From the NCBI GenBank assembly GCA_030446685.1, contig JAUJMV010000011.1, forward strand, positions 29,324 to 93,323: a DNA stretch of 64,000 nucleotides, in the 5' to 3' direction. The stretch's first letter is position 1. Every line of letters begins with the position of its first letter. Position numbers and translations under genes: made by a program. Below are positions 1-64,000 of this stretch, one piece after another. Under the pieces are notes generated by a model that searched no databases, was not told the DNA's origin, and was given only the letters and a program-made list of their open reading frames with translations. Origin of the DNA: Thermomicrobiales bacterium (GTDB lineage Bacteria; Chloroflexota; Chloroflexia; Thermomicrobiales; CADCWN01).

Positions 1-2
1 CC

Positions 3-1040
3 GAGAATCCCCTCTTGCGCACGCTCGGCTTCCTCTTCTACCGCCAGCACGTCCCCCCGGCCCCGAGCAGCGACGTCGACATCGCCTACGGCCCGAGCCT
101 CGCCGCGCGCCTCTTCCCGCCCCCCCCGGCGCAGGGGCCGTTCGGCCTGGGCGAGCGCGCCGGGCAGGGCCGCGCGCCCGGCCAGTTCGACCGGCCGCGC
201 GGCGTCGCCACCGGGCGCGACGGCTCCGTCTACGTCGTCGACATGGGCAACGCGCGCGTCCAGCAGTTCGCGCGCGACGGCGCGTTCGTCCGCCAGTTCG
301 GCGCCCCCGGCCGCGGCGACGGCCAGTTCCAGCGCGAGCGGCAGCTCGGCCCGACCGGCATCGCCACCGACCGCGACGGCTTCGTCTACGTCGCGGACAC
401 CTGGAACCACCGCATCCAGAAGTTCACTCCGGAGGGCGCGTTCGTCGCCAAGTGGGGCGCCTACAACAACCTGGTCACCCCCGCCCCCGGCGCGGCCGCC
501 GGCGACCGGCAGGGCTTCTACGGCCCGCGCGGGGTCGCGGTCGCCCCGAACGGCGAGGTCTACGTGACCGACACCGGCAACGCGCGCGTCCAGGTCTTCA
601 CCGGGGAGGGCCAGTTCCTGCGCGAGTTCGGCCAGAAGGGGGCCGGGCCGGGCGGGCTGAACGAGCCGGTCGGCATCGCCCTCAGCGCCGACGGGTCGCG
701 CGTCTTCGTCGCCGACAGCGCCAACGCGCGGATCGCCGTCTTCGACCCGCAGGGCCAGCCGGTGGCGCAGTACGCCGTCCCCTCCTGGCAGGGCCGGACC
801 TACTTCGAGCCCTACCTGGCGCTCGACGCCGAGGGGAACCTCTACACGACCAGTTCGGCCACCCGCCAGTTGCTGAAGCTCAGTCGCGAGGGCCAGGTCG
901 TCGCCAGCAGCACCGGCAACGAGGCGGACGGCCTCCTCGCCGCCCCGATCGGCGTCGCGGTCGCCCCCGACGGCCGCGTCTACGTCACCGACAACGCCCG
1001 CAACTACGTCGCCCGCCTCGCCCCGCTCCCCAACCGCTGA
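3..1040 (+). CDS. NHL-repeat (beta-propeller) protein, C-terminal part, open at left window edge
   Basis: Repeated motifs FDRPRGVATGRDGSVYVVDMGNARVQQF / GPTGIATDRDGFVYVADTWNHRIQKF / GPRGVAVAPNGEVYVTDTGNARVQVF; frame open to window start. Confidence 0.85.
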   Translation, partial: ENPLLRTLGFLFYRQHVPPAPSSDVDIAYGPSLAARLFPPPPAQGPFGLGERAGQGRAPGQFDRPRGVATGRDGSVYVVDMGNARVQQFARDGAFVRQFGAPGRGDGQFQRERQLGPTGIATDRDGFVYVADTWNHRIQKFTPEGAFVAKWGAYNNLVTPAPGAAAGDRQGFYGPRGVAVAPNGEVYVTDTGNARVQVFTGEGQFLREFGQKGAGPGGLNEPVGIALSADGSRVFVADSANARIAVFDPQGQPVAQYAVPSWQGRTYFEPYLALDAEGNLYTTSSATRQLLKLSREGQVVASSTGNEADGLLAAPIGVAVAPDGRVYVTDNARNYVARLAPLPNR

Positions 1041-1105
1041 GGAGCTGTTCGTTCCGTTCGACGGGCACCTCGGACGAAGTTCCGGCAACGCATAGGGGTG
1101 GCTTG

Positions 1106-1387
1106 GTGGAGGCCAAAGAGCAAATCATCACCTGCTCCAAGGACATCCTCAGCGGTATCCCGGTGTTCGCCGGGACGCGCGTCCCGACCCGCAACCTCTT
1201 CGATTACCTCGAAGCCGGCGACCGTCTGGACGACTTCCTCGACGATTTCCCCTCCGTGACCCGCGAACAGGCGACGGCGGTCTTGGAGCTGGCGAAGTCC
1301 GCCATCCTCGCCGAGTACGACGCGGAAACAGCAGCCGACTCTCGCCTGGTGGTCGCGGCTGTCCCCGGGAAGGGGTGGCGCTCGTAG
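1106..1387 (+). CDS. DUF433 (antitoxin-like) protein, GTG start
   Basis: ITCSKDILSGIPVFAGTRVPTRNLFDYLEAGDRLDDFLDDFPSVTREQATAVLELA is the typical DUF433 pattern. Confidence 0.8.
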   Translation: MEAKEQIITCSKDILSGIPVFAGTRVPTRNLFDYLEAGDRLDDFLDDFPSVTREQATAVLELAKSAILAEYDAETAADSRLVVAAVPGKGWRS

Positions 1388-1394
1388 CGGCGGC

Positions 1395-1810
1395 TCAGGG
1401 CTCGCGCCGGTTGAGCCAGGGGAAGCGGTCGAAATCGCGATCGAACGAGTAGAGATCGGTCGCCCCTTCGCGCTCCATCGCGGCGACGAGCAGGGCATCA
1501 CCGAAGTCCAGCGTCACACTCCCCGTCAGGCTCAACGCGCGAAGCACTGCCGCTTGTTCTCCACCAGGAAGTGCGGCAACTGCACGAGCGGTGCCAGGAG
1601 CGCGGCGACCTCCGGCCGCGGCAGCCGGTAGGTGCGCGGCGAGGCGAGCACGAAGACCGCATCGGCGATCACGGTATAGGGCGCCGCGACGGTCAGTTGC
1701 CCATCCTCCACGGCGCGGAGGAGCGCGCGGGCTGCGGGCTGCTTCGCCGGGTCGTCGCCGGTGACCAGCCGAATGATGACGTCGGTGTCGACCCATGGCA
1801 CGCTCATCAC
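1395..1810 (-). pseudogene. PIN-domain (VapC-like) toxin split by a frameshift
   Basis: N-part MMSVPWVDTDVIIRLVTGDDPAKQPAARALL in one frame, C-part SLTGSVTLDFGDALLVAAMEREGATDLYSFDRDFDRFPWL in another. Confidence 0.7.
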
Positions 1811-2081
1811 TCGCCTTGTTTCCGTAGCACCTCCGCGACATGGTCTTCTCGCGCCAGTTCCCGCATCTCATGCCAGGGCCGGAGTTTCTCGCAGCTTCCC
1901 GGCGCGACCGACAACGTCAGTGGCGTCAACGTTCTGGTGTTCAAGGGGCGGCGCGGTGGAGTCGCGCAGGGTGAGGCGGAGCTTGTCGCCAATGTCCAGT
2001 TGGAGCCGTCGCCGCACCTCAGCCGGCAACGTGAGCTGGCCCTTGCTACTCAACGTGACGGTGTATTCGCTGTTCATCATC
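1807..2081 (-). pseudogene. AbrB/MazE-type antitoxin, frameshifted
   Basis: MMNSEYTVTLSSKGQLTLPAEVRRRLQLDIGDKLRLTL then, in another frame, EKLRPWHEMRELAREDHVAEVLRKQGE; 4-nt overlap with the downstream PIN ORF. Confidence 0.7.
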
Positions 2082-2638
2082 GGTAACCTCGGCCACGGAA
2101 GTAAGACAAGTAGCATCTTGCGCGGTCCAGCAGCGCGCATCGGGCGGGCGCGCCGGGGGCTGTTGATCACCGCCTGCGCGTCAGCAGCGCGCGTCATCGT
2201 GGATGAGCGAGTCGTCGTGCCGCCGCTGGGTCGTAGTACGATGGCGCCATGACAACTGGCCGCCATGCCGTGCGCCGCCGATTGATGAACCGCGATCCCG
2301 TGGCGCGCGGATGATGGCGCGCGTGACCGAATGTGCAGCAGTTCCCGATCTCATGACCGCGCGCCACCCGGCAGCCGGTAGGTGCGCCCTGACGGGGCGC
2401 CGAGGGGTATGGGGCTCCTCGCGACCGCCCGACCGCGCGCGAGGCGCGATCGTACCGGCAACTTCGCCGCGTCGAGGCCGGTGACGATGCGTGCAGGTGC
2501 TCGGCTCGCCGATCGGCGCAGGACGGCGACGCGGGCCGGGGCGCGAGCTTGTCGCGCCGGTCTGGACGCGCCGCAACGTCGCTGCGCCGGCAGGTCGCGC
2601 GCGGGGGGTGCCGCTGGAGTTCGAGCGTCCCGTCATCG

Positions 2639-2755
2639 CGCAGGGTGAGGCGGAGCTTGTCGCCAATGTCCAGTTGGCGCCTTCGCCCTAACCTCAGCCG
2701 GCAACGTGAGCTGGCCCTTGCCTCTCAACGTGACGGGTATTCGCTGCGTATCCTC
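2639..2755 (-). pseudogene. Degenerate second copy of the AbrB antitoxin N-terminus
   Basis: RIPVTLRGKGQLTLPAEVRAKAPTGHWRQAPPHPAR; nucleotide near-copy of 1967-2080. Confidence 0.65.
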
Positions 2756-2975
2756 CCATCGGCGCGGCCACGTAAGACAAGTGTATACGCATCTTCCGCG
2801 CGTCCAGCAGCCGCGGTCATCGTACACACGCCTGCGCCTGAGGCAGGCGCCCGACGTGATTTGTCGCCGCTGGTGGGGCGTAGTACGATAGCGGCATGAC
2901 AACTGGCCGCCATGCCGTGCGCCGCCGATTGATGAACCGCGATCCCGTGCGGAGGATAGCCGCCCATGACCGCGA

Positions 2976-3438
2976 ATGTCGATCGCCCGGCCGCGCGCCA
3001 CCCACGCCGCCCTGACCGACCACTTCGCCGATCGAGCGGGCAAGCTGGGGGTACGGGTCCACCGGGTCGGCGGTCTGGACGAGATCGCCGCCCTCGCCGC
3101 CGGGCTGGTCGCGGCGGACGGCGACGCGGGGCGGGGCGCGATCATCGCGCCGGGGCTCGACGCGGCGCACCCGGACCTGCGCCGGCAACTCGCGGCGCGC
3201 GGGGTGCCGCTGGAGGCGCTCGACGCGACGACCCCGGCCGACACCCTCGGCGTGGCCGAGATGTCGTGGCCGACCCGCCGGCCGACCGGCTGGTGCGGAT
3301 GCTCTCGGCACCTCGTCATCCTCGACGCCGCCGGTCCCGGGCCTCGACGAGGCGGGCGAGCGGCTGGGCGCGCTCGTCGCGATCCTCGACGGTCGGCGCG
3401 CCGGTCCCGCCGAGCTGCCGTCGACCCCCGTCGCTTGA
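2976..3438 (+). pseudogene. LutC-like LUD-domain protein, frameshifted
   Basis: Pieces in three frames: FADRAGKLGVRVHRVGGLDEIAALAAGLVAADG; VVADPPADRLVRML; VPGLDEAGERLGALVAILDGRRAGPAELPSTP; near lutAB-type gene. Confidence 0.45.
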
Positions 3439-3450
3439 CGGAGGTCCGCC

Positions 3451-4080
3451 ATGACGCCCAGCTCGCCCGGCGCCTCCGGGCCGCACCCCGACCTCGCGGC
3501 CCGCATCGCCGCCAGCGTCGCCGACATCGCGCGGGGCGGTGCGGCCCGGACCAGGTGGACGTGCTCCAGCAGCGCACCCTCTTCGACCGCCCGCGGCGCG
3601 CATCGGCCGGCCCGCCGAGTTGCCTGGCCGTCGTCCGTGGCGCCGGCGGGGGCCGACACCCTCGTGCTCGCCGAAGCGGGCCGCGCGGACGGCGAGGAGG
3701 AATGGCGCCTGATGGGGTACGTCAGCAGGGGCATCGGCGGCCCCGGCCCGACACGGGAGCCGGTCGCGGCCGCCCTGAGCGTGATGCCCGGAGCCGGCCT
3801 CAACTTCGGCGCCGTGATCGCCGATCCGCACATCGCGACGCTGCGGATCGACCTCGCCGACGGCACGACGATCGAGGACGCCATTATCGACGGGAGCACC
3901 CTGGCACTGGCGCCCTTCGATTCGCCCGCCGCCTGGGCAGAGGATGCGACCGTCCGCCTGCTCGACCGCCAGGGCAAGGAATTGCTCTCGCAGGCCGTCT
4001 CCGTGAACCCCGCCCCGCCGCCGGGGACCCCGATCCCCGCCCGGCGGGGCGGGCCGGGTCAGCCGGCCCGGTCGGGCTGT
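3451..4080 (+). CDS. Hypothetical protein (3' end uncertain)
   Basis: Open frame with coherent sequence GADTLVLAEAGRADGEEEWRLMGYVSRGIGG...; frame runs into a palindromic repeat. Confidence 0.35.
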
Positions 4081-4219
4081 AGGGGCAGGCACGGGGGCCT
4101 GCCCGCGTTGCCCGCCACCGACGTGGCTGATCGGGCGTGGTGCCGAACCGCCGCAAGCCGTTGCCCACCTACTGCGTCGGTGGTCGGCCACGCGGGCAGG
4201 CACAGGGCATGCCCCTGCA
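4079..4219. repeat. Palindromic MITE-like element (GTAGGGGC family), copy 1
   Basis: Terminal inverted repeats gtaggggcaggcacgggggcctgcccgcgt / acgcgggcaggcacagggcatgcccctgc; homologous to 21303-21410. Confidence 0.75.
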
Positions 4220-4247
4220 CGACTACGACCTGGAGGGAATCACCGCT

Positions 4248-4760
4248 ATGGCTCTCAGGCAGCGACTCTTCGGCCTGGCCGCCGGCGCCTTCTTCGAGCG
4301 CCCGGCCAGGAAGCTCACCCTCGACGCGCTCGCCGCGCGGCTGGTCTCCGGCGGCGCGACCGTCGAGGAGCGCGCCGCGGCGGCGGCCGACACGCCGGCG
4401 AACCGGCGGCACCTGGCCCACATCATCGGGATCGAGCGGTGGGGGCAGCGCCGCCTGCGGACCCTGCTCGGCGAGCCGCCCGCGTCGGACGAGAGCGACG
4501 CCTACCAGCCGGCCGAGGGGCTGACGCTGGACGACCTGCGCGCCGCCTTCCGCGCCGCGCGCGAGGAGACCGCCGCGCTCGCGGCCGCGATCGTCCGCGC
4601 CGGGGTGCCGCGCGAGCGCACTGCGCCGCACAACGATTTCGGGCCGTTGAGCGTGGGCGGCTGGCTGCTCTACCTGACCGACCACGCCACGCGGGAGAGC
4701 ACGCGCCTCCGGCCCGCGGGTCGGGCGGGGGCGGGCGACCGGCGGGGGGTGCGGGCATGA
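4248..4760 (+). CDS. DinB-like / four-helix protein
   Basis: ERPARKLTLDALAARLVSGG...NRRHLAHIIGIERWGQRRLRTLLGEP...GPLSVGGWLLYLTDHATRES. Confidence 0.5.
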   Translation: MALRQRLFGLAAGAFFERPARKLTLDALAARLVSGGATVEERAAAAADTPANRRHLAHIIGIERWGQRRLRTLLGEPPASDESDAYQPAEGLTLDDLRAAFRAAREETAALAAAIVRAGVPRERTAPHNDFGPLSVGGWLLYLTDHATRESTRLRPAGRAGAGDRRGVRA

Positions 4761-7249
4761 GCGCGAACGGGCGAGAGGCGGGTCGCGGGCGGGGCTGGGT
4801 GGCGCTGGCGGCGGTGGCCGGCGGCGCCCTCGCCGGGATGCGGGCGCGGCGCGCGCTGACGCCGCCGGACGAGCGCGAGCGGCCGGTCGCACACGCCGGG
4901 CAGAACCACCTGCCCGAGCCGTTCGCCGCGCGCTACCGCCAGGCACTCGCCGACGAGCGGATGCGCGCCGGGCTGCTGCGCTTCCAGCGCCTCTGGCGCA
5001 ACAATCGCGACACCAGCTTCGCCGAGTACGCCGACAGCGAGGAGATGGGTCAAATCTACGGCCGGGGGCCGGCGCCGACCGGCGTGGCCGAGGGGACCGG
5101 CGCGGCGGCGGCGATCGCGGGCGAGGAGCTGGCGCGCGCGGGGCGCACCTTCGAGGAGCTGCGCGACCGGCTGGCCGCGGTCAAGGACGAGGTCATCGCC
5201 AACCGGGAGGCGTACTTCGCCCGCTTCAAGGCGGCGGCGGAGCGGGCCGGCGCGACCGTCTACGAGAGCGCCAGCGCCGAGGACGCCAACCGCTACATCG
5301 CCGACCTCTGCCGGCGCAAGGGGATCGCCCACCTCGCCAAGTCGAAATCGATGGTCAGCGAGGAGATCGGCCTGACCCCCTACCTGGAGGAGCGCGGCAT
5401 CCGCATCGCCGAGACCGACCTGGGCGAGTGGCTGGTCCAGCTCGCCACCGAGCGCCCCTCGCACATCATCGCCCCCGCCGTCCACATGGACCGCTTCCGG
5501 ACGGCCGAGCTGCTGACGGCGGCGACCGGCGAGCGGCTCGACCCGGACGACATCGGCGGGCAGGTCCGCGCCGCCCGCCGCACGCTGCGCCGCGAGTTCC
5601 TCGCCGCCAGCCTCGGGGTCAGCGGGGCCAACGCGCTGGTCGCCGAGACCGGCTCGATGATGCTGGTCACCAACGAGGGCAACGCCGAACTGGTCACCTC
5701 CCTCCCGGACATCCACGTCGTCCTGGTTGGGAGGGAGAAGCTGCTGCCGACGCTGGCCGACGCGATGCTCCAGATGCGGCTGCTGGCGCGCTCCGCCACC
5801 GGGCAGGCGATCTCGGTCTACACCACCTTCGTCTCCGGCCCCGACCGCCCCGGCAAGGAGCTGCACTACGTCTTCGTCGACAACGGCCGCAGTGCGATGG
5901 CCGCCGACCCCGACTTCACCGAGGCGCTGCGCTGCATCCGCTGCGGGGCCTGCGCCGACGTCTGCCCGCCCTACCAGGTCGTCGGCGGGCACGCCTTCGG
6001 CTACGTCTACTCGGGCGCGATCGGCCTCGTCAACACGCCCTTCCACCACGGGCTGGCGAACGCCGCCGGGCCGCAGTCGCTCTGTGTCTCCTGCAACGCC
6101 TGCGCGACCGTCTGCCCGGTCGCCATCCCGCTGCCGCGCCAGATCCTCGACGTGCGCCGCCGGGTGGTGGAGGCCTACGGCCTCCCCTGGTACAAGCGCC
6201 CGGTGCTGGAACTCTGGTCCAACCCGGCCCTCTTCGACCGCGCCGCCCGCCTCGCCGCCCGCCTCGCGAAGCCGCTCGCCGCGCCGGACAGCGTCTTCAT
6301 CCGCCGGCTGCCCGGCGCGGACGACTACCAGCGCTGGCGCAGCCTGCCGGTCCCGGCCAGGGAGCCGGCGCGCGACCGCCTCTTCGGCGGCGCGGCCTCC
6401 GGCGTCGCCGAGGCGCCGGTCCTCGCGCCGCCCCTCATCGCGACCGGCGCGACCGGCACGCGCGTGGCCTACTTCATCCAGTGCTTCACCGACCGCCTCT
6501 ACCCGGCGATGGCCGAGGCGACGGTGCGGATCATGCAGGCGTGCGGCGCGCGGGTCGTGGTGCCGGTCGCCCAGCACTGCTGCGGCCTCCCGGCGTTCGA
6601 CTCGGGCGACTGGGAGCGCGCGAAGGGGATGGCGAAGGCGACGATCGAGGGCCTGGAGGCCGCCGACGCCGACTGGATCGTCACGGCGGGCGCCTCCTGC
6701 GCGGTGGCGATCGGCCACGACTACGCCCACCTCTTCAGGGATGAGCCCGGCTGGCGCGCGCGCGCCGAGGCCCTGGCCGCGCGCACCCTCGACCTGACCT
6801 CCTTCCTGACGCGCGTCGCCGACCTCCCCGACGGAGCGCTGCACGCGCCGGGCGGCGCCTCGGTGACCTACCACAACTTCTGCCAGTCGCACAACGTCCT
6901 CGGGCTGCGCGAGGAGCCGCGCCGCCTGATCGAGCGGACCATGGGGCTGGAACTGGTCGAATTGCCCGAGGCGGCCGTCTGCTGCGGTTTCGGCGGCTCG
7001 GTCTCCGCCGACTACCCCCACCTGGCCGAGCAGATCCTCGCGCGCAAGCTGGAGAACGTCGACCGCACCGGCGCCGGCACGCTCGTCACCGACAACCCCG
7101 GCTGCATCATGCACCTGCGCGGCGGCATAGACGCCTCCGGGCGCGCCGTCCGCGTGCTGCACCTCGTCGAACTCCTCGACGAGCGCCTGCGCGCCCGCTT
7201 CCCCGCCGCCTTCGGCCCGCACACCCAGCCCGCCGCCGCGGCCGACTGA
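4757..7249 (+). CDS. LUD-domain + 4Fe-4S + CCG-domain iron-sulfur protein (LutB-LutA-type fusion, L-lactate oxidation)
   Basis: LUD region (AKSKSMVSEEIGLTPYLEERGI..VSGANALVAETGSMMLVTNEGN), CIRCGACADVCPPYQVVG, CVSCNACATVCPVAIPLPRQ, CCGLPAFDSG, CCGFGGSVSADYPHLAEQIL. Confidence 0.9.
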   Translation: MSANGREAGRGRGWVALAAVAGGALAGMRARRALTPPDERERPVAHAGQNHLPEPFAARYRQALADERMRAGLLRFQRLWRNNRDTSFAEYADSEEMGQIYGRGPAPTGVAEGTGAAAAIAGEELARAGRTFEELRDRLAAVKDEVIANREAYFARFKAAAERAGATVYESASAEDANRYIADLCRRKGIAHLAKSKSMVSEEIGLTPYLEERGIRIAETDLGEWLVQLATERPSHIIAPAVHMDRFRTAELLTAATGERLDPDDIGGQVRAARRTLRREFLAASLGVSGANALVAETGSMMLVTNEGNAELVTSLPDIHVVLVGREKLLPTLADAMLQMRLLARSATGQAISVYTTFVSGPDRPGKELHYVFVDNGRSAMAADPDFTEALRCIRCGACADVCPPYQVVGGHAFGYVYSGAIGLVNTPFHHGLANAAGPQSLCVSCNACATVCPVAIPLPRQILDVRRRVVEAYGLPWYKRPVLELWSNPALFDRAARLAARLAKPLAAPDSVFIRRLPGADDYQRWRSLPVPAREPARDRLFGGAASGVAEAPVLAPPLIATGATGTRVAYFIQCFTDRLYPAMAEATVRIMQACGARVVVPVAQHCCGLPAFDSGDWERAKGMAKATIEGLEAADADWIVTAGASCAVAIGHDYAHLFRDEPGWRARAEALAARTLDLTSFLTRVADLPDGALHAPGGASVTYHNFCQSHNVLGLREEPRRLIERTMGLELVELPEAAVCCGFGGSVSADYPHLAEQILARKLENVDRTGAGTLVTDNPGCIMHLRGGIDASGRAVRVLHLVELLDERLRARFPAAFGPHTQPAAAAD

Positions 7250-7335
7250 AGCACGAATCTGCAGCCCGTGACGGCAGGGAACCGCCGCGGGGGTTGTGGT
7301 CAAGTTGCGGTCGCGAACTGGGGACAGGATTTCCC

Positions 7336-7461
7336 CCTGTCATCCTGAGCGCAACGAAGGATCGGTGTCCGAGAAGAAGGGATGGATGGCACCCGCGCGG
7401 CGGGCAAGTGACCCAGCGCCTCGGAAACCGATCCTTCGCCACGCTCGCAAGGATGACAGGG
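7336..7461. repeat. Palindromic REP-like element (TCATCCTGAGC...GAAGGATCG family), copy 1
   Basis: Left arm cctgtcatcctgagcgcaacgaaggatcggt, right arm accgatccttcgccacgctcgcaaggatgacaggg. Confidence 0.75.
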
Positions 7462-7697
7462 ACAGCGCGCAGACCAGCACCTTCAATGCAAGTGAGTCCG
7501 TGTCAATGGTGACTGAAGGGCTACAGAATGTGGGCCAAGTGCATCTCGCATACCATCGTGATAAACTGTCAAGGGCAACGTTCATGTCGTCCGGACGCCC
7601 GCGGAGCTACCCTCATGAGCGAAAGGAACTAGCTCGTGACCATCCCGATCGGCCGCTACCAATTGTCGACCACCCATCAGTGCTGGAGGACCCGGGG

Positions 7698-7900
7698 ATG
7701 TATGCAATCCTCGACGTGCATGCCGGTCGTTACCGCGTCCTCGACATCGGGGAATCCGCCCAGGTCCGCACGCGGGTGTCGGAGGCCGTGGCTGTCCACT
7801 ACAACCGCTTTGGCGTCGAGCAAAAGCTGCGCGGCCAGTTCAATCCTGGCAACGCTAACGAACAACCAAATCGACGCTCATTTACCCCTACGCACGAACC
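7698..7900 (+). pseudogene. Possible GIY-YIG-like fragment, truncated
   Basis: MYAILDVHAGRYRVLDIGESAQVRTRVSEAVAVHYN resembles GIY-YIG start; no intact full-length domain. Confidence 0.25.
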
Positions 7901-8996
7901 CAGCAGGTTCAAGCAGCTCGAACCGCCAGTTGGCACGCTGAAGACGTCGATGTCGCGGACCCAACCTTCGCGCCCATCCGCCAGCACGAAATGCCGCCAG
8001 AGGACGCCGCCGGGGCGCGCGGTCTCGCCCGTCGCCGCCAGGAGGGTGCCGGTGCGCAGCGTCCCGAGCGAGCGATAATTCGCGCCGGGGCCGGCGCGGA
8101 GGTTCACCGACTGCGCCGTCCCGATCCGATCGGTCGCCCGGAAGGCGGGGGTCGGGTCCGGGGGGAGCGGCGGCGGCGGCTCGGACGTCACCTCCGGTTC
8201 GGATGCGGCCTCCGGCTCGGATACGACAACCGGCTCGGGCGACGGGGCCGGCGTCGCTGTCGGCGCGGGCGGCGGGGCGGTCGCGGTGGCCGTCGCGGTC
8301 GGCGACGGGGCCGGGGTCGGCGACGGGCGCGGTGTCGCCGTCACCGTGGGCACGGTCGTCGCCGTCGGACTCATCGTCGCCGGCGCGGTCGCGGTCGGCG
8401 GGGGCGACGGGGTGACAGTCGGGCTCGGTAGCGGCGCGACGGTCGATGTCGGGGCGGGCGGCGTGGCTGTGGCGGTCGCGGCCGGCAGGGCGGCGACAGC
8501 GGTCGCGACCGGCGCGCGGGTCGACGACGGAGCGCCGCCGACCGCCGCTGCCCGTGTCGCATCGGGCGTCTGCCACACCAGCGTCGTCGTCGCGCCGGCG
8601 CCAAGGTTCCCGGTCGCGCCGGTATCGGCGTCGCCATTCGCGGCGAGGCCGCGCAAGCCGAGCGAGGCGACGCCGGCGAGCGCCAGCAACCAGAACGCCA
8701 GCAGCCCCCAGAGCCAGAGCGGGAAGATCAGGCGGCGTCGCGGCGGCCGGGGCGGCGGCGGCGCCGGACGCTCCGGGGCGCGCGTGGCGTCGTAGCGCGC
8801 CCGCGCGTCGGGGTCCCGCAGGATCGCGTAGGCGCGCTCGATCTCCGCCGCTCGGCCCGGCCAGTTCGCGCCCGCGCCCGGCGAAGCGCCCGACCCGGAA
8901 CCGCAGCATCCGCCCCTGATAGGCGGCGTCGATCGCCGCCGCGTCGGCCAGCGGATCGACCCCGAGGATCGCGTAGTAATCTGGTTGATCGGCCAT
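7799..8996 (-). CDS. J-domain membrane protein with Pro/Thr-rich linker and C-terminal bacterial SH3 domain (frameshift about 8870-8900)
   Basis: MADQPDYYAILGVDPLADAAAIDAAYQGRMLRFRVG + RAAEIERAYAILRDPDARARYDA in another frame; TM LIFPLWLWGLLAFWLLALAGVAS; SVNLRAGPGANYRSLGTLRTGTLLAATGE. Confidence 0.7.
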
Positions 8997-9242
8997 TTCC
9001 CACCTTGCCGCACCGATCGCGGTGTTCGGACTACCCTTCCCACTAGGATCTAGGGTACCACAAGGGTGTACGTACGTCCAGTGTCCAGGGCGCGAGGCAA
9101 GAACGTACGCCCCATTCGGACAATACGACCCTCGCCGGCCGCACGGCGCGCGGAGAGTGGGCGGGGAGGCTGGTAGAATGCCCGCCGCCCCGCCTTGGGG
9201 CGTGGCGCGCACCGTTGCCGCGATCGCGGAAGGAGGACTGTC

Positions 9243-10115
9243 ATGGCCGCGGCGTTCCCGATCCCGCTCGCCTACACGCGCTGGGGTCCGACCCCCGGCG
9301 AGCCGTTCACCGAGGCCAGCTTCACCCGCCGGACGATCGCCAAGACGTTCGCGGCGGACGAAGTCGCCCTCGTCCTCGTGGACCTCTGGAACCTCGGCTG
9401 GGGTCCGGCCCCTCGTGCCGGAAGCCGGCTGGGAGGCGGAGTACGAGCGGGGCCGGAGCAACGTCGAGCGCATGCGCCGGATCACCCTGGAACGGATCGT
9501 CCCGGCGCTGGAGGCGGCCCGGCGGGCGGGGCTGACCGTCGCCCACCTGACCCTGCCGGAGATCGCCGCGCGGTATCCGCGGTGGCGGCACGCGCTGCCG
9601 GAACGCCAGGCCGCGCCCGACCCGCGCGCGCCCCCGCGCCGCCCGCCACGCTGGCCGGGCGCGAGCCGGCCTGGCCGCCGGCAGCGTTCACGGCGGCGTG
9701 GCGGGCCGAGCATCGCCGGCTGGTCTTCGACGAGCGGTGGATGGCCGACGACTCGGCGCGGGCATCGGCGCGGATGGACATTCCCGAGCCCGCGCGCCCG
9801 GCCGGCGCCGACGTCGTGGTGACCGACGGCGCGGAGCTGCACGACCTCTTCCGCCGGCGCCGCGTCCGCGTCGCCTTCTACGCCGGCTTCGACACCAACT
9901 ACTGCGTGCTGAACAAGGGCGGCATCCGCGCGATGGTCCGCCGCGGCTACCGCTGCGTCCTGCTGCGCGACGCCACAACCAGCAAGGAGGTGGCGGAGAC
10001 CGTCGCCGGCGAGTGGGTCACGCGCGTGACCGTCTCCCTGATCGAGCGCGACCCCGACTCCGGCGGCTTCACCGCCCTCACCGACGACTTCATCGCCGCC
10101 TGCCGCAGCGCGAGC
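9243..10115 (+). CDS. Isochorismatase-family cysteine hydrolase (contains compensating frameshifts)
   Basis: FAADEVALVLVDLWNLGWG ... FYAGFDTNYCVLNKGGIRAMVRRGYRCVLLRDATTS; middle in another frame. Confidence 0.7.
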
Positions 10116-10197
10116 GTAGGGGCGCATCGCCCGCGGTATCTTCCCACGCAACGCGGCGCGGGCGGAACCCCGTCCCGCCCGCGCCGCCGCGCCCCTA
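10116..10197. repeat. Palindromic GTAGGGGC-family element, copy 2
   Basis: gtaggggcgc ... gcgcccctat ends; inner hairpin gcgcgggcgg/cccgcccgcgc. Confidence 0.55.
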
Positions 10198-11573
10198 TTC
10201 GTCGTTCGTCGTTCGTCGTTCGTACTTCGTCAGAGGGGCAGGCCGGAAGCGCCCGCCCCGGCCGCCCATGCCGGGGAAGCCGCCCTTGCCGATCATCGCC
10301 ATCATCTTCTGCATCTGCTTGAACTGGTTGAGCAGCGCGTTGACCTCGTGGATCTCCCGACCGCTCCCCTGGCGATCCGCCGCCGCCGGCTCCCCTTGAC
10401 CAGTTGCGGGTTGCGGCGCTCCTCCGGCGTCATCGAGCGGATGATCGCCTCGATCTGCTTCAGGTCGTCGTCGCTCACCTGCACGTCCTGCTTGCGCGCC
10501 TGCGCGCCGAGGCCGGGGATCATCTCCAGGAGTTGGCCGATCGGCCCCATCTGCTTGACCTGCTGGAGCTGATTGAGGAAGTCCTCCAGGTCGAACTTGC
10601 CGGAGAGGACTTTCTGCTCCATCGCCTTGGCCTGCTGCTCGTCGAACTGGCTCTGCGCCTTCTCGATCAGGCTCAGCACGTCGCCCATCCCCAGGATGCG
10701 CGAGGCCAGGCGGTCGGGGTGGAACGCCTCGATCGCGTCGACCTTCTCCCCGGTCCCCAGGAACTTGATCGGCACGCCGGTGACGCGGCGGATCGACAGC
10801 GCCGCGCCGCCGCGCGCGTCGCCGTCCATCTTGGTCATGATCACGCCGGTCAGCCCGACCCGCGCGTGGAACTCGCGCGCCACGTTGACCGCCTCCTGAC
10901 CGGTCATCGCGTCGGCGACCAGGAGGATCTCGGTCGGCGCGGCGACCCGCTTGATCTCCTCCAGCTCCTCCATCAACTGCTCGTTGATCTGCAGCCGCCC
11001 GGCGGTGTCGACGATCACCGTGCCGTTGCCCTTGTCGCGCGCCACGCGCAGCGCGTTCTGGACGATCCGCGGCGGCGGGGTCTGCGTGCCCTCCTCGTAG
11101 ACCGTCAGATCGACCTGCTTGCCGAGCGCCTGCAACTGGGTGATCGCGGCGGGGCGATAGACGTCGGCGGCGACCAGCAGCGGCTGCTGCCCGCCCTTGC
11201 GCAGGTTGACGCCCAGCTTGGCCGCGTGGGTCGTCTTGCCGGACCCCTGCAACCCCACCAGCATGATCACCGTCGGCGGGGCGGACGCGCGCCCCAGCGG
11301 GACCTGCTCGTCGCCGAGGAGGTGGATCAGCTCCTCGTGGACGATCTTGATCACCTGCTGGCCGGGGCTGAGGCTCCTGAGCACCTCCTGGCCCAGCGAG
11401 CGCGCCTTGACCGCCGCGACGAACTCCTTGACCACCGCCAGGTTGACGTCGGCCTCGATCAGCGCGCGGCGCACCTCGCGCATCGCGTCATCAATATCTT
11501 TCTCGGTCAGCCGCCCGCGGTTGCCCATCTTCTGGAACAACCCCTGCAGGCGGTCGCTCAAACTCTCGAACAC
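10195..11573 (-). CDS. ffh: Signal recognition particle protein Ffh (frameshift near C-terminus, about 10367-10395)
   Basis: VFESLSDRLQGLFQKMGNRGRLTEKDIDDAMREVRRALIEADVNLAVVK; GLQGSGKTTHAAKLG; VDTAGRLQINEQLMEEL; tail MMAMIGKGGFPGMGGRGG in shifted frame. Confidence 0.95.
10199..10230. repeat. Microrepeat locus A: GTTCGTC heptads overlapping ffh stop (single arm)
   Basis: ttcgtcgttcgtcgttcgtcgttcgtac. Confidence 0.85.
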
Positions 11574-11589
11574 GCTCACCCCTCCGTGT

Positions 11590-11700
11590 GCGTGAGTGCT
11601 GAGTGCTGAGTGCTGAGTGCTGAGAACCCGTGGGCTAGGGGGCACCCGTCGCCTACCAGCACCACCTACTCATCACCCATCACCCATCACTCCATCACTC
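11590..11700. repeat. Microrepeat locus B between ftsY stop and ffh start (two arms, different words)
   Basis: gtgagtgctgagtgctgagtgctgagtgctgag and catcacccatcacccatcactccatcactcg. Confidence 0.85.
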
Positions 11701-12665
11701 GATTTCGCCTTCGTGCTCCTCGAAGAAGAGGCCGTCGACGAAGGTCTCGGCGTTGAACTCGGTCAGATCGTCGAGGGTCTCGCCGGTGCCGACGTAGGAG
11801 ATCGGCACGCCGAGCGCCTTGGTCACCGCGAAGGCGATGCCGCCCTTCGAGGTGCCGTCGAGCTTGGTCAGCGCGATGTCGGTGATCTCGACCGACTTGG
11901 CGAACTCCTCCGCCTGCCGCAGCCCGTTCTGCCCGGTGTTGGCGTCGATGATCAGCAGCACCTCCTGCGGCGCCTCCGGCACGGTCTTCTGCATCACCCG
12001 GCGGATCTTGGTCAACTCCTGCATCAGGTTGTACTTGGTGTGCAGGCGGCCGGCGGTGTCGACGATCAGCAGATCGGCCCCGCGGTTGTGCGCCGCCTGC
12101 ATCGCGTCGAAGACGACCGCGCCGGGGTCCGCCCCCGGTTGGTGGGCGATCGTCGGGACGCCGATCCGCCCGCCCCAGACCTGGAGCTGGTCGATCGCCG
12201 CCGCCCGGAAGGTGTCGCCCGCCGCCAGGATCACCGAGCGGTTGAACCGCTGCTGGTGGTAGCGCGCCAGCTTGGCGATCGTCGTCGTCTTGCCGACGCC
12301 GTTGACCCCCACGACCATGATCACGAACGGCACGCCGCGCTGGAAGATCTTCACCCGCCGGTAGCGCGTCGCCTTCTTGAGCAGATCGATCATCTCCTGG
12401 CGCAGGATCTCCTGCGCGTCGGCGGGCGGCGCAGCCCCTGCTCGCGGATCTTGGCGCGCAGCTCGTCCATCAGTAGGTCGGTGGTGTCCGCCCCGATGTC
12501 CGCGCCGATCAGCACCGCCTCCAGATCGTCGTAGAAATCCTCGTCGATCTCGCTGCGCTGGAAGATCTCGATCACCTGGCGGAAGACGCCGCGCCGCGTC
12601 TTCTGCAGGCTCTGCTCCAGCTTCTGGTCGCGCTGCCCGCGCCGGAAGAATCTACTCAGCACCAC
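11695..12665 (-). CDS. ftsY: Signal recognition particle receptor FtsY (frameshift about 12390-12430)
   Basis: MVLSRFFRRGQRDQKLEQSLQKTRRGVF...ADIGADTTDLLMDELR + GVNGVGKTTTIAKLARYHQ...AAGDTFRAAAIDQL...VDTAGRLHTKYNLMQEL. Confidence 0.93.
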
Positions 12666-12799
12666 CGCCGTCTCTCCACCCCGTCATACGTCCGCACCGG
12701 GCACCACCGCCAGCCGATTGCCCGGTGATCACTCTCCAAACCAGAGCCTCTGTGCCGGGTCAAGTGTAGCATAGCGCCAGGGCCGGAAAGCGGCGGCGT

Positions 12800-13250
12800 T
12801 CACTGGCAAGGTCTCCCGAGATAGACCGGGCTGCCCTCGTCCGCCGCGCCGCCGAGCAGCGACCGCAACCCCAGCGGGTAGAGCCGCGTCCGCGGCACCG
12901 GCCGCGCCAGGGGCAGCCGCGCCGGGCCGCTGCCCCTCGTCCGGGCGGTCGCCGGCACCGCGCTGCCCCTCGTCCGGGCCAGGGTCGCGGCGGAACATGA
13001 ACTCGACCCGGTAGCGAACACCCCCGCGGGAACTCGCGGACCAGGCTCATGGATCGAGCGCGGCGGCAACTCCTCGCGCCGCTTCCCGCCGCACCGCCTC
13101 CGCCGGGGTCTCGCCCGGCTCCTGGCCGTGACGCGCCCCGGCCGGAGTCGGGGGCGAAGAAGACGCCGTCCTCGAACCGCATCGTCAGCGCCAGGAAGCG
13201 ACTGTCGCGGATGATCAGCGCCCTGGCCGCGTTCCGCATCGTCCCCACGG
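12800..13250 (-). pseudogene. Nudix hydrolase-like ORF with multiple frameshifts
   Basis: MRNAARALIIRDSRFLALTMRFEDGVFFAPD, EELPPRSIHEPG, TRLYPLGLRSLLGGAADEGSPVYLGD in different frames. Confidence 0.5.
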
Positions 13251-13369
13251 CAACACCTTCCCGAAGGATCCCTTCGACCAAGCGCCAGTCTCTCCGAAGA
13301 TGCAAAGCCCCCGCCCTCTCCCAGCATTGGGAGAGGGCGGACCGGGGTTGGGGAGTGGGTGAGGGCCGC

Positions 13370-14456
13370 TCACCCCAGCGAGAACCGCTGATAGCCGTTC
13401 TCGCAGGGCGGCCCGTCGCTCACCTGGAGGGTCCGGTCGTGCAGATCCATCACCACCGAGGCCACTGTCGCGTACCGCTCCTCGGGCCGCTCCGCCGGGA
13501 TCGGGGTGGTGGCAGATCGAGTAGGGCCAGCCCTCGTGGTCGCGCAGGAAGCCTTGCAGCGCCCCGACCGTCAGCGGGCCGGCGCCGGCCAGGAGGGCTT
13601 GCAACCGCTCCAATCGGCCGATAGGAATGGGGATTGTCCTCGATCGGCGGCTCGACCACCCCCAGCGCGTCCGGATCGAGGAAGTGGTTGGTGTGGACCA
13701 GCCACCCGCCCTCCGGCCGCAGCCGGCAGGCGCCGTCCGGTGCGGCCTCGATGTCGATCGCGCGGTCGGGGGCCTGGGCGATCAGGAAGTTGGCGGAGTA
13801 GGCCCGCCCCGCCCCGGCCAGGCCAGCGGTCGCCGCGTCGAGGTCGCGCGACCGCAGGATCTCGTAGCAGCGGACGTGGAACGGCGTCCCCAGCCGCGAC
13901 CAGTCGTCGGCCGTCGTCGTCAGCCCGTTGATCGCCAGCCCCAGCCCCGCCGCGTTGAGGCCGATCTTGCCGCCGAAAATGCCCGCCTCGGTGAAGCTGA
14001 GCGTCGCCAGGCCGTCCGGCTCGACCGTCCGCACCACCGCGCCCCGCACGTCGGGGATCAATCCCAGTTCTCCCCGAGCAGCAGGTGCCCGTCCGCCGAG
14101 GCCGCGGGCAGGACCGCGAACGCCGTGCAGCCGTCAACCCCGCCCGTCGCGAGCACGCCGAACTGGTAGTACAGGATCTCGTAGCGCACGTTGAGCGCGA
14201 CGATCTCGCCGAGATCGAAGCCGCCCCCGTCGGCGATCCCGCGCATCCCGGCGAAGTAGGCCGGGTTGCCCGCCTCGATCGCCCGCGCGTAGCGCGCCGC
14301 CCGCGCCAGCACCTCCGCGCGCGGCAGCCCGGCCTCCTCGGCGAAGCGCCGGAAGTAGACCGCCAGGTTGTGCGCGATCGGCCCCCGGAGCGCCGCGCCG
14401 TGCCGCCGCCCCTGGTCGTACGGCCCGCCGTCGAGCTGGAGGAGGGGCAGCGTCAT
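13370..14456 (-). CDS. C45 family peptidase / acyl-CoA:6-APA acyltransferase-like (frameshifted)
   Basis: GGPYDQGRRHGAALRGPI; NVRYEILYYQFGV...DGCTAFAVLP..GENWD; GGKIGLNAAGLGLAINGL; WLVHTNHFLDPDAL; C-term DRTLQVSDGPPCENGYQRFSLG. Confidence 0.75.
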
Positions 14457-14470
14457 GCCTCGTTACTCCC

Positions 14471-14587
14471 GGTCGAAGGTCGAAGGTCGAAGGTCGAACG
14501 TCTCTCGCGTCAACGGCTTCGCGCGTTCCTGGAACATCGCAGCCTCTCACCGCGAGACCTTCGACCTTCGACCTTCAGACCTTCGAC
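14471..14587. repeat. Microrepeat locus C: inverted GTCGAAG heptads with about 45-nt loop
   Basis: ggtcgaaggtcgaaggtcgaaggtcgaacgtctctcgcg ... cgcgagaccttcgaccttcgaccttcagaccttcgac. Confidence 0.95.
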
Positions 14588-15593
14588 CCGTCCTCGCCCT
14601 CGCCCTCGCGCAGCGTCTTCACGTAGTTGATCCAGGCCGGTTGCTTGACGAAGCCCAACTGCTCGTTGATCGCCAGCATCGGCCGGTTGTTGGTCTCGTT
14701 CCAGGTCTTGATCAGCGTCCGCCCCTGCGCCCGCGCCCAGGCCAGGCCGTGCAGCTTCAACGCCAGCGCGATCCCCCGCCGCCGGTAGGCGCGCTTGACG
14801 CCGGTGAGGCCGTTGTAGAGGTCGTCGTTCCCTGGCTAGCCCAGAGGTTGTGCATCGCGACGTACTCGCCGGTCGCGGTGTCGATCGCGACAAAATAGCC
14901 GTCGGGCAGCAGGTTCGGATCGTTGAGCACCCGCTCGACGAACCACTCGAAGCTGACCGGCGTGCGCGGCTCCGGGTGCGGCACATCCTCCGACAGCTCC
15001 TCGTCCAGCTCGTAGAGCTTGCGGTCGCGCTCCGGGTCGGCCGCCAGCTCGCGGAAGGTCTTGAAGGCGATCCCGCCGGCCAGGACCCGCTCCTCGACCC
15101 CGGCGTAGGGGGTCGGGTCGAACGCCGCCAGATCCAGGCGCGACTCCCAGGAGCGCATGTCCTCCGCGAACCCACGGTCCCGCAGGAAGCGGACACCGCG
15201 CGCCCAGTCCTCCCGCGTGTTGCCCCGCACCGCCAGCGGCTCGAACGGCGCCAGCGCGTCGAGCACCCGCCCGTAGAGGGCCGCGCCGATCCCCCGGCCC
15301 TGCCACTCCGGGTGGACGAAGATGTCGATCCAGAACTTGCGCGGGTGGAACATCCCGGCCGACTGGCCGTACTCGCCGACCGCCACGACGCGGCCCTCCC
15401 GCTCGGCGACCCAGCGCGCGTGCTTGGTCTTCTTCGGGTCGCGGTGCTCGTCGTTGTACCGCGCCTCCTCGACCGTGCCCGGATACTCGTCGTAGACCGC
15501 GTTCGCGACCGCGACCTGCGCGGGATAATCGTCGGGGGTGAACGGGCGAATCGTCGCTCCCATCTGCCGCTCCACTTCGGTCGGCACGTCCAT
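14575..15593 (-). CDS. GNAT-family N-acetyltransferase, two domains (frameshift about 14800-14840)
   Basis: WIDIFVHPEWQGRGIGAALYGRVLDAL; LKLHGLAWARAQGRTLIKTWNETNNRPMLAINEQLGFVKQPAWI. Confidence 0.8.
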
Positions 15594-15730
15594 CGTCACA
15601 TTTCTCCGGACATTCCCCGTCGCCGCAACCATCCCGAATTATCCTTTCCCCGGCGGCGCCCGCCGGACAACCCGACACAAAACATCCCGGCCAGCCCTCG
15701 GCGCGCGGACTCCACGACCGCTGCCCTCGA

Positions 15731-16243
15731 CTATACGTCGCGCCCCGCCCGCCCACCCATCGCCCGGCGGGACAGAAACGCGCTGGCCGGATGGACAGGA
15801 GGAGACAAATCGGCCTGTTGCCCGCCGACACACGTCAGGACGAAGGATTCTGTCCGGCCTTGTAGATGTTCAGCCCCGATTCGCTGGAAATGAGCGACGT
15901 TCCGCGTTGCAAGCGTCAAACCATAATGCAGCGCCGTGGCGGCAATCAGCAGATCGAGATCGGCGAGGCGCTGCCCTTTGCTTCGCAGTTCGCGACGGAT
16001 CTGGGCAAAACGCTTCACGATTGGCTGATCCAGTGGCAAGACTGCCACCTCCTCCAGAAACAACAGGAAACCCGCCTCACTGGCCCGTGGATCGGTACTG
16101 CCATACACCCCGTCGTAAATCTCGCCGACCGTGATCAGGCTGATCGCGGCACCCTCATACGCCAGGGCGCGCAAGAGCAGCGTAGCATCCGGCAGACCTT
16201 TGAGGAAGTCGATCACCCAATCGGTGTCGATCAGATACTTCAT
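15731..16243 (-). CDS. PIN-domain (VapC-like) ribonuclease toxin
   Basis: MKYLIDTDWVIDFLKG...ISLITVGEIYDGV...LADLDLLIAATALHYGLTLATRNVAHFQRI. Confidence 0.85.
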   Translation of the reverse strand: MKYLIDTDWVIDFLKGLPDATLLLRALAYEGAAISLITVGEIYDGVYGSTDPRASEAGFLLFLEEVAVLPLDQPIVKRFAQIRRELRSKGQRLADLDLLIAATALHYGLTLATRNVAHFQRIGAEHLQGRTESFVLTCVGGQQADLSPPVHPASAFLSRRAMGGRAGRDV

Positions 16244-17373
16244 AACTCGACTGGCGGCCGGGACGCCTGCTGGCGGCTCTCGCTCAGCTCCGCCTTCAGC
16301 TTCTCCGTGTCGACATCCTTCCAGCTACCGGCGGCGGCCAAGAAGGACGGCTTCTGAACGAAGCGCCAGATCGGTAGGGCCTGCCCTGTGTAACCTTCGG
16401 GGATCAGACGCCCCCAATAGCCTGGGACATTATCCTGCCGGAGTTGCGTCACCCCACCCTCGTCAATCGTCGCCAGACCGTAAGCACGAGAGAACATCCC
16501 ACTCAGTGAACCGATGATCGCGAAGGGCTGCCCGCTGTTGCCCAGTGGTTCATACCGGAACTCGACCCAGTCGATCCGGTTGTCGCTCACGGAGACTTCG
16601 TCCTCCTCATGCCAGTCCCCGAAGAGCATGAAGCGGAAGGCGATGTTCTGTTCTACCGGATCGGTGATCAGTTGCTCCGCGCAGAACATTTCGGCCTTTG
16701 CGATCACAATGTCCGATTGCCCTCCCTCATCGATAGGCCCGGATTGTTCCGCATCGTTGTACAAGCGCAGACGCAGGGGGAACTTCGTGCCAACCATGAT
16801 ATCGCCCAGGAGCGCCATCTCGTTAGCGATCATTGCGTCCTTCATGGACAGGGTGCTGTTCTTGCCCTGCTGCTGGAAGGTAGCCGGCGACACCAACGTC
16901 CACAGGTTCTGTCGTGCCCAAAAGGTTGCTACCTTGAGGGCGCAGTCCATCTGCGCCGCATAACGCACTAGCCCATCGAGATAACTCGGATGCAGTTTCA
17001 ACGACGGAAAGCTTGACGGCCCGCCCTGAAAGACGTTCTTCACTTCCACCAGCATCTGCACCCCATCGGGCAGCACCAGGCGGAAATCGGGCACACTCAG
17101 CGTTTCGTCACTGAGGTAAACGTCGCCTGCATCTTCCTGCTTCAGGATCAGTACCCGCCCGAGGCTTGCTACCAGAGCCTCGAACATGGCCTGCGTTCGC
17201 TGTCCGTGCAGGAATCGCTCGTCCTCCAACGCTCGCTGGATCGAGGTGCGCGCCGCGGCGAGGAAGCTTTCACCAACATCTGGATCGCGCAATAAGGCAC
17301 CATTCACTAGACCATACTTGGCGAAGAGGTCAAATACATCGAAGCGCATGGGGTCTCGGGGAAGTAACTTCAT
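16240..17373 (-). CDS. Predicted PD-(D/E)XK-type nuclease, 4-nt ATGA overlap with downstream PIN gene
   Basis: FEALVASLGRVLILKQE...SVPDFRLVLPDGVQMLVEVKNVF (D...ExK signature). Confidence 0.55.
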   Translation of the reverse strand: MKLLPRDPMRFDVFDLFAKYGLVNGALLRDPDVGESFLAAARTSIQRALEDERFLHGQRTQAMFEALVASLGRVLILKQEDAGDVYLSDETLSVPDFRLVLPDGVQMLVEVKNVFQGGPSSFPSLKLHPSYLDGLVRYAAQMDCALKVATFWARQNLWTLVSPATFQQQGKNSTLSMKDAMIANEMALLGDIMVGTKFPLRLRLYNDAEQSGPIDEGGQSDIVIAKAEMFCAEQLITDPVEQNIAFRFMLFGDWHEEDEVSVSDNRIDWVEFRYEPLGNSGQPFAIIGSLSGMFSRAYGLATIDEGGVTQLRQDNVPGYWGRLIPEGYTGQALPIWRFVQKPSFLAAAGSWKDVDTEKLKAELSESRQQASRPPVEL

Positions 17374-17499
17374 GGGACAAGCTCCGATCCGTGCCGACAG
17401 TACGAACCTGCTCGTATTAGCATATTGCTCCGGCGTGCCCAATGCTACCCCCGTCGCCCCCGCGTGCCCCAGACGCACGCACGGCGCGGAGACCAGGCG

Positions 17500-17874
17500 T
17501 CAGCGAACGAACCATCGTTGCGCCCAATCGCCGATCCATCTGCCAGCGGCGACCGGGACGCACAGCATGACGGTCAGGGGGATAAAGCCCATCGAAAGGC
17601 CGACGATGCCTGTGCCAAGCGACCTGATCTTGGCCTCATCGTAGGGCGGACCGAAGGTAGACCAGCCCACGTCGTTCACGATGCGCCCGATCGTCCCGAG
17701 GAGCATGCCCACGGCCAGGATAGGCACCACCCGCCACGAGCGCAGCACAAAGCCGCTGAGGATGCCGAGGACGACGAAGGCGAGCGCCGCCGCGATGCCA
17801 TTCCGCAGGAAGAAGCCCCAGGCAACCGCCAGCGCCGCCATAGTGCCGTAGGTTAGGATAGTCGGGGAGCGCAC
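17500..17874 (-). CDS. Hypothetical membrane protein
   Basis: Hydrophobic segments GTMAALAVAWGFFL, IAAALAFVVLGILSGFVL, VVPILAVGMLLGTIG. Confidence 0.55.
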   Translation of the reverse strand: MRSPTILTYGTMAALAVAWGFFLRNGIAAALAFVVLGILSGFVLRSWRVVPILAVGMLLGTIGRIVNDVGWSTFGPPYDEAKIRSLGTGIVGLSMGFIPLTVMLCVPVAAGRWIGDWAQRWFVR

Positions 17875-18010
17875 TGCTATACCCAGGCGCCAGCCGGGCG
17901 ACCTCGGCCAGCAGCACGCCGGTCACGCAATCCCCCCACCCCGGCGTAGTGCGGCGACCGGCGGCAGGACCCGCACGATCCAGTCGTAGAGCGCCGGCGA
18001 CCAGCCGGCC

Positions 18011-18229
18011 TCACTCGGGCGGAACCAGCCCCCGGTCCCCCGCGCCCCTCCGCCGCCGCGCCTGCGTCGCCGCGCGGGCCGCCTCCTGGCGGGCGACGGC
18101 GGCCTCGATCCGGGCGGGGAGGCCGGGATCGTCGACACTCAACTCGGCGATCAGGCGCTCCAGGTCGTCCGGCTCGTCGTCGGCAAGCTCGACGGTTGCC
18201 GGGTCGATACGGGCCGTGGTCGTGTCCAT
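18011..18229 (-). CDS. Small hypothetical protein, possible partner of the upstream Gp49-like toxin
   Basis: MDTTTARIDPATVELADDEPDDLERLIAELSVDDPGLPARIEAAVARQEAARAATQARRRR; adjacent, same strand. Confidence 0.35.
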   Translation of the reverse strand: MDTTTARIDPATVELADDEPDDLERLIAELSVDDPGLPARIEAAVARQEAARAATQARRRRGAGDRGLVPPE

Positions 18230-18286
18230 CAGCGATCCCCCTCTCGTGTGTCCGTTGCCCATTGTACCCGGTCGCTACGCCGGAGG

Positions 18287-18670
18287 TCACGACAGCTCGT
18301 CCTCGCGCCGCCGCACCGCGCGCCGTGCCCGCCAGTCGCGCAGGCGTGCTTCCGCCAGCGCGATGGTCGCTGGCGGCGTCCGCTGCGTCTTCTTCGAGAA
18401 CGCTTCGAGCGCCAGCAGGATCTGCCCCCGCCGCGCCTCCTGCGCGAAGAGGACGCGGAAGCTCTGCCCACCGCTCGCCACCTGCACCTCGTAGATCTCG
18501 CCGCGCAGGTGCCGCGCCGCCACCAACCCCACGCGCTCGACGACCTTCATCCCGGCCAGGATCTCCGTGCGGTCGGCCTCGGCCAGTCCCAGCAGGAACG
18601 CCGTCACCGGGCGTGCCCCCGCCGCCGTGGCGTAGAAGCGCCACCGCCGCCGCCCTGCCTCGCCGCTCAT
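18287..18670 (-). CDS. Phage-derived Gp49-like / HigB-type (RelE-superfamily) toxin
   Basis: RPVTAFLLGLAEADRTEILAGMKVVERVGLVAARHLRGEIYEVQVASGGQSFRVLFAQE..ILLALEAFSKKTQRTP. Confidence 0.75.
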   Translation of the reverse strand: MSGEAGRRRWRFYATAAGARPVTAFLLGLAEADRTEILAGMKVVERVGLVAARHLRGEIYEVQVASGGQSFRVLFAQEARRGQILLALEAFSKKTQRTPPATIALAEARLRDWRARRAVRRREDELS

Positions 18671-18838
18671 CGCCCCCTCCGTCCGCCACTCCTCGCTCTC
18701 TCCGGGCTCCCTCGGATCGGGGGGCGTCGTGGCTCATAGGCACAAAGGGAAGTCTGAGGGCGAGGAACCTTCCCGGAGCGCCACGCGGCCATTGGTCCGA
18801 TTCGGGTCACGGTTGTGGACAACCAGGGGCGGCGCACA

Positions 18839-21220
18839 CTACGCCGCCCCGCGCTTCCCCCCACCCGCCACGCGCACCGGGCGCACGCGCGGCGACGCCG
18901 CCCCGCGCTTCCCCCCACCCGCCACGCGCACCGGGCGCACGCGCGGCGCGGGGGCCAGTTCGGCGCGCAGCCGCTCGGCGAGGGAGGTGTAGCGCTCGGC
19001 GACGCGGTCGCTCTTCAGCGCGATCATCAGCGCGCGCCAAGAGCCGACGATGACGACCAGCTCCTTCGCGCGCGTGACCGCGGTGTAGAGGAGGTTGCGC
19101 TGCAACATCAGGTAGTGCGTGGTGTGCAGCGGGATGATCGCGCAGCGGTACTCGCTCCCCTGGCTCTTGTGGACCGTCACCGCGTAGGCGATCACCAACT
19201 CGTCGAGGTCGCTGAACGACCAGGTCACCCGCCGGTCGTCGTCGAGGCGCACCACCACCTCCTGCTCGACCGGATCGAGCGCGACGATCCAGCCGCCATC
19301 GCCGTTGAAGACCTGGCGGTCGTAGTCGTTCTGCACGCAGATCACCCGGTCGCCCTCGCGGTAGAGGCGCGACCCGAACTGCTTCTCCCCCTTGCGCGGC
19401 CCCGGCGGGTTGAGCGCCGCTTGTAAACGCTCGTTCAGCGCCGAGACGCCGATCGCGCCGCCGTGCATCGGGCAGAGGACCTGGATGTCCCTCAGAGGAT
19501 CGAAGCCGTAGCGCCGCGGCAGCCGGTCGCGCGCCAGCCCGACGATCTGCTCGGCGACCTGCTCCGGGTCGTCCTCGGCGATGAAGAAGAAGTCGGGCAG
19601 CCCCTTCATGATCGGCGTCTCGCCCTTGTTGATGCGGTGCGCGTTGGTGACAATGCCGCTGTCCTGCGCCTGCCGGAAGATCACGTCGAGCTGCGTCACC
19701 GGCGCCTGCCCCGAGGCGATCAGGTCGCGCAGCACGTTCCCCGCCCCCACCGACGGCAACTGGTCGACATCCCCCACGAAGAGGACGTGCATGTCGTTCG
19801 GCGCCGCCTTGAGGAGCGTGTTGGCGAGGAGCGTGTCGAGCATCGACGCCTCGTCCACGATCAGCAGGTCGCCGTCGAGCGGGTTGTCGGCGTTGCGGCC
19901 CGCCTCGCCGCCGAACCGTACGCCGAGCAGGCGGTGCAGCGTCTGCGCCGGCACGCCGGTCAGGTCGGTCAGGCGCTTGGCGGCCCGCCCGGTCGGCGCG
20001 GCCAGGAGCGGCCGCCCCCGCTTCGCCTGGAGGATCGCGACGATCGCCTGCGTGGTCGCGGTCTTCCCGACCCCCGGCCCGCCGGTGAGGATGCTGACCT
20101 TGCTGGTGAGCGCCATCCGCACCGCCGCGCGCTGCCCCTCGGTCAGCGCGTAGCCGCGCTGCCCGGCGTACCAGGCGAACGCCCTGGCCCAGTCCACCTC
20201 CCGGAAGTGGGCCAGCCGGTCGGCCGGCGAGCGCAGGATCGCCCCGACCCGGCGGACGATGTTCCCCTCGGCGTAGTAGTAGGCGGTCAGGTAGATCACC
20301 GGCCGGTCGTCGACCGTCTCGCGGCGGGCGCTGTCGGTCGTCAGCAGCCGCTCGATCGCCTCGCGCACCCGCCCCTCGGCGACCGCCAGCATCTCGACGC
20401 TGCGCCGGACCAGGTCGTCCTCCGGCAGGAAGACGTGGCCGTCGTCCGCCGCCTCCCACAGGAGGTGCAGCGCCGCGCCCATCACCCGCTCCGGCGCGTC
20501 GGGCGGGATGCCGAGCTGCAGGGCGATCTTGTCGGCGGTCTTGAAGCCGATGCCGTGGACCTCGCGCGCCAGGCGGTAGGGGTCGTTCTTGACGATGCCG
20601 ATCGCCGCGTCGCCGTAGCGCTTGTAGATGCGCACCGCCAGCGCGGTGGAGACCCCCTGGTCGGCCAGGAAGACCATCACCTCCTTGATCGCGCGCTGCT
20701 CGCGCCAGGCGTCGCGGATCAGCCCACAGCGGCGCGGCCCCAGCCCCGGCACCCCCGCCAGCCGCTCCGGCGCCCCCTCGATGACCTCCAGCGTCTCCTC
20801 GCCGAACCGCTCGACGATCCGCTCGGCCATCTTCGGCCCGATCCCCTTGATCATCCCCGAGCCGAGGTACTTGCGGATGCCGTCCACGGTCGCCGGCAGC
20901 ACCACCCGGCAGCGCTCGGCGACGAACTGCCGCCCGTGCTGGGCGTGCGTCTCCCAGCGCCCGCCCAGCTCGACGCTCTCGCCGACGTTGACCGCGGGCA
21001 GGCTCCCGACCACCGCCACGAGGTAGCGCTTGCCCGCCGGCTGCACCTTCGCCACGGTGTAGCCGTTCTCCGGGTTGACGTAGGTCAGCCGCTCGATCAC
21101 GCCCTCCAGCCGGGCGGGCGGATCGCCGCCCCCCTGCTCGCGCGCCGCCCCCGCTGCCACCTTCCGCCCCTTCCAAGCCGCCACCTGGCTAGATTCCTTG
21201 CCATGCCGGTAGTATAGCAA
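18839..21220 (-). CDS. recD2: RecD2-type SF1 DNA helicase (exact start uncertain)
   Basis: GVIERLTYVNPENGYTVAKVQ; ILTGGPGVGKTATTQAIV; APTGRAAKRLTDLTG; TLHRLLGV; LIVDEASMLDTLL; YAVTVHKSQGSEYRCAIIPL; NLLYTAVTRAKELVVIVG. Confidence 0.92.
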   Translation of the reverse strand: MLYYRHGKESSQVAAWKGRKVAAGAAREQGGGDPPARLEGVIERLTYVNPENGYTVAKVQPAGKRYLVAVVGSLPAVNVGESVELGGRWETHAQHGRQFVAERCRVVLPATVDGIRKYLGSGMIKGIGPKMAERIVERFGEETLEVIEGAPERLAGVPGLGPRRCGLIRDAWREQRAIKEVMVFLADQGVSTALAVRIYKRYGDAAIGIVKNDPYRLAREVHGIGFKTADKIALQLGIPPDAPERVMGAALHLLWEAADDGHVFLPEDDLVRRSVEMLAVAEGRVREAIERLLTTDSARRETVDDRPVIYLTAYYYAEGNIVRRVGAILRSPADRLAHFREVDWARAFAWYAGQRGYALTEGQRAAVRMALTSKVSILTGGPGVGKTATTQAIVAILQAKRGRPLLAAPTGRAAKRLTDLTGVPAQTLHRLLGVRFGGEAGRNADNPLDGDLLIVDEASMLDTLLANTLLKAAPNDMHVLFVGDVDQLPSVGAGNVLRDLIASGQAPVTQLDVIFRQAQDSGIVTNAHRINKGETPIMKGLPDFFFIAEDDPEQVAEQIVGLARDRLPRRYGFDPLRDIQVLCPMHGGAIGVSALNERLQAALNPPGPRKGEKQFGSRLYREGDRVICVQNDYDRQVFNGDGGWIVALDPVEQEVVVRLDDDRRVTWSFSDLDELVIAYAVTVHKSQGSEYRCAIIPLHTTHYLMLQRNLLYTAVTRAKELVVIVGSWRALMIALKSDRVAERYTSLAERLRAELAPAPRVRPVRVAGGGKRGAASPRVRPVRVAGGGKRGAA
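18841..18948. repeat. Perfect 54-bp tandem repeat x2 encoding the RecD2 C-terminal tail
   Basis: acgccgccccgcgcttccccccacccgccacgcgcaccgggcgcacgcgcggcg twice in tandem (RVRPVRVAGGGKRGAASP). Confidence 0.9.
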
Positions 21221-21302
21221 ACGGGCCAGCGAAGAACACTTGTTCTATTTTCAGGATTGGCGGCGAGATCGCGCGAAACGGGCTGAGCACGAGGCGACAA
21301 TT

Positions 21303-21410
21303 GTAGGGGCAGGCCCCCGTGCCTGCCCGCGTGGCCGATCACCGACGCGGCAGGTGGAGCAAAGGCGTGGGGCGACCCTGCGGGGTCGCGGGCCGGGGGC
21401 CTGTCCCTAC
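21303..21410. repeat. Palindromic GTAGGGGC-family element, copy 3 (reverse orientation relative to 4079-4219)
   Basis: gtaggggcaggcccccgtgcctgcccgcgtggccgatcaccgacgc ... gccgggggcctgtccctac; shared MPARVADHRR reading with the complement of copy 1. Confidence 0.75.
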
Positions 21411-21491
21411 CAGTCCCACCGTGCTCGGCTCACCCCGCACCAATTACCGACGACGCGAGCCGGATCGCGCGGCGCCGAGGACTGCGCGGCG

Positions 21492-22055
21492 TCAGCCCTC
21501 CGGCCCGCCGCGCAGCCGCTCGACCGCGTCGAGCAGTTCGGGCAGGTTGAACGGCTTGGCGAGGAAGCCGTCCGCGCCGATCTCCTCGGCCCATTCGCGC
21601 GCGTCCCGCGCCGCGGTCATCACCAGGACCGGCACCGCCAGCCCGCGCCGCCGCAGCTCGCGCGCGAAGCCCCAACCGTCCAGCACCGGCATCCGCATGT
21701 CCAACAGGACCAGCGACGGGCGTTCCCGCTCGATCGCCCGCAGCGCCTCCGCCCCGTTGGTGGCCGCGGCGACCGGATACCCCTCCGATTCGAGGATATC
21801 CCCGATCGTCGCCAGGATCGCGGCGTCGTCGTCCACGACCAGGATCGGCCCCGCGCCCCGGCCGGCGGGCGCCGGGTCCCACCCCTCCCGTGTCCCGGCC
21901 GCCTCGCGCCGCACGACGGCGACCCCGGCGGGCCAGCGCGCAACGCCCGGGAGCGGCCGGCCCAGCACAACGAGCGGCCGCCGCGGCCCGCCCTGCCCCA
22001 CGCGCGGCGCGGCCCGCCGCGACCCCCTGCCGCCGGTCATCCGTGCAATGCCCAC
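21492..22055 (-). CDS. Response regulator receiver protein (start uncertain, likely nearer 21860)
   Basis: PILVVDDDAAILATIGDILESEGYPVAAATNGAEALRAIERERPSLVLLDMRMPVLDGWGFARELR...VLVMTAARDAREWAEEIGADGFLAKPF. Confidence 0.88.
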   Translation of the reverse strand: MGIARMTGGRGSRRAAPRVGQGGPRRPLVVLGRPLPGVARWPAGVAVVRREAAGTREGWDPAPAGRGAGPILVVDDDAAILATIGDILESEGYPVAAATNGAEALRAIERERPSLVLLDMRMPVLDGWGFARELRRRGLAVPVLVMTAARDAREWAEEIGADGFLAKPFNLPELLDAVERLRGGPEG

Positions 22056-22056
22056 T

Positions 22057-23934
22057 TCACCCCTCCCGCGGCGTATTCGCCAGCCCCTCCACCGTCGCGT
22101 ACTGCGGCCCCGCCAGGCCGAGCGGCAGGCTGACGTGGAAGGTCGTCCCCGCCCCCGGCGCGCTCTCGGCCCGGATCCGCCCGCCGTGCTGCTCCGCGAT
22201 GCCCCGGCAGATGTACAGCCCCAGGCCCATCCCGCTGAAGCGCCGGTCGTCCACGTTCGACCCGCGGTGGAAGCGGTCGAAGAGCCGGGGCAGGTCGGCG
22301 GCCGGGATGCCGATCCCCCGGTCGGCCACCGTCAGTTCGGCCGCGCCCGCCTCCCGCCGCACCCCGACGCGCACCTCGCCGCCGTCCGGGCTGTACTTGA
22401 CCGCGTTCTCGACCAGGTTCTCGACCAGTTGCGCGATCCGCACCCGGTCCCAGGCGCCGATCACCGGCCCGGCGGCGTCGAGCGCGAACCCGTGCCGCTC
22501 CGACGCCTGCCGGCCCAGGACCTCGCGGCAGAGTTCGACCAGGTCGAACTCCTCGCGGGCGCCGAGGATCCGCCCCTGCTCGACCCGCGCCGCGTCGAGC
22601 AATTCCAGCACCAGGGTCCGCAGCCGCTCGGCCTCCGCCACCAGCCGCCGGATGCGACCCAGGTCGGCCGGCGCCGCCGGGTCGCGGATCGCCCGCCGCT
22701 CCAGCAACTGCGCCAGGGCGGTGATCGTCGTCAGCGGCGTCTTCAGGTCGTGGGCGGCGGCGGAGAGGAAGTCGTCCTTCAGCCGGGTCGCCTCCTCGCG
22801 CGCCCGGACGCTGGTCGCCTCGTCGATCAGCGCCCGGCTCTCCAGCAGCACCGCCGCCTGGTCGGCCAGCAATTGCACCAGGCGCAGGTCCTCCTGCGCG
22901 AAGATCGGGGCGCGCGGCGTGTAGACCGCCAACACCCCCAGGCGCTCCGCCCCGGCGGTGATCGGCGCCGCCAGCACCGCGCCCGCCCCGAAGGCCCGGT
23001 AGCTCCCGGCGTGCTCGGGGTCGTCGCGCGCCGGGTCCGCCGTGAAGATCGCCGCCTGCCGCGCGAACGCCCGCCCGACGATCATCTGGCCAGGCGCGAG
23101 GGCGAACCGCTCCGGGTGGGTCGGGAACCGCAGCAGGCCCGCGCCCCCGTCCCACAGGGCGATCGCTGCCTGGGGCGCGCCGAGGGCCGCCGCCGCGCCC
23201 CACTCCAGTTCCCGCACGATCGCCGCGGTGTCCGGCAGCCGCGGCAGGCGGGCCGCGCGCCCGAGGAAGGCGCGCAACTCCGGCTCCTGCCAGGCGCGCC
23301 GCAGCACCGGCGGCGGCGCGAACCCCACGAAGTACGCCAGGCCGGAGGCCAGGCTGAGCGGGCGCTGGGCCAGCACGGCCAGCAGGTCGGCGGCGCCCGC
23401 GGGCAGCGCGCCGGCGATCCCCGCCACCAGGATCGACGCCCCCAGGAAGACCGAGCCCGCCGCGACCGCCTGCATCCGCCGCCGGGTCACGCCGCTCGAC
23501 CGCCGGGACTCGCGCCAGAACGCCAGCGCGCCGTAGCCGGCGACACCGAAGAAGTAGAGCACCAGGAGCAGCACCAGCCAGAGGGGCGGCGTCGGGCGGA
23601 AGGCAAAGAGCCCGGCGACCGCCAGCGCCAGCCCCACCTCCGCCCCGCGCAGCACCGGCCCGGGCACCGTCGAGAAGTCATTGACCAGGCGCAGCAGCAG
23701 GTACGGCAGCGCCATGATCAGCGCGCCGTTGAGCGCGGTGAAGGCCGGGCTGAGCGTGACGTCGAGCGCGGTGAGGACCCAGCCCTCGGTGACGATCAGC
23801 GCCGTGAGCCCGAAGAAGAGGGCGATGTCGATCTGCGCGCGCACCGGCCGGCGCAGCGCCTCGGCCAGGGTGACCGCGAAGATCAGGACGTAGAGCGCCT
23901 GCGCCAGGTACTGGAGGAACGCGTCCGCGCTCAC
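22057..23934 (-). CDS. GAF-domain sensor histidine kinase with N-terminal membrane region
   Basis: FLSAAAHDLKTPLTTITALAQLLERR; LVENLVENAVKYSPDGGEV; VADRGIGIPAADLPRLFDRFHRG; FSGMGLGLYICRGIAEQHGGRI. Confidence 0.93.
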   Translation of the reverse strand: MSADAFLQYLAQALYVLIFAVTLAEALRRPVRAQIDIALFFGLTALIVTEGWVLTALDVTLSPAFTALNGALIMALPYLLLRLVNDFSTVPGPVLRGAEVGLALAVAGLFAFRPTPPLWLVLLLVLYFFGVAGYGALAFWRESRRSSGVTRRRMQAVAAGSVFLGASILVAGIAGALPAGAADLLAVLAQRPLSLASGLAYFVGFAPPPVLRRAWQEPELRAFLGRAARLPRLPDTAAIVRELEWGAAAALGAPQAAIALWDGGAGLLRFPTHPERFALAPGQMIVGRAFARQAAIFTADPARDDPEHAGSYRAFGAGAVLAAPITAGAERLGVLAVYTPRAPIFAQEDLRLVQLLADQAAVLLESRALIDEATSVRAREEATRLKDDFLSAAAHDLKTPLTTITALAQLLERRAIRDPAAPADLGRIRRLVAEAERLRTLVLELLDAARVEQGRILGAREEFDLVELCREVLGRQASERHGFALDAAGPVIGAWDRVRIAQLVENLVENAVKYSPDGGEVRVGVRREAGAAELTVADRGIGIPAADLPRLFDRFHRGSNVDDRRFSGMGLGLYICRGIAEQHGGRIRAESAPGAGTTFHVSLPLGLAGPQYATVEGLANTPREG

Positions 23935-23948
23935 CGGCCACCCACCGC

Positions 23949-24064
23949 GTCGGGAGTCGGGAGTAGAGAGTCGGGAGTAGAAGGCGGATCGTTGTTGCTG
24001 GCCGCGCGTGGACTCTGTCCCGTGGGCCACTCCCGACTCTCTACTCCCGACTCCCGACTCCTTA
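23949..24064. repeat. Microrepeat locus D: inverted GTCGGGA/GTAGAGA heptads
   Basis: gtcgggagtcgggagtagagagtcgggagtagaagg ... cactcccgactctctactcccgactcccgactcctta. Confidence 0.95.
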
Positions 24065-26530
24065 CACCACGATGTTGATCAGCCGCCCCGGCACGTAGAT
24101 CACCTTCTTCGGCGCCTTGCCGGCCAGGAAGGGGGCGACCTTCTCGCTGGTTGCGGCTAGGTCGCGCGCCGCCCCCTCGCTGATGCCGGCCGGCGCCTCC
24201 AGGCGGTCGCGCAGCTTGCCGTTGACCTGCACGACGAGCGTGACCGTCTCCTCCGCGACCAGCGCCGGGTCGGACGCCGGCCAGGACTGCTGGTGGACGC
24301 TGTAGCCGCCTCCCTGCCGCGCCCACAGCTCCTCCGCCAGGAAGGGCGTCACCGGGGCCAGCATCAGCGTCAGCGTCCGCAGCGCCTCCGCGCGCTGTCC
24401 GGCGGTGAAGGCGTCGCGGTTGTCGCCGACCCAGTTACTATACTCCATCAGCCCGGCGATCGCGGTGTGGAACTGGTAGCCCTCCAGTTGCTCGGTCACC
24501 CGCTTGATGTAGCGGTGCATCGGGCGCAGATCCGCGCCCGCCCCGCCCTCGGGCGCCGGATCGACCACCAGCCGCCAGACCCGCTCCAGGAAGCGCGTCA
24601 CCCCGACCAGGTTCTGGTCGCTGAAGACGTTGTCCTGGTCGAACGGCCCTAGGAAGAGCATGTACGTGCGGAAGGCATCCGCCCCGACCCGCGCGAAGTA
24701 CTCATCGGGGTTGACGACGTTGCCGCGCGACTTGCTCATCTTCGCGCCCTCGCGCGTGATGAAGCCGTGCAGCCGCAGCCGCCGGAACGGCTCCTCGAAC
24801 GGCAGGTGGCCCAGGTCGTGCAGCACCATCGTGACGAAGCGCGCGTAGAGGTGGTGCATCACGACGTGCTCTTTGCCGCCGAAGTACATGTCCACCGGCA
24901 GCCACGCCGCGATCCGCTCGCGGTCGAACGGGCGGTCGTCCCACTCGGTGCAAGGGTAGCGCAGGAAGTACCACGACGAATCCAGGAAGGTGTCCGAGAC
25001 GTCGGTCTCGCGCTCGGCCGGCCCGCCGCAGATCGGGCAGGTCGTCTTGACGAACGATTCCACCGACGCCAGCGGCGATTTGCCGGTCCCGGTCGGGCGG
25101 AACTCGTCCACCTCCGGCAGCAGCACCGGCAACTGCTCCTCCGGCACCGGCACGATCCCGTCCCGCGCGCAGTAGACGATCGGGATCGGCGGCCCCCAGT
25201 ACCGCTGGCGCGAGATCAACCAGTCGCGCAGCCGGTAGGTGACGCGCGGCCGCCCCGCGCCCCGCTCGGCCAGCGAGGCGGTGATCGCCCGCTTCGCCTC
25301 CTCCCACGGCAGGCCGTCGAACTGGCCGGAGTTGATCAGCACTCCCGGCCCGGTGTACGCCGCCTCGGCGATCCCCACCTCGCTCTCGACGACCTCGACG
25401 ATCGGCAGATCGAACTTCTGGGCGAACTCATAGTCCCGCTCGTCGTGCGCCGGCACCGCCATGATCGCCCCGGTGCCGTAGCCCAGCAGCACGTAATCGG
25501 CGATCCAGATCGGCACCGGCCGGTCGGTCGCCGGGTTGAACGCGTAGGCCCCGGTGAAGACGCCGGTCTTCTCGCGCTCGGCGTTGGTCCGCTCGATCTC
25601 GGTCGCCCCGCGCGCCCGCTCGACGTACGCCTCGACCGCCGCGCGCTGCCCCGGCGTGGTGATCCGCTCGACCAGTTTGTGCTCCGGCGCCAGCACCACG
25701 TAGGTCGCGCCGAAGACGGTGTCGGGCCGCGTGGTGAAGACCGGGATCGGGTCCCCCGTGCCGTCCACCGTGAAGATCAGCTCCGCGCCCTCGCTGCGGC
25801 CGATCCAGTGGGCCTGGCGGCGCTTGCTCTCCTCCGGCCAGTCCAGCGCCTCCAGCCCGTGCAGCAGGCGGTCGGCGTAATCCGTGATTTTGAAGAACCA
25901 CTGCGTCAGCTCGCGCTGCACGACCGGGGTGCCGCAGCGCTCGCAGCGCCCGTCGATCACCTGCTCGTTCGCCAGCACCGTCAGGTCGGTCGGGCACCAG
26001 TTGACCGGGGCCTCCTTCCGCACCGCCAGCCCCGCCTTGTACAATTGCAAGAAAATCCACTGCGTCCAGCGGTAGTAATCCGGCCGGCTCGTATCGACCG
26101 AGTGGCTCCAGTCGAACATCGCGCCGATGCGGCTCAGTTGCTCCTCGCGGTAGCGCCGGGTGGTCCGCACGGTCAGCTCCATCGGGTTGATGTTCTGCTT
26201 CAGCGCGTAGTTCTCCGAGTGGATGCCGAACGCGTCGAAGCCCATCGGCTGGAAGACCTCGTAGCCGCGCATCCGCTGGAAGCGCCCGTTGGTGTCGGCG
26301 CCGCCGTAGGTGTAGGTGTGCCCGATGTGCAGCCCCTCCGCCGACGGGTAAGGGAACTCCATCAGGTTGTAGAACTTGGTCTTGCCGCCGGACAGCGCCA
26401 GGTCGGTGCGGTACAGCCCGCTCTCCTCCCAGCGCCGCCGCCACTTCGTCTCGATCTCCCGCGGATTGTACCGCTCGCGCCCGGCCTCCCCGGCCGCGGC
26501 GGCCTCCGGCGCGATCGTCTGCTCGCTCAT
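24062..26530 (-). CDS. leuS: Leucyl-tRNA synthetase
   Basis: MEFPYPSAEGLHIGHTYTYGGADTNGRFQRMRGYEVFQPMGFDAFG; KMSKSRGNVVNPDEYFARVGADAFRTYMLFLGPFDQD. Confidence 0.97.
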   Translation of the reverse strand: MSEQTIAPEAAAAGEAGRERYNPREIETKWRRRWEESGLYRTDLALSGGKTKFYNLMEFPYPSAEGLHIGHTYTYGGADTNGRFQRMRGYEVFQPMGFDAFGIHSENYALKQNINPMELTVRTTRRYREEQLSRIGAMFDWSHSVDTSRPDYYRWTQWIFLQLYKAGLAVRKEAPVNWCPTDLTVLANEQVIDGRCERCGTPVVQRELTQWFFKITDYADRLLHGLEALDWPEESKRRQAHWIGRSEGAELIFTVDGTGDPIPVFTTRPDTVFGATYVVLAPEHKLVERITTPGQRAAVEAYVERARGATEIERTNAEREKTGVFTGAYAFNPATDRPVPIWIADYVLLGYGTGAIMAVPAHDERDYEFAQKFDLPIVEVVESEVGIAEAAYTGPGVLINSGQFDGLPWEEAKRAITASLAERGAGRPRVTYRLRDWLISRQRYWGPPIPIVYCARDGIVPVPEEQLPVLLPEVDEFRPTGTGKSPLASVESFVKTTCPICGGPAERETDVSDTFLDSSWYFLRYPCTEWDDRPFDRERIAAWLPVDMYFGGKEHVVMHHLYARFVTMVLHDLGHLPFEEPFRRLRLHGFITREGAKMSKSRGNVVNPDEYFARVGADAFRTYMLFLGPFDQDNVFSDQNLVGVTRFLERVWRLVVDPAPEGGAGADLRPMHRYIKRVTEQLEGYQFHTAIAGLMEYSNWVGDNRDAFTAGQRAEALRTLTLMLAPVTPFLAEELWARQGGGYSVHQQSWPASDPALVAEETVTLVVQVNGKLRDRLEAPAGISEGAARDLAATSEKVAPFLAGKAPKKVIYVPGRLINIVV

Positions 26531-26545
26531 GCTCGCCTCCAACTC

Positions 26546-26670
26546 GGGTCGCACGTCGCACGTCCGAACGTCGAACGTCCCTCACTCGCAAGCCAGCGCC
26601 CGGTAGAACGCCCCGTCGACAACCACGAGGTGTGACGACGGAGGACCTTCGACCTTCGACCTTCGACCCG
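26546..26670. repeat. Microrepeat locus E: GTCGAAG-type inverted arms between T-box terminator and leuS RBS
   Basis: gggtcgcacgtcgcacgtccgaacgtcgaacgtcc ... ggaccttcgaccttcgaccttcgacccg (arms partly diverged). Confidence 0.8.
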
Positions 26671-26689
26671 TCCCCCTTCGACCCCCAAA

Positions 26690-27047
26690 CGAAAGCGCCC
26701 CCGTCCCATTGCAGGGACGAGGGCGCTTCTTGCGGTCCTTCGCGGTACCACCCGGCTTGATCGGTCCGCCCGTGTGGTGGAGCTGAGGGGACTCGAACCC
26801 CTTACCTCAACACTGCCAGTGTTGCGCTCTCCCAGATGAGCTACAGCCCCCGATGCGGCGACCGATCCACTCGCGACCCCGTAACGGTGGTCAACCGGCG
26901 ACGGCTCCCGAGGGTGACCGTCGCGGCTCACAGGCGAGTTCGACCCCGTCCACCGGGCTTGCACCACCGCCCGGCTCGCTGCGCCCGCGGGTCTACTACT
27001 CCTGCTCCGCGCCTTTGCACTATGATGGGAGAGCATGCCCTCCCAGG
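26690..27047 (-). promoter_or_regulatory. T-box leader of leuS (Stem I, CUC specifier, T-box GGGTGGTACCGCG, terminator hairpin) interrupted by a tRNA gene
   Basis: - strand: GGAGCAGGAGTAGTAGACC..CAGCGAGCCGGGCGGTGGTGCAAGCCCGG..GTCGAACTCGCCTGTGAGCC..CCGTTAC..CCGGGTGGTACCGCGAAGGACCGC..GCGCCCTCGTCCC/GGGACGGGGGCGC. Confidence 0.88.
26775..26850 (-). tRNA. tRNA-Ala (anticodon GGC), CCA encoded
   Basis: GGGGCTGTAGCTCATCTGGGAGAGCGCAACACTGGCAGTGTTGAGGTAAGGGGTTCGAGTCCCCTCAGCTCCACCA; full cloverleaf, G3-U70 pair. Confidence 0.96.
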
Positions 27048-27053
27048 ACGCTA

Positions 27054-27083
27054 ATGATAGCAGCGCGGGCGCGAGACTGTCAA
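27054..27083 (-). promoter_or_regulatory. Sigma70-type promoter of the T-box/tRNA/leuS transcript
   Basis: TTGACA - 18 nt - TATCAT on the - strand. Confidence 0.75.
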
Positions 27084-27203
27084 GCGGAACGCCACCGGCG
27101 GCAGCGTTCAGGACGGGCTTGCTCGCGGCGGGCGGCGCCGTCCGCCGCCACCCACGGCGGGCGGGCAGCGAAGGGACTTGGCTCCCTCCCCCTGGCCCCG
27201 TAG

Positions 27204-27225
27204 CGAATCCGCAATCCGCAATCGT
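27204..27225. repeat. Microrepeat locus M: ATCCGCA heptads directly after corA stop (single arm)
   Basis: cgaatccgcaatccgcaatcg. Confidence 0.75.
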
Positions 27226-28193
27226 CAGAGCCAGTTCTTGCCCTTGAAGTAGGCGCGCAGGCCAAAGCCGAGGGCGAGCATGACGAGGAGGACGGCGGGA
27301 TAGCCGAAGCGCGTGGCAAGTTCCGGCATGTGCTCGAAATTCATGCCGTAGATGCCGGCGATCAGCGTGACGCTCATCAGGATGATCGAATAGGCGGTCA
27401 TCGTCTTGATCACGCGGTTGGTGCTGTCCGCCTTGAGGGACTGGTGCGAGTCGAAGACCGCCTCCAGCAGATCGCGATAGCCGTCGATCGCGTTCGTGAC
27501 CCGGATGACGTGGTCGTCCACATCCTGGAAATACCGCGCGACCTTCTTGCTGATGAACGGCAACTCGCGCCGCACCAGCACCGCCATCACGTCGCGCTCC
27601 GGCAGGACCGCCTGGCGCATGGTGATCAGTTCCTTGCGCAGGGCGAAGGTGTTCTGGATCCCCTCGGCCTCGACGTTGGTCAGCACCCGCCGCTCCAGGT
27701 CGCCGATGCAGCGCCCGATCTCGTCGACCACCGGGAAGTAGTGATCGACGATCGTGTCGAGCAGGGAGTAGAGGAGCACGCCGACGCCATTCTCGATCTG
27801 CGCCGTGTTGTCGTGGAAGCGCCCCGCGACCTCCGCGATCTCCTCGATCGGATCGTAATGGACCGTGACCATGAAGTTCTTGCCGACGAAGATGTCGAGC
27901 TCGTGCTCGTCGATCTGGCGGCCCTCCGCGACCCAGTCGATGTCGTAGAAGACGATGAAGAAGACGTCGTCGTAGCGGTCGATCTTCGGGCGCTGGTGCG
28001 GCTTGGCCGCGTCCTCCACCGCCAGCGGGTGGAAGCCGAACTCGCCGGCGATGGCGCGCAGCTCCTCGGCCGTCGGCCGCTCCAGGTCGATCCAGAGCAG
28101 ATTGCCCTCGTCGGCCAGCAGCCGCCCGATCTCGGCCGGCGCCACGTCGCGCCGGAGCTGATACCCCTCCGCGCAGAGCATCGTGCGCAACAT
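27225..28193 (-). CDS. corA: CorA-family magnesium/divalent cation transporter
   Basis: C-terminal MTAYSIILMSVTLIAGIYGMNFEHMPEL (GMN motif). Confidence 0.95.
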   Translation of the reverse strand: MLRTMLCAEGYQLRRDVAPAEIGRLLADEGNLLWIDLERPTAEELRAIAGEFGFHPLAVEDAAKPHQRPKIDRYDDVFFIVFYDIDWVAEGRQIDEHELDIFVGKNFMVTVHYDPIEEIAEVAGRFHDNTAQIENGVGVLLYSLLDTIVDHYFPVVDEIGRCIGDLERRVLTNVEAEGIQNTFALRKELITMRQAVLPERDVMAVLVRRELPFISKKVARYFQDVDDHVIRVTNAIDGYRDLLEAVFDSHQSLKADSTNRVIKTMTAYSIILMSVTLIAGIYGMNFEHMPELATRFGYPAVLLVMLALGFGLRAYFKGKNWL

Positions 28194-28211
28194 CCGGACG
28201 CCCCCCTCCTA

Positions 28212-28350
28212 CGAACGCGGAACGTCGAACGCGGAACGCGGAAAAGGACGGTCGCGCGACGGTCCGTTCACCCGGCAGCGATCGCCCCCCATTGCCCGGT
28301 GTTTCGCATACACCGTTGTTCCGCGTTCGACGTTCCGCATTCCGCGTTGG
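28212..28350. repeat. Microrepeat locus F: inverted GCGGAAC heptads
   Basis: cgaacgcggaacgtcgaacgcggaacgcggaaaagg ... gttgttccgcgttcgacgttccgcattccgcgttgg. Confidence 0.93.
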
Positions 28351-28351
28351 A

Positions 28352-28576
28352 CTAGCGCCGCAACCACAGGTTGAGCAGGATCGTCAGCAGGAGGCTGAGG
28401 AGCAGCGAGGTGGCGAGCGGGATGAAGCAGCTCACCGGCCCGCGCGTGATCATGATGTCGCCCGGCAGCCGCCCGCCGGGGACGATCCGCGCCAGCAGCA
28501 CCAGCACCATGCCGAGCACCAGCAGGAGCCCCCCACCGACGAGCAGCAACCGCCCGAACTGTCCCAGGTCATTCAT
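28352..28576 (-). CDS. DUF2905 small membrane protein
   Basis: LVGGGLLLVLGMVLVLLARIVPGGRLPGDIMITRG...IPLATSLLLSLLLTILLNLW. Confidence 0.8.
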   Translation of the reverse strand: MNDLGQFGRLLLVGGGLLLVLGMVLVLLARIVPGGRLPGDIMITRGPVSCFIPLATSLLLSLLLTILLNLWLRR

Positions 28577-28826
28577 GCCGGACCACCTGTCGCTCGTCGG
28601 CCGGGGCATCGGCGACACGCTCGTCCCGCCCCCCGGCCGGCCCTTCCTCATCCAACGCCGCGGGCCGGGGTTCGGTGAAGCCGGAAACCAGGCTGAAGAC
28701 GAGCATGAAGATCAGCGGCGCGACGAAGATCAGCGCCGCCACCGCGACGATCAAACCGACCGCGCGCAGCGCCTCGAACAGGATGTCCACGGTTCCCTTC
28801 CCCCCGGTCAACGCGCCGCGCACCAT
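28569..28826 (-). CDS. Small hypothetical membrane protein
   Basis: ALRAVGLIVAVAALIFVAPLIFMLVFSLVSGF. Confidence 0.45.
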   Translation of the reverse strand: MVRGALTGGKGTVDILFEALRAVGLIVAVAALIFVAPLIFMLVFSLVSGFTEPRPAALDEEGPAGGRDERVADAPADERQVVRHE

Positions 28827-28956
28827 GGCGCGCCCGCCGCCCCCACACCGATCAGTATAGCAATCTCCCCCGCGTACGGCGATGGGCGGACGCGATCATA
28901 AGGCCGTTCCCCCCGCACTCCTGCAACATCGGCGGAGATCGAGCCGTTGTGACCGC

Positions 28957-29044
28957 TGTAGGGGCGGGTTTCAAACCCGCCCTGGTCGGCATGCCTCGAA
29001 CCTGGGGGCGAGGCAACCGGGCGGGATCGAAACCCGCCCCTACC
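28957..29044. repeat. Palindromic GTAGGGGCGGGTTTC element with perfect 15-bp terminal inverted repeats
   Basis: gtaggggcgggtttcaaacccgccc ... gggcgggatcgaaacccgcccctac. Confidence 0.88.
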
Positions 29045-29268
29045 GGCACCCGGATAGACGTACCCGTCCCCGCGCTCCGGCCGCTCCATCCCTTCGCGCC
29101 GTCCCGGGGGCAATGCCGCCGGGCGCTGGTATACTATCCCGCACAGGGCAGCAGGCGCGCGGGGCCGGCGGGCCGCTCATCGTCGCCATCGCGGGCGCTC
29201 GACGCTCGCGGCGCCGGAGAGGTTCGGCGGCGGGCCGACGCGCACAATCCGTTCTCGCAGGGGGAGGC

Positions 29269-30204
29269 ATGGTCACCGATCCGGTCGCGTTCACCATCGG
29301 GCCGCTCGCCGTGCGCTGGTACGGCATCCTGATCATGCTCGGGGTGCTGGCCGGCTCGTTCCTGGCCGCCCAGCTCGCGCGGCGCAAGGGGCACGACCCC
29401 GACCACCTGTGGAACATGGTGCCGTTCGTCGTCTTCACGGCGATCCTCGGCGCGCGCGCCTACTGGGTCTTCCTCGCCTGGGACACCTGCTGCGCGGACA
29501 ATCCGCTGCAGGCGTTCAACATCCGCAGCGGCGGCATCTCGATCCACGGGGCGATCGTCTTCGGCATCCTCGCGATCTGGCTCTACAGCCGCTTCATCCG
29601 CCAGAGCTTCTTCCGCTGGATCGACATCATCGCCCCGGCGATGGCGCTCGGGCAGGCGGTCGGGCGCTGGGGCAACTTCACCAACCAGGAGCTGTTCGGC
29701 CCGCCGACCGGCCGCCCGTGGGGCATCTACATCCAGCCGCAGAACCGGCCCCCGGCCTACCGGGACAACGAGTACTTCCACCCCACCTTCCTCTACGAAT
29801 CGGTCTACAACCTCTTCGTCTGCGGCGCGCTGACCTGGCTGGTGCTGCGGATCGACAAGGACCGGCGCCTGCGCGACGGTGACGCCCTCTGGGTCTACCT
29901 GATCCTCTACGCCATCGGCCGGTTCGCGATCGAGACGATCCGCACCGACAGCCTCTACGTCGGCCCCTTCAAGGCGGCGCACATCGCCTCCGTCCTGGCG
30001 CTGCTGGTCGGGCTGATCGGCCTCGGCATCCGGCACATCGGCTGGCGCGGGCGCGACACCGACGGCTCCGAGACGCCGGTCGCGGCGGGGGCGCCCCCCA
30101 TCGACGACGTCGAGGCGGCCGCCGCGCCGGCGCGCCCGGCGCACCTGGTCGGCAAGTCGGTCCACGCCGGGCGCGACAACGAACCCACAACGCGGGGGAC
30201 CTAA
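29269..30204 (+). CDS. lgt: Prolipoprotein diacylglyceryl transferase
   Basis: VRWYGILIMLGVLAG; GGISIHGAIVFGILAIWLYSR; IIAPAMALGQAVGRWGNFTNQELFG; FHPTFLYESVYNL; GRFAIETIRTDSLYVG. Confidence 0.95.
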   Translation: MVTDPVAFTIGPLAVRWYGILIMLGVLAGSFLAAQLARRKGHDPDHLWNMVPFVVFTAILGARAYWVFLAWDTCCADNPLQAFNIRSGGISIHGAIVFGILAIWLYSRFIRQSFFRWIDIIAPAMALGQAVGRWGNFTNQELFGPPTGRPWGIYIQPQNRPPAYRDNEYFHPTFLYESVYNLFVCGALTWLVLRIDKDRRLRDGDALWVYLILYAIGRFAIETIRTDSLYVGPFKAAHIASVLALLVGLIGLGIRHIGWRGRDTDGSETPVAAGAPPIDDVEAAAAPARPAHLVGKSVHAGRDNEPTTRGT

Positions 30205-30361
30205 CCCTACCCCCCACCGGGAGATTAGGCGCCCCCGTCAGCGGCCCAATCGTCACATTTCGCGATTCTGTCTCCGATGCGGGGGCCGAGTGCATCCCGC
30301 CGCGACCGCTGCGCGGAGCCATCCGACCCTGCCTCCCGCGCGGAGGCTGGGCCGCTCCCTG

Positions 30362-30475
30362 TCCTTGTCATCCTGAGCCGCGGCGAAGGATCGCGCTCCC
30401 TGGCGCCCGCATAGCGGATGGTCTCGTGCGGTGCCTTGTCAACCGATCCTTCGCTCCGCTCAGGATGACAAGGCG
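30362..30475. repeat. Palindromic REP-like element (TCATCCTGAGC family), copy 2
   Basis: ccttgtcatcctgagccgcggcgaaggatcg ... cgatccttcgctccgctcaggatgacaagg. Confidence 0.85.
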
Positions 30476-30596
30476 GGGACGTTCGCGTACCGGCAGGGAG
30501 ACACCGATTCCGGGGGGCTCGCCAACGGTACATGAGGGCCGGTGGAACGCGCGTCCCGCCGGCCCCCTAAGCTCTCGGTCATCTGCCTTCCGCCCG

Positions 30597-31316
30597 CTAC
30601 TCCCGCGGGCGGCCTTCCGGTTCGCCGGGCAGATCGGGGCGCTCCCGGACCTCGCCGCGCCCGAAACGTTCGAGCTGCGCCTGGGACGCGCCGGCGATCG
30701 GCTGCTCCGGCGCCAGGCCCGGCTCCTCATCGAGCAGGCCGGCGCCGACGATCGTGCCGCCGGTCGCCCCGATGCGCCCGGCCTGCTCGCCGCCCGTCAT
30801 CTGGGTGGTCGAGGGGGTCGTCTGCGCGCCGACGCTGGAGACCGTCGACCCGCCGGTCGCCGCGTCCGTGGCGGACCCGTCGGGGCGCTCCAGGCGCGAG
30901 GTCAGCCGCTGCAACTGCTCGTTCAACTCGCGCAAGCCGAGGGTCAGCCCGCCGCGCACCTCGTCAACCAGCTCGGTCGCGCGGGTCGTCTCGGCGGCCT
31001 TGCCGACCTGCTCCTTCATCGACTGGGTCATCGTCTGCGCGCGCGGGTTCGTCCGCAGGGTGTTGACCGCCTCATTCAACTGGTCGCGCAGCAGGCGCAG
31101 CCCGTCGGTCAATTCCTGCTGGATCTCCTGCCGCTGCTCGCTCTGCCAGGCGGCGCGGGTGGTGTTGGCGAGCTGGCGGCCCAGCTCCTGCAACTCGCGC
31201 GTCACCCCGCCCGGCGCGTCCAGGTCGCGCCGCCCGCCGCCGGGGGTCACCTCGCGCCCCGTCGCGCCCCCTTCGGCGTCCAGGTTGGGCCATTCGTCAC
31301 GTCGCCGCCTGTCCAT
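30597..31316 (-). CDS. Hypothetical protein
   Basis: Coherent hydrophilic ORF with coiled-coil-like TRELQELGRQLANTTRAAWQSEQRQEIQQELTDGLRLLRDQLNEAVNTLR. Confidence 0.6.
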   Translation of the reverse strand: MDRRRRDEWPNLDAEGGATGREVTPGGGRRDLDAPGGVTRELQELGRQLANTTRAAWQSEQRQEIQQELTDGLRLLRDQLNEAVNTLRTNPRAQTMTQSMKEQVGKAAETTRATELVDEVRGGLTLGLRELNEQLQRLTSRLERPDGSATDAATGGSTVSSVGAQTTPSTTQMTGGEQAGRIGATGGTIVGAGLLDEEPGLAPEQPIAGASQAQLERFGRGEVRERPDLPGEPEGRPRE

Positions 31317-31400
31317 GTCACCCTCCCTCACTCCGGCGCTCGCCGCCGATTCGGATACCCGACACCAGCGATCTACGCAACGCCGGTGCCCTGGGTGACA

Positions 31401-31519
31401 CGAACGCGGAACGGGGAACGGGGAACGCGGAACAGGGAACGGACGTCGGGGCCGGGTAGTGCGCTACCAAGCCTCTTCATCCCTTGTTCCGCGTTCCGCA
31501 TTCCCCGTTCCCCGTTCGC
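31401..31519. repeat. Microrepeat locus G: inverted GCGGAAC/GGGGAAC heptads
   Basis: cgaacgcggaacggggaacggggaacgcggaacagggaacgg ... cccttgttccgcgttccgcattccccgttccccgttcg. Confidence 0.95.
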
Positions 31520-32856
31520 TACCCGCGCCGCCGGTGGCGGCCGCCCTCGCGGCGGCGGTCGGCGGCATCCTCCTGCTCGCCCCAGAGCAGCTCGTAGTCG
31601 CCGAGGTGGACGACATCGCCCTCCTGGATGCCGGCCTCCGCCAGGCGCGCGGCGATCCCGGAGGCGTCGAGGACGCGCTGGAAGCGGTCGGCGGCCTCGT
31701 CGTTGTTGAAGTCGGTCATCGCCGCCAGCCGCTCGATCTTCGTGCCATGCACGGCGAAGTGGTGCGGCGAGAGGCGCTCGATCTCGTAGCGGCGCTCGTC
31801 GGTCGTGCTGTCGAGGGTGTAGCGGCGCGGCCCCGACTCGGCGGCGGCCGGCTCGGGGACCGGCAGGGCGGCGAGGCGGCGCGCGACCTCGCGCCCGAGC
31901 TCCCGCACGCCCTCGCCGGTCGCCGCCGCGATCGGCACGACGGCATGGCCGCGCCCCTCGAGCGCGGCGCGCAGGGCCGGCAGGCGCTCTTGGGCCTCCG
32001 GCAGGTCCAGCTTGTTGACCGCGACGATCTGCGGCTTCTCCTCCAGCCCGGCCCCGTAGGCCGCCAACTCGCGGTTGATCTGGTCGAAGTCGGCGAGTGG
32101 GTCGCGCCCTTCGAGGCCCCCCGAGCCGTCGAGGACGTGGATCAGCAGGCGGGTGCGCTCGACGTGGCGCAGGAACTCGTGGCCCAGCCCGACCCCCGCG
32201 GCCGCCCCTTCGATCAGGCCGGGGATGTCGGCCATCACGAACGTCGTGTCGTCGACCGCGACGACGCCGAGGTTCGGCTCCAGCGTGGTGAAGGGGTAGT
32301 CGGCGATCTTCGGGCGGGCGGCGCTCATCGCCGCCAGCAGCGTCGACTTCCCGACGTTCGGGTGGCCGACGAGGCCGACGTCGGCGATCAGCTTCAGCTC
32401 CAGCGTGACCCAGCGCTCCTTGCCCGGCTCGCCCTTCTCCGCGACGCGCGGGGCCTGCTTGACCGAGGTGGCGAAGTGCTGGTTGCCCAGCCCGCCGCGC
32501 CCGCCGCGCAGGACGACCAGCTCGTCGCCGGGCGCGGTCAGATCGGCCAGGATCTCCTCGGTCTCGGCGTCGCGCACGACGGTGCCGGGCGGGACCGGGA
32601 CGATCACGTCTTGGGCGTTCGCGCCGTGCTTGTTCGACTTCTGCCCGTTGCCGCCGTTCCCGGCGACGTAACGGTAGTAGGACTGGTAGCGCAGCAGGGT
32701 GTTCTCGCGCGGATCGACGCGCAGGATCACGTCGCCGCCCTTGCCACCGTCGCCGCCGTTCGGCCCGCCACGCGGCACATACTTCTCGCGGCGGAAGGTG
32801 ATCGCGCCGTTGCCGCCGTCCCCCGCCTTCAGATACAGCTTTGCTCGGTCGTACAC
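31519..32856 (-). CDS. obg: GTPase Obg/CgtA (GTG start)
   Basis: [83 protein letters not shown]-terminal Obg domain. Confidence 0.97.
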
Positions 32857-32992
32857 CGTCGAACGCCTCCATCCCACCGCGTCGGCCCCCGCCCAACCGG
32901 GCGCGGGCGGAGGCCGGTCGCCCCCGCGAACTCCTAGTATGCCCTACCGATCACAACCCGTGCCACGATAGGCGGGGACGGGTAACAGGTCC

Positions 32993-33083
32993 GAGTCGGG
33001 TAGTCGAGTAGAGGACGCGAGGATCGCGACCGGCCGCGTGCCTCGCTCCAAGCCCCTACCCGACTACCCGACTACCCGACTCC
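32993..33083. repeat. Microrepeat locus H: inverted AGTCGGGT octads between divergent genes
   Basis: gagtcgggtagtcgagtagagg ... cccctacccgactacccgactacccgactcc. Confidence 0.88.
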
Positions 33084-33225
33084 AAACTCCTACGGAGTTG
33101 GCCCACCGCGCCGCTGGCAGGCATTTTGCTCTAGGCATTCTTGGTTCCGCTACGTGACCGGGTGAGCACAACACGGGCGGGCGGTGGCAGCCGAGGGCAA
33201 GGGCGCACAGCGCAGGGGGAAGACG

Positions 33226-33702
33226 ATGGCGAGCAGGGCGACGAGCGGCCTCTCCGGGCGGCACAGCGTGACCGCGGTCTTCGACGGCGCGAACCACGCG
33301 GAGCGCGCGATCGACGAACTGAAGAACGCGGGCTTCAGGGCCGAGCAGGTCTCGGCGGACGTCAACGAGGGGGGCGGCGGCGGCGGGGCCGCGGCGGCGG
33401 CGGCCGGCACCAGCCTGGCGGCGGGCCTCGGCCTGGTCCTCGGCGCGATCATCGGCGGCGTCCTCGGCTGGCTGCTGCTCGACGGCACGCTGCCGATCAT
33501 CCTCGGGGCGATCGTCGGCGCGATCGCCGGGACGGCCATCGCCTCGGCCATCGCGCGGGCGGCCGCGAAGAGCCAGCCCGCCGGCGGCGCGGCGGGGACG
33601 CGCAAGGGCAGCGTGAAGCTGACGGTCAACGCCGAGAGCCCAGAGCAGGCGCAGCAGGCGCGCGCCCTGTTCGAGCGCTTCGGCGCGAAACTGAGCGGAT
33701 AA
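33226..33702 (+). CDS. General stress protein 17M-like / glycine-zipper membrane protein
   Basis: HSVTAVFDGANHAERAIDELKNAGFRAEQVSADV followed by glycine-rich hydrophobic segment. Confidence 0.6.
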   Translation: MASRATSGLSGRHSVTAVFDGANHAERAIDELKNAGFRAEQVSADVNEGGGGGGAAAAAAGTSLAAGLGLVLGAIIGGVLGWLLLDGTLPIILGAIVGAIAGTAIASAIARAAAKSQPAGGAAGTRKGSVKLTVNAESPEQAQQARALFERFGAKLSG

Positions 33703-33719
33703 CGTCGCCCGGCCGCCGG

Positions 33720-34457
33720 TCAGCGAGATCCGCGCGGCGAGCAATGTAGTAGCACATCGCCCAGCGCCCCCAGCCAGAGGTCGGGTGCCAGGGCGGCCAG
33801 ATCCTCGACAGCGCCGCCGCCCCATGGGGCGGCGGCGCTGCGCATCCCGGCGGCGCGGGCGGCGCGGAGGTCGTGCGTGCTGTCGCCGACATAGAGACAG
33901 CCCGCCGGGGCGACGCCGAGAGTGGCCGCGGCCTTCAGCAGCGGATCGGGCTCCGGCTTGTGGCGCGCGGTATCCTCGGCGCAGATCGTCACATCCACCA
34001 GCGGTTCGAGCGCGCAGAGCCGGAAGGCGAGTTCGGCCTGGGGGCGGCTCTTCGCGGTGACGATTCCCAGCCGGTAGCCCCGCGCGCGCAGCTCCCGCAG
34101 CGTCTCGGCCGCCCCCGGGAAGGGGCGCACCAGCGCGTCGTGGTGCGCGCGCACGTAGGCGCGGTAGGTCGCCAGCAACGCCGCGCCGCGCCCCGGCGCC
34201 AGTTCCTCCAGCACCACCGCGAGCGGCCGCCCGATCGTCGCGACAATCGCTGCGCGCGACGGCGCCGCGCCCAGGTGCGTGCGCGTCGCGCGCTCGAACG
34301 CGCGGACGATCAGCTCCACCGAATCGATCAGCGTGCCGTCGAGGTCGAAGAGGACGGCTTCGCAGGACTGAGGACCGAGGACCGAGGACTGCGTGGGAGA
34401 CGCGCGCAACCCGCAGCCTTCGGGGTTGGCATCCGCCCCTCGACGCGCCCTATTCAC
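33720..34457 (-). CDS. HAD-family hydrolase (phosphoglycolate phosphatase/PpaX-like); N-terminus reads through a microrepeat
   Basis: EAVLFDLDGTLIDSVELIVRAFE; LGIVTAKSRPQAELAF; KPEPDPLLKAAATLGVAPAGCLYVGDSTHDLRAARAAGM. Confidence 0.88.
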   Translation of the reverse strand: MNRARRGADANPEGCGLRASPTQSSVLGPQSCEAVLFDLDGTLIDSVELIVRAFERATRTHLGAAPSRAAIVATIGRPLAVVLEELAPGRGAALLATYRAYVRAHHDALVRPFPGAAETLRELRARGYRLGIVTAKSRPQAELAFRLCALEPLVDVTICAEDTARHKPEPDPLLKAAATLGVAPAGCLYVGDSTHDLRAARAAGMRSAAAPWGGGAVEDLAALAPDLWLGALGDVLLHCSPRGSR

Positions 34458-34477
34458 TCAGCACTCAGCACTCGTCC

Positions 34478-34480
<3 letters not shown>
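34361..34480. repeat. Microrepeat locus I between sigma factor stop and HAD gene (two arms, different words)
   Basis: cgcaggactgaggaccgaggaccgaggactgcg ... cactcagcactcagcactcgtcccta. Confidence 0.82.
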
Positions 34481-36226
<1,746 letters not shown>

Positions 36227-36809
36227 GTTCCCCTGCTTCACCTGTTCCCTGGCTCAGTGCCTGGAGCGGTCGGCTGCCGAACCTGACCACACTGTCTGGT
36301 TACTACCCGAAACTGCCCGGTCGGAATGGCCCGGCCCCGCCGACCGGCGGGATTGTGGAGACGGTTCGCGAACGTCATGCCGTGGGGGTCTCAAACGCGG
36401 CGTACCTACGGCGCATAGCCCAGCTATGCTGCGCTCTGATGTTTGGTCCGGTAGTTGTACTACGTCGGTCTGCGGGATGCAAGCCGCGCGCCCTCCCAGC
36501 GGCCGCGATCGGTACTTTCGTACAGGGCGCGCGTGGGTAAAATCCCGCGACCCGGTCGCCCGGAACGGGTCGGCGCGCGGCCGGCGGTAGATGGAGCACG
36601 GGCCGCGCGGCCGCGCACAACGACGGAGCGTCGGGCAAAGAAAAGGGCGGGGCGGAAACCCGCCGCGCCCGAGGAGAGGAAGGGGAACGGCCATCGCTGG
36701 CCGCGTGAGGGGTGAGCGCCCTCACCACCTATTACGGCGGAGGCGGCATTGCGGATCACGGCCCGTCCCCGAGCTCGCCAGGCGCTCGTGCCGCCGGGGC
36801 GGGGGCGGC

Positions 36810-37373
36810 TCAGTCCCAGAAGCCGTTGGTCAGGAGCAGGACCGCGAAGAACGTACACGGGAACGCGCCCACCGCGAGCGCCGTCAGCGGCGGGAGCAGT
36901 TGCGCGGCGACGAAGAACGGCTCCTCCCCCAGGTTCTCGATGGGGTGCTCGCGGCGCAGCGCGTCGAGTTGCTCCCCGCTCAGGCCGAGCGGCTCGTCCA
37001 GGAGGCGAACCAGTGGACGTGGACGTGGGGCGAGCCGACGCGGCAGGGCCAGGCCCGCCCGGCGTAGCGGGCCTCGCACCACCCGCCGAGTTGGTTGGGA
37101 TGCGCGGGCGGGTTGCGTCACGCGCCGATCTCCAGCGCGCGCCACCGGCGCCCGGTAGTGTGAACCGAGGACCCCGTCGCGCTCGACCGGCACGCAGGCG
37201 AGCCGCCTGCCGGAGAGGTAGGCGACGCCCGACTCGTCCCGGTGACTGCCGATCCCGACGCCGATGATCGCCTGGTCCGCCGGCCCCGGCGCAGCCTGCC
37301 ACACCGCGACGGCAAGGCCGGCGAGCATAACGAAATAAGCGAGGCAGACCGCAAGAACGATGTAGCGCACCAT
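36810..37373 (-). CDS. Hypothetical membrane protein (probably frameshifted in the middle)
   Basis: MVRYIVLAVCLAYFVMLAGLAVAVW ... LDEPLGLSGEQLDALRREHPIENLGEEPFFVAAQLLPPLTALAVGAFPCTFFAVLLLTNGFWD. Confidence 0.45.
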   Translation of the reverse strand: MVRYIVLAVCLAYFVMLAGLAVAVWQAAPGPADQAIIGVGIGSHRDESGVAYLSGRRLACVPVERDGVLGSHYRAPVARAGDRRVTQPARASQPTRRVVRGPLRRAGLALPRRLAPRPRPLVRLLDEPLGLSGEQLDALRREHPIENLGEEPFFVAAQLLPPLTALAVGAFPCTFFAVLLLTNGFWD

Positions 37374-37514
37374 TGCCCAGCCCCTCCCCCACACTTGCGC
37401 GACACGCCGCCGCTACCGCATGTCGCCGCTATAGAAGATGATGCGGTTCACCCTGGGGTTGCGGCCACCCGACCGCGCGCCGCGCGGCTACAACGACAGG
37501 GCGCGGTAAAACGC

Positions 37515-37543
37515 TTGACAAATTCCGTGCAGACTGCTACGAT
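37515..37543 (+). promoter_or_regulatory. Sigma70-type promoter upstream of riboswitch 1
   Basis: TTGACA - 17 nt - TACGAT. Confidence 0.75.
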
Positions 37544-37549
37544 GCCCGC

Positions 37550-37700
37550 GGTTGGGGAGTAGCCACCCGCCGCGGCGGGCCGGCCAGTTGTCATTACGGG
37601 GCATAGCCCCCGGCTGGCCGCGGGTGCATCCGCACAAGGGGCGAGACCACCACGACACTCGGTGCCGTGGGGTCGCGCTTTTTTTGTCCCCCACGGCCTA
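37550..37700 (+). promoter_or_regulatory. yybP-ykoY (Mn2+) riboswitch upstream of terC copy 1, with intrinsic terminator platform
   Basis: ggttggggagtagcc ... ggggcgagaccaccacgac; hairpin gcgagaccaccacg/cgtggggtcgcgc followed by ttttttt. Confidence 0.85.
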
Positions 37701-37718
37701 CCTCACAGGAGGCAGGCC

Positions 37719-38699
37719 ATGTTCCCCCTCTCGGAGACCGCCCTCGTCTGGATCGGCTTCAACCTCTTCGTGCTAGCGATGCTGGCGCTCGACCTCGGCG
37801 TCTTCCACCGCCAGGCCCACGAGGTCTCGATCCGCGAGGCCGGCGTCTGGAGCGTCCTCTGGATCAGCCTGGCGCTCGCCTTCAACGTCGGGCTCTACTT
37901 CTGGCGCGGCGGCGAGGTCGCCCTGCAGTTCCTCACCGGCTACCTGATCGAGAAGTCGCTCAGCGTCGACAACATCTTCGTCTTCGTGCTGATCTTCACC
38001 TACTTCGCGGTGCCGGCCAAGTACCAGCACCGGGTCCTCTTCTGGGGCATCCTCGGCGCGCTGGTCATGCGCGGCATCATGATCGCCGCCGGCGCCGCCC
38101 TCATCAAGGAGTTCCACTGGATCATCTACCTCTTCGGCGCGTTCCTGATCGTCACCGGCATCCGCATGGCCCTGCACCGCAACGAGGAGATCCACCCCGA
38201 CCGCAACCCGCTGGTCCGGCTGGTGCGGCGCGTCCTGCCGGTCACCGGCGAGTACCACGGGCAGCGCTTCTTCGTGCGCCAGGCGGGCGTGCTGATGGCG
38301 ACGCCGCTCTTCCTCACCCTGGTGATGGTCGAGTTCACCGACCTGATCTTCGCGGTCGACTCGATCCCGGCGATCTTCGCGGTGACGACCGACCCCTTCA
38401 TCGTCTACACCTCCAACGTCTTCGCCATCCTCGGCCTGCGCTCCCTCTACTTCGTGCTGCGCGGCGTGGTGGACAAGTTCTACTACCTGAAGCTCTCGCT
38501 GGCGGCGGTGCTGACCTTCGTCGGCGTGAAGATGGTCCTCACCGACCTCTACAAGGTGCCGGTCGGCCTCTCCCTCGCGGTGATCGCCACGCTGCTCGCG
38601 ATCGGCATCGCCGCCTCGGTCTGGCGCAACCGCCGGGCGGCCGCCGCCGGCACGGGCGGCCCCGCTGGCGCGGGCGGCGCACCCCGGCGAGCGGCGTAG
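37719..38699 (+). CDS. TerC family membrane protein, copy 1
   Basis: FLTGYLIEKSLSVDNIFVFVLIFTYFAVPAKYQHRVLFWGILGALVMRGIMIAAG; DLIFAVDSIPAIFAVTTDPFIVYTSNVFAILGLRSLYF. Confidence 0.95.
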   Translation: MFPLSETALVWIGFNLFVLAMLALDLGVFHRQAHEVSIREAGVWSVLWISLALAFNVGLYFWRGGEVALQFLTGYLIEKSLSVDNIFVFVLIFTYFAVPAKYQHRVLFWGILGALVMRGIMIAAGAALIKEFHWIIYLFGAFLIVTGIRMALHRNEEIHPDRNPLVRLVRRVLPVTGEYHGQRFFVRQAGVLMATPLFLTLVMVEFTDLIFAVDSIPAIFAVTTDPFIVYTSNVFAILGLRSLYFVLRGVVDKFYYLKLSLAAVLTFVGVKMVLTDLYKVPVGLSLAVIATLLAIGIAASVWRNRRAAAAGTGGPAGAGGAPRRAA

Positions 38700-39196
38700 T
38701 AGGCCGTACCGCGCGCCTTCGACCAGTGCGCCACGGGCCAGGCCGGCGTCCGCGCCGGCCTGGCCCCGCCGCGCGGCCCTCCTCAGCGACCACCGCCGCC
38801 GCGTCGTCTGCCACTACCCCCCGACACCCCCAAGCACTCGTCGCGCCCCGATCAGTTTGCGCTCTGGCCGAGCATCCCGCCCCGCCTCCACTCGGGCGCG
38901 GCCCGTCACCTCGGCCGAAGACGTGGAGCGCGCGGTGGCGGATTTCAGCGGCCACGACGACCACACCATGCCCCCGCCGTCCAACCGGACCGCCCGGGGC
39001 AAGCCTCTCGTCGCCCAGTAGGGGGAACCACAGCCGCTATGCGCCAGCACACCGCCACGCGCGATCGGGGGCGGGGTGGCACGGCGCTTGCATGTACGTA
39101 CACCCACGGCGCCGTCGCGCCGGCCGGTAGTGGCCCGGCAGGGGCGGCCCGCGGGACTGGCCCGCGGTATTGCAGTATCAAGGAAGGAGCACGATC

Positions 39197-39648
39197 GTGC
39201 AGACACGGAATCCCGTGCGGAATGGCCTGACCACCCTCGTCGTCGCCGGCGCGCTGCTCCTCGGCGGGTGCGCCCGGCCGGGCGGGGCGAGCCGGTCGCG
39301 GCGGCGAGCGACGCCACCCCGCCCGCGGCCGCCATCGCCGCCGCGACGCCGACCGCCAGTCCGCCGGCGTTCCCGACCCCGGCCGCCGCGACGGTCGCCG
39401 CATGCCCCTGCGCCACGCCGGGCGCCGCGACCCCCGCCCCAGTCGCCGCATCGCCCGCCACCCCCGCCCCCGTCGCCACGGCCGCGGCTGACGCGTCGGC
39501 CCGGCGGTATGTGGTGGCGCCGGGCGACACGCTGGCGCTGCTGGCGCGGCGCTTCGGGACGACCGTTCCCGCGCTCGTGGCCGCGAACGATCTGGACAGC
39601 CCCGATCTGATCCTCGTCGGGCAGGAGTTGCTCATCCCGGACCGCTGA
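39197..39648 (+). CDS. LysM-domain lipoprotein (frameshift about 39285-39300)
   Basis: Lipobox TTLVVAGALLLGGC in one frame; YVVAPGDTLALLARRFGTTVPALVAANDLDSPDLILVGQELLIP in another. Confidence 0.7.
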
Positions 39649-39761
39649 GCGCCCGCCGCGGCTCGGCCCGCCCGCAATGCCCCGCACGCCGCGCGGCCGA
39701 ATCCCGTCCGCTCCCGCGCCGGATGGCGGACAGAGATCACCATCGGGCGGATGAAACCCCT

Positions 39762-39790
39762 TTGTCCTGGCACCCGTATTGCGCTATGAT
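39762..39790 (+). promoter_or_regulatory. Promoter upstream of riboswitch 2
   Basis: TTGTCC - 17 nt - TATGAT. Confidence 0.6.
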
Positions 39791-39797
39791 TGATCTT

Positions 39798-39960
39798 GGT
39801 TGGGGAGTAGCTACCCGCACCCGCGGGCCGGTCAGTCGTCAGGACAGAGCATCCGCTCTCGGTTGACCGGTAAGTGCCGCAGCGCCAGGCTTCGGGGCAC
39901 GGACGGCGAGACCACCACGACACCTGTTGCCGTGGGGTCTTGCCGTTTGTTGTCCCGCGG
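39798..39960 (+). promoter_or_regulatory. yybP-ykoY (Mn2+) riboswitch upstream of terC copy 2
   Basis: ggttggggagtagctaccc ... ggcgagaccaccacgacacctgttgccgtggggtc. Confidence 0.85.
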
Positions 39961-39985
39961 CGCTCGGTAGCAAGGAGGCTCCCTG

Positions 39986-40981
39986 TTGTCCAACACCGCG
40001 CTGGCCTGGATCGGCTTCACCCTCTTCGTGCTGGCGATGCTGGCGCTCGATCTCGGCGTCTTCAACCGCAAGTCCCACGCCGTTTCCATGCGCGAGGCGG
40101 GCGCCTGGGTCTCGGTCTGGGTCACGCTGGCCGTGATCTTCGGGATCGGCCTCTACTTCATCCGCGGCGGCGAAACGGCCATCCAGTTCTTCACCGGCTA
40201 CGTCATCGAATACTCGCTCAGCATGGACAACATCTTCGTCTTCGTGCTGATCTTCACCTACTTCAGTGTGCCGGCCGCCTACCAGCACCGGGTCCTCTTC
40301 TGGGGCATCCTCGGCGCGCTGGTCATGCGCGGCATCATGATCGCCGCCGGCGCCGCCCTCATCAAGGAGTTCCACTGGATCATCTACCTCTTCGGCGCGT
40401 TCCTGATCTTCACCGGCATCCGCATGGCCTTCAGCAACAACGAGGAGATCCACCCCGAGAGCAACCCGCTGATCCGCCTGGTGCGCCGTGTCCTGCCGGT
40501 CACCAACGAGTACGAAGGGCAGCACTTCTTCGTGCGCCACGCCGGCAAGCTAATGGCGACCCCGCTCTTCGTCGTGCTCCTGATGGTCGAGAGCACCGAT
40601 CTCGTCTTCGCGGTCGACTCGATCCCGGCGATCTTCGCGGTGACCCGGGACCCCTTCATCGTCTACACCTCCAACGTCTTCGCCATCCTCGGCCTCCGCT
40701 CCCTCTACTTCATCCTGGCCGGCGCGGTCGAGAAGTTCCACTACCTCAAGATCGGCCTCTCGGTCGTGCTCACCTACGTCGGGGTCAAGATGGTGATCAC
40801 CGACATCTTCCACATCCCGGCGCTGGCCTCGCTGCTGGTGATCGTGACGGTCCTCGGCGTCGCCATCGTGGCATCGTTCATCCGGGCCAGGCGCCTGGAG
40901 CGGCACGAGGCCCAGCCCAACCCCGATGAGGAGCACGCGCTCACCAGCCGCGCCACCCCGAAACAGAGCGCGGAGTCCTGA
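39986..40981 (+). CDS. TerC family membrane protein, copy 2 (TTG start)
   Basis: FFTGYVIEYSLSMDNIFVFVLIFTYFSVPAAYQHRVLFWGILGALVMRGIMIAAG; DLVFAVDSIPAIFAVTRDPFIVYTSNVFAILGLRSLYF. Confidence 0.95.
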   Translation: MSNTALAWIGFTLFVLAMLALDLGVFNRKSHAVSMREAGAWVSVWVTLAVIFGIGLYFIRGGETAIQFFTGYVIEYSLSMDNIFVFVLIFTYFSVPAAYQHRVLFWGILGALVMRGIMIAAGAALIKEFHWIIYLFGAFLIFTGIRMAFSNNEEIHPESNPLIRLVRRVLPVTNEYEGQHFFVRHAGKLMATPLFVVLLMVESTDLVFAVDSIPAIFAVTRDPFIVYTSNVFAILGLRSLYFILAGAVEKFHYLKIGLSVVLTYVGVKMVITDIFHIPALASLLVIVTVLGVAIVASFIRARRLERHEAQPNPDEEHALTSRATPKQSAES

Positions 40982-41090
40982 CGCGGGCCGCGGGCTGAGA
41001 ACGATCGACGCGAAGCGCCGGGGGAATGCTCCCCCGGCGCTCCGCCCAAGTGCGCAACCCGGCCGATCCCAGACTGCCCGGCCTGGTCCT

Positions 41091-41124
41091 CTACTCCGCA
41101 CTCCCCATTCCGCACTCCGCACGC
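41091..41124. repeat. Microrepeat locus N: TCCGCAC heptads after acyl-CoA dehydrogenase stop (single arm)
   Basis: ctactccgcactccccattccgcactccgcac. Confidence 0.75.
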
Positions 41125-41126
41125 TG

Positions 41127-42314
41127 TCAAGCGAACGCCTGCACCCCCGTGATCTCGCGCCCGACGATCAGCGCCTGGATCGTGTCGGTCCCCTCGTAGG
41201 TGTAGACCGCCTCCATGTCCGCCTGGTGCCGCGCGACGTGGTACTCCAGCAGGATGCCGTTGCCGCCGAGGATGTCGCGCGCGTCGGCGACGACCTGGCG
41301 GGCCTTGAGGGCGTTGTTCATCTTCGCCAGCGAGGCCATGCCGGGCGTCATCTGCCCCGCCTCCAGGAGCTGGCTCAGCCGCAGGCAGAGGAGCTGCATC
41401 GAGGTGATCTCCGCCAGCATCCGCGCCAGCTTGTTCTGGATCAACTGGAAGCTGACCAGCGGCTTGCCGAACTGCTGCCGCTCCTTCGCGTAGGCCAGCG
41501 CGTACTCGTAGCAGGCGAGCGCGTGGCCGATCGCCTCCCAGGCCACGCCGTAGCGCGTCGCGGTCAGCACCTTGGCGGTGTCCTTGAAGCTGTTGGCCCC
41601 GGCGAGGCGGTTGCCGGCGGGGATGCGCGCCCCTTCGAGGGTGATCTCGGTCTGCCAGACGGCGCGCTTGGCGGTCTTGCCGGTGATGATGTCGGTGCGG
41701 AAGCCGGGCGTCCCCTTCTCGACCACGAAGCCGCCGACCTGGCCCGCCTCGTCGCGCGCCCAGACGATCGTCACGTCGGCGAAGGAGGCGTTGCCGATCC
41801 ACTTCTTCGCGCCGTCGAGGACCCACTCGTCCCCGTCGCGGCGGGCGCGCGTCTCCAGCGCCACCGCGTCGGAGCCGTGGTTCGGCTCGGTCAGCCCGAA
41901 CGCGCCGATGAGGTCCATGCGCGCCATCGGCGGCAGCCACCGCGCCTTCTGCTCCTCCGACCCGAGCATCGCGATCGAGCCCATCGCCAGCCCGGAGTGG
42001 ACCCCGAAGAAGGTGTTCAGGCTGCCGTCGCCGCGCGCCAGCTCGACCGCCACCAGCCCGCCCGCCACCGCGCTCAGGCCGGGGCAGCCGTAGCCGCGGA
42101 TCGTCGTCCCGGCGATGCCGAGCGCGGCGAACTTGGGGATCATTGCAAAGGGGAACTCGGCGCGCTCCCAGTAGTCGTTGATCTGCGGGATGATCTCCCG
42201 GTCGCAGAAGGCGCGGACCTTGTCGCGGACCGCGCGCTCCTCCGGGGTCAGCAGCGCGTCCATCAGGTAGTAGTCGGTCCCCGGCGTCGTGGCGGGCTGC
42301 GCGTCGACGGCCAT
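41127..42314 (-). CDS. Acyl-CoA dehydrogenase (glutaryl-CoA dehydrogenase-like)
   Basis: FGVHSGLAMGSIAMLGSEEQKARWLPPMARMDLIGAFGLTEPNHGSDAVAL; DILGGNGILLEYHVARHQADMEAVYTYEGTDTIQALIVGREITGVQAF. Confidence 0.92.
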   Translation of the reverse strand: MAVDAQPATTPGTDYYLMDALLTPEERAVRDKVRAFCDREIIPQINDYWERAEFPFAMIPKFAALGIAGTTIRGYGCPGLSAVAGGLVAVELARGDGSLNTFFGVHSGLAMGSIAMLGSEEQKARWLPPMARMDLIGAFGLTEPNHGSDAVALETRARRDGDEWVLDGAKKWIGNASFADVTIVWARDEAGQVGGFVVEKGTPGFRTDIITGKTAKRAVWQTEITLEGARIPAGNRLAGANSFKDTAKVLTATRYGVAWEAIGHALACYEYALAYAKERQQFGKPLVSFQLIQNKLARMLAEITSMQLLCLRLSQLLEAGQMTPGMASLAKMNNALKARQVVADARDILGGNGILLEYHVARHQADMEAVYTYEGTDTIQALIVGREITGVQAFA

Positions 42315-42426
42315 CGCTCGCTCCTCCATCCGCTCTCGCTCGAAGCCAAAGCTATGTCGTGCTAGCGCGATCCCCACCGCGCAATGGTATGCTGTCCGAG
42401 ACCGGCGGCGCGGGCGGCCCCACGGC

Positions 42427-42491
42427 GCCGGTCCCGCCCATTCTAGCACCGCACGGCCGCCCCGCGCCCTGGTAGAATGGGCGGGACCGGC
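42427..42491. promoter_or_regulatory. Inverted repeat with two outward-facing TAGAAT -10-like boxes between divergent genes
   Basis: gccggtcccgcccattctagcacc ... ggtagaatgggcgggaccggc (19-bp identical arms). Confidence 0.7.
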
Positions 42492-42553
42492 ACGGTCCGT
42501 GCCGCGGTCCCAGCGCCGACAGGCGGCCGGGGAGTGTGAGGGAGGAGGCGACG

Positions 42554-44518
<1,965 letters not shown>

Positions 44519-44519
44519 C

Positions 44520-44635
44520 GAGTCGGGTAGTCGGGCAGTCGGATAGTCGGATTGAGGACGTGGACGAGCCGCGCAACCGACAGCCCACTCTTCGTCCACT
44601 ACCCGACTACCCGGCTACCCGACTACCCGACTCAT
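44520..44635. repeat. Microrepeat locus J: inverted AGTCGGGT octads between acs stop and thiolase start
   Basis: gagtcgggtagtcgggcagtcggatagtcgg ... ccactacccgactacccggctacccgactacccgactc. Confidence 0.95.
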
Positions 44636-44648
44636 GCGGGAGGCAGTG

Positions 44649-45842
44649 ATGGAGACACGAGAAGCGGTCATCGTCAGCGCCGTGCGGACCCCGATCGGCA
44701 CCTTCGGCGGGTCGCTGGCGGAGATTCCGGCGCCGAAGCTCGGGGAACTGGTGATCGGGGAGGCGCTGCGGCGGGCGGGCGTCGCGCCGGGGCAGGTCGA
44801 GGAGGTGCTGATGGGCATCATCCTGACGGCCGGGCTCGGGCAGAACCCCGCCCGGCAGGCGGCGGTCGGCGCCGGCATCCCCTACGAGGCGCCGTCCACC
44901 TCGATCAACAAACTCTGCGGCTCCGGGCTGAAGGCGGTGGCGCTGGCGGCCGGCGCGGTGCGCCTCGGCGACGCCGAGATCGTCGTGGCGGGCGGCATGG
45001 AGAACATGAGCCGCGCCCCCTTCGTCCTCGACAAGGCGCGCTTCGGCTACCGCCTCGGCGACGGCGCGGTCGTCGACACCATGATGAAGGACGGGCTGGT
45101 CGACGCCTTCCACGACTACGCGATGGGCGTCACCGCCGAGAACATCGCCGAGGAGTACGGCATCGGCCGCGAGGCGCAGGACCAGTTCGCGGCGCGCAGC
45201 CAGCAGCGGGCGACCGAGGCGATCGAGCGCGGCGCCTTCGACCGGGAGATCGTCCCGATCGAGGTCCCCGCCGGCCGCGGCAAGACCACCACCTTCGCGC
45301 GCGACGAGCACCCCCGCCCCGGCACCACCGCCGAGAAGCTCGCCGCCCTGCGCCCCGCCTTCAAGAAGGACGGCGGCACCGTCACCGCCGGTAACGCCTC
45401 CGGCATCAACGACGGCGCGGCCGCGACGGTGGTGATGAGCGCCGATCGCGCCCGCGAGCTGGGCATCACCCCGCTCGCGCGGATCGTCGCCTACGCCTCG
45501 GCCGGGGTGGACCCGCGGGTGATGGGGCTGGGGCCGATCCCGGCGGTGCGCCGCGCCCTGAAACGGGCCGACCTGACGATCGCCGACATCGACCTGATCG
45601 AGCTGAACGAGGCGTTCGCGGCGCAGTCGCTGGCCGTCTGCGACCAGCTCGGCCTGCCGCCGGAGCGGACCAACGTCCACGGCGGGGCGATCGCCCTCGG
45701 CCACCCGATCGGCGCCAGCGGCGCGCGCGTCCTCGTCACCCTCCTGCACGCGATGCAGGAGCGCGGCGCGCGGCGCGGCCTCGCCTCCCTCTGCATCGGC
45801 GGCGGCCAGGGCATCGCGATGATCGTCGAGCGCGCGGCGTAA
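44649..45842 (+). CDS. Acetyl-CoA C-acetyltransferase (thiolase)
   Basis: [89 protein letters not shown]. Confidence 0.95.
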
Positions 45843-45918
45843 GTGGCTACTCCCTGCGCAACAGTGCGGCCGGGTGTCGTCGCACCACCCAGCCGCGTCG
45901 CCGGTCAGCACGCCCCGA

Positions 45919-46365
45919 TCACAGGACGAGATCACCGAGCCAGCGAACGTCGTGCGCGGTAGGAGCCAACTTGCGAACCAACGCTTCGTCCGCGGTCACC
46001 AGAGGGAGCGCCACCCGGCGCGCAAGCGCCACATAGCACGCATCGTAAGCGGTGATTTCCCGCGCGATTGCGATGCCAAGCGCCTCGGTCACCAGTTCCG
46101 CTGTCGAAAGGCTGTGCAAGTGCAGTCTCTTGAGGTCTGCCAAATCCTGTTGCGCACTCATTGCGGGATAGTCTTGGCGGCGAACATACTTCCAAAGGAT
46201 GTTTGCACACTCGCCGTAGAACAGGTCCGGGACGAAGAACTGGATCGTCGAACTGCCGGCGAGAGGCGCGAACAGCTTCTTGGCCTGCGCGGTCAGCGGC
46301 TCGATCACGAAAAGCTGAATACCAACACTGGCGTCAACCACCCACCCACGTTGACGGGCGCTCAC
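45919..46365 (-). CDS. VapC-like PIN toxin
   Basis: WVVDASVGIQLFVIEPLT...FYGECANILWKYV..AYDACYVALARRVALPLVTADEALVRKL. Confidence 0.85.
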   Translation of the reverse strand: MSARQRGWVVDASVGIQLFVIEPLTAQAKKLFAPLAGSSTIQFFVPDLFYGECANILWKYVRRQDYPAMSAQQDLADLKRLHLHSLSTAELVTEALGIAIAREITAYDACYVALARRVALPLVTADEALVRKLAPTAHDVRWLGDLVL

Positions 46366-46604
46366 CGCGCCCGATCCTCCCTCAAGAGGGATAGGCTGTC
46401 AGGGGCGCCGACATCGGCGGGACGGAACGAGCGGCGGCGATTGATGCTATCGAGAATTTCCGCCTGCGAACGCTCCTGATCCGGGAGGGCCTGTTCGAGC
46501 AGACTGATCACCTCGGCGCTGATCGAACGGTTCTCGTCCCGCGCCCGCTGCCGCAGACGCTCGTAAAGAGCCTCGGAAACGTTACGCACATGCAAGATCG
46601 GCAT
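46362..46604 (-). CDS. Ribbon-helix-helix (FitA/VapB-like) antitoxin
   Basis: MPILHVRNVSEALYERLRQRARDENRSISAEVISLLEQAL; 4-nt overlap with toxin. Confidence 0.85.
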   Translation of the reverse strand: MPILHVRNVSEALYERLRQRARDENRSISAEVISLLEQALPDQERSQAEILDSINRRRSFRPADVGAPDSLSLLREDRAR

Positions 46605-46765
46605 AGCGATACCTCCTTACTGTGACAACCATAGCATCCCTGGTTGCCTTGCGCAACCAAACGCCTGCGCGGACAGAAACTGTTACCCGATGATACACTC
46701 CCCGTGAACGCGGAATGCCTTCTGCAATGGCGCCTACTCACAACCGTCGGGAAGATCGAGCGCTC

Positions 46766-48229
46766 ATGGCAGCCGAGCCACAGTACCAACGGATCGCCGC
46801 CCTGGTGCGCGGGCGGATCGCGGCGGGCGACCTGCGCGCCGGGGAGCGGCTGCCGGCGATCCGCGCGCTGGCGGGCGAGCTGGGGGTCGGGCGGCGGACG
46901 GTCGAGGAGGCCTACGCCGAGCTGACCGCCGAGGGGCTGCTGGAGGCGCGGCACGGGCAGGGGACCTTCGTGGCCGACCCGGCGCGCGGGCCGGCGCGCG
47001 GCTCCGGGCCGTGGGTCTCCGGCCACCGCGAGCCGATCGTCACCAGCGTGGCGGTCTCCGCCGGCCAGGTGCTGCGCGAGGCGCTGCGCCCCGACCGCCG
47101 CCCCGACCAGATCTCCTTCATCCTCGGCGCCCCCGCCGCCGACCTCTTCCCGGTCGGCGAGTTGCAGCGCGCCCTCAACGCGGCGCTGCGCGAGGAGGGG
47201 GCCGGCGCGCTCGGCTACGAGGCGACCGAGGGCTACGCCCCGCTGCGCGCCGCGCTCGCCCACCACCTCCTCGGCCTGGGGATCGCGGCCGGGCCGGACG
47301 AGGTGATCGTCACCTCCGGCGCGCAGCAGGCGATCGACCTCGCCCTGCGCGCCCTGACCCGGCCAGGCGACTACGTCGTGACCGAGAGCCCGACCTACCT
47401 CGGCATCCTCGAAGCCTGCGAGGCCAACGGCGTGCGCCTGATCGGCGTGCCGCTCGACGACGCGGGGATGGAGGTGGAGCGCCTGGCCCCGCTCCTGGCG
47501 GAACACCGCCCGAAGCTACTGCTGACGATCCCCGACTGCCACAACCCGACCGGCATCACCATGAGCCTCGCGCGCCGCCGGGCGCTGCTGGCGCTGGCCA
47601 GGTCGCACGGCCTGCCGATCCTGGAGGAGGACGCCTACGGCGAGCTGCGCTACGGCGGCACGCCGGTCCCGCGCCTGCGGGCGCTGCCGGGCGGCGAGCG
47701 CGTGATCTACGTCAGCTCCTTCTCGAAGGTGATGCTGCCGGGGCTGCGCCTCGGCTACCTGCTGGCCTCGGGCGACCTGCACCGCCGCATCCTCTTCGTC
47801 AAGCAGGCCAGCGACCGCGCCTCCGGCTCGCTGGTGCAGCGCGCGATCTGTCGCTGCCTGGCCAGCCGCCGCCTGCGCTCCTACCTGCGCGTCGTCAGCC
47901 GCCGCTGCCGCGAGCGCCGCGACGCGATGCTCGCCGCCCTCGCCCGCGAGCTGCCGCCGGGGGCGCGCTGGACCGTCCCGGACGGCGGCCTCTGGGTCTG
48001 GGTGCGGCTGCCGGACGGCGTCTCGGCGCTGGCGCTCTACGCCGCGGCGCTGGCGCACGGGGTCGTCGTCGCCCCCGGCGGCGCCTACTTCCCCGACGGC
48101 GGCGACCCGCCCTTCGTCGCGCTCAACTTCGCCGCGCAGCCCCCCGAGCGCATCGCGGAGGGCGTCCGCCGCCTCGGCCTCGCCCTGCGCGACGTGCTGA
48201 CACCGCGCGCGCAGGCGCCTGCCCCCTAG
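46766..48229 (+). CDS. MocR/GntR-type regulator with aminotransferase domain (PdxR-like)
   Basis: GntR wHTH YQRIAALVRGRIAAGDLRAGERLPAIRALAGELGVGRRTVEEAYAELTAEGLLEARHGQGTFV; PLP domain PDCHNPTGITMSL, YVSSFSKVMLPGLRLGYL. Confidence 0.88.
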   Translation: MAAEPQYQRIAALVRGRIAAGDLRAGERLPAIRALAGELGVGRRTVEEAYAELTAEGLLEARHGQGTFVADPARGPARGSGPWVSGHREPIVTSVAVSAGQVLREALRPDRRPDQISFILGAPAADLFPVGELQRALNAALREEGAGALGYEATEGYAPLRAALAHHLLGLGIAAGPDEVIVTSGAQQAIDLALRALTRPGDYVVTESPTYLGILEACEANGVRLIGVPLDDAGMEVERLAPLLAEHRPKLLLTIPDCHNPTGITMSLARRRALLALARSHGLPILEEDAYGELRYGGTPVPRLRALPGGERVIYVSSFSKVMLPGLRLGYLLASGDLHRRILFVKQASDRASGSLVQRAICRCLASRRLRSYLRVVSRRCRERRDAMLAALARELPPGARWTVPDGGLWVWVRLPDGVSALALYAAALAHGVVVAPGGAYFPDGGDPPFVALNFAAQPPERIAEGVRRLGLALRDVLTPRAQAPAP

Positions 48230-48434
48230 CGGCCGGTCCGCACGGAGCCTCGCGCGCCCCGCCCCCCGCTCGCTACAGCATTCACCCTGCCTGGTTGGGC
48301 GGCGCGTCTCGCGCCATCGTTGTCCCCTGCCGGGCCGCGTCGCGCCATACCGCCTTTCACGCCAGCAACACCCCACGGCGGGGCGGCCGGGGCAACGTGC
48401 CCTGGCCGCCTCCTCAATGGCGGGCGCCCGGCGG

Positions 48435-49034
48435 TCAGCCCCGCGCGATCTTCCCCCCGCGCCAGACGACGTAGCCGAGCAGGAACCAGCCGATCGCGGT
48501 GGAAATGCTCCCGAGATCGCCAGCGCGTTCGCCGAAGGCTGACGCCGCGATGGTGATCGGCATCCAGAGGGGGCAGAGGATCGGGACGAAGCGCATCCAG
48601 CCCTGCAGGACGCGCGCGCGCAGGACGGCGATCCCGACGAGGATCAGGACCAGCATGCTCAGCGGCCAGGCGGCGTCGGTGATCGTGAAGAGGAGGCTAT
48701 CGCTACCCGGCGCGACGAACTCGTAGACCTGGAAGAAGGAAGCGAGCACCACGCCGACCAGCTCGAGCCCCAGGACGATCTTGCCGGGCAGCCGATCGCC
48801 CGCGGCGCGCAGGGTCCACAGGCCGAGCACGCTGCTGAACCAGCCGAGCGTGAACAGCAGGCCCAGGGCGGCGCCGAGCCGGTTGCTGTCGCCCTGCTGG
48901 AAGCTGTTGGCGGCGAACGAGGAAGAGGAACGGGCTGCCGATCATCCCCAGCACGCCCAGGATTCGATGGGCCGATGCAGCCCCTCGCGCGGGTGTCGCG
49001 GCGGGCTCTGCCGTCAACTGCGACCGAACGACCA
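48435..49034 (-). CDS. Hypothetical multi-TM protein (frameshifted near N-terminus)
   Basis: MVVRSQLTAEP..HRILGVLGMIGSPFLFL + LGLWTLRAAGDRLPGKIVLGLELVGVVLASFFQVYEF...WPLSMLVLILVGIAVLRARVLQGW. Confidence 0.5.
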
Positions 49035-49355
49035 TGGCGAAACTCCTTCTTGTTGAGGGACGTGGCGAGTTGCGGTTGCCATTACGACGCGAGCGATCGT
49101 GATCCGCGGAGCACTCCCGATAGCGCACCTCCTCGTTGTCGCCCGGCCCCCGTGGTCCGGGCACCCTTCAGTCCTGGTCCCATTTCGCGCCCCAGCGCCG
49201 ACGCCCGCGGCGTCTTGCGCCACCCGCCCGGCCCGGCCCATCCGGGCCGGCGGCGACTGGTCAGAGCGTACCGCGCGCGCTTCCCCCGCCGCGTCACCAG
49301 CGGCAGTGATTTTTCGGTGCGCTTTGCGTATGGTTGTCGGAAAGGAGGATGCTCG

Positions 49356-50495
49356 ATGCCCAGACTCTCACGCGCGCAGGATGAGGCCCGCCGGCGGGTC
49401 AACGACCTGGCCGCGGGCAACCTGCCGCCCGCGGCGTTGGGGGGCCGGCTGCTGGCGGCCTTGCGCCGGGCGATCCCCTCCGACGGGTGCCGGCTGCTCG
49501 GGATCGACCCCGCCACGCTCCTGGTCAACCGCACCCTGGCCGCCAGCGCCGGCGACGACTGGGCGCGGCGCGCCTGGCTGCGCGATGCCTACCTGGCCTC
49601 CGGGCCGCTGACCTACATCGACTTCCCGACCTGATGCGCGCGGGGCTCACGGCGGTCGCCCTCCACGACCGGCAGGAGGCGTGCTGGGGCTACCCGCCGC
49701 GGCACTTCGGGCGCGTCTCCGCGCGCGACCACCACCACGCCTTCCACGAGAACCAGGCCCCGGCCGGCGGCTCGCTGCTGGTCAGCATCCCGGCGGAGGG
49801 CCGCTGGGTCGCCGCGCTGCAGATCTACCGCCGCGACCCCAAGCAGCCATTCCGGCGCGGCGACGTCGCCTTCCTGCGCCTGATCGCCCCGGCGCTCGGG
49901 CAGGGCTGCGCGCGGCCCTCGCCCGCGAGCGCGCCGCCGTTGACGCCCCCGCCGCCGCCCCCGACGCTTCCGGCATCGTCGTCCTGGGTCCGGACCGGCG
50001 GGTGCGCTTCAGCACCCCCGCGGGCGAGGCGTGGTGCGCCCTGCTGCGGGACGCGGCGCGGGACGGGCACGGCCCGCTGCCCACGGCGGTCTGGGCGGTG
50101 GCGGCCCGGCTGCGCGCCGGGGCGGGCGTCGGCGCCCGCGCCCTGATCGCCCCGACCCCCGCCGGTCCCCTGCGGATCGAAGCCTCGCCGGGGGTGCCGA
50201 CGGCTCCGTGGCGATCGTGCTGACGCCGGAGCGCCCGCCCGCGCCGCCGGCGATCCCCGCGGAGTGGCCGCTGACCCCGGCGGAGCGCCAAGTCGTCGCG
50301 CTCCTCGCGCGCGGGCTGGGCAACCGGCAGATCGCCGACGCGCTGACGGTGAGCGAGAACACGGTCCAGACCCACCTGCGCCACGCCTACGAGAAGCTCG
50401 GCGTGGGGGGCCGCACCCAGCTCATGGCGCGCTTCTTCCGCGAGACCTACTGGCCCGCGATGGATGAAGCAGCCCCCGCAGCCCTCTGCGCGTAG
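49356..50495 (+). CDS. LuxR-family transcriptional regulator, at least three frameshifts
   Basis: C-terminal [58 protein letters not shown]; upstream pieces in other frames. Confidence 0.75.
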
Positions 50496-50661
50496 CGACC
50501 GAGCAACCACGATCACGAGGCGGCAAGGAGCAGCCAACGGGCCAGGCGCTCAGGAAGGGGCCGGCGACCGAAGTCGCGCTTGCCGCCTCACGAGCCACCA
50601 AGCCCAGCCACGCCGGGCTGAGGACCCCTGCAAGACCGCTGCTTATCGAGGTCGCCTCGGA

Positions 50662-50740
50662 CTTGCCCTCGGTTCCAGCCCGCGCAGGCGGGCTTCGTGG
50701 CCGCAGGCCCGCGAGACGCCGGTTTCAACCGGCGGCCCCT
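50662..50740. repeat. Palindromic element (TTCCAGCCCGCGCAGGCGGGCTTCGTGGCC family), copy 1
   Basis: cggttccagcccgcgcaggcgggcttcgtggccgcaggcccgcgagacgccggtttcaaccggcggcccc; cf. 53520-53590. Confidence 0.55.
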
Positions 50741-50806
50741 CGCCACCACTGGCAACATTCCATCCGGCCCATGCCCACATCCTCACGCCCCCAACCGGCG
50801 GCGCGA

Positions 50807-50860
50807 CTAGAAGTGTCACCCCGATTTCCCCCTTGATTGGCCCTCCCCAGGTGACACTAG
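50807..50860. promoter_or_regulatory. Inverted repeat AGTGTCACC/GGTGACACT upstream of pdxS, candidate operator
   Basis: ctagaagtgtcacc ... ggtgacactag. Confidence 0.4.
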
Positions 50861-50961
50861 CACCGCTATACTGGATGGTAGAATGGCGCACAGTCGGCTG
50901 TCGCCATCGCGCTGCCGCATGGGGCGGCGCGGGAACGGCCGGGGTTACAGGGGAGGGCAGG

Positions 50962-51891
50962 ATGCAGACGGTCAACGGCGCGAACGAAATCTACACGAAC
51001 GGCGACGGCGTCGAGAAATCCACCTGGGCGACCAAGACCGGCCTGGCCCAGATGCTCAAGGGCGGCGTGATCATGGACGTGGTGACGCCCGAGCAGGCGC
51101 GGCTCGCCGAGGACGCCGGGGCGGTGGCGGTGATGGCGCTGGAGCGCGTCCCGTCCGACATCCGCAAGGAGGGCGGCGTCGCCCGGATGAGCCCGCCCGA
51201 ACTGGTCGCGGCGATCAAGGAGGCGGTGACGATCCCCGTGATGGCGAAGGCGCGGATCGGCCACTTCGTCGAGGCGCAGGTGCTGGAGGCGCTCGACATC
51301 GACTACATTGACGAGAGCGAGGTCCTCACCCCCGCCGACGACCGCTTCCACATCGAGAAGCACGCCTTCAAGATCCCCTTCGTCTGCGGCGCGCGCGACC
51401 TCGGCGAGGCGCTGCGGCGGATCGGCGAGGGCGCGGCGATGATCCGCTCGAAGGGCGAGCCCGGCACCGGCAACATCGTCGAGGCGGTGCGCCACCTGCG
51501 CGAGATCACCGGCGGCATCCGCCGCCTCCAGACCGCCCCGCGCGAGGAGCTGATGACGATCGCCAAGGAGCTCGGTGCGCCCTACGAACTGGTGCGCCAG
51601 GTCGCCGCGGCGGGCAAGCTCCCGGTCGTCCTCTTCTGCGCCGGCGGCGTGGCGACCCCCGCCGACGCCGCCCTGGTGATGCAGCTCGGCGCGGAGGGCG
51701 TCTTCGTCGGCTCGGGCATCTTCAAGTCCGCCGACCCCGCCCGCACCGCCCGCGCGATCGTCCAGGCGACGACCAACTTCCGCGACGCCGCGCTGATCGC
51801 CGAGGTCAGCAAGGGCCTGGGCGAGCCGATGAAGGGCCTCGAGCTGGGCGCCATCCCGGCCGAGAGCCTGATGGCGCCGCGGGGCTGGTAG
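50962..51891 (+). CDS. pdxS: Pyridoxal 5'-phosphate synthase subunit PdxS
   Basis: [72 protein letters not shown]. Confidence 0.97.
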
Positions 51892-51909
51892 CGCGCCGGC
51901 GGGCGCGCG

Positions 51910-52027
51910 GGTCGAAGGTCGAAGGTCTGAAGGTCGAAAGTCTGTTGCTCTTGGGCTCCGCCGGTCAGGCAACGCCAGGCCCGGTCAGCGAGAGACCTTC
52001 GACCTTCGACCTTCAGACCTTCGACAC
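51910..52027. repeat. Microrepeat locus K: inverted GTCGAAG heptads between pdxS and pdxT
   Basis: gggtcgaaggtcgaaggtctgaaggtcgaaagtct ... agagaccttcgaccttcgaccttcagaccttcgacac. Confidence 0.95.
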
Positions 52028-52048
52028 AGCAAAGGAGCGTAACGAAGC

Positions 52049-52669
52049 ATGGCACCGACCATCGGCGTCCTCGCCCTCCAGGGGGCGTTCATCGAGCACG
52101 AGCGGGCGCTGGAGCGGCTCGGGGTGGCCTCGCGCGAGGTGCGCCAGCGCAAGCACCTCGACGGCATCGACGGGCTGATCATCCCCGGCGGCGAGAGCAC
52201 GACGATCGGCAAGCTGCTCGACGTGCTGGGGATGACCGAGCCGGTGCGCGCGCTGGGCCGGGCCGGGCTGCCGATCTGGGGGACCTGCGCCGGGCTGATC
52301 CTGCTGGCGACCGACGTGGGACGGCCGCAGACGACGCTGCGGCTGCTCGACATCGGGGTGGAGCGCAACGCCTTCGGCTCGCAGCTCGACTCCTTCGAGG
52401 CCAGGGTGCCGGTGCCGGCGCTCGGTGAGGAACCCTTCCCGGCCGTCTTCATCCGCGCGCCCCTGATCGCGCGGCTGGGCGCGGGCGTGACCCCGCTGGC
52501 GACGCTGACCGACGGCACGATCGTCGCCGCCGAGCGCGACGGGCTGCTGGCGACCGCGTTCCACCCCGAGTTGACCGACGACCCGCGCTTCCACCAGTAC
52601 TTCCTCGATAAAGTGGCGGCTCGCACGGCCTGGGACGCGGCGCCCGAGACGGTTGCCGCGACACGGTAG
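52049..52669 (+). CDS. pdxT: Pyridoxal 5'-phosphate synthase glutaminase subunit PdxT
   Basis: IGVLALQGAFIEHERALERLG; GLIIPGGESTTIGKLL; PIWGTCAGLILLA; ATAFHPELTDDPRFHQYFL. Confidence 0.95.
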   Translation: MAPTIGVLALQGAFIEHERALERLGVASREVRQRKHLDGIDGLIIPGGESTTIGKLLDVLGMTEPVRALGRAGLPIWGTCAGLILLATDVGRPQTTLRLLDIGVERNAFGSQLDSFEARVPVPALGEEPFPAVFIRAPLIARLGAGVTPLATLTDGTIVAAERDGLLATAFHPELTDDPRFHQYFLDKVAARTAWDAAPETVAATR

Positions 52670-52764
52670 CCGGCATCCGTCGTCGCGGGGGGTGAGCGAG
52701 GCGGAGAGGCCGCGCCAATAGCTACACCCTCGCAAACGGTGATGGGGGAGAAGGAGGGCGGCGG

Positions 52765-53337
52765 ATGACGCGACAGGACGATCTCCACACACTGCCCGCG
52801 GGACTCCCAGTGCCAGCCGACGACGGCGCCTGCGACCACCTGCCCGGCCTGCGCCTCCCGCCCCTGCCGCTCGCCTCGACCGCGGGTGGCCCGGTAGACC
52901 TGAGCGGCCTGCCCGGCACGACCGTCGTCTACTGCTACCCGCGCACCGGCGAGCCGGACAAGGACTCTCCCCCCGGCTGGGACGCGATACCGGGCGCCAG
53001 GGGCTGCACCCCGCAGTCGTGCGCCTACCGCGATCGCCACCGGGAACTCGGGGCGCTCGGCGCGCGGGTCTTCGGCCTCAGCACCCAGGACACCGCCTAC
53101 CAGCGGGAAGCGGCCGCACGGCTGCGCCTCCCCTTCCCACTGCTCAGCGACGCGGGGCTCGCCTTCGCCGGCGCGCTGCGCCTGCCAACCTTCCAGGTCG
53201 CCGGGCTGACCCTGATCAAGCGGCTGACGCTGATCCTGGAGGCGGGCCGGATCGAGACCGTCTTCTACCCCGTCTTCCCCCCGGACCAGGACGCCGCAGC
53301 GGTCCTCGCCTGGCTCACCGCGCGCCGCCGCGCCTGA
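52765..53337 (+). CDS. Peroxiredoxin / AhpC-TSA family protein
   Basis: TTVVYCYPRTGEPDKDSPPGWDAIPGARGCTPQSCAYRDRHRELGALGARVFGLSTQD...LPFPLLSDAGLAFAGAL. Confidence 0.85.
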   Translation: MTRQDDLHTLPAGLPVPADDGACDHLPGLRLPPLPLASTAGGPVDLSGLPGTTVVYCYPRTGEPDKDSPPGWDAIPGARGCTPQSCAYRDRHRELGALGARVFGLSTQDTAYQREAAARLRLPFPLLSDAGLAFAGALRLPTFQVAGLTLIKRLTLILEAGRIETVFYPVFPPDQDAAAVLAWLTARRRA

Positions 53338-53519
53338 CCCGCCCGCCCCGGTGTCAGACACCCCCCAGCCCAGGCAACGACCGCCTCCTCGGGCGGCTTC
53401 CGGCAGATCGCGGCCCTCGCACAGATAAACCGGCTCAAGTTCTCCGCCGGGTATGAATCGGGCCAAGCCGGACTGGAACCTGCCCGGGCATCGCGCCGAG
53501 CGAGAGCGCCCGGGGCTGG

Positions 53520-53590
53520 ACCCGGTCCCAGCCCCCGGAGGGGGCTTCGTGGCCCCTGGCCGGCAGGCGCGGCTTCGCCGGCGCCCCGCG
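53520..53590. repeat. Palindromic element (CCCAGCCCCCGGAGGGGGCTTCGTGGCC family), copy 2
   Basis: cggtcccagcccccggagggggcttcgtggcccctggccggcaggcgcggcttcgccggcgcccc; cf. 50662-50740. Confidence 0.55.
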
Positions 53591-53757
53591 CCCGTGTCAG
53601 AAAACCCCCATAAGCCCCCAACTCTAGGGCCGGGGAAGCGCCCCCGCGCGCCGCGCTTGAGCGCGCCGCCCCATCTGCTACTATGTACGTTCAGCCAGTG
53701 CCGCCCCGGCGGTCCGCTGCATGGCGCACGCCGCCGCGTACCAGGGAGCACGTCGGT

Positions 53758-53811
53758 GATTCCGCAATCCGCATTTATCCCCGTCAGGGGGATCCGCGAT
53801 CCGCAATCCCC
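53758..53811. repeat. Microrepeat locus L: ATCCGCA heptads abutting smc start, with small ATCCCC/GGGGAT hairpin
   Basis: gattccgcaatccgcatttatccccgtcagggggatccgcgatccgcaatcccc. Confidence 0.8.
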
Positions 53812-56800
53812 ATGTCGTTGCGGCTGAAGCGGCTCGAACTGCAGGGCTTCAAGAGCTTCGCCAACCGGCAGGTCTTCGACCTGGCCGACGGGCTCACCGC
53901 GGTCATCGGGCCGAACGGCAGCGGCAAGTCGAACCTCAGCGAGGCGGTGCGCTGGGTCCTGGGCGAGCAGAGCAACCTCGCCCTGCGCGGCCGGCGCGGC
54001 GAGGACGTCATCTTCGCCGGCAGCGGCGGGCGCGCCGCGCTCGGCATGGCCGAGGTCAGCCTGACCCTCGACAACGCCGGCGGCGCGCTGCCGGTCGAAT
54101 GGCGCGAGGTCACCCTGACGCGGCGCATCTTCCGCGACGGCGAGACGCAGTACCTGCTCAACGGCGGCCGCGTCCGCCTGCGCGACCTGCTGGCGGTGAC
54201 CGCCCCCTCGGCCAGAGCTACACAGTGATCGGCCAGGGGCTGGTCGACGCGGCGCTGAGCGCGCGGCCGGAGGAGCGGCGCGGCCTCTTCGAGCACGCCG
54301 CCGGCATCGCCCCCTTCCGCCTCAAGCGGGTCGAGGCCGAGCGCCGCCTGGTCCGAGACCGAGGCCAATTGCGCCCGCCTGGCCGACCTGCGCGCCGAAC
54401 TGGAACCGCGCCTGAAGTCGCTGGAGCGCGCCGCGAAGCACGCCCGCGAATGGGGCGAGGCCCGCGCGCGGCTGACCGGCCTGCAACGGCGCCTCTTCGC
54501 CGACCTCTGGCGCGAGGCGACCGCGGCGCTGCGGGCGGCCGAGGCGGCGGAGGCGGCGGCCCCCGCGCCGCGCGCGAGGCGGCGCGCGGCGAGATCGCGC
54601 GGCTGACCGCCGCGGTCGAGCGCGCGCGGGACGCGACCGCGGAGCGCGCCGCGCGCGGCAGGCGCTCGCCGAGCGGGAGGCGGCGCTCGCGCGGCGGCTC
54701 GAGCCGCTGCGGCGCGAGCTGGCCGTCGACGCCGAACGGCTCGCGGCGACCCGGCGGCGACTGGCCGACCTGCGCGAGTCGGCCGCGGCGACCGGCGCGC
54801 GGGTCGCCGCGCTGGCCGGCGAGCGCGAGGGGGTGGCGCGGGAACTCGCGGCGGTCGAGGCGGCGCTGACCGGGGAGCGCGCGGAGGCCGAGGCCCTGGA
54901 GCGCGGCCTGGCCGCGGCCGACCGCGAGCGCGCGGCGGCGGCCGGCGCGGAGCGCGACCTGGCCGACCAGATCGCGCGCCTGGAACGCGAGCGGCTGGCC
55001 CTGGGGCGCCGCCCCAGGCCGCCGCCGAGGAGCGCCGCGCCGCCCTCGCGCGCGACCGGGAGCGCGCCGCCGCCGACCGCGCCGCCGCCGCCGAACGGCT
55101 CGCGGCCCTCGACGCCGAGCGGTCGGCGACCGTGACCCAACTCGCCGCGCAAGAGGCGGCGCGCGAGGCGGCGGCCGCCGCCGAAGGGGCGGGGCGGGCG
55201 GCGCTCGACGCCGCGACCGCCGCCGAGCAGGAGGCGGCGGCCCGGCTGGCGGCGAGCGAGCGCCGCCTGGCCGAGACCCGCGCCCGGCTGGACGGGCTGC
55301 GCAAGGTCGCCGCCAGCGGCGAGGGCTTCTACACCGGCGTCCGCGCCGTCCTGGGCGCGGCGCGCGCCGGCCAGCTCTCCGGCGTGATCGGGCCGGTCGC
55401 CGGCATCGTCGAGGCGCCGGCGGAGCTGGAGACGGCGATCGAGGTCGCGCTCGGCGGGCACCTGCAGGACCTCGTCGTGGAGCGGTGGGCCGACGCCGAG
55501 GCGGCGATCGCGCTGCTGAAAGATCGGCGGGCCGGGCGGGCGACCTTCCAGCCGCTCGACAGCCTGCGCGGCGGGGGGCGGGCGCGGCCCCGCCCCGGAC
55601 GGCCCCGGCGTCCTCGGCGTCGCCGCCGACCTGGTCCGCCACGACGCGCGCTTCGCCGGGCTGATCGGCGGGCTGCTCGGGCGCGTCCTGGTCGTCGAGG
55701 ACCTGGCGACGACCCGCCGCGTCCTGCCGCGCCTCGGCGGCGGCTGGAGCATCGTGACGCGCGGCGGCGAGATCACGCGCGCCAGCGGCGCGGTCACCGG
55801 CGGCTCGGCCGCGCGCGAGAGCGGCATCCTGGCGCGCGAGCGCACCCTGCGCGAACTGCCCGCGACCGTCGAGCGCGCGGCGGCGGAGCGCGCCGCGCTC
55901 GACGCCGCGCTGGCCGAGCGCGTCGCCGCCGTCCGCGCCGCCCGCGAGGAGGTCCAGCGCCGCGAGGGCGCCAGCCGCGACGCCGCCCGCGCGCTCGACG
56001 ATCTGCGCCACCGGCTCGCCCGGCTCGAGCGGGACGGCCGCGCGGCGGCCGACGGCGTCGCGGCGGCCGAGCGGCGCGCGGCCGGGCTGGCGGAGGGCCG
56101 GGGCGCTCGACGCCGAGATCGCGCGCCGCCGCGAGGAGGAGGCGGCGATCGGCGCGCGGCTCGCCGGCCTGGAAGGGCGGCGCGCGGCGGCCCGCGCGGC
56201 GCTCGAAGGGGTCGAGGCCGCCGGCGCGGCCGACCGCCCCCGCCTGACCGCCCTCCGCGCCGAGATCGCCCGCGCCGAGGAGCGCGGCCGCGGCCTGCAC
56301 CGCCAGGCCGCCGCCCTCGACGAGCAGGGGGCCGCCGCCCGCCGCGAGGCCGAGGGCGCGCGCGGCCCGGCTCGCCGCCCTCGACGCGGAGGAGCGCGAT
56401 CTCGTCGCCGCCGCCGTGCGGGAGGCGGCCCTGGCCGCACTCGAGCGGGAGGCGGCCGCGGGCGCCGCGGGGGCCGGGCCGCTCGACGCGGCGCTGGCCG
56501 AGGCACGGCGGGCCGAGGCGACCGCCGCCGCCGCGACCGCCGCCGCCAACGAGGAGGCGCTGCGCCGCGAGACGGCGGTTGGCGCCCGCGCGGTCGAGAC
56601 CGAGCGCCGCCGCGGCGAACTCGACGCCCTGGCCCGCCGCGTCCGGGAGGAACTGTTCGGTGATCCGGCCGGGGCGGCGGAGGAGGGCGCCGACCCGCCC
56701 GACCCGGCGGCCCTCTTCGCCGAGCCGGCCCCGCCCCTGCCCGCCGACGAGCGCGCCGCGCTGACGGGGCAGGTCGAGCGGCTGGCCGGGCGGCTGCGCC

Positions 56801-57420
56801 GGCTCGGCCCCCCCAGCCCGGACGCGCTGGCCGAATGGGAGGGCGAGGCCGAACGCTGGCGCTTCCTGACCGAGCAGCTCAGCGACGTGGAGAGCGCCGC
56901 CCGCTCCCTGCGCGGCGTCCTGACCGAGCTCGACCGCGCGATGGCCGAGCGCTTCGAGGCGACCTTCGCCCGCGTGGCCGCCGAGTTCGGCGAGAGCTTC
57001 GCGGACCTCTTCGGCGGCGGCTCCGCCCGCCTCGTCCTGGCCGACGGGGGCGCGGACGGGGCCGGCGGCGTGGAGATCGTCGCGCAGCCGCCCGGCAAGA
57101 AGCTGCAGAGCCTGTCGCTCCTCTCCGGCGGCGAGCGCGCGCTGACCGCCGCGGCGCTCCTCTTCGCCATCCTGCGCGTCAACCCCAGCCCCTTCTGCAT
57201 CCTCGACGAGGTCGACGCCGCGCTCGACGAGAGCAACGTCGTGCGCTTCCGCGAGCGGCTGAAGCGCCTCGCCGGCAACACCCAGTTCGTGGTGATCACC
57301 CACAACCGCGGCACGATCGAGGGGGCCGACACCCTCTACGGCATCACCATGGGCGCCGACAGCGTCTCCCGCGCCATCTCCCTGCGCCTGGACGACGCCC
57401 TGGCCCGGGCCGGTCGCTGA
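53812..57420 (+). CDS. smc: Chromosome segregation protein SMC, interrupted by multiple frameshifts
   Basis: [53 protein letters not shown]; hinge [80 protein letters not shown]. Confidence 0.93.
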
Positions 57421-57442
57421 CCGCGCCCGGCCCGCTGCCCTG

Positions 57443-58786
57443 TCACCGGCGGCGCACCACCATCCGCAGGCCGTACTTCGGTCGCAGGGTGGGCAGCGTC
57501 TCGGCGACAACCGGATGGCCGGGCAGGAGTTCCAGGCGGAACCGTTGGGCGACCGCCGCCAGCACCAAAGTTGCCTCCATTGTGGCGAAGGCATGACCGA
57601 TGCAGAGGCGCGGCCCGCCCCCAAACGGGAAGTAGGCGTAGCGGGGCAGGCGGTCGGCGAGGCCATCGGCCCACCGATCCGGGTTGAACGCCGCCGGATC
57701 GGCGAAGTAGCGCGGGTCCCGGTGCATCACCCACTGGCTCACCAGGATGTCGGTGCCTTTGGCGACGCGATACCCCGCGAGGTCGAAGTCCACCAGCGCC
57801 TCGCGACCGAGGGCCGGCGCCGGCGGGTAGAGCCGCAAGACCTCTGACACGACCATGCCGGTGTACGTGAGCCGCGGCAGATCCGCGGCCGTCGGCGGAC
57901 GGCCCCCGAGCGCCGCCTCGATCTCCGCCAGGAGCTTGGCCTCCACCTCCGGATGCCGCGACAACAGATACCAGGCCCACGCGAGCAGATCGGCCGCGGT
58001 CTCGTAACCGCCGACGAGGAAAGTCACCACTTCGTCGCGCACCTGGCGATCCACCATCGCCGTGCCGTCTTCGTACCGGGCGTGCAGCAGCGTGGAGAGC
58101 AGGTCGCCGCGGTCGGCGGCGTCCGCGCGCCGCTCCGCGATGATCCGGTAGACGATGCCGTCGATCCGCCGCCGGGCACGCCGCAGGCGCAGATTCGTCG
58201 GCGCCGGGAGGCTGGCCGGCAGGAGCACCTGCGGGCTGCGCACGCGCGCGCTCAGACACTCCAGGGCGCACGCCAGCGCCCCGGCGACCTCGTCCGCGTC
58301 GCCCCAGATGTCGGCGTCGAACAGGGTCTCGGCCACCACGGCCATCGTCAGCCGGCTCATGTCCCGATAGATGTCGCGGGTCTCGCCGTCGCGCCACGAC
58401 GCGATCAGGCGCTCCGCGCAGGCAACCATCGTCGCGCCGTAGGCGGCGATTCGCTCCCGGTGGAACATCGGCTGCATCATCCGGCGCTGCCGCAACCAGG
58501 AGTCGCCCTCGCTCAAAAAGAGCCCGTCGCCGATGAGGGGGCGATCCGCGCGCTGGGCGATGTCCTTGATCACCTTGCGGCTGTTCTTCGCGAGCACCTG
58601 CTCGATGAGGTCGGGGTGGTTCACGAACAGGATCCGCTTCCAGAAGAACCGCAGCGGGACGAGATCCCCGCACTCGCGGGCGCACCGCTCCAAGTACCCC
58701 AGCGTCTCCCGCGACAAGCCGGCCGCGTTGCCGAGGAAGAGGTGGCCCTTCGGCCCCCTTGGGAACGTGGAGGATGCGGTCATCAT
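57443..58786 (-). CDS. Cytochrome P450
   Basis: VTFLVGGYETAADLLAWAWYLLSRHPEVEAKL; FPFGGGPRLCIGHAFATMEATLVLA heme-binding motif. Confidence 0.96.
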   Translation of the reverse strand: MMTASSTFPRGPKGHLFLGNAAGLSRETLGYLERCARECGDLVPLRFFWKRILFVNHPDLIEQVLAKNSRKVIKDIAQRADRPLIGDGLFLSEGDSWLRQRRMMQPMFHRERIAAYGATMVACAERLIASWRDGETRDIYRDMSRLTMAVVAETLFDADIWGDADEVAGALACALECLSARVRSPQVLLPASLPAPTNLRLRRARRRIDGIVYRIIAERRADAADRGDLLSTLLHARYEDGTAMVDRQVRDEVVTFLVGGYETAADLLAWAWYLLSRHPEVEAKLLAEIEAALGGRPPTAADLPRLTYTGMVVSEVLRLYPPAPALGREALVDFDLAGYRVAKGTDILVSQWVMHRDPRYFADPAAFNPDRWADGLADRLPRYAYFPFGGGPRLCIGHAFATMEATLVLAAVAQRFRLELLPGHPVVAETLPTLRPKYGLRMVVRRR

Positions 58787-58926
58787 CGGACCCTTCCCTT
58801 CAGACTTGGCCGCAGTATCTTTCCAATATTTTCGACATTCCCGAAATTACTGTAACACAGCTAGGCAGAGTGTCAAGAGTGCGCGGGGCGTTGTCCGCGT
58901 CGCTCGGTGACGCTGGCCGTGCCTTA

Positions 58927-58973
58927 TCGTCTCCCCGCGCTTGGACGACGCCCTGGCCCAGGCCAGTCGCTGA
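58927..58973 (+). repeat. Remnant/duplicate of smc 3' end
   Basis: cgtctccccgcgcttggacgacgccctggcccaggccagtcgctga vs smc end gcgcctggacgacgccctggcccgggccggtcgctga at 57384-57420. Confidence 0.85.
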
Positions 58974-59057
58974 ACGTCCTGAAGGGTTGACTTCACGTCA
59001 AAGACGCAGTACCGTACCATTGTTAGTATTGTTGCGAGTATCTATTGGAGTACCGTG

Positions 59058-59345
59058 ATGCGCACTATTCCCGCCCAGGAGATCAAGCGACGCGGCATCG
59101 GCGCGGTCGATGAACTGCTAGAGGGAGGCCCCGTCTACGTCATCACCCACAACCGGCCGCGCTACGTCATCCTCGACGCCGAGCAGTATCGCGAGTTGCT
59201 GGCCGAGCGCGAGGAAGCCTACCTCGCCCGCATCCGCGCCGCGAGGGCTGATGTCGCGGCTGGGCGTGTCCAGCGTTTCGACAATGCGGACGACCTACTG
59301 GCCGCGATCGACGCCGTGGACGAGCGCGCCGAAGACACGGCATGA
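59058..59345 (+). CDS. Phd/YefM-type antitoxin
   Basis: MRTIPAQEIKRRGIGAVDELLEGGPVYVITHNRPRYVILDAEQYRELLAEREEAYLA. Confidence 0.85.
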   Translation: MRTIPAQEIKRRGIGAVDELLEGGPVYVITHNRPRYVILDAEQYRELLAEREEAYLARIRAARADVAAGRVQRFDNADDLLAAIDAVDERAEDTA

Positions 59346-59620
59346 CCTACACCATCGAAACCCCGCCGCGCTTCCTCCGGCGCGCGAAGGGGTTCTTCCG
59401 CGCGCATCCGGACTTGCGTGAGCGGTTCGCGGCGCTGGTCGAGGCCTTGCGACAAGACCCCTTCCAGCCCCGACTGCGCCTGCATCCGTTGCGCGGCGAA
59501 TTAGAGGGCCTCTACGCCGTCAGCCTGACCCACGCATACCGCGTGACATTGACGATCGCGATCACGGAGTGCGCGATCGTCCTCCTCGACATCGGCAGCC
59601 ACGACGCAGTCTATCGGTAG
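59342..59620 (+). CDS. RelE/YafQ-like mRNA interferase toxin
   Basis: MTYTIETPPRFLRRAKGFFRAHPDLRERFAALVEALRQDPFQPRLRLHPLRGELEGLYAVSLTHAYRVTLTI; 4-nt overlap with antitoxin. Confidence 0.85.
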   Translation: MTYTIETPPRFLRRAKGFFRAHPDLRERFAALVEALRQDPFQPRLRLHPLRGELEGLYAVSLTHAYRVTLTIAITECAIVLLDIGSHDAVYR

Positions 59621-59656
59621 GTGGATCGGGCGCGCCACGGCATCGCCGATCGGCAT

Positions 59657-59989
59657 TCAAAGGAATTCGAGGTGATCGTCCATGTCCTCGGCCGTCAGCA
59701 GGTCGCGGATGAGCAGCAGACTGCGAATGATCTCCCCGACCGGGAGTCGCGGCGAGGCGTAGACGATCCCGCGGTGGGAGGCGCCGGCCGCGTGCAGGCG
59801 GAGGAAATCGGTGTCCTGCGTCACCACCACCCGCCCGGTGCGCGTCGCATAGGCGAGCTGCTCATCGTCGGCCACACCACGCAAGCCAGCCTCTTGGACG
59901 GTCTCCACATCACCGCCGCGACGACGCAGCCCCTGGGCGACGGCGCGGGGTACGTGCTCGTCCAGGTAAAAGCGAATTGGGTCAGCCAT
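59657..59989 (-). CDS. DUF5615 PIN-like protein
   Basis: IRFYLDEHVPRAVAQGLRRRGGDVETVQEAGLRGVADDEQLAYATRTGRVVVTQDTDFLRLH. Confidence 0.88.
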   Translation of the reverse strand: MADPIRFYLDEHVPRAVAQGLRRRGGDVETVQEAGLRGVADDEQLAYATRTGRVVVTQDTDFLRLHAAGASHRGIVYASPRLPVGEIIRSLLLIRDLLTAEDMDDHLEFL

Positions 59990-60296
59990 CCCGCCGTGCC
60001 GGCAGGCGCGACGGCACCCGCTGTCGCAACTCCTCTACCAGGGCCTCGTCCTCGCGCATCACGGCGTCGATGGTCGGGCGGTGATCGTGATAGTAGGCCA
60101 GTGCGGCGTAGACGTCACCCAGCGTCAGGTCATAGGCACTGGCGATCTCGTCCGCGCTCAGGCCAAGCCGCTCGTGCCAGAAAGCGATCTGCTGCACGGT
60201 GATGCGCCTTCCGACTATCCGCGGCTTGCCCCCGGAAATACCGGGCGTCGCGACGACATGCTGCGTGACAACATCAGCCATTTCAGCCACGAACAC
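59982..60296 (-). CDS. DUF433 protein (antitoxin-like partner of DUF5615)
   Basis: TPGISGGKPRIVGRRITVQQIAFWHERLGLSADEIASAYDLTLGDVYAALAYYHDHR. Confidence 0.88.
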   Translation of the reverse strand: MFVAEMADVVTQHVVATPGISGGKPRIVGRRITVQQIAFWHERLGLSADEIASAYDLTLGDVYAALAYYHDHRPTIDAVMREDEALVEELRQRVPSRLPARRDG

Positions 60297-60441
60297 CCCT
60301 ACTACTACCGCGCGAGATGCGGGCGCACAATCGTGGTACGCTACCGGCGGATTCTACTCCACTCCCCGCGGCACGACGCACATCCCCCTGGCGGGGGGGC
60401 GGCGGTGGCGCAGTCTCGCCACCGCCGCCCCGCCCACGCCC

Positions 60442-60936
60442 TTAGCGGATGGCGCAGTGGGCCAGGCCGCGCTTCTCGAGATACTGCTGGTGGTAGTCCT
60501 CCGCGCGGTAGAACGCCGAGGCGGGCGTGATCTCGGTCACGATCGGCCGCCGGTGGCGCCCCGAGCGGTCGCGCCGCTCCTTCGAGGCCCGCGCCGCCGC
60601 CTCCTGCTGCGGGGTGTGGAAGAAGATCGCCGAGCGGTACTGCTCGCCGACGTCCGGCCCCTGGCGGTTGAGCGTCGTCGGGTCGTGGTTCTCCCAGAAA
60701 AGGTCCAGCAACTCGTCGTAGGAGACCCGCGCCGGGTCGTACTCGACCTCCACCACCTCGGCGTGCCCGGTCCGCCCCGAGCAGACGTCCTCGTAGGTCG
60801 GGTTGGCGAGCGTCCCGCCGAGGTAGCCGACCTGCGTCCCCACCACCCCCGGTGTCTGCCGGAACGTCGCCTCGACCCCCCAGAAGCAGCCCGCCCCGAA
60901 GGTCGCCTTCTCCGTCGTCGTCCGTTCAGTCGTCAT
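60442..60936 (-). CDS. msrA: Peptide-methionine (S)-S-oxide reductase MsrA
   Basis: [71 protein letters not shown]. Confidence 0.96.
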
Positions 60937-61183
60937 GATCGCACCCATCCCTGCTTCATCGCGATTGTCCATCCACATGGCGGCGCCAGCCCGCCGCCTA
61001 TCCGATCAGTATACCCCGCCCGCCGGTCCTCCCGCCGGTTCGGACAGGCCGCGCGCTGGCCGACCGACCAGCGCGCGGAGCGCGTCGGGCGCAGTATCCT
61101 ACCGGCACGGCGCAGGCAGCGCCCCCGCGGGTCAACCCGGTCGCGATTGGCCCGGCCCGCGGAGAGGGGAGGGGAAATCGCCG

Positions 61184-61807
61184 ATGGCCTACATCTGCAC
61201 GGACTGCGGCCTGCTGACCTCGGACGAGGTGATCGACCCGCGCGGGCCATTTGTTGTCTGCCCCGCCTGCGGCCACGGACAACCCTTCGTCCGGCCGCCG
61301 ATCTTCGCCGTCACCGGCCCCAGCGGCGCGGGGAAGACGACCGTCGCCCTGCGGCTCCCCCCGCTCCTCCCCGAGTGCGTCACGCTCGACACGGACGTCC
61401 TCTGGGGCCACCTCCCTGCCACCCCCGACGACAATTTCCGCGGCTACCACGACACCTGGCTGGCCGTGGCGTCCGCCATCAGCCAGAATGGCCGGCCGGT
61501 CGTCCTCTGCGGCACCATCACCCCCGAGCAGTGGGAGGCGACAGAGCATCGCCGTTACTTCGCGGCGGCGCACTACCTCGCGCTGGTCTGCGACGACGAA
61601 CTCCTGGCCGAGCGTCTGAGCGCCCGCCCCGCCTGGCGCAACGCCGGCAGCCCCGAGTTCATCGCCAAGATGCAGCGCTTCAACCGCTGGCTCAAGGCGC
61701 ACGCCGCCACGACCGCACCGCCGATCGATCTCTTCGACACCAGCCGCCGCCCGGTCGAGGAGACCCTCGCCCACGTCGCCGCCTGGGTCCGCGCCCGGCT
61801 GCCCTGA
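61184..61807 (+). CDS. Zinc-ribbon plus P-loop AAA/kinase-like NTPase
   Basis: YICTDCGLL...VCPACGHGQ; FAVTGPSGAGKTTVALRL Walker A. Confidence 0.75.
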   Translation: MAYICTDCGLLTSDEVIDPRGPFVVCPACGHGQPFVRPPIFAVTGPSGAGKTTVALRLPPLLPECVTLDTDVLWGHLPATPDDNFRGYHDTWLAVASAISQNGRPVVLCGTITPEQWEATEHRRYFAAAHYLALVCDDELLAERLSARPAWRNAGSPEFIAKMQRFNRWLKAHAATTAPPIDLFDTSRRPVEETLAHVAAWVRARLP

Positions 61808-61830
61808 GCGCCGCGACCGGCGCCGCCAGA

Positions 61831-62268
61831 CTACCGCGCCTGCTCCGCCGCCGGCCGCGCGTCCTTCCTGTCCAGGCGCCGGCGGAAGCGGGCCAGATCG
61901 ATCGCGTACGATTCCATCCGCGCCTCGCCGACCCGCTCGTGCTCGTCCTCCACCGTCACCTCGAAGACCAGCCGCGCCCCGTCCACCTCGACCAGCGTCG
62001 CCCGCCCCGTCACCCGCTCGCCGACCGGCGTCGGGGCCAGGTGCCGCAGCGTCACCGCCGCCCCGACGATCCGCTGCCCCGGGTCCAGCGCCGGCCTCGC
62101 CGCCGCGTAGCACGCCCCCTCCACCACCATCAGCAGGTGCGGTGTGGAGAGGACCGTCACATCCGGGTCGTTGCCGACCCCCGCCGCCGTCTCCGCCGGC
62201 CCCACCACGATGCTGTACTCGCCGGCCAGGCCGGGGGCCAGCCGCGCCGCCCCTGTTCCGCCACCCAT
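61831..62268 (-). CDS. Hotdog thioesterase (FlK-like)
   Basis: VLSTPHLLMVVEGACYAAARPALDPGQRIVGAAVTLRHLAPTPVGERVTGRATLVEVDGARLVFEVTVEDE. Confidence 0.8.
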   Translation of the reverse strand: MGGGTGAARLAPGLAGEYSIVVGPAETAAGVGNDPDVTVLSTPHLLMVVEGACYAAARPALDPGQRIVGAAVTLRHLAPTPVGERVTGRATLVEVDGARLVFEVTVEDEHERVGEARMESYAIDLARFRRRLDRKDARPAAEQAR

Positions 62269-62472
62269 CGCCCCGTCACCCTCCCCACCCTCGCCCACCG
62301 GCCGGCGCACCGGCAATCGCACCCGCCCCCTACAACAACGCCGGCAGGCCGCGCCGCCATCCCGCCCGCGCGCCAGCCTGGGCGCATGGTACACTTTACG
62401 TCAAGAGTACCCCGGCGGCACCCCCCGGCGGGTCCGGGTCATCACCACGCAAGCGGAGGCAGGCCAGGCGCC

Positions 62473-63669
62473 ATGACCAGCACCCCCCTCGACGGCGGGA
62501 CGCGCATCTACCTCGACCACGCCGCGACCACCCCGGTCGATCCGGCGGTCCTCGACGCGATGCTCCCCCACTGGACGGCCGGCTGGGGCAACCCCTCCAG
62601 CCTCTACGGCGCTGGGCGGGCGGCGCGCGCCGCGCTCGACGAGGCGCGCGCGACGGTCGCCGGCGTCCTCGGCTGCGCCCCCAACGAGATCGTCTTCACC
62701 AGCGGCGGGACCGAGGGCGACAACCTGGCCCTGCGCGGCCCGCTCGAGGCCGCGCGGGCGCGCGGCGGGGGCGCGCACCTGATCACCACCCGGATCGAGC
62801 ACCACGCCGTGCTGCACGCCGCCGAGTACCTGGAGCACGACGGCGTCGCCGTGACCTGCCTGCCGGTCGACCCCGAGGGCTTCGTGGACCCGGCGGCGGT
62901 GGAGGCGGCGATCCGCCCCGACACCCGCCTGATCTCGGTCGGGTACGCCAACAACGAGATCGGCACGATCCAGCCCCTCGCGCGGATCGGCGCGATCGCC
63001 CGCGCCCGCGGCATCCCCCTCCACACCGACGCGGTCCAGGCCGCCGGCAGCCTCCCGCTCGACGTGGACGCGCTCGGCGTCGATCTCCTCACCATCGCCG
63101 CGCACAAGTTCTACGGCCCGAAGGGTATCGGCGCGCTCTACGTCCGCGCCGGCGCCCCCATGCGCTACCAGCAGCGCGGCGGCCCACAGGAGGGCGACCG
63201 CCGCGCCGGGACCGAGAACGTCGCGGCGATCGTCGGGCTGGCGACCGCGCTGGCCCGCGCCGACCGGGACCGTGCCGCCCACAACGCCCACTGCCGCGCC
63301 CTGCGCGACCACCTGATCGCCGGCCTCCTCGCCGCGATCCCCGACACGCGCCTCAACGGCCCCCCGCCCGGCGGCCCCGACGACGACCGGCGGCTGGCGA
63401 ACAACGTCAACGTCGCGATCGCCGGCGTCGAGGGGGAGAGCCTGGTCATCGCCCTCGACCTGGAGGGGATCGCCGCCTCCAGCGGCTCCGCCTGCACCAC
63501 CGGCGCGACCGAGCCGAGCCACGTCCTGCGCGCCATCGGCGTCCCCGACGACGCCATCGTCGGCAGCCTCCGCCTCACCCTCGGGCGCGACAACACCCCC
63601 GCGCAAATCACGGAGGTGCTGGCGCTGCTGCCCGCGATCGTCGCGCGCCTGCGCGACAGCGCGTGGTAG
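62473..63669 (+). CDS. Cysteine desulfurase (NifS/IscS family)
   Basis: IYLDHAATTPVDPAVLDAMLPHW; FTSGGTEGDNLAL; HTDAVQAAGSLPLDV; AAHKFYGPKGIGALYVR; ASSGSACTTGATEPSHVL. Confidence 0.95.
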   Translation: MTSTPLDGGTRIYLDHAATTPVDPAVLDAMLPHWTAGWGNPSSLYGAGRAARAALDEARATVAGVLGCAPNEIVFTSGGTEGDNLALRGPLEAARARGGGAHLITTRIEHHAVLHAAEYLEHDGVAVTCLPVDPEGFVDPAAVEAAIRPDTRLISVGYANNEIGTIQPLARIGAIARARGIPLHTDAVQAAGSLPLDVDALGVDLLTIAAHKFYGPKGIGALYVRAGAPMRYQQRGGPQEGDRRAGTENVAAIVGLATALARADRDRAAHNAHCRALRDHLIAGLLAAIPDTRLNGPPPGGPDDDRRLANNVNVAIAGVEGESLVIALDLEGIAASSGSACTTGATEPSHVLRAIGVPDDAIVGSLRLTLGRDNTPAQITEVLALLPAIVARLRDSAW

Positions 63670-63729
63670 GATAGGCCCTGGGGTCGGTGCAGTGCGAAAG
63701 GCGACAGCCGGCGACTATGGAGGTGCGAC

Positions 63730-64000
63730 ATGGCCTACGGGTGGCAAGAAGGCTACATCGCCAGCGACCCGGCCATCCTCAAGGGTGAGCCAATTATCAT
63801 CGGCACCCGGACGCCCGTGCGCGCCATCGCCGAGATGTGGCGGCGCGGCGTGACACCGGAAGAAATCCCGACCCAGTTGCCCCACCTGACGCTGGCGCAA
63901 GTATTCGCCGCGCTGAGCTACTTCTGCGATCATCAGGAGGAGATCACCGCGGCGATCGAGCGCAACCGCATCCCCGATGACCTGCTGGACCCTCTCGTCC
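63730..64000 (+). CDS. DUF433 protein, truncated by right window edge
   Basis: MAYGWQEGYIASDPAILKGEPIIIGTRTPVRAIAEMWRRGVTPEEIPTQLPHLTLAQVFAALSYFCDHQEEI. Confidence 0.85.
   Translation, partial: MAYGWQEGYIASDPAILKGEPIIIGTRTPVRAIAEMWRRGVTPEEIPTQLPHLTLAQVFAALSYFCDHQEEITAAIERNRIPDDLLDPLV

What the first reader, a model, noticed from the sequence alone, without database searches (positions are those of the whole stretch)
10199..53811. Junction-capping heptad microrepeats: purine-rich arm at stop codons, matching pyrimidine-rich arm at the next start
At about 14 junctions (loci A-N in the features) short words, mostly 7 nt and sometimes 8 nt, repeat 2-4 times. At eight loci (C, D, E, F, G, H, J, K) the second arm is the reverse complement of the first, with a non-repetitive loop of roughly 35-70 nt. 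The word changes between loci (GTCGAAG; GTCGGGA; AGTCGGGT; GCGGAAC/GGGGAAC), yet within a locus both arms use the same word, a covariation-like pattern. Position and polarity follow a rule. The arm next to a stop codon is always purine-rich, often starting 0-3 nt after or overlapping the stop. The arm next to a start is always pyrimidine-rich and ends just before the RBS. Single-arm loci obey it too: A, M and N at convergent or terminal stops carry only the purine-rich arm, and L before smc carries only the pyrimidine-rich arm. Locus H, between two divergent starts, has pyrimidine-rich arms facing both genes. Heptanucleotide short tandem repeats (STRR) are described in cyanobacteria, but I do not know of a described element with this stop/start polarity. 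Whether it acts as an mRNA structure, an insulator or a selfish repeat is inference.
Basis: partly seen in the sequence, partly recalled or inferred. Interest (0 to 1): 0.92.

Follow-up and report, generated by a model that had tools for sequence, protein, structure and literature searches.

The report
Heptad-armed hairpins after stop codons
This Chloroflexota genome carries roughly 500 short DNA hairpins whose two arms are built from a repeated 7-8 letter word; they sit right behind stop codons, even inside core operons, and a sister genus keeps hairpins at many of the same places but spells them with other words, so the shape or the site, not the sequence, is what lasts.

Summary
Seven window loci are clean inverted repeats of 7/8-nt tandem arrays (loop 32-74 nt), three are mixed-word pairs, four are single arrays. 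In 1.25 Mb of the same genome I find 219 such arrays (6 in a Markov control) and about 87 inverted elements (~490 per genome by extrapolation) in dozens of words. The 5' arm is always the G/purine-rich one. Elements are anchored to stop codons (median 4 nt), fill tight tandem junctions, occur inside core operons such as atp and suf, and lack T-runs, so they are not intrinsic terminators. They behave as insertions: empty sites exist, and copies lie in frame inside purL (this genome) and leuS (sister genus). At 49 orthologous junctions the sister genus holds elements preferentially at the same places (13 both, 8 own only, 2 sister only, 26 neither; P=5e-5), with a different word every time; at sufB-sufD different words bracket one conserved core hairpin. 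The stop/start polarity is one property, not several, and was already published for Xanthomonas GGGAATC heptads (Rehm 2015). New here: the many-word repertoire, word replacement at conserved sites, in-frame copies and the host. Most likely mobile REP/MITE-like palindromes kept as intercistronic hairpins; the mover is unknown.

The parts
14471..14588 (.). Heptad-armed inverted repeat, word GTCGAAG, loop about 49-60 nt; sister genome has a 16-nt gap here (empty site)
23949..24061 (.). Heptad-armed inverted repeat, word GTCGGGA with mirrored variant GTAGAGA, directly behind leuS stop; sister genome has an element with another word (CGGAGACACGGAG)
28212..28348 (.). Heptad-armed inverted repeat, word GAACGCG, upstream of corA
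31401..31518 (.). Heptad-armed inverted repeat, word GGGGAAC/GCGGAAC, directly behind obgE stop
32993..33082 (.). Octad-armed inverted repeat, word AGTCGGGT, between divergent genes and more than 100 nt from both predicted starts
44520..44633 (.). Octad-armed inverted repeat, word AGTCGGGT, between acs-like and thiolase genes; sister genome has AGTCCGT heptad arms at the same junction
51910..52025 (.). Heptad-armed inverted repeat, word GTCGAAG with mirrored GTCTGAAG variant, between genes read by eye as pdxS and pdxT; sister genome has GTCGTCA arms here
11588..11698 (.). Mixed-word pair (GTGCTGA array and CATCACC array) between ftsY-like gene and ffh; sister genome has a GAGTGCC inverted repeat
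26548..26668 (.). Mixed-word pair (GTCGAAC and GACCTTC arrays) between tRNA-Ala and leuS
34364..34473 (.). Mixed-word pair (AGGACCG and CACTCAG arrays) in a tandem junction
10198..10231 (-). Single array CGACGAA (read on - strand), downstream of ffh stop
27206..27223 (-). Single array GCGGATT (read on - strand), directly behind corA stop
41093..41122 (-). Single array GCGGAGT (read on - strand), directly behind a gene ending at 41127
53791..53809 (+). Single array GATCCGC just upstream of smc; sister genome has an ATTCGTC-type array at the same place

Best explanation
These are non-autonomous palindromic repeat elements of about 107 nt (arm about 25, loop about 54), with arms built from 2-5 tandem copies of a 7/8-nt word. 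They spread as insertions (arm-loop-arm together) and are kept mainly where they do least harm or some good: in the first nucleotides after a stop codon, including between genes of polycistronic operons. As RNA they form long stable intercistronic hairpins that are read through by RNA polymerase and probably change message stability or uncouple neighbouring genes, in the manner of REP/BIME hairpins. Pairing and position last; the word and usually the loop are replaced over time from a lineage-specific vocabulary. Shown: abundance, architecture, polarity, stop anchoring, location inside operons, empty sites, in-frame intragenic copies, site overlap with the sister genus and word replacement. 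Inferred: mobility mechanism, effect on RNA, and whether overlap reflects selection or merely permissive sites.
For: 219 arrays against 6 in control and 38/38 polarity. Stop-to-arm median 4 nt (59/66 within 30), residual gap after removing the element 24 nt, 7/8 anchored at the stop where room exists, 0/78 with a T4 run. Elements lie at atpH-atpA, atpA-atpG, atpG-atpD and sufB-sufD, and at junctions I read from protein ends as nuo, secDF and pdxST (by eye). Empty sites: 118 against 16 nt and 102 against -2 nt; atpA-atpG is a tight gap in most other members of the order. In-frame copies: leuS of the sister genome, 38 aa replacing 1; purL, about 39 aa absent from Thermus PurL 3viu. Loop homology between dispersed copies of one word (82% over 57 nt, E 8e-11; 85-89% over 47-52 nt). 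Orthologous junctions 13/8/2/26, P=5e-5; P=0.01 when restricted to own gaps of at least 60 nt; words differ at all 13. RNA fold z -7 to -10 for clean loci.
Against: No mobilising enzyme was tied to them: three Y1 transposases exist, but none is flanked directly by elements. No target-site duplication was seen at leuS or atpA-atpG by eye. Same-site loops are no more alike than cross-site loops (P about 0.2), so shared sites might be separate insertions into permissive gaps. At sufB-sufD the arms bracket a conserved core, which a simple one-piece insertion does not explain. No expression data.
Confidence: 0.6

Rival explanations
1. In-situ concerted rewriting: hairpins stay at fixed junctions; arms expand and contract by slippage and one arm re-templates the other (template switching in the hairpin), so both arms change word together while the site, and sometimes the core, stays.
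For: sufB-sufD: a unique core hairpin (92% over 38 nt) is bracketed by ATTGCGG arms here and AATGACG arms in the sister genome. Mirrored variant units at loci 23949 and 51910 and in 4 of 14 tested elements. Mixed-word loci look like intermediates.
Against: The same words recur at many unrelated loci (AGTCGGGT 18 arrays, AGTGCTG 18, AAGGTCG 16) and some loops are homologous between loci, which needs dispersal; empty sites and in-frame insertions need insertion of whole units.
Confidence: 0.25
2. Neutral selfish DNA (a variant of the best explanation without function): insertions are random and only those in permissive gaps survive; the stop anchoring and overlap with the sister genus merely reflect which gaps tolerate DNA.
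For: Elements fill tight gaps and the residual gap is a normal operonic 24 nt; divergent-gap elements with clear gene calls lie more than 100 nt from starts, sparing promoters; in-frame copies in genes look like tolerated passengers.
Against: Strong site overlap; hairpins of other sequence occupy the sufB-sufD junction in several order members (9 of 17 folds below z -2).
Confidence: 0.35
3. Transcription terminators or promoter insulators.
For: Hairpins directly behind stop codons; also between convergent genes.
Against: No T-run in 78 of 78, loops about 54 nt; elements within core operons such as atp and suf.
Confidence: 0.07
4. G-quadruplex-forming simple repeats as proposed for Xanthomonas and Nostoc.
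For: G-rich strand polarity is shared; words GTCGGGA and AGTCGGGT carry G3 runs.
Against: Most common words here (GTCGAAG, AGTGCTG, ATTGCGG, AGTACGA) lack G3 tracts, so quadruplexes cannot be the common property.
Confidence: 0.03

Closest known systems
GGGAATC/GGGNATC heptameric repeats of Xanthomonas (and GGGGA(C/T)T of Nostoc), Rehm et al. 2015, PMC4692102
   Same: 7-nt tandem arrays; 70-75 inverted pairs per Xanthomonas genome; G-rich strand first; intergenic, mostly between aligned genes, about 28 nt from the 5' neighbour; site mostly conserved between species (83%).
   Different: One word per lineage there, about 30 recurrent words here; the shared sites there were found by looking for the same G-rich pattern, whereas here the word differs at all 13 shared sites; in-frame copies inside purL/leuS; most words here lack the G3 tracts of a G4; different phylum.
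REP / BIME / REPIN palindromes and RAYT (TnpA_REP)
   Same: Short dispersed palindromes behind stop codons and between operon genes, hundreds per genome.
   Different: REP are 20-40 nt without tandem heptads; no element directly flanks any of the three Y1 transposases.
Rickettsia palindromic elements (RPE)
   Same: About 100-150 nt palindromes that also insert in frame inside housekeeping genes (from general knowledge).
   Different: RPE families have conserved sequence without heptad arrays (general knowledge); here copies are mainly intergenic.
MITEs
   Same: Small non-autonomous inverted-repeat elements of about 100 nt.
   Different: No target-site duplication seen, no parent transposon known, ends are tandem arrays.
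STRR heptanucleotide repeats of cyanobacteria; TAACTGA repeats of Beggiatoaceae (PMC4679880)
   Same: Intergenic 7-nt tandem repeats, many loci.
   Different: Direct arrays, with one indirect repeat reported among 169 TAACTGA sets; single word.

Membership tests
Xanthomonas-type heptameric inverted repeats (Rehm 2015) | 7-nt tandem arrays in inverted pairs, G-rich strand first | tested here: met
   38 same-word inverted pairs, G>C in the 5' arm 38/38
Xanthomonas-type heptameric inverted repeats (Rehm 2015) | Intergenic, between aligned ORFs, close to the 5' neighbour's stop | tested here: met
   66/78 tandem, median 4 nt from stop
Xanthomonas-type heptameric inverted repeats (Rehm 2015) | Unit GGGNATC, G4-capable | tested here: not met
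   AGTCGGGT, AGTGCTG, AAGGTCG, ATTGCGG dominate
REP/RAYT | Palindromes flank a Y1 transposase gene | tested here: not met
   Three PF01797 genes; nearest array or element about 1.2 kb or more away
REP/RAYT | 20-40 nt palindrome with GTAG/CGTC tag | tested here: not met
   Element median 107 nt, arms are tandem arrays; no common tag among the words
MITE | Target-site duplication and conserved ends shared with a parent transposon | tested here: inconclusive
   No duplication visible at leuS or atpA-atpG against empty sites, but flanks are about 17-20% or more diverged; no parent sought beyond PF01797
RPE-like in-frame palindromic elements | In-frame insertion inside coding genes | tested here: met
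   leuS of sister genome, purL
RPE-like in-frame palindromic elements | Conserved RPE family sequence, Rickettsiales | not tested
   No RPE sequence was compared; the host is Chloroflexota
Intrinsic terminator | Short-loop GC hairpin followed by T-run | tested here: not met
   0/78 with T4, loop median 54

The most novel reading that the evidence does not exclude
A genome maintains hundreds of intercistronic hairpins at fixed junctions whose pairing and position are selected, while an active genome-wide process rewrites both arms together with a lineage-specific vocabulary of heptads (arm-to-arm and locus-to-locus copying), so that sister genera keep the same hairpins spelled with different words.
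Probability: 0.3. Interest if true: 0.82.

Novelty: new variant of a known kind. Interest (0 to 1): 0.6.

Why it matters
The long debate on REP-like palindromes is whether they are selfish or functional. Here the sequence turns over at sites where the hairpin architecture stays, which offers a natural experiment separating selection on shape and site from copying of sequence. It also shows short palindromes inside atp, suf and other core operons and in frame inside essential genes of Chloroflexota, and widens a phenomenon known for one word in Xanthomonas to a many-word system.

Tried and rejected
Rfam scan of the window: only a tRNA. Intrinsic terminators: rejected (no T-run). Y1/RAYT link: no flanking arrangement. 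'Universal stop codon cassette' idea: 5' arms have stops in 1.12 frames against 0.81 shuffled, all three frames in only 11 of 78; too weak. Same-site loop homology with the sister genome: not significant overall. Unit-order mirroring: only 4 of 14 variant-bearing elements above permutations. Strict detector gave P=0.022 for site overlap on 37 junctions; a gentler detector with no positives on shuffles, and more junctions, gave P=5e-5. First gene caller trained on antisense ORFs and was discarded (replaced). Same-word pattern searches outside the genome: AGTCGGGT 0 of 60 relatives, GTCGAAG pattern 0 of 120 other Chloroflexota (G001 was not in that set, and G001 does carry GTCGAAG elements).
Full report
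Host and data. The window is contig 16, 29324-93323, of a 7.04 Mb, 111-contig draft genome. Its leuS is 76% identical to that of the uncultured Thermomicrobiales genome AVDCRST_MAG18, which is the only held genome of the same family (G001: leuS sits at identical coordinates in L099 and in G001 contig 369). I read 1.25 Mb of the window's genome and several hundred kb of G001, with a home-made codon-usage gene caller (about 70% coding coverage), so some neighbours are missed and predicted starts are less certain than stops.

Observation. Tandem Repeats Finder and my own detector recover every locus named. Seven are clean inverted pairs, three are mixed-word pairs, four are single arrays. Genome-wide, 219 period-7/8 arrays stand against 6 in a Markov control; of 51 neighbouring array pairs 38 share a heptamer in inverted orientation, 1 in direct orientation, 12 share none, mostly related words. 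About 87 inverted elements in 1.25 Mb, after removing simple G/C runs, extrapolate to about 490 per genome. Median arm 25.5, loop 54, element 107 nt. About 30 words recur; AGTCGGGT, AGTGCTG, AAGGTCG and ATTGCGG lead.

Polarity and position. The 5' arm has G>C in 38 of 38. Since an inverted repeat looks the same from both strands, all the position-polarity rules in the finding reduce to this one bit plus the location. In tandem junctions the element starts a median of 4 nt after the stop and ends 19 nt before the next start; removing it leaves 24 nt. Among gaps under 400 nt with room to spare, 7 of 8 elements are at the stop. Five of seven elements in divergent gaps are more than 100 nt from both predicted starts; the other two lie in gaps over 1.6 kb where a gene was probably missed. 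There is no T-run in 78 of 78.

Operons. Elements lie between atpA and atpG and between atpG and atpD, and a degenerate one between atpH and atpA; G001 has elements at atpA-atpG and atpH-atpA. From protein ends I also read nuo, secD-secF, pgk-tpiA and pdxS-pdxT junctions (the atp, suf, nuo, sec and pdx names are by eye, not tested by profile search). Transcription must pass these junctions in such operons, which argues against terminators (established knowledge of these operons).

Insertion. The sister genome has an element inside leuS, 107 nt, in frame, with the window's leuS as the empty site. This genome has one inside purL where Thermus PurL has about 39 fewer residues; further intragenic candidates (glutamate synthase, two PMT genes, proS C-terminus) were not tested against homologs and one spans a sequence gap. 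Empty sites: window junction 14456-14583, 118 against 16 nt, and C25:250144, 102 against -2 nt. At atpA-atpG most other order members have a tight gap. Some loops of copies sharing a word are homologous between loci, so whole elements have been copied around.

Word turnover. The AGTCGGGT element pattern is absent from 60 relatives including G001, but G001 has the same architecture with mostly other words (AGTCCGT, AGTCGTG, AGTCGTC, AGTGCCG). At 49 orthologous tandem junctions, elements are in both genomes at 13, own only 8, G001 only 2, neither 26 (Fisher one-sided P=5e-5; P=0.01 with own gaps of at least 60 nt), and no shared site has the same word; the nearest pairs differ by one letter. Junctions entered through two queries conditioned on this genome's state and through contigs fetched earlier, so the table is case-control in design and the odds ratio, not the base rate, is meaningful. 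The detector had no positives on shuffled junctions but still misses degenerate copies (for example own C25:248676). At sufB-sufD a unique core hairpin, 92% identical over 38 nt, is bracketed by ATTGCGG arms here and AATGACG arms in G001; other order members have other hairpins there, some with heptad-like arms. Loops in general are not detectably conserved.

Mechanism. I favour mobile palindromic repeats retained as read-through intercistronic hairpins (0.6). Whether site overlap is selection or permissiveness is open, and the sufB-sufD case favours at least some in-situ arm replacement. The copying enzyme is unknown; three Y1 transposases are present but not flanked by elements. The rival confidences overlap with this one, because a purely selfish version shares its first half.

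Known relatives. Rehm et al. 2015 (PMC4692102) describe one-word heptads in Xanthomonas with inverted pairs and the same stop/start bias; that is the closest precedent and makes this a new variant of a known kind. Searches of the open library found no other description of this architecture.

Noticed in passing
window 50671-50742: A dispersed repeat (GGTTCCAGCCCGCGCAGGCGGGCTTCGTGGCCGCAGGCCCGCGAGACGCCGGTTTCAACCGGCGGCC): 30 BLAST matches in 1.25 Mb of this genome and many in the sister genus at 81-96% identity; a separate, sequence-conserved repeat family.
   Followed up: partly
window 18841-18948: Perfect 54-nt unit present twice in tandem.
   Followed up: no
window 30363-30473, 28958-29043, 42427-42491: Further long inverted repeats without heptad arms (TCATCCTGAGC type, GTAGGGGCGGG type, GGCGGGACCGGC type); TCATCCTGAGC occurs 30 times in 1.25 Mb.
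   Followed up: no
own C25:248676 (contig coordinates) and G001 locus L240: A CACAGAG/CACGGAG 8-9-nt palindrome family is at the same junction in both genera; in G001 a second array (AATGACG) sits inside its loop.
   Followed up: partly
L221 1279-1379 and L219 17382-17538 (G018, same order): Heptad arrays CGTCATG/GACGCAT in inverted order in another family of the order, where the 5' arm is not the purine-rich one.
   Followed up: no
L317, L314, L309 (atpA-atpG junction of other families): Other long hairpins of unrelated sequence at the atpA-atpG junction, one with purine-rich 5' arm CTGAGGGGGGAAGAGGA.
   Followed up: partly
L167 8325-8417 (FCPU426 bacterium): A heptad-like inverted repeat (AGTTCACAGTCGACGGTCGACAGTTCACAG) in a distant phylum, hinting that the class is widespread.
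   Followed up: no
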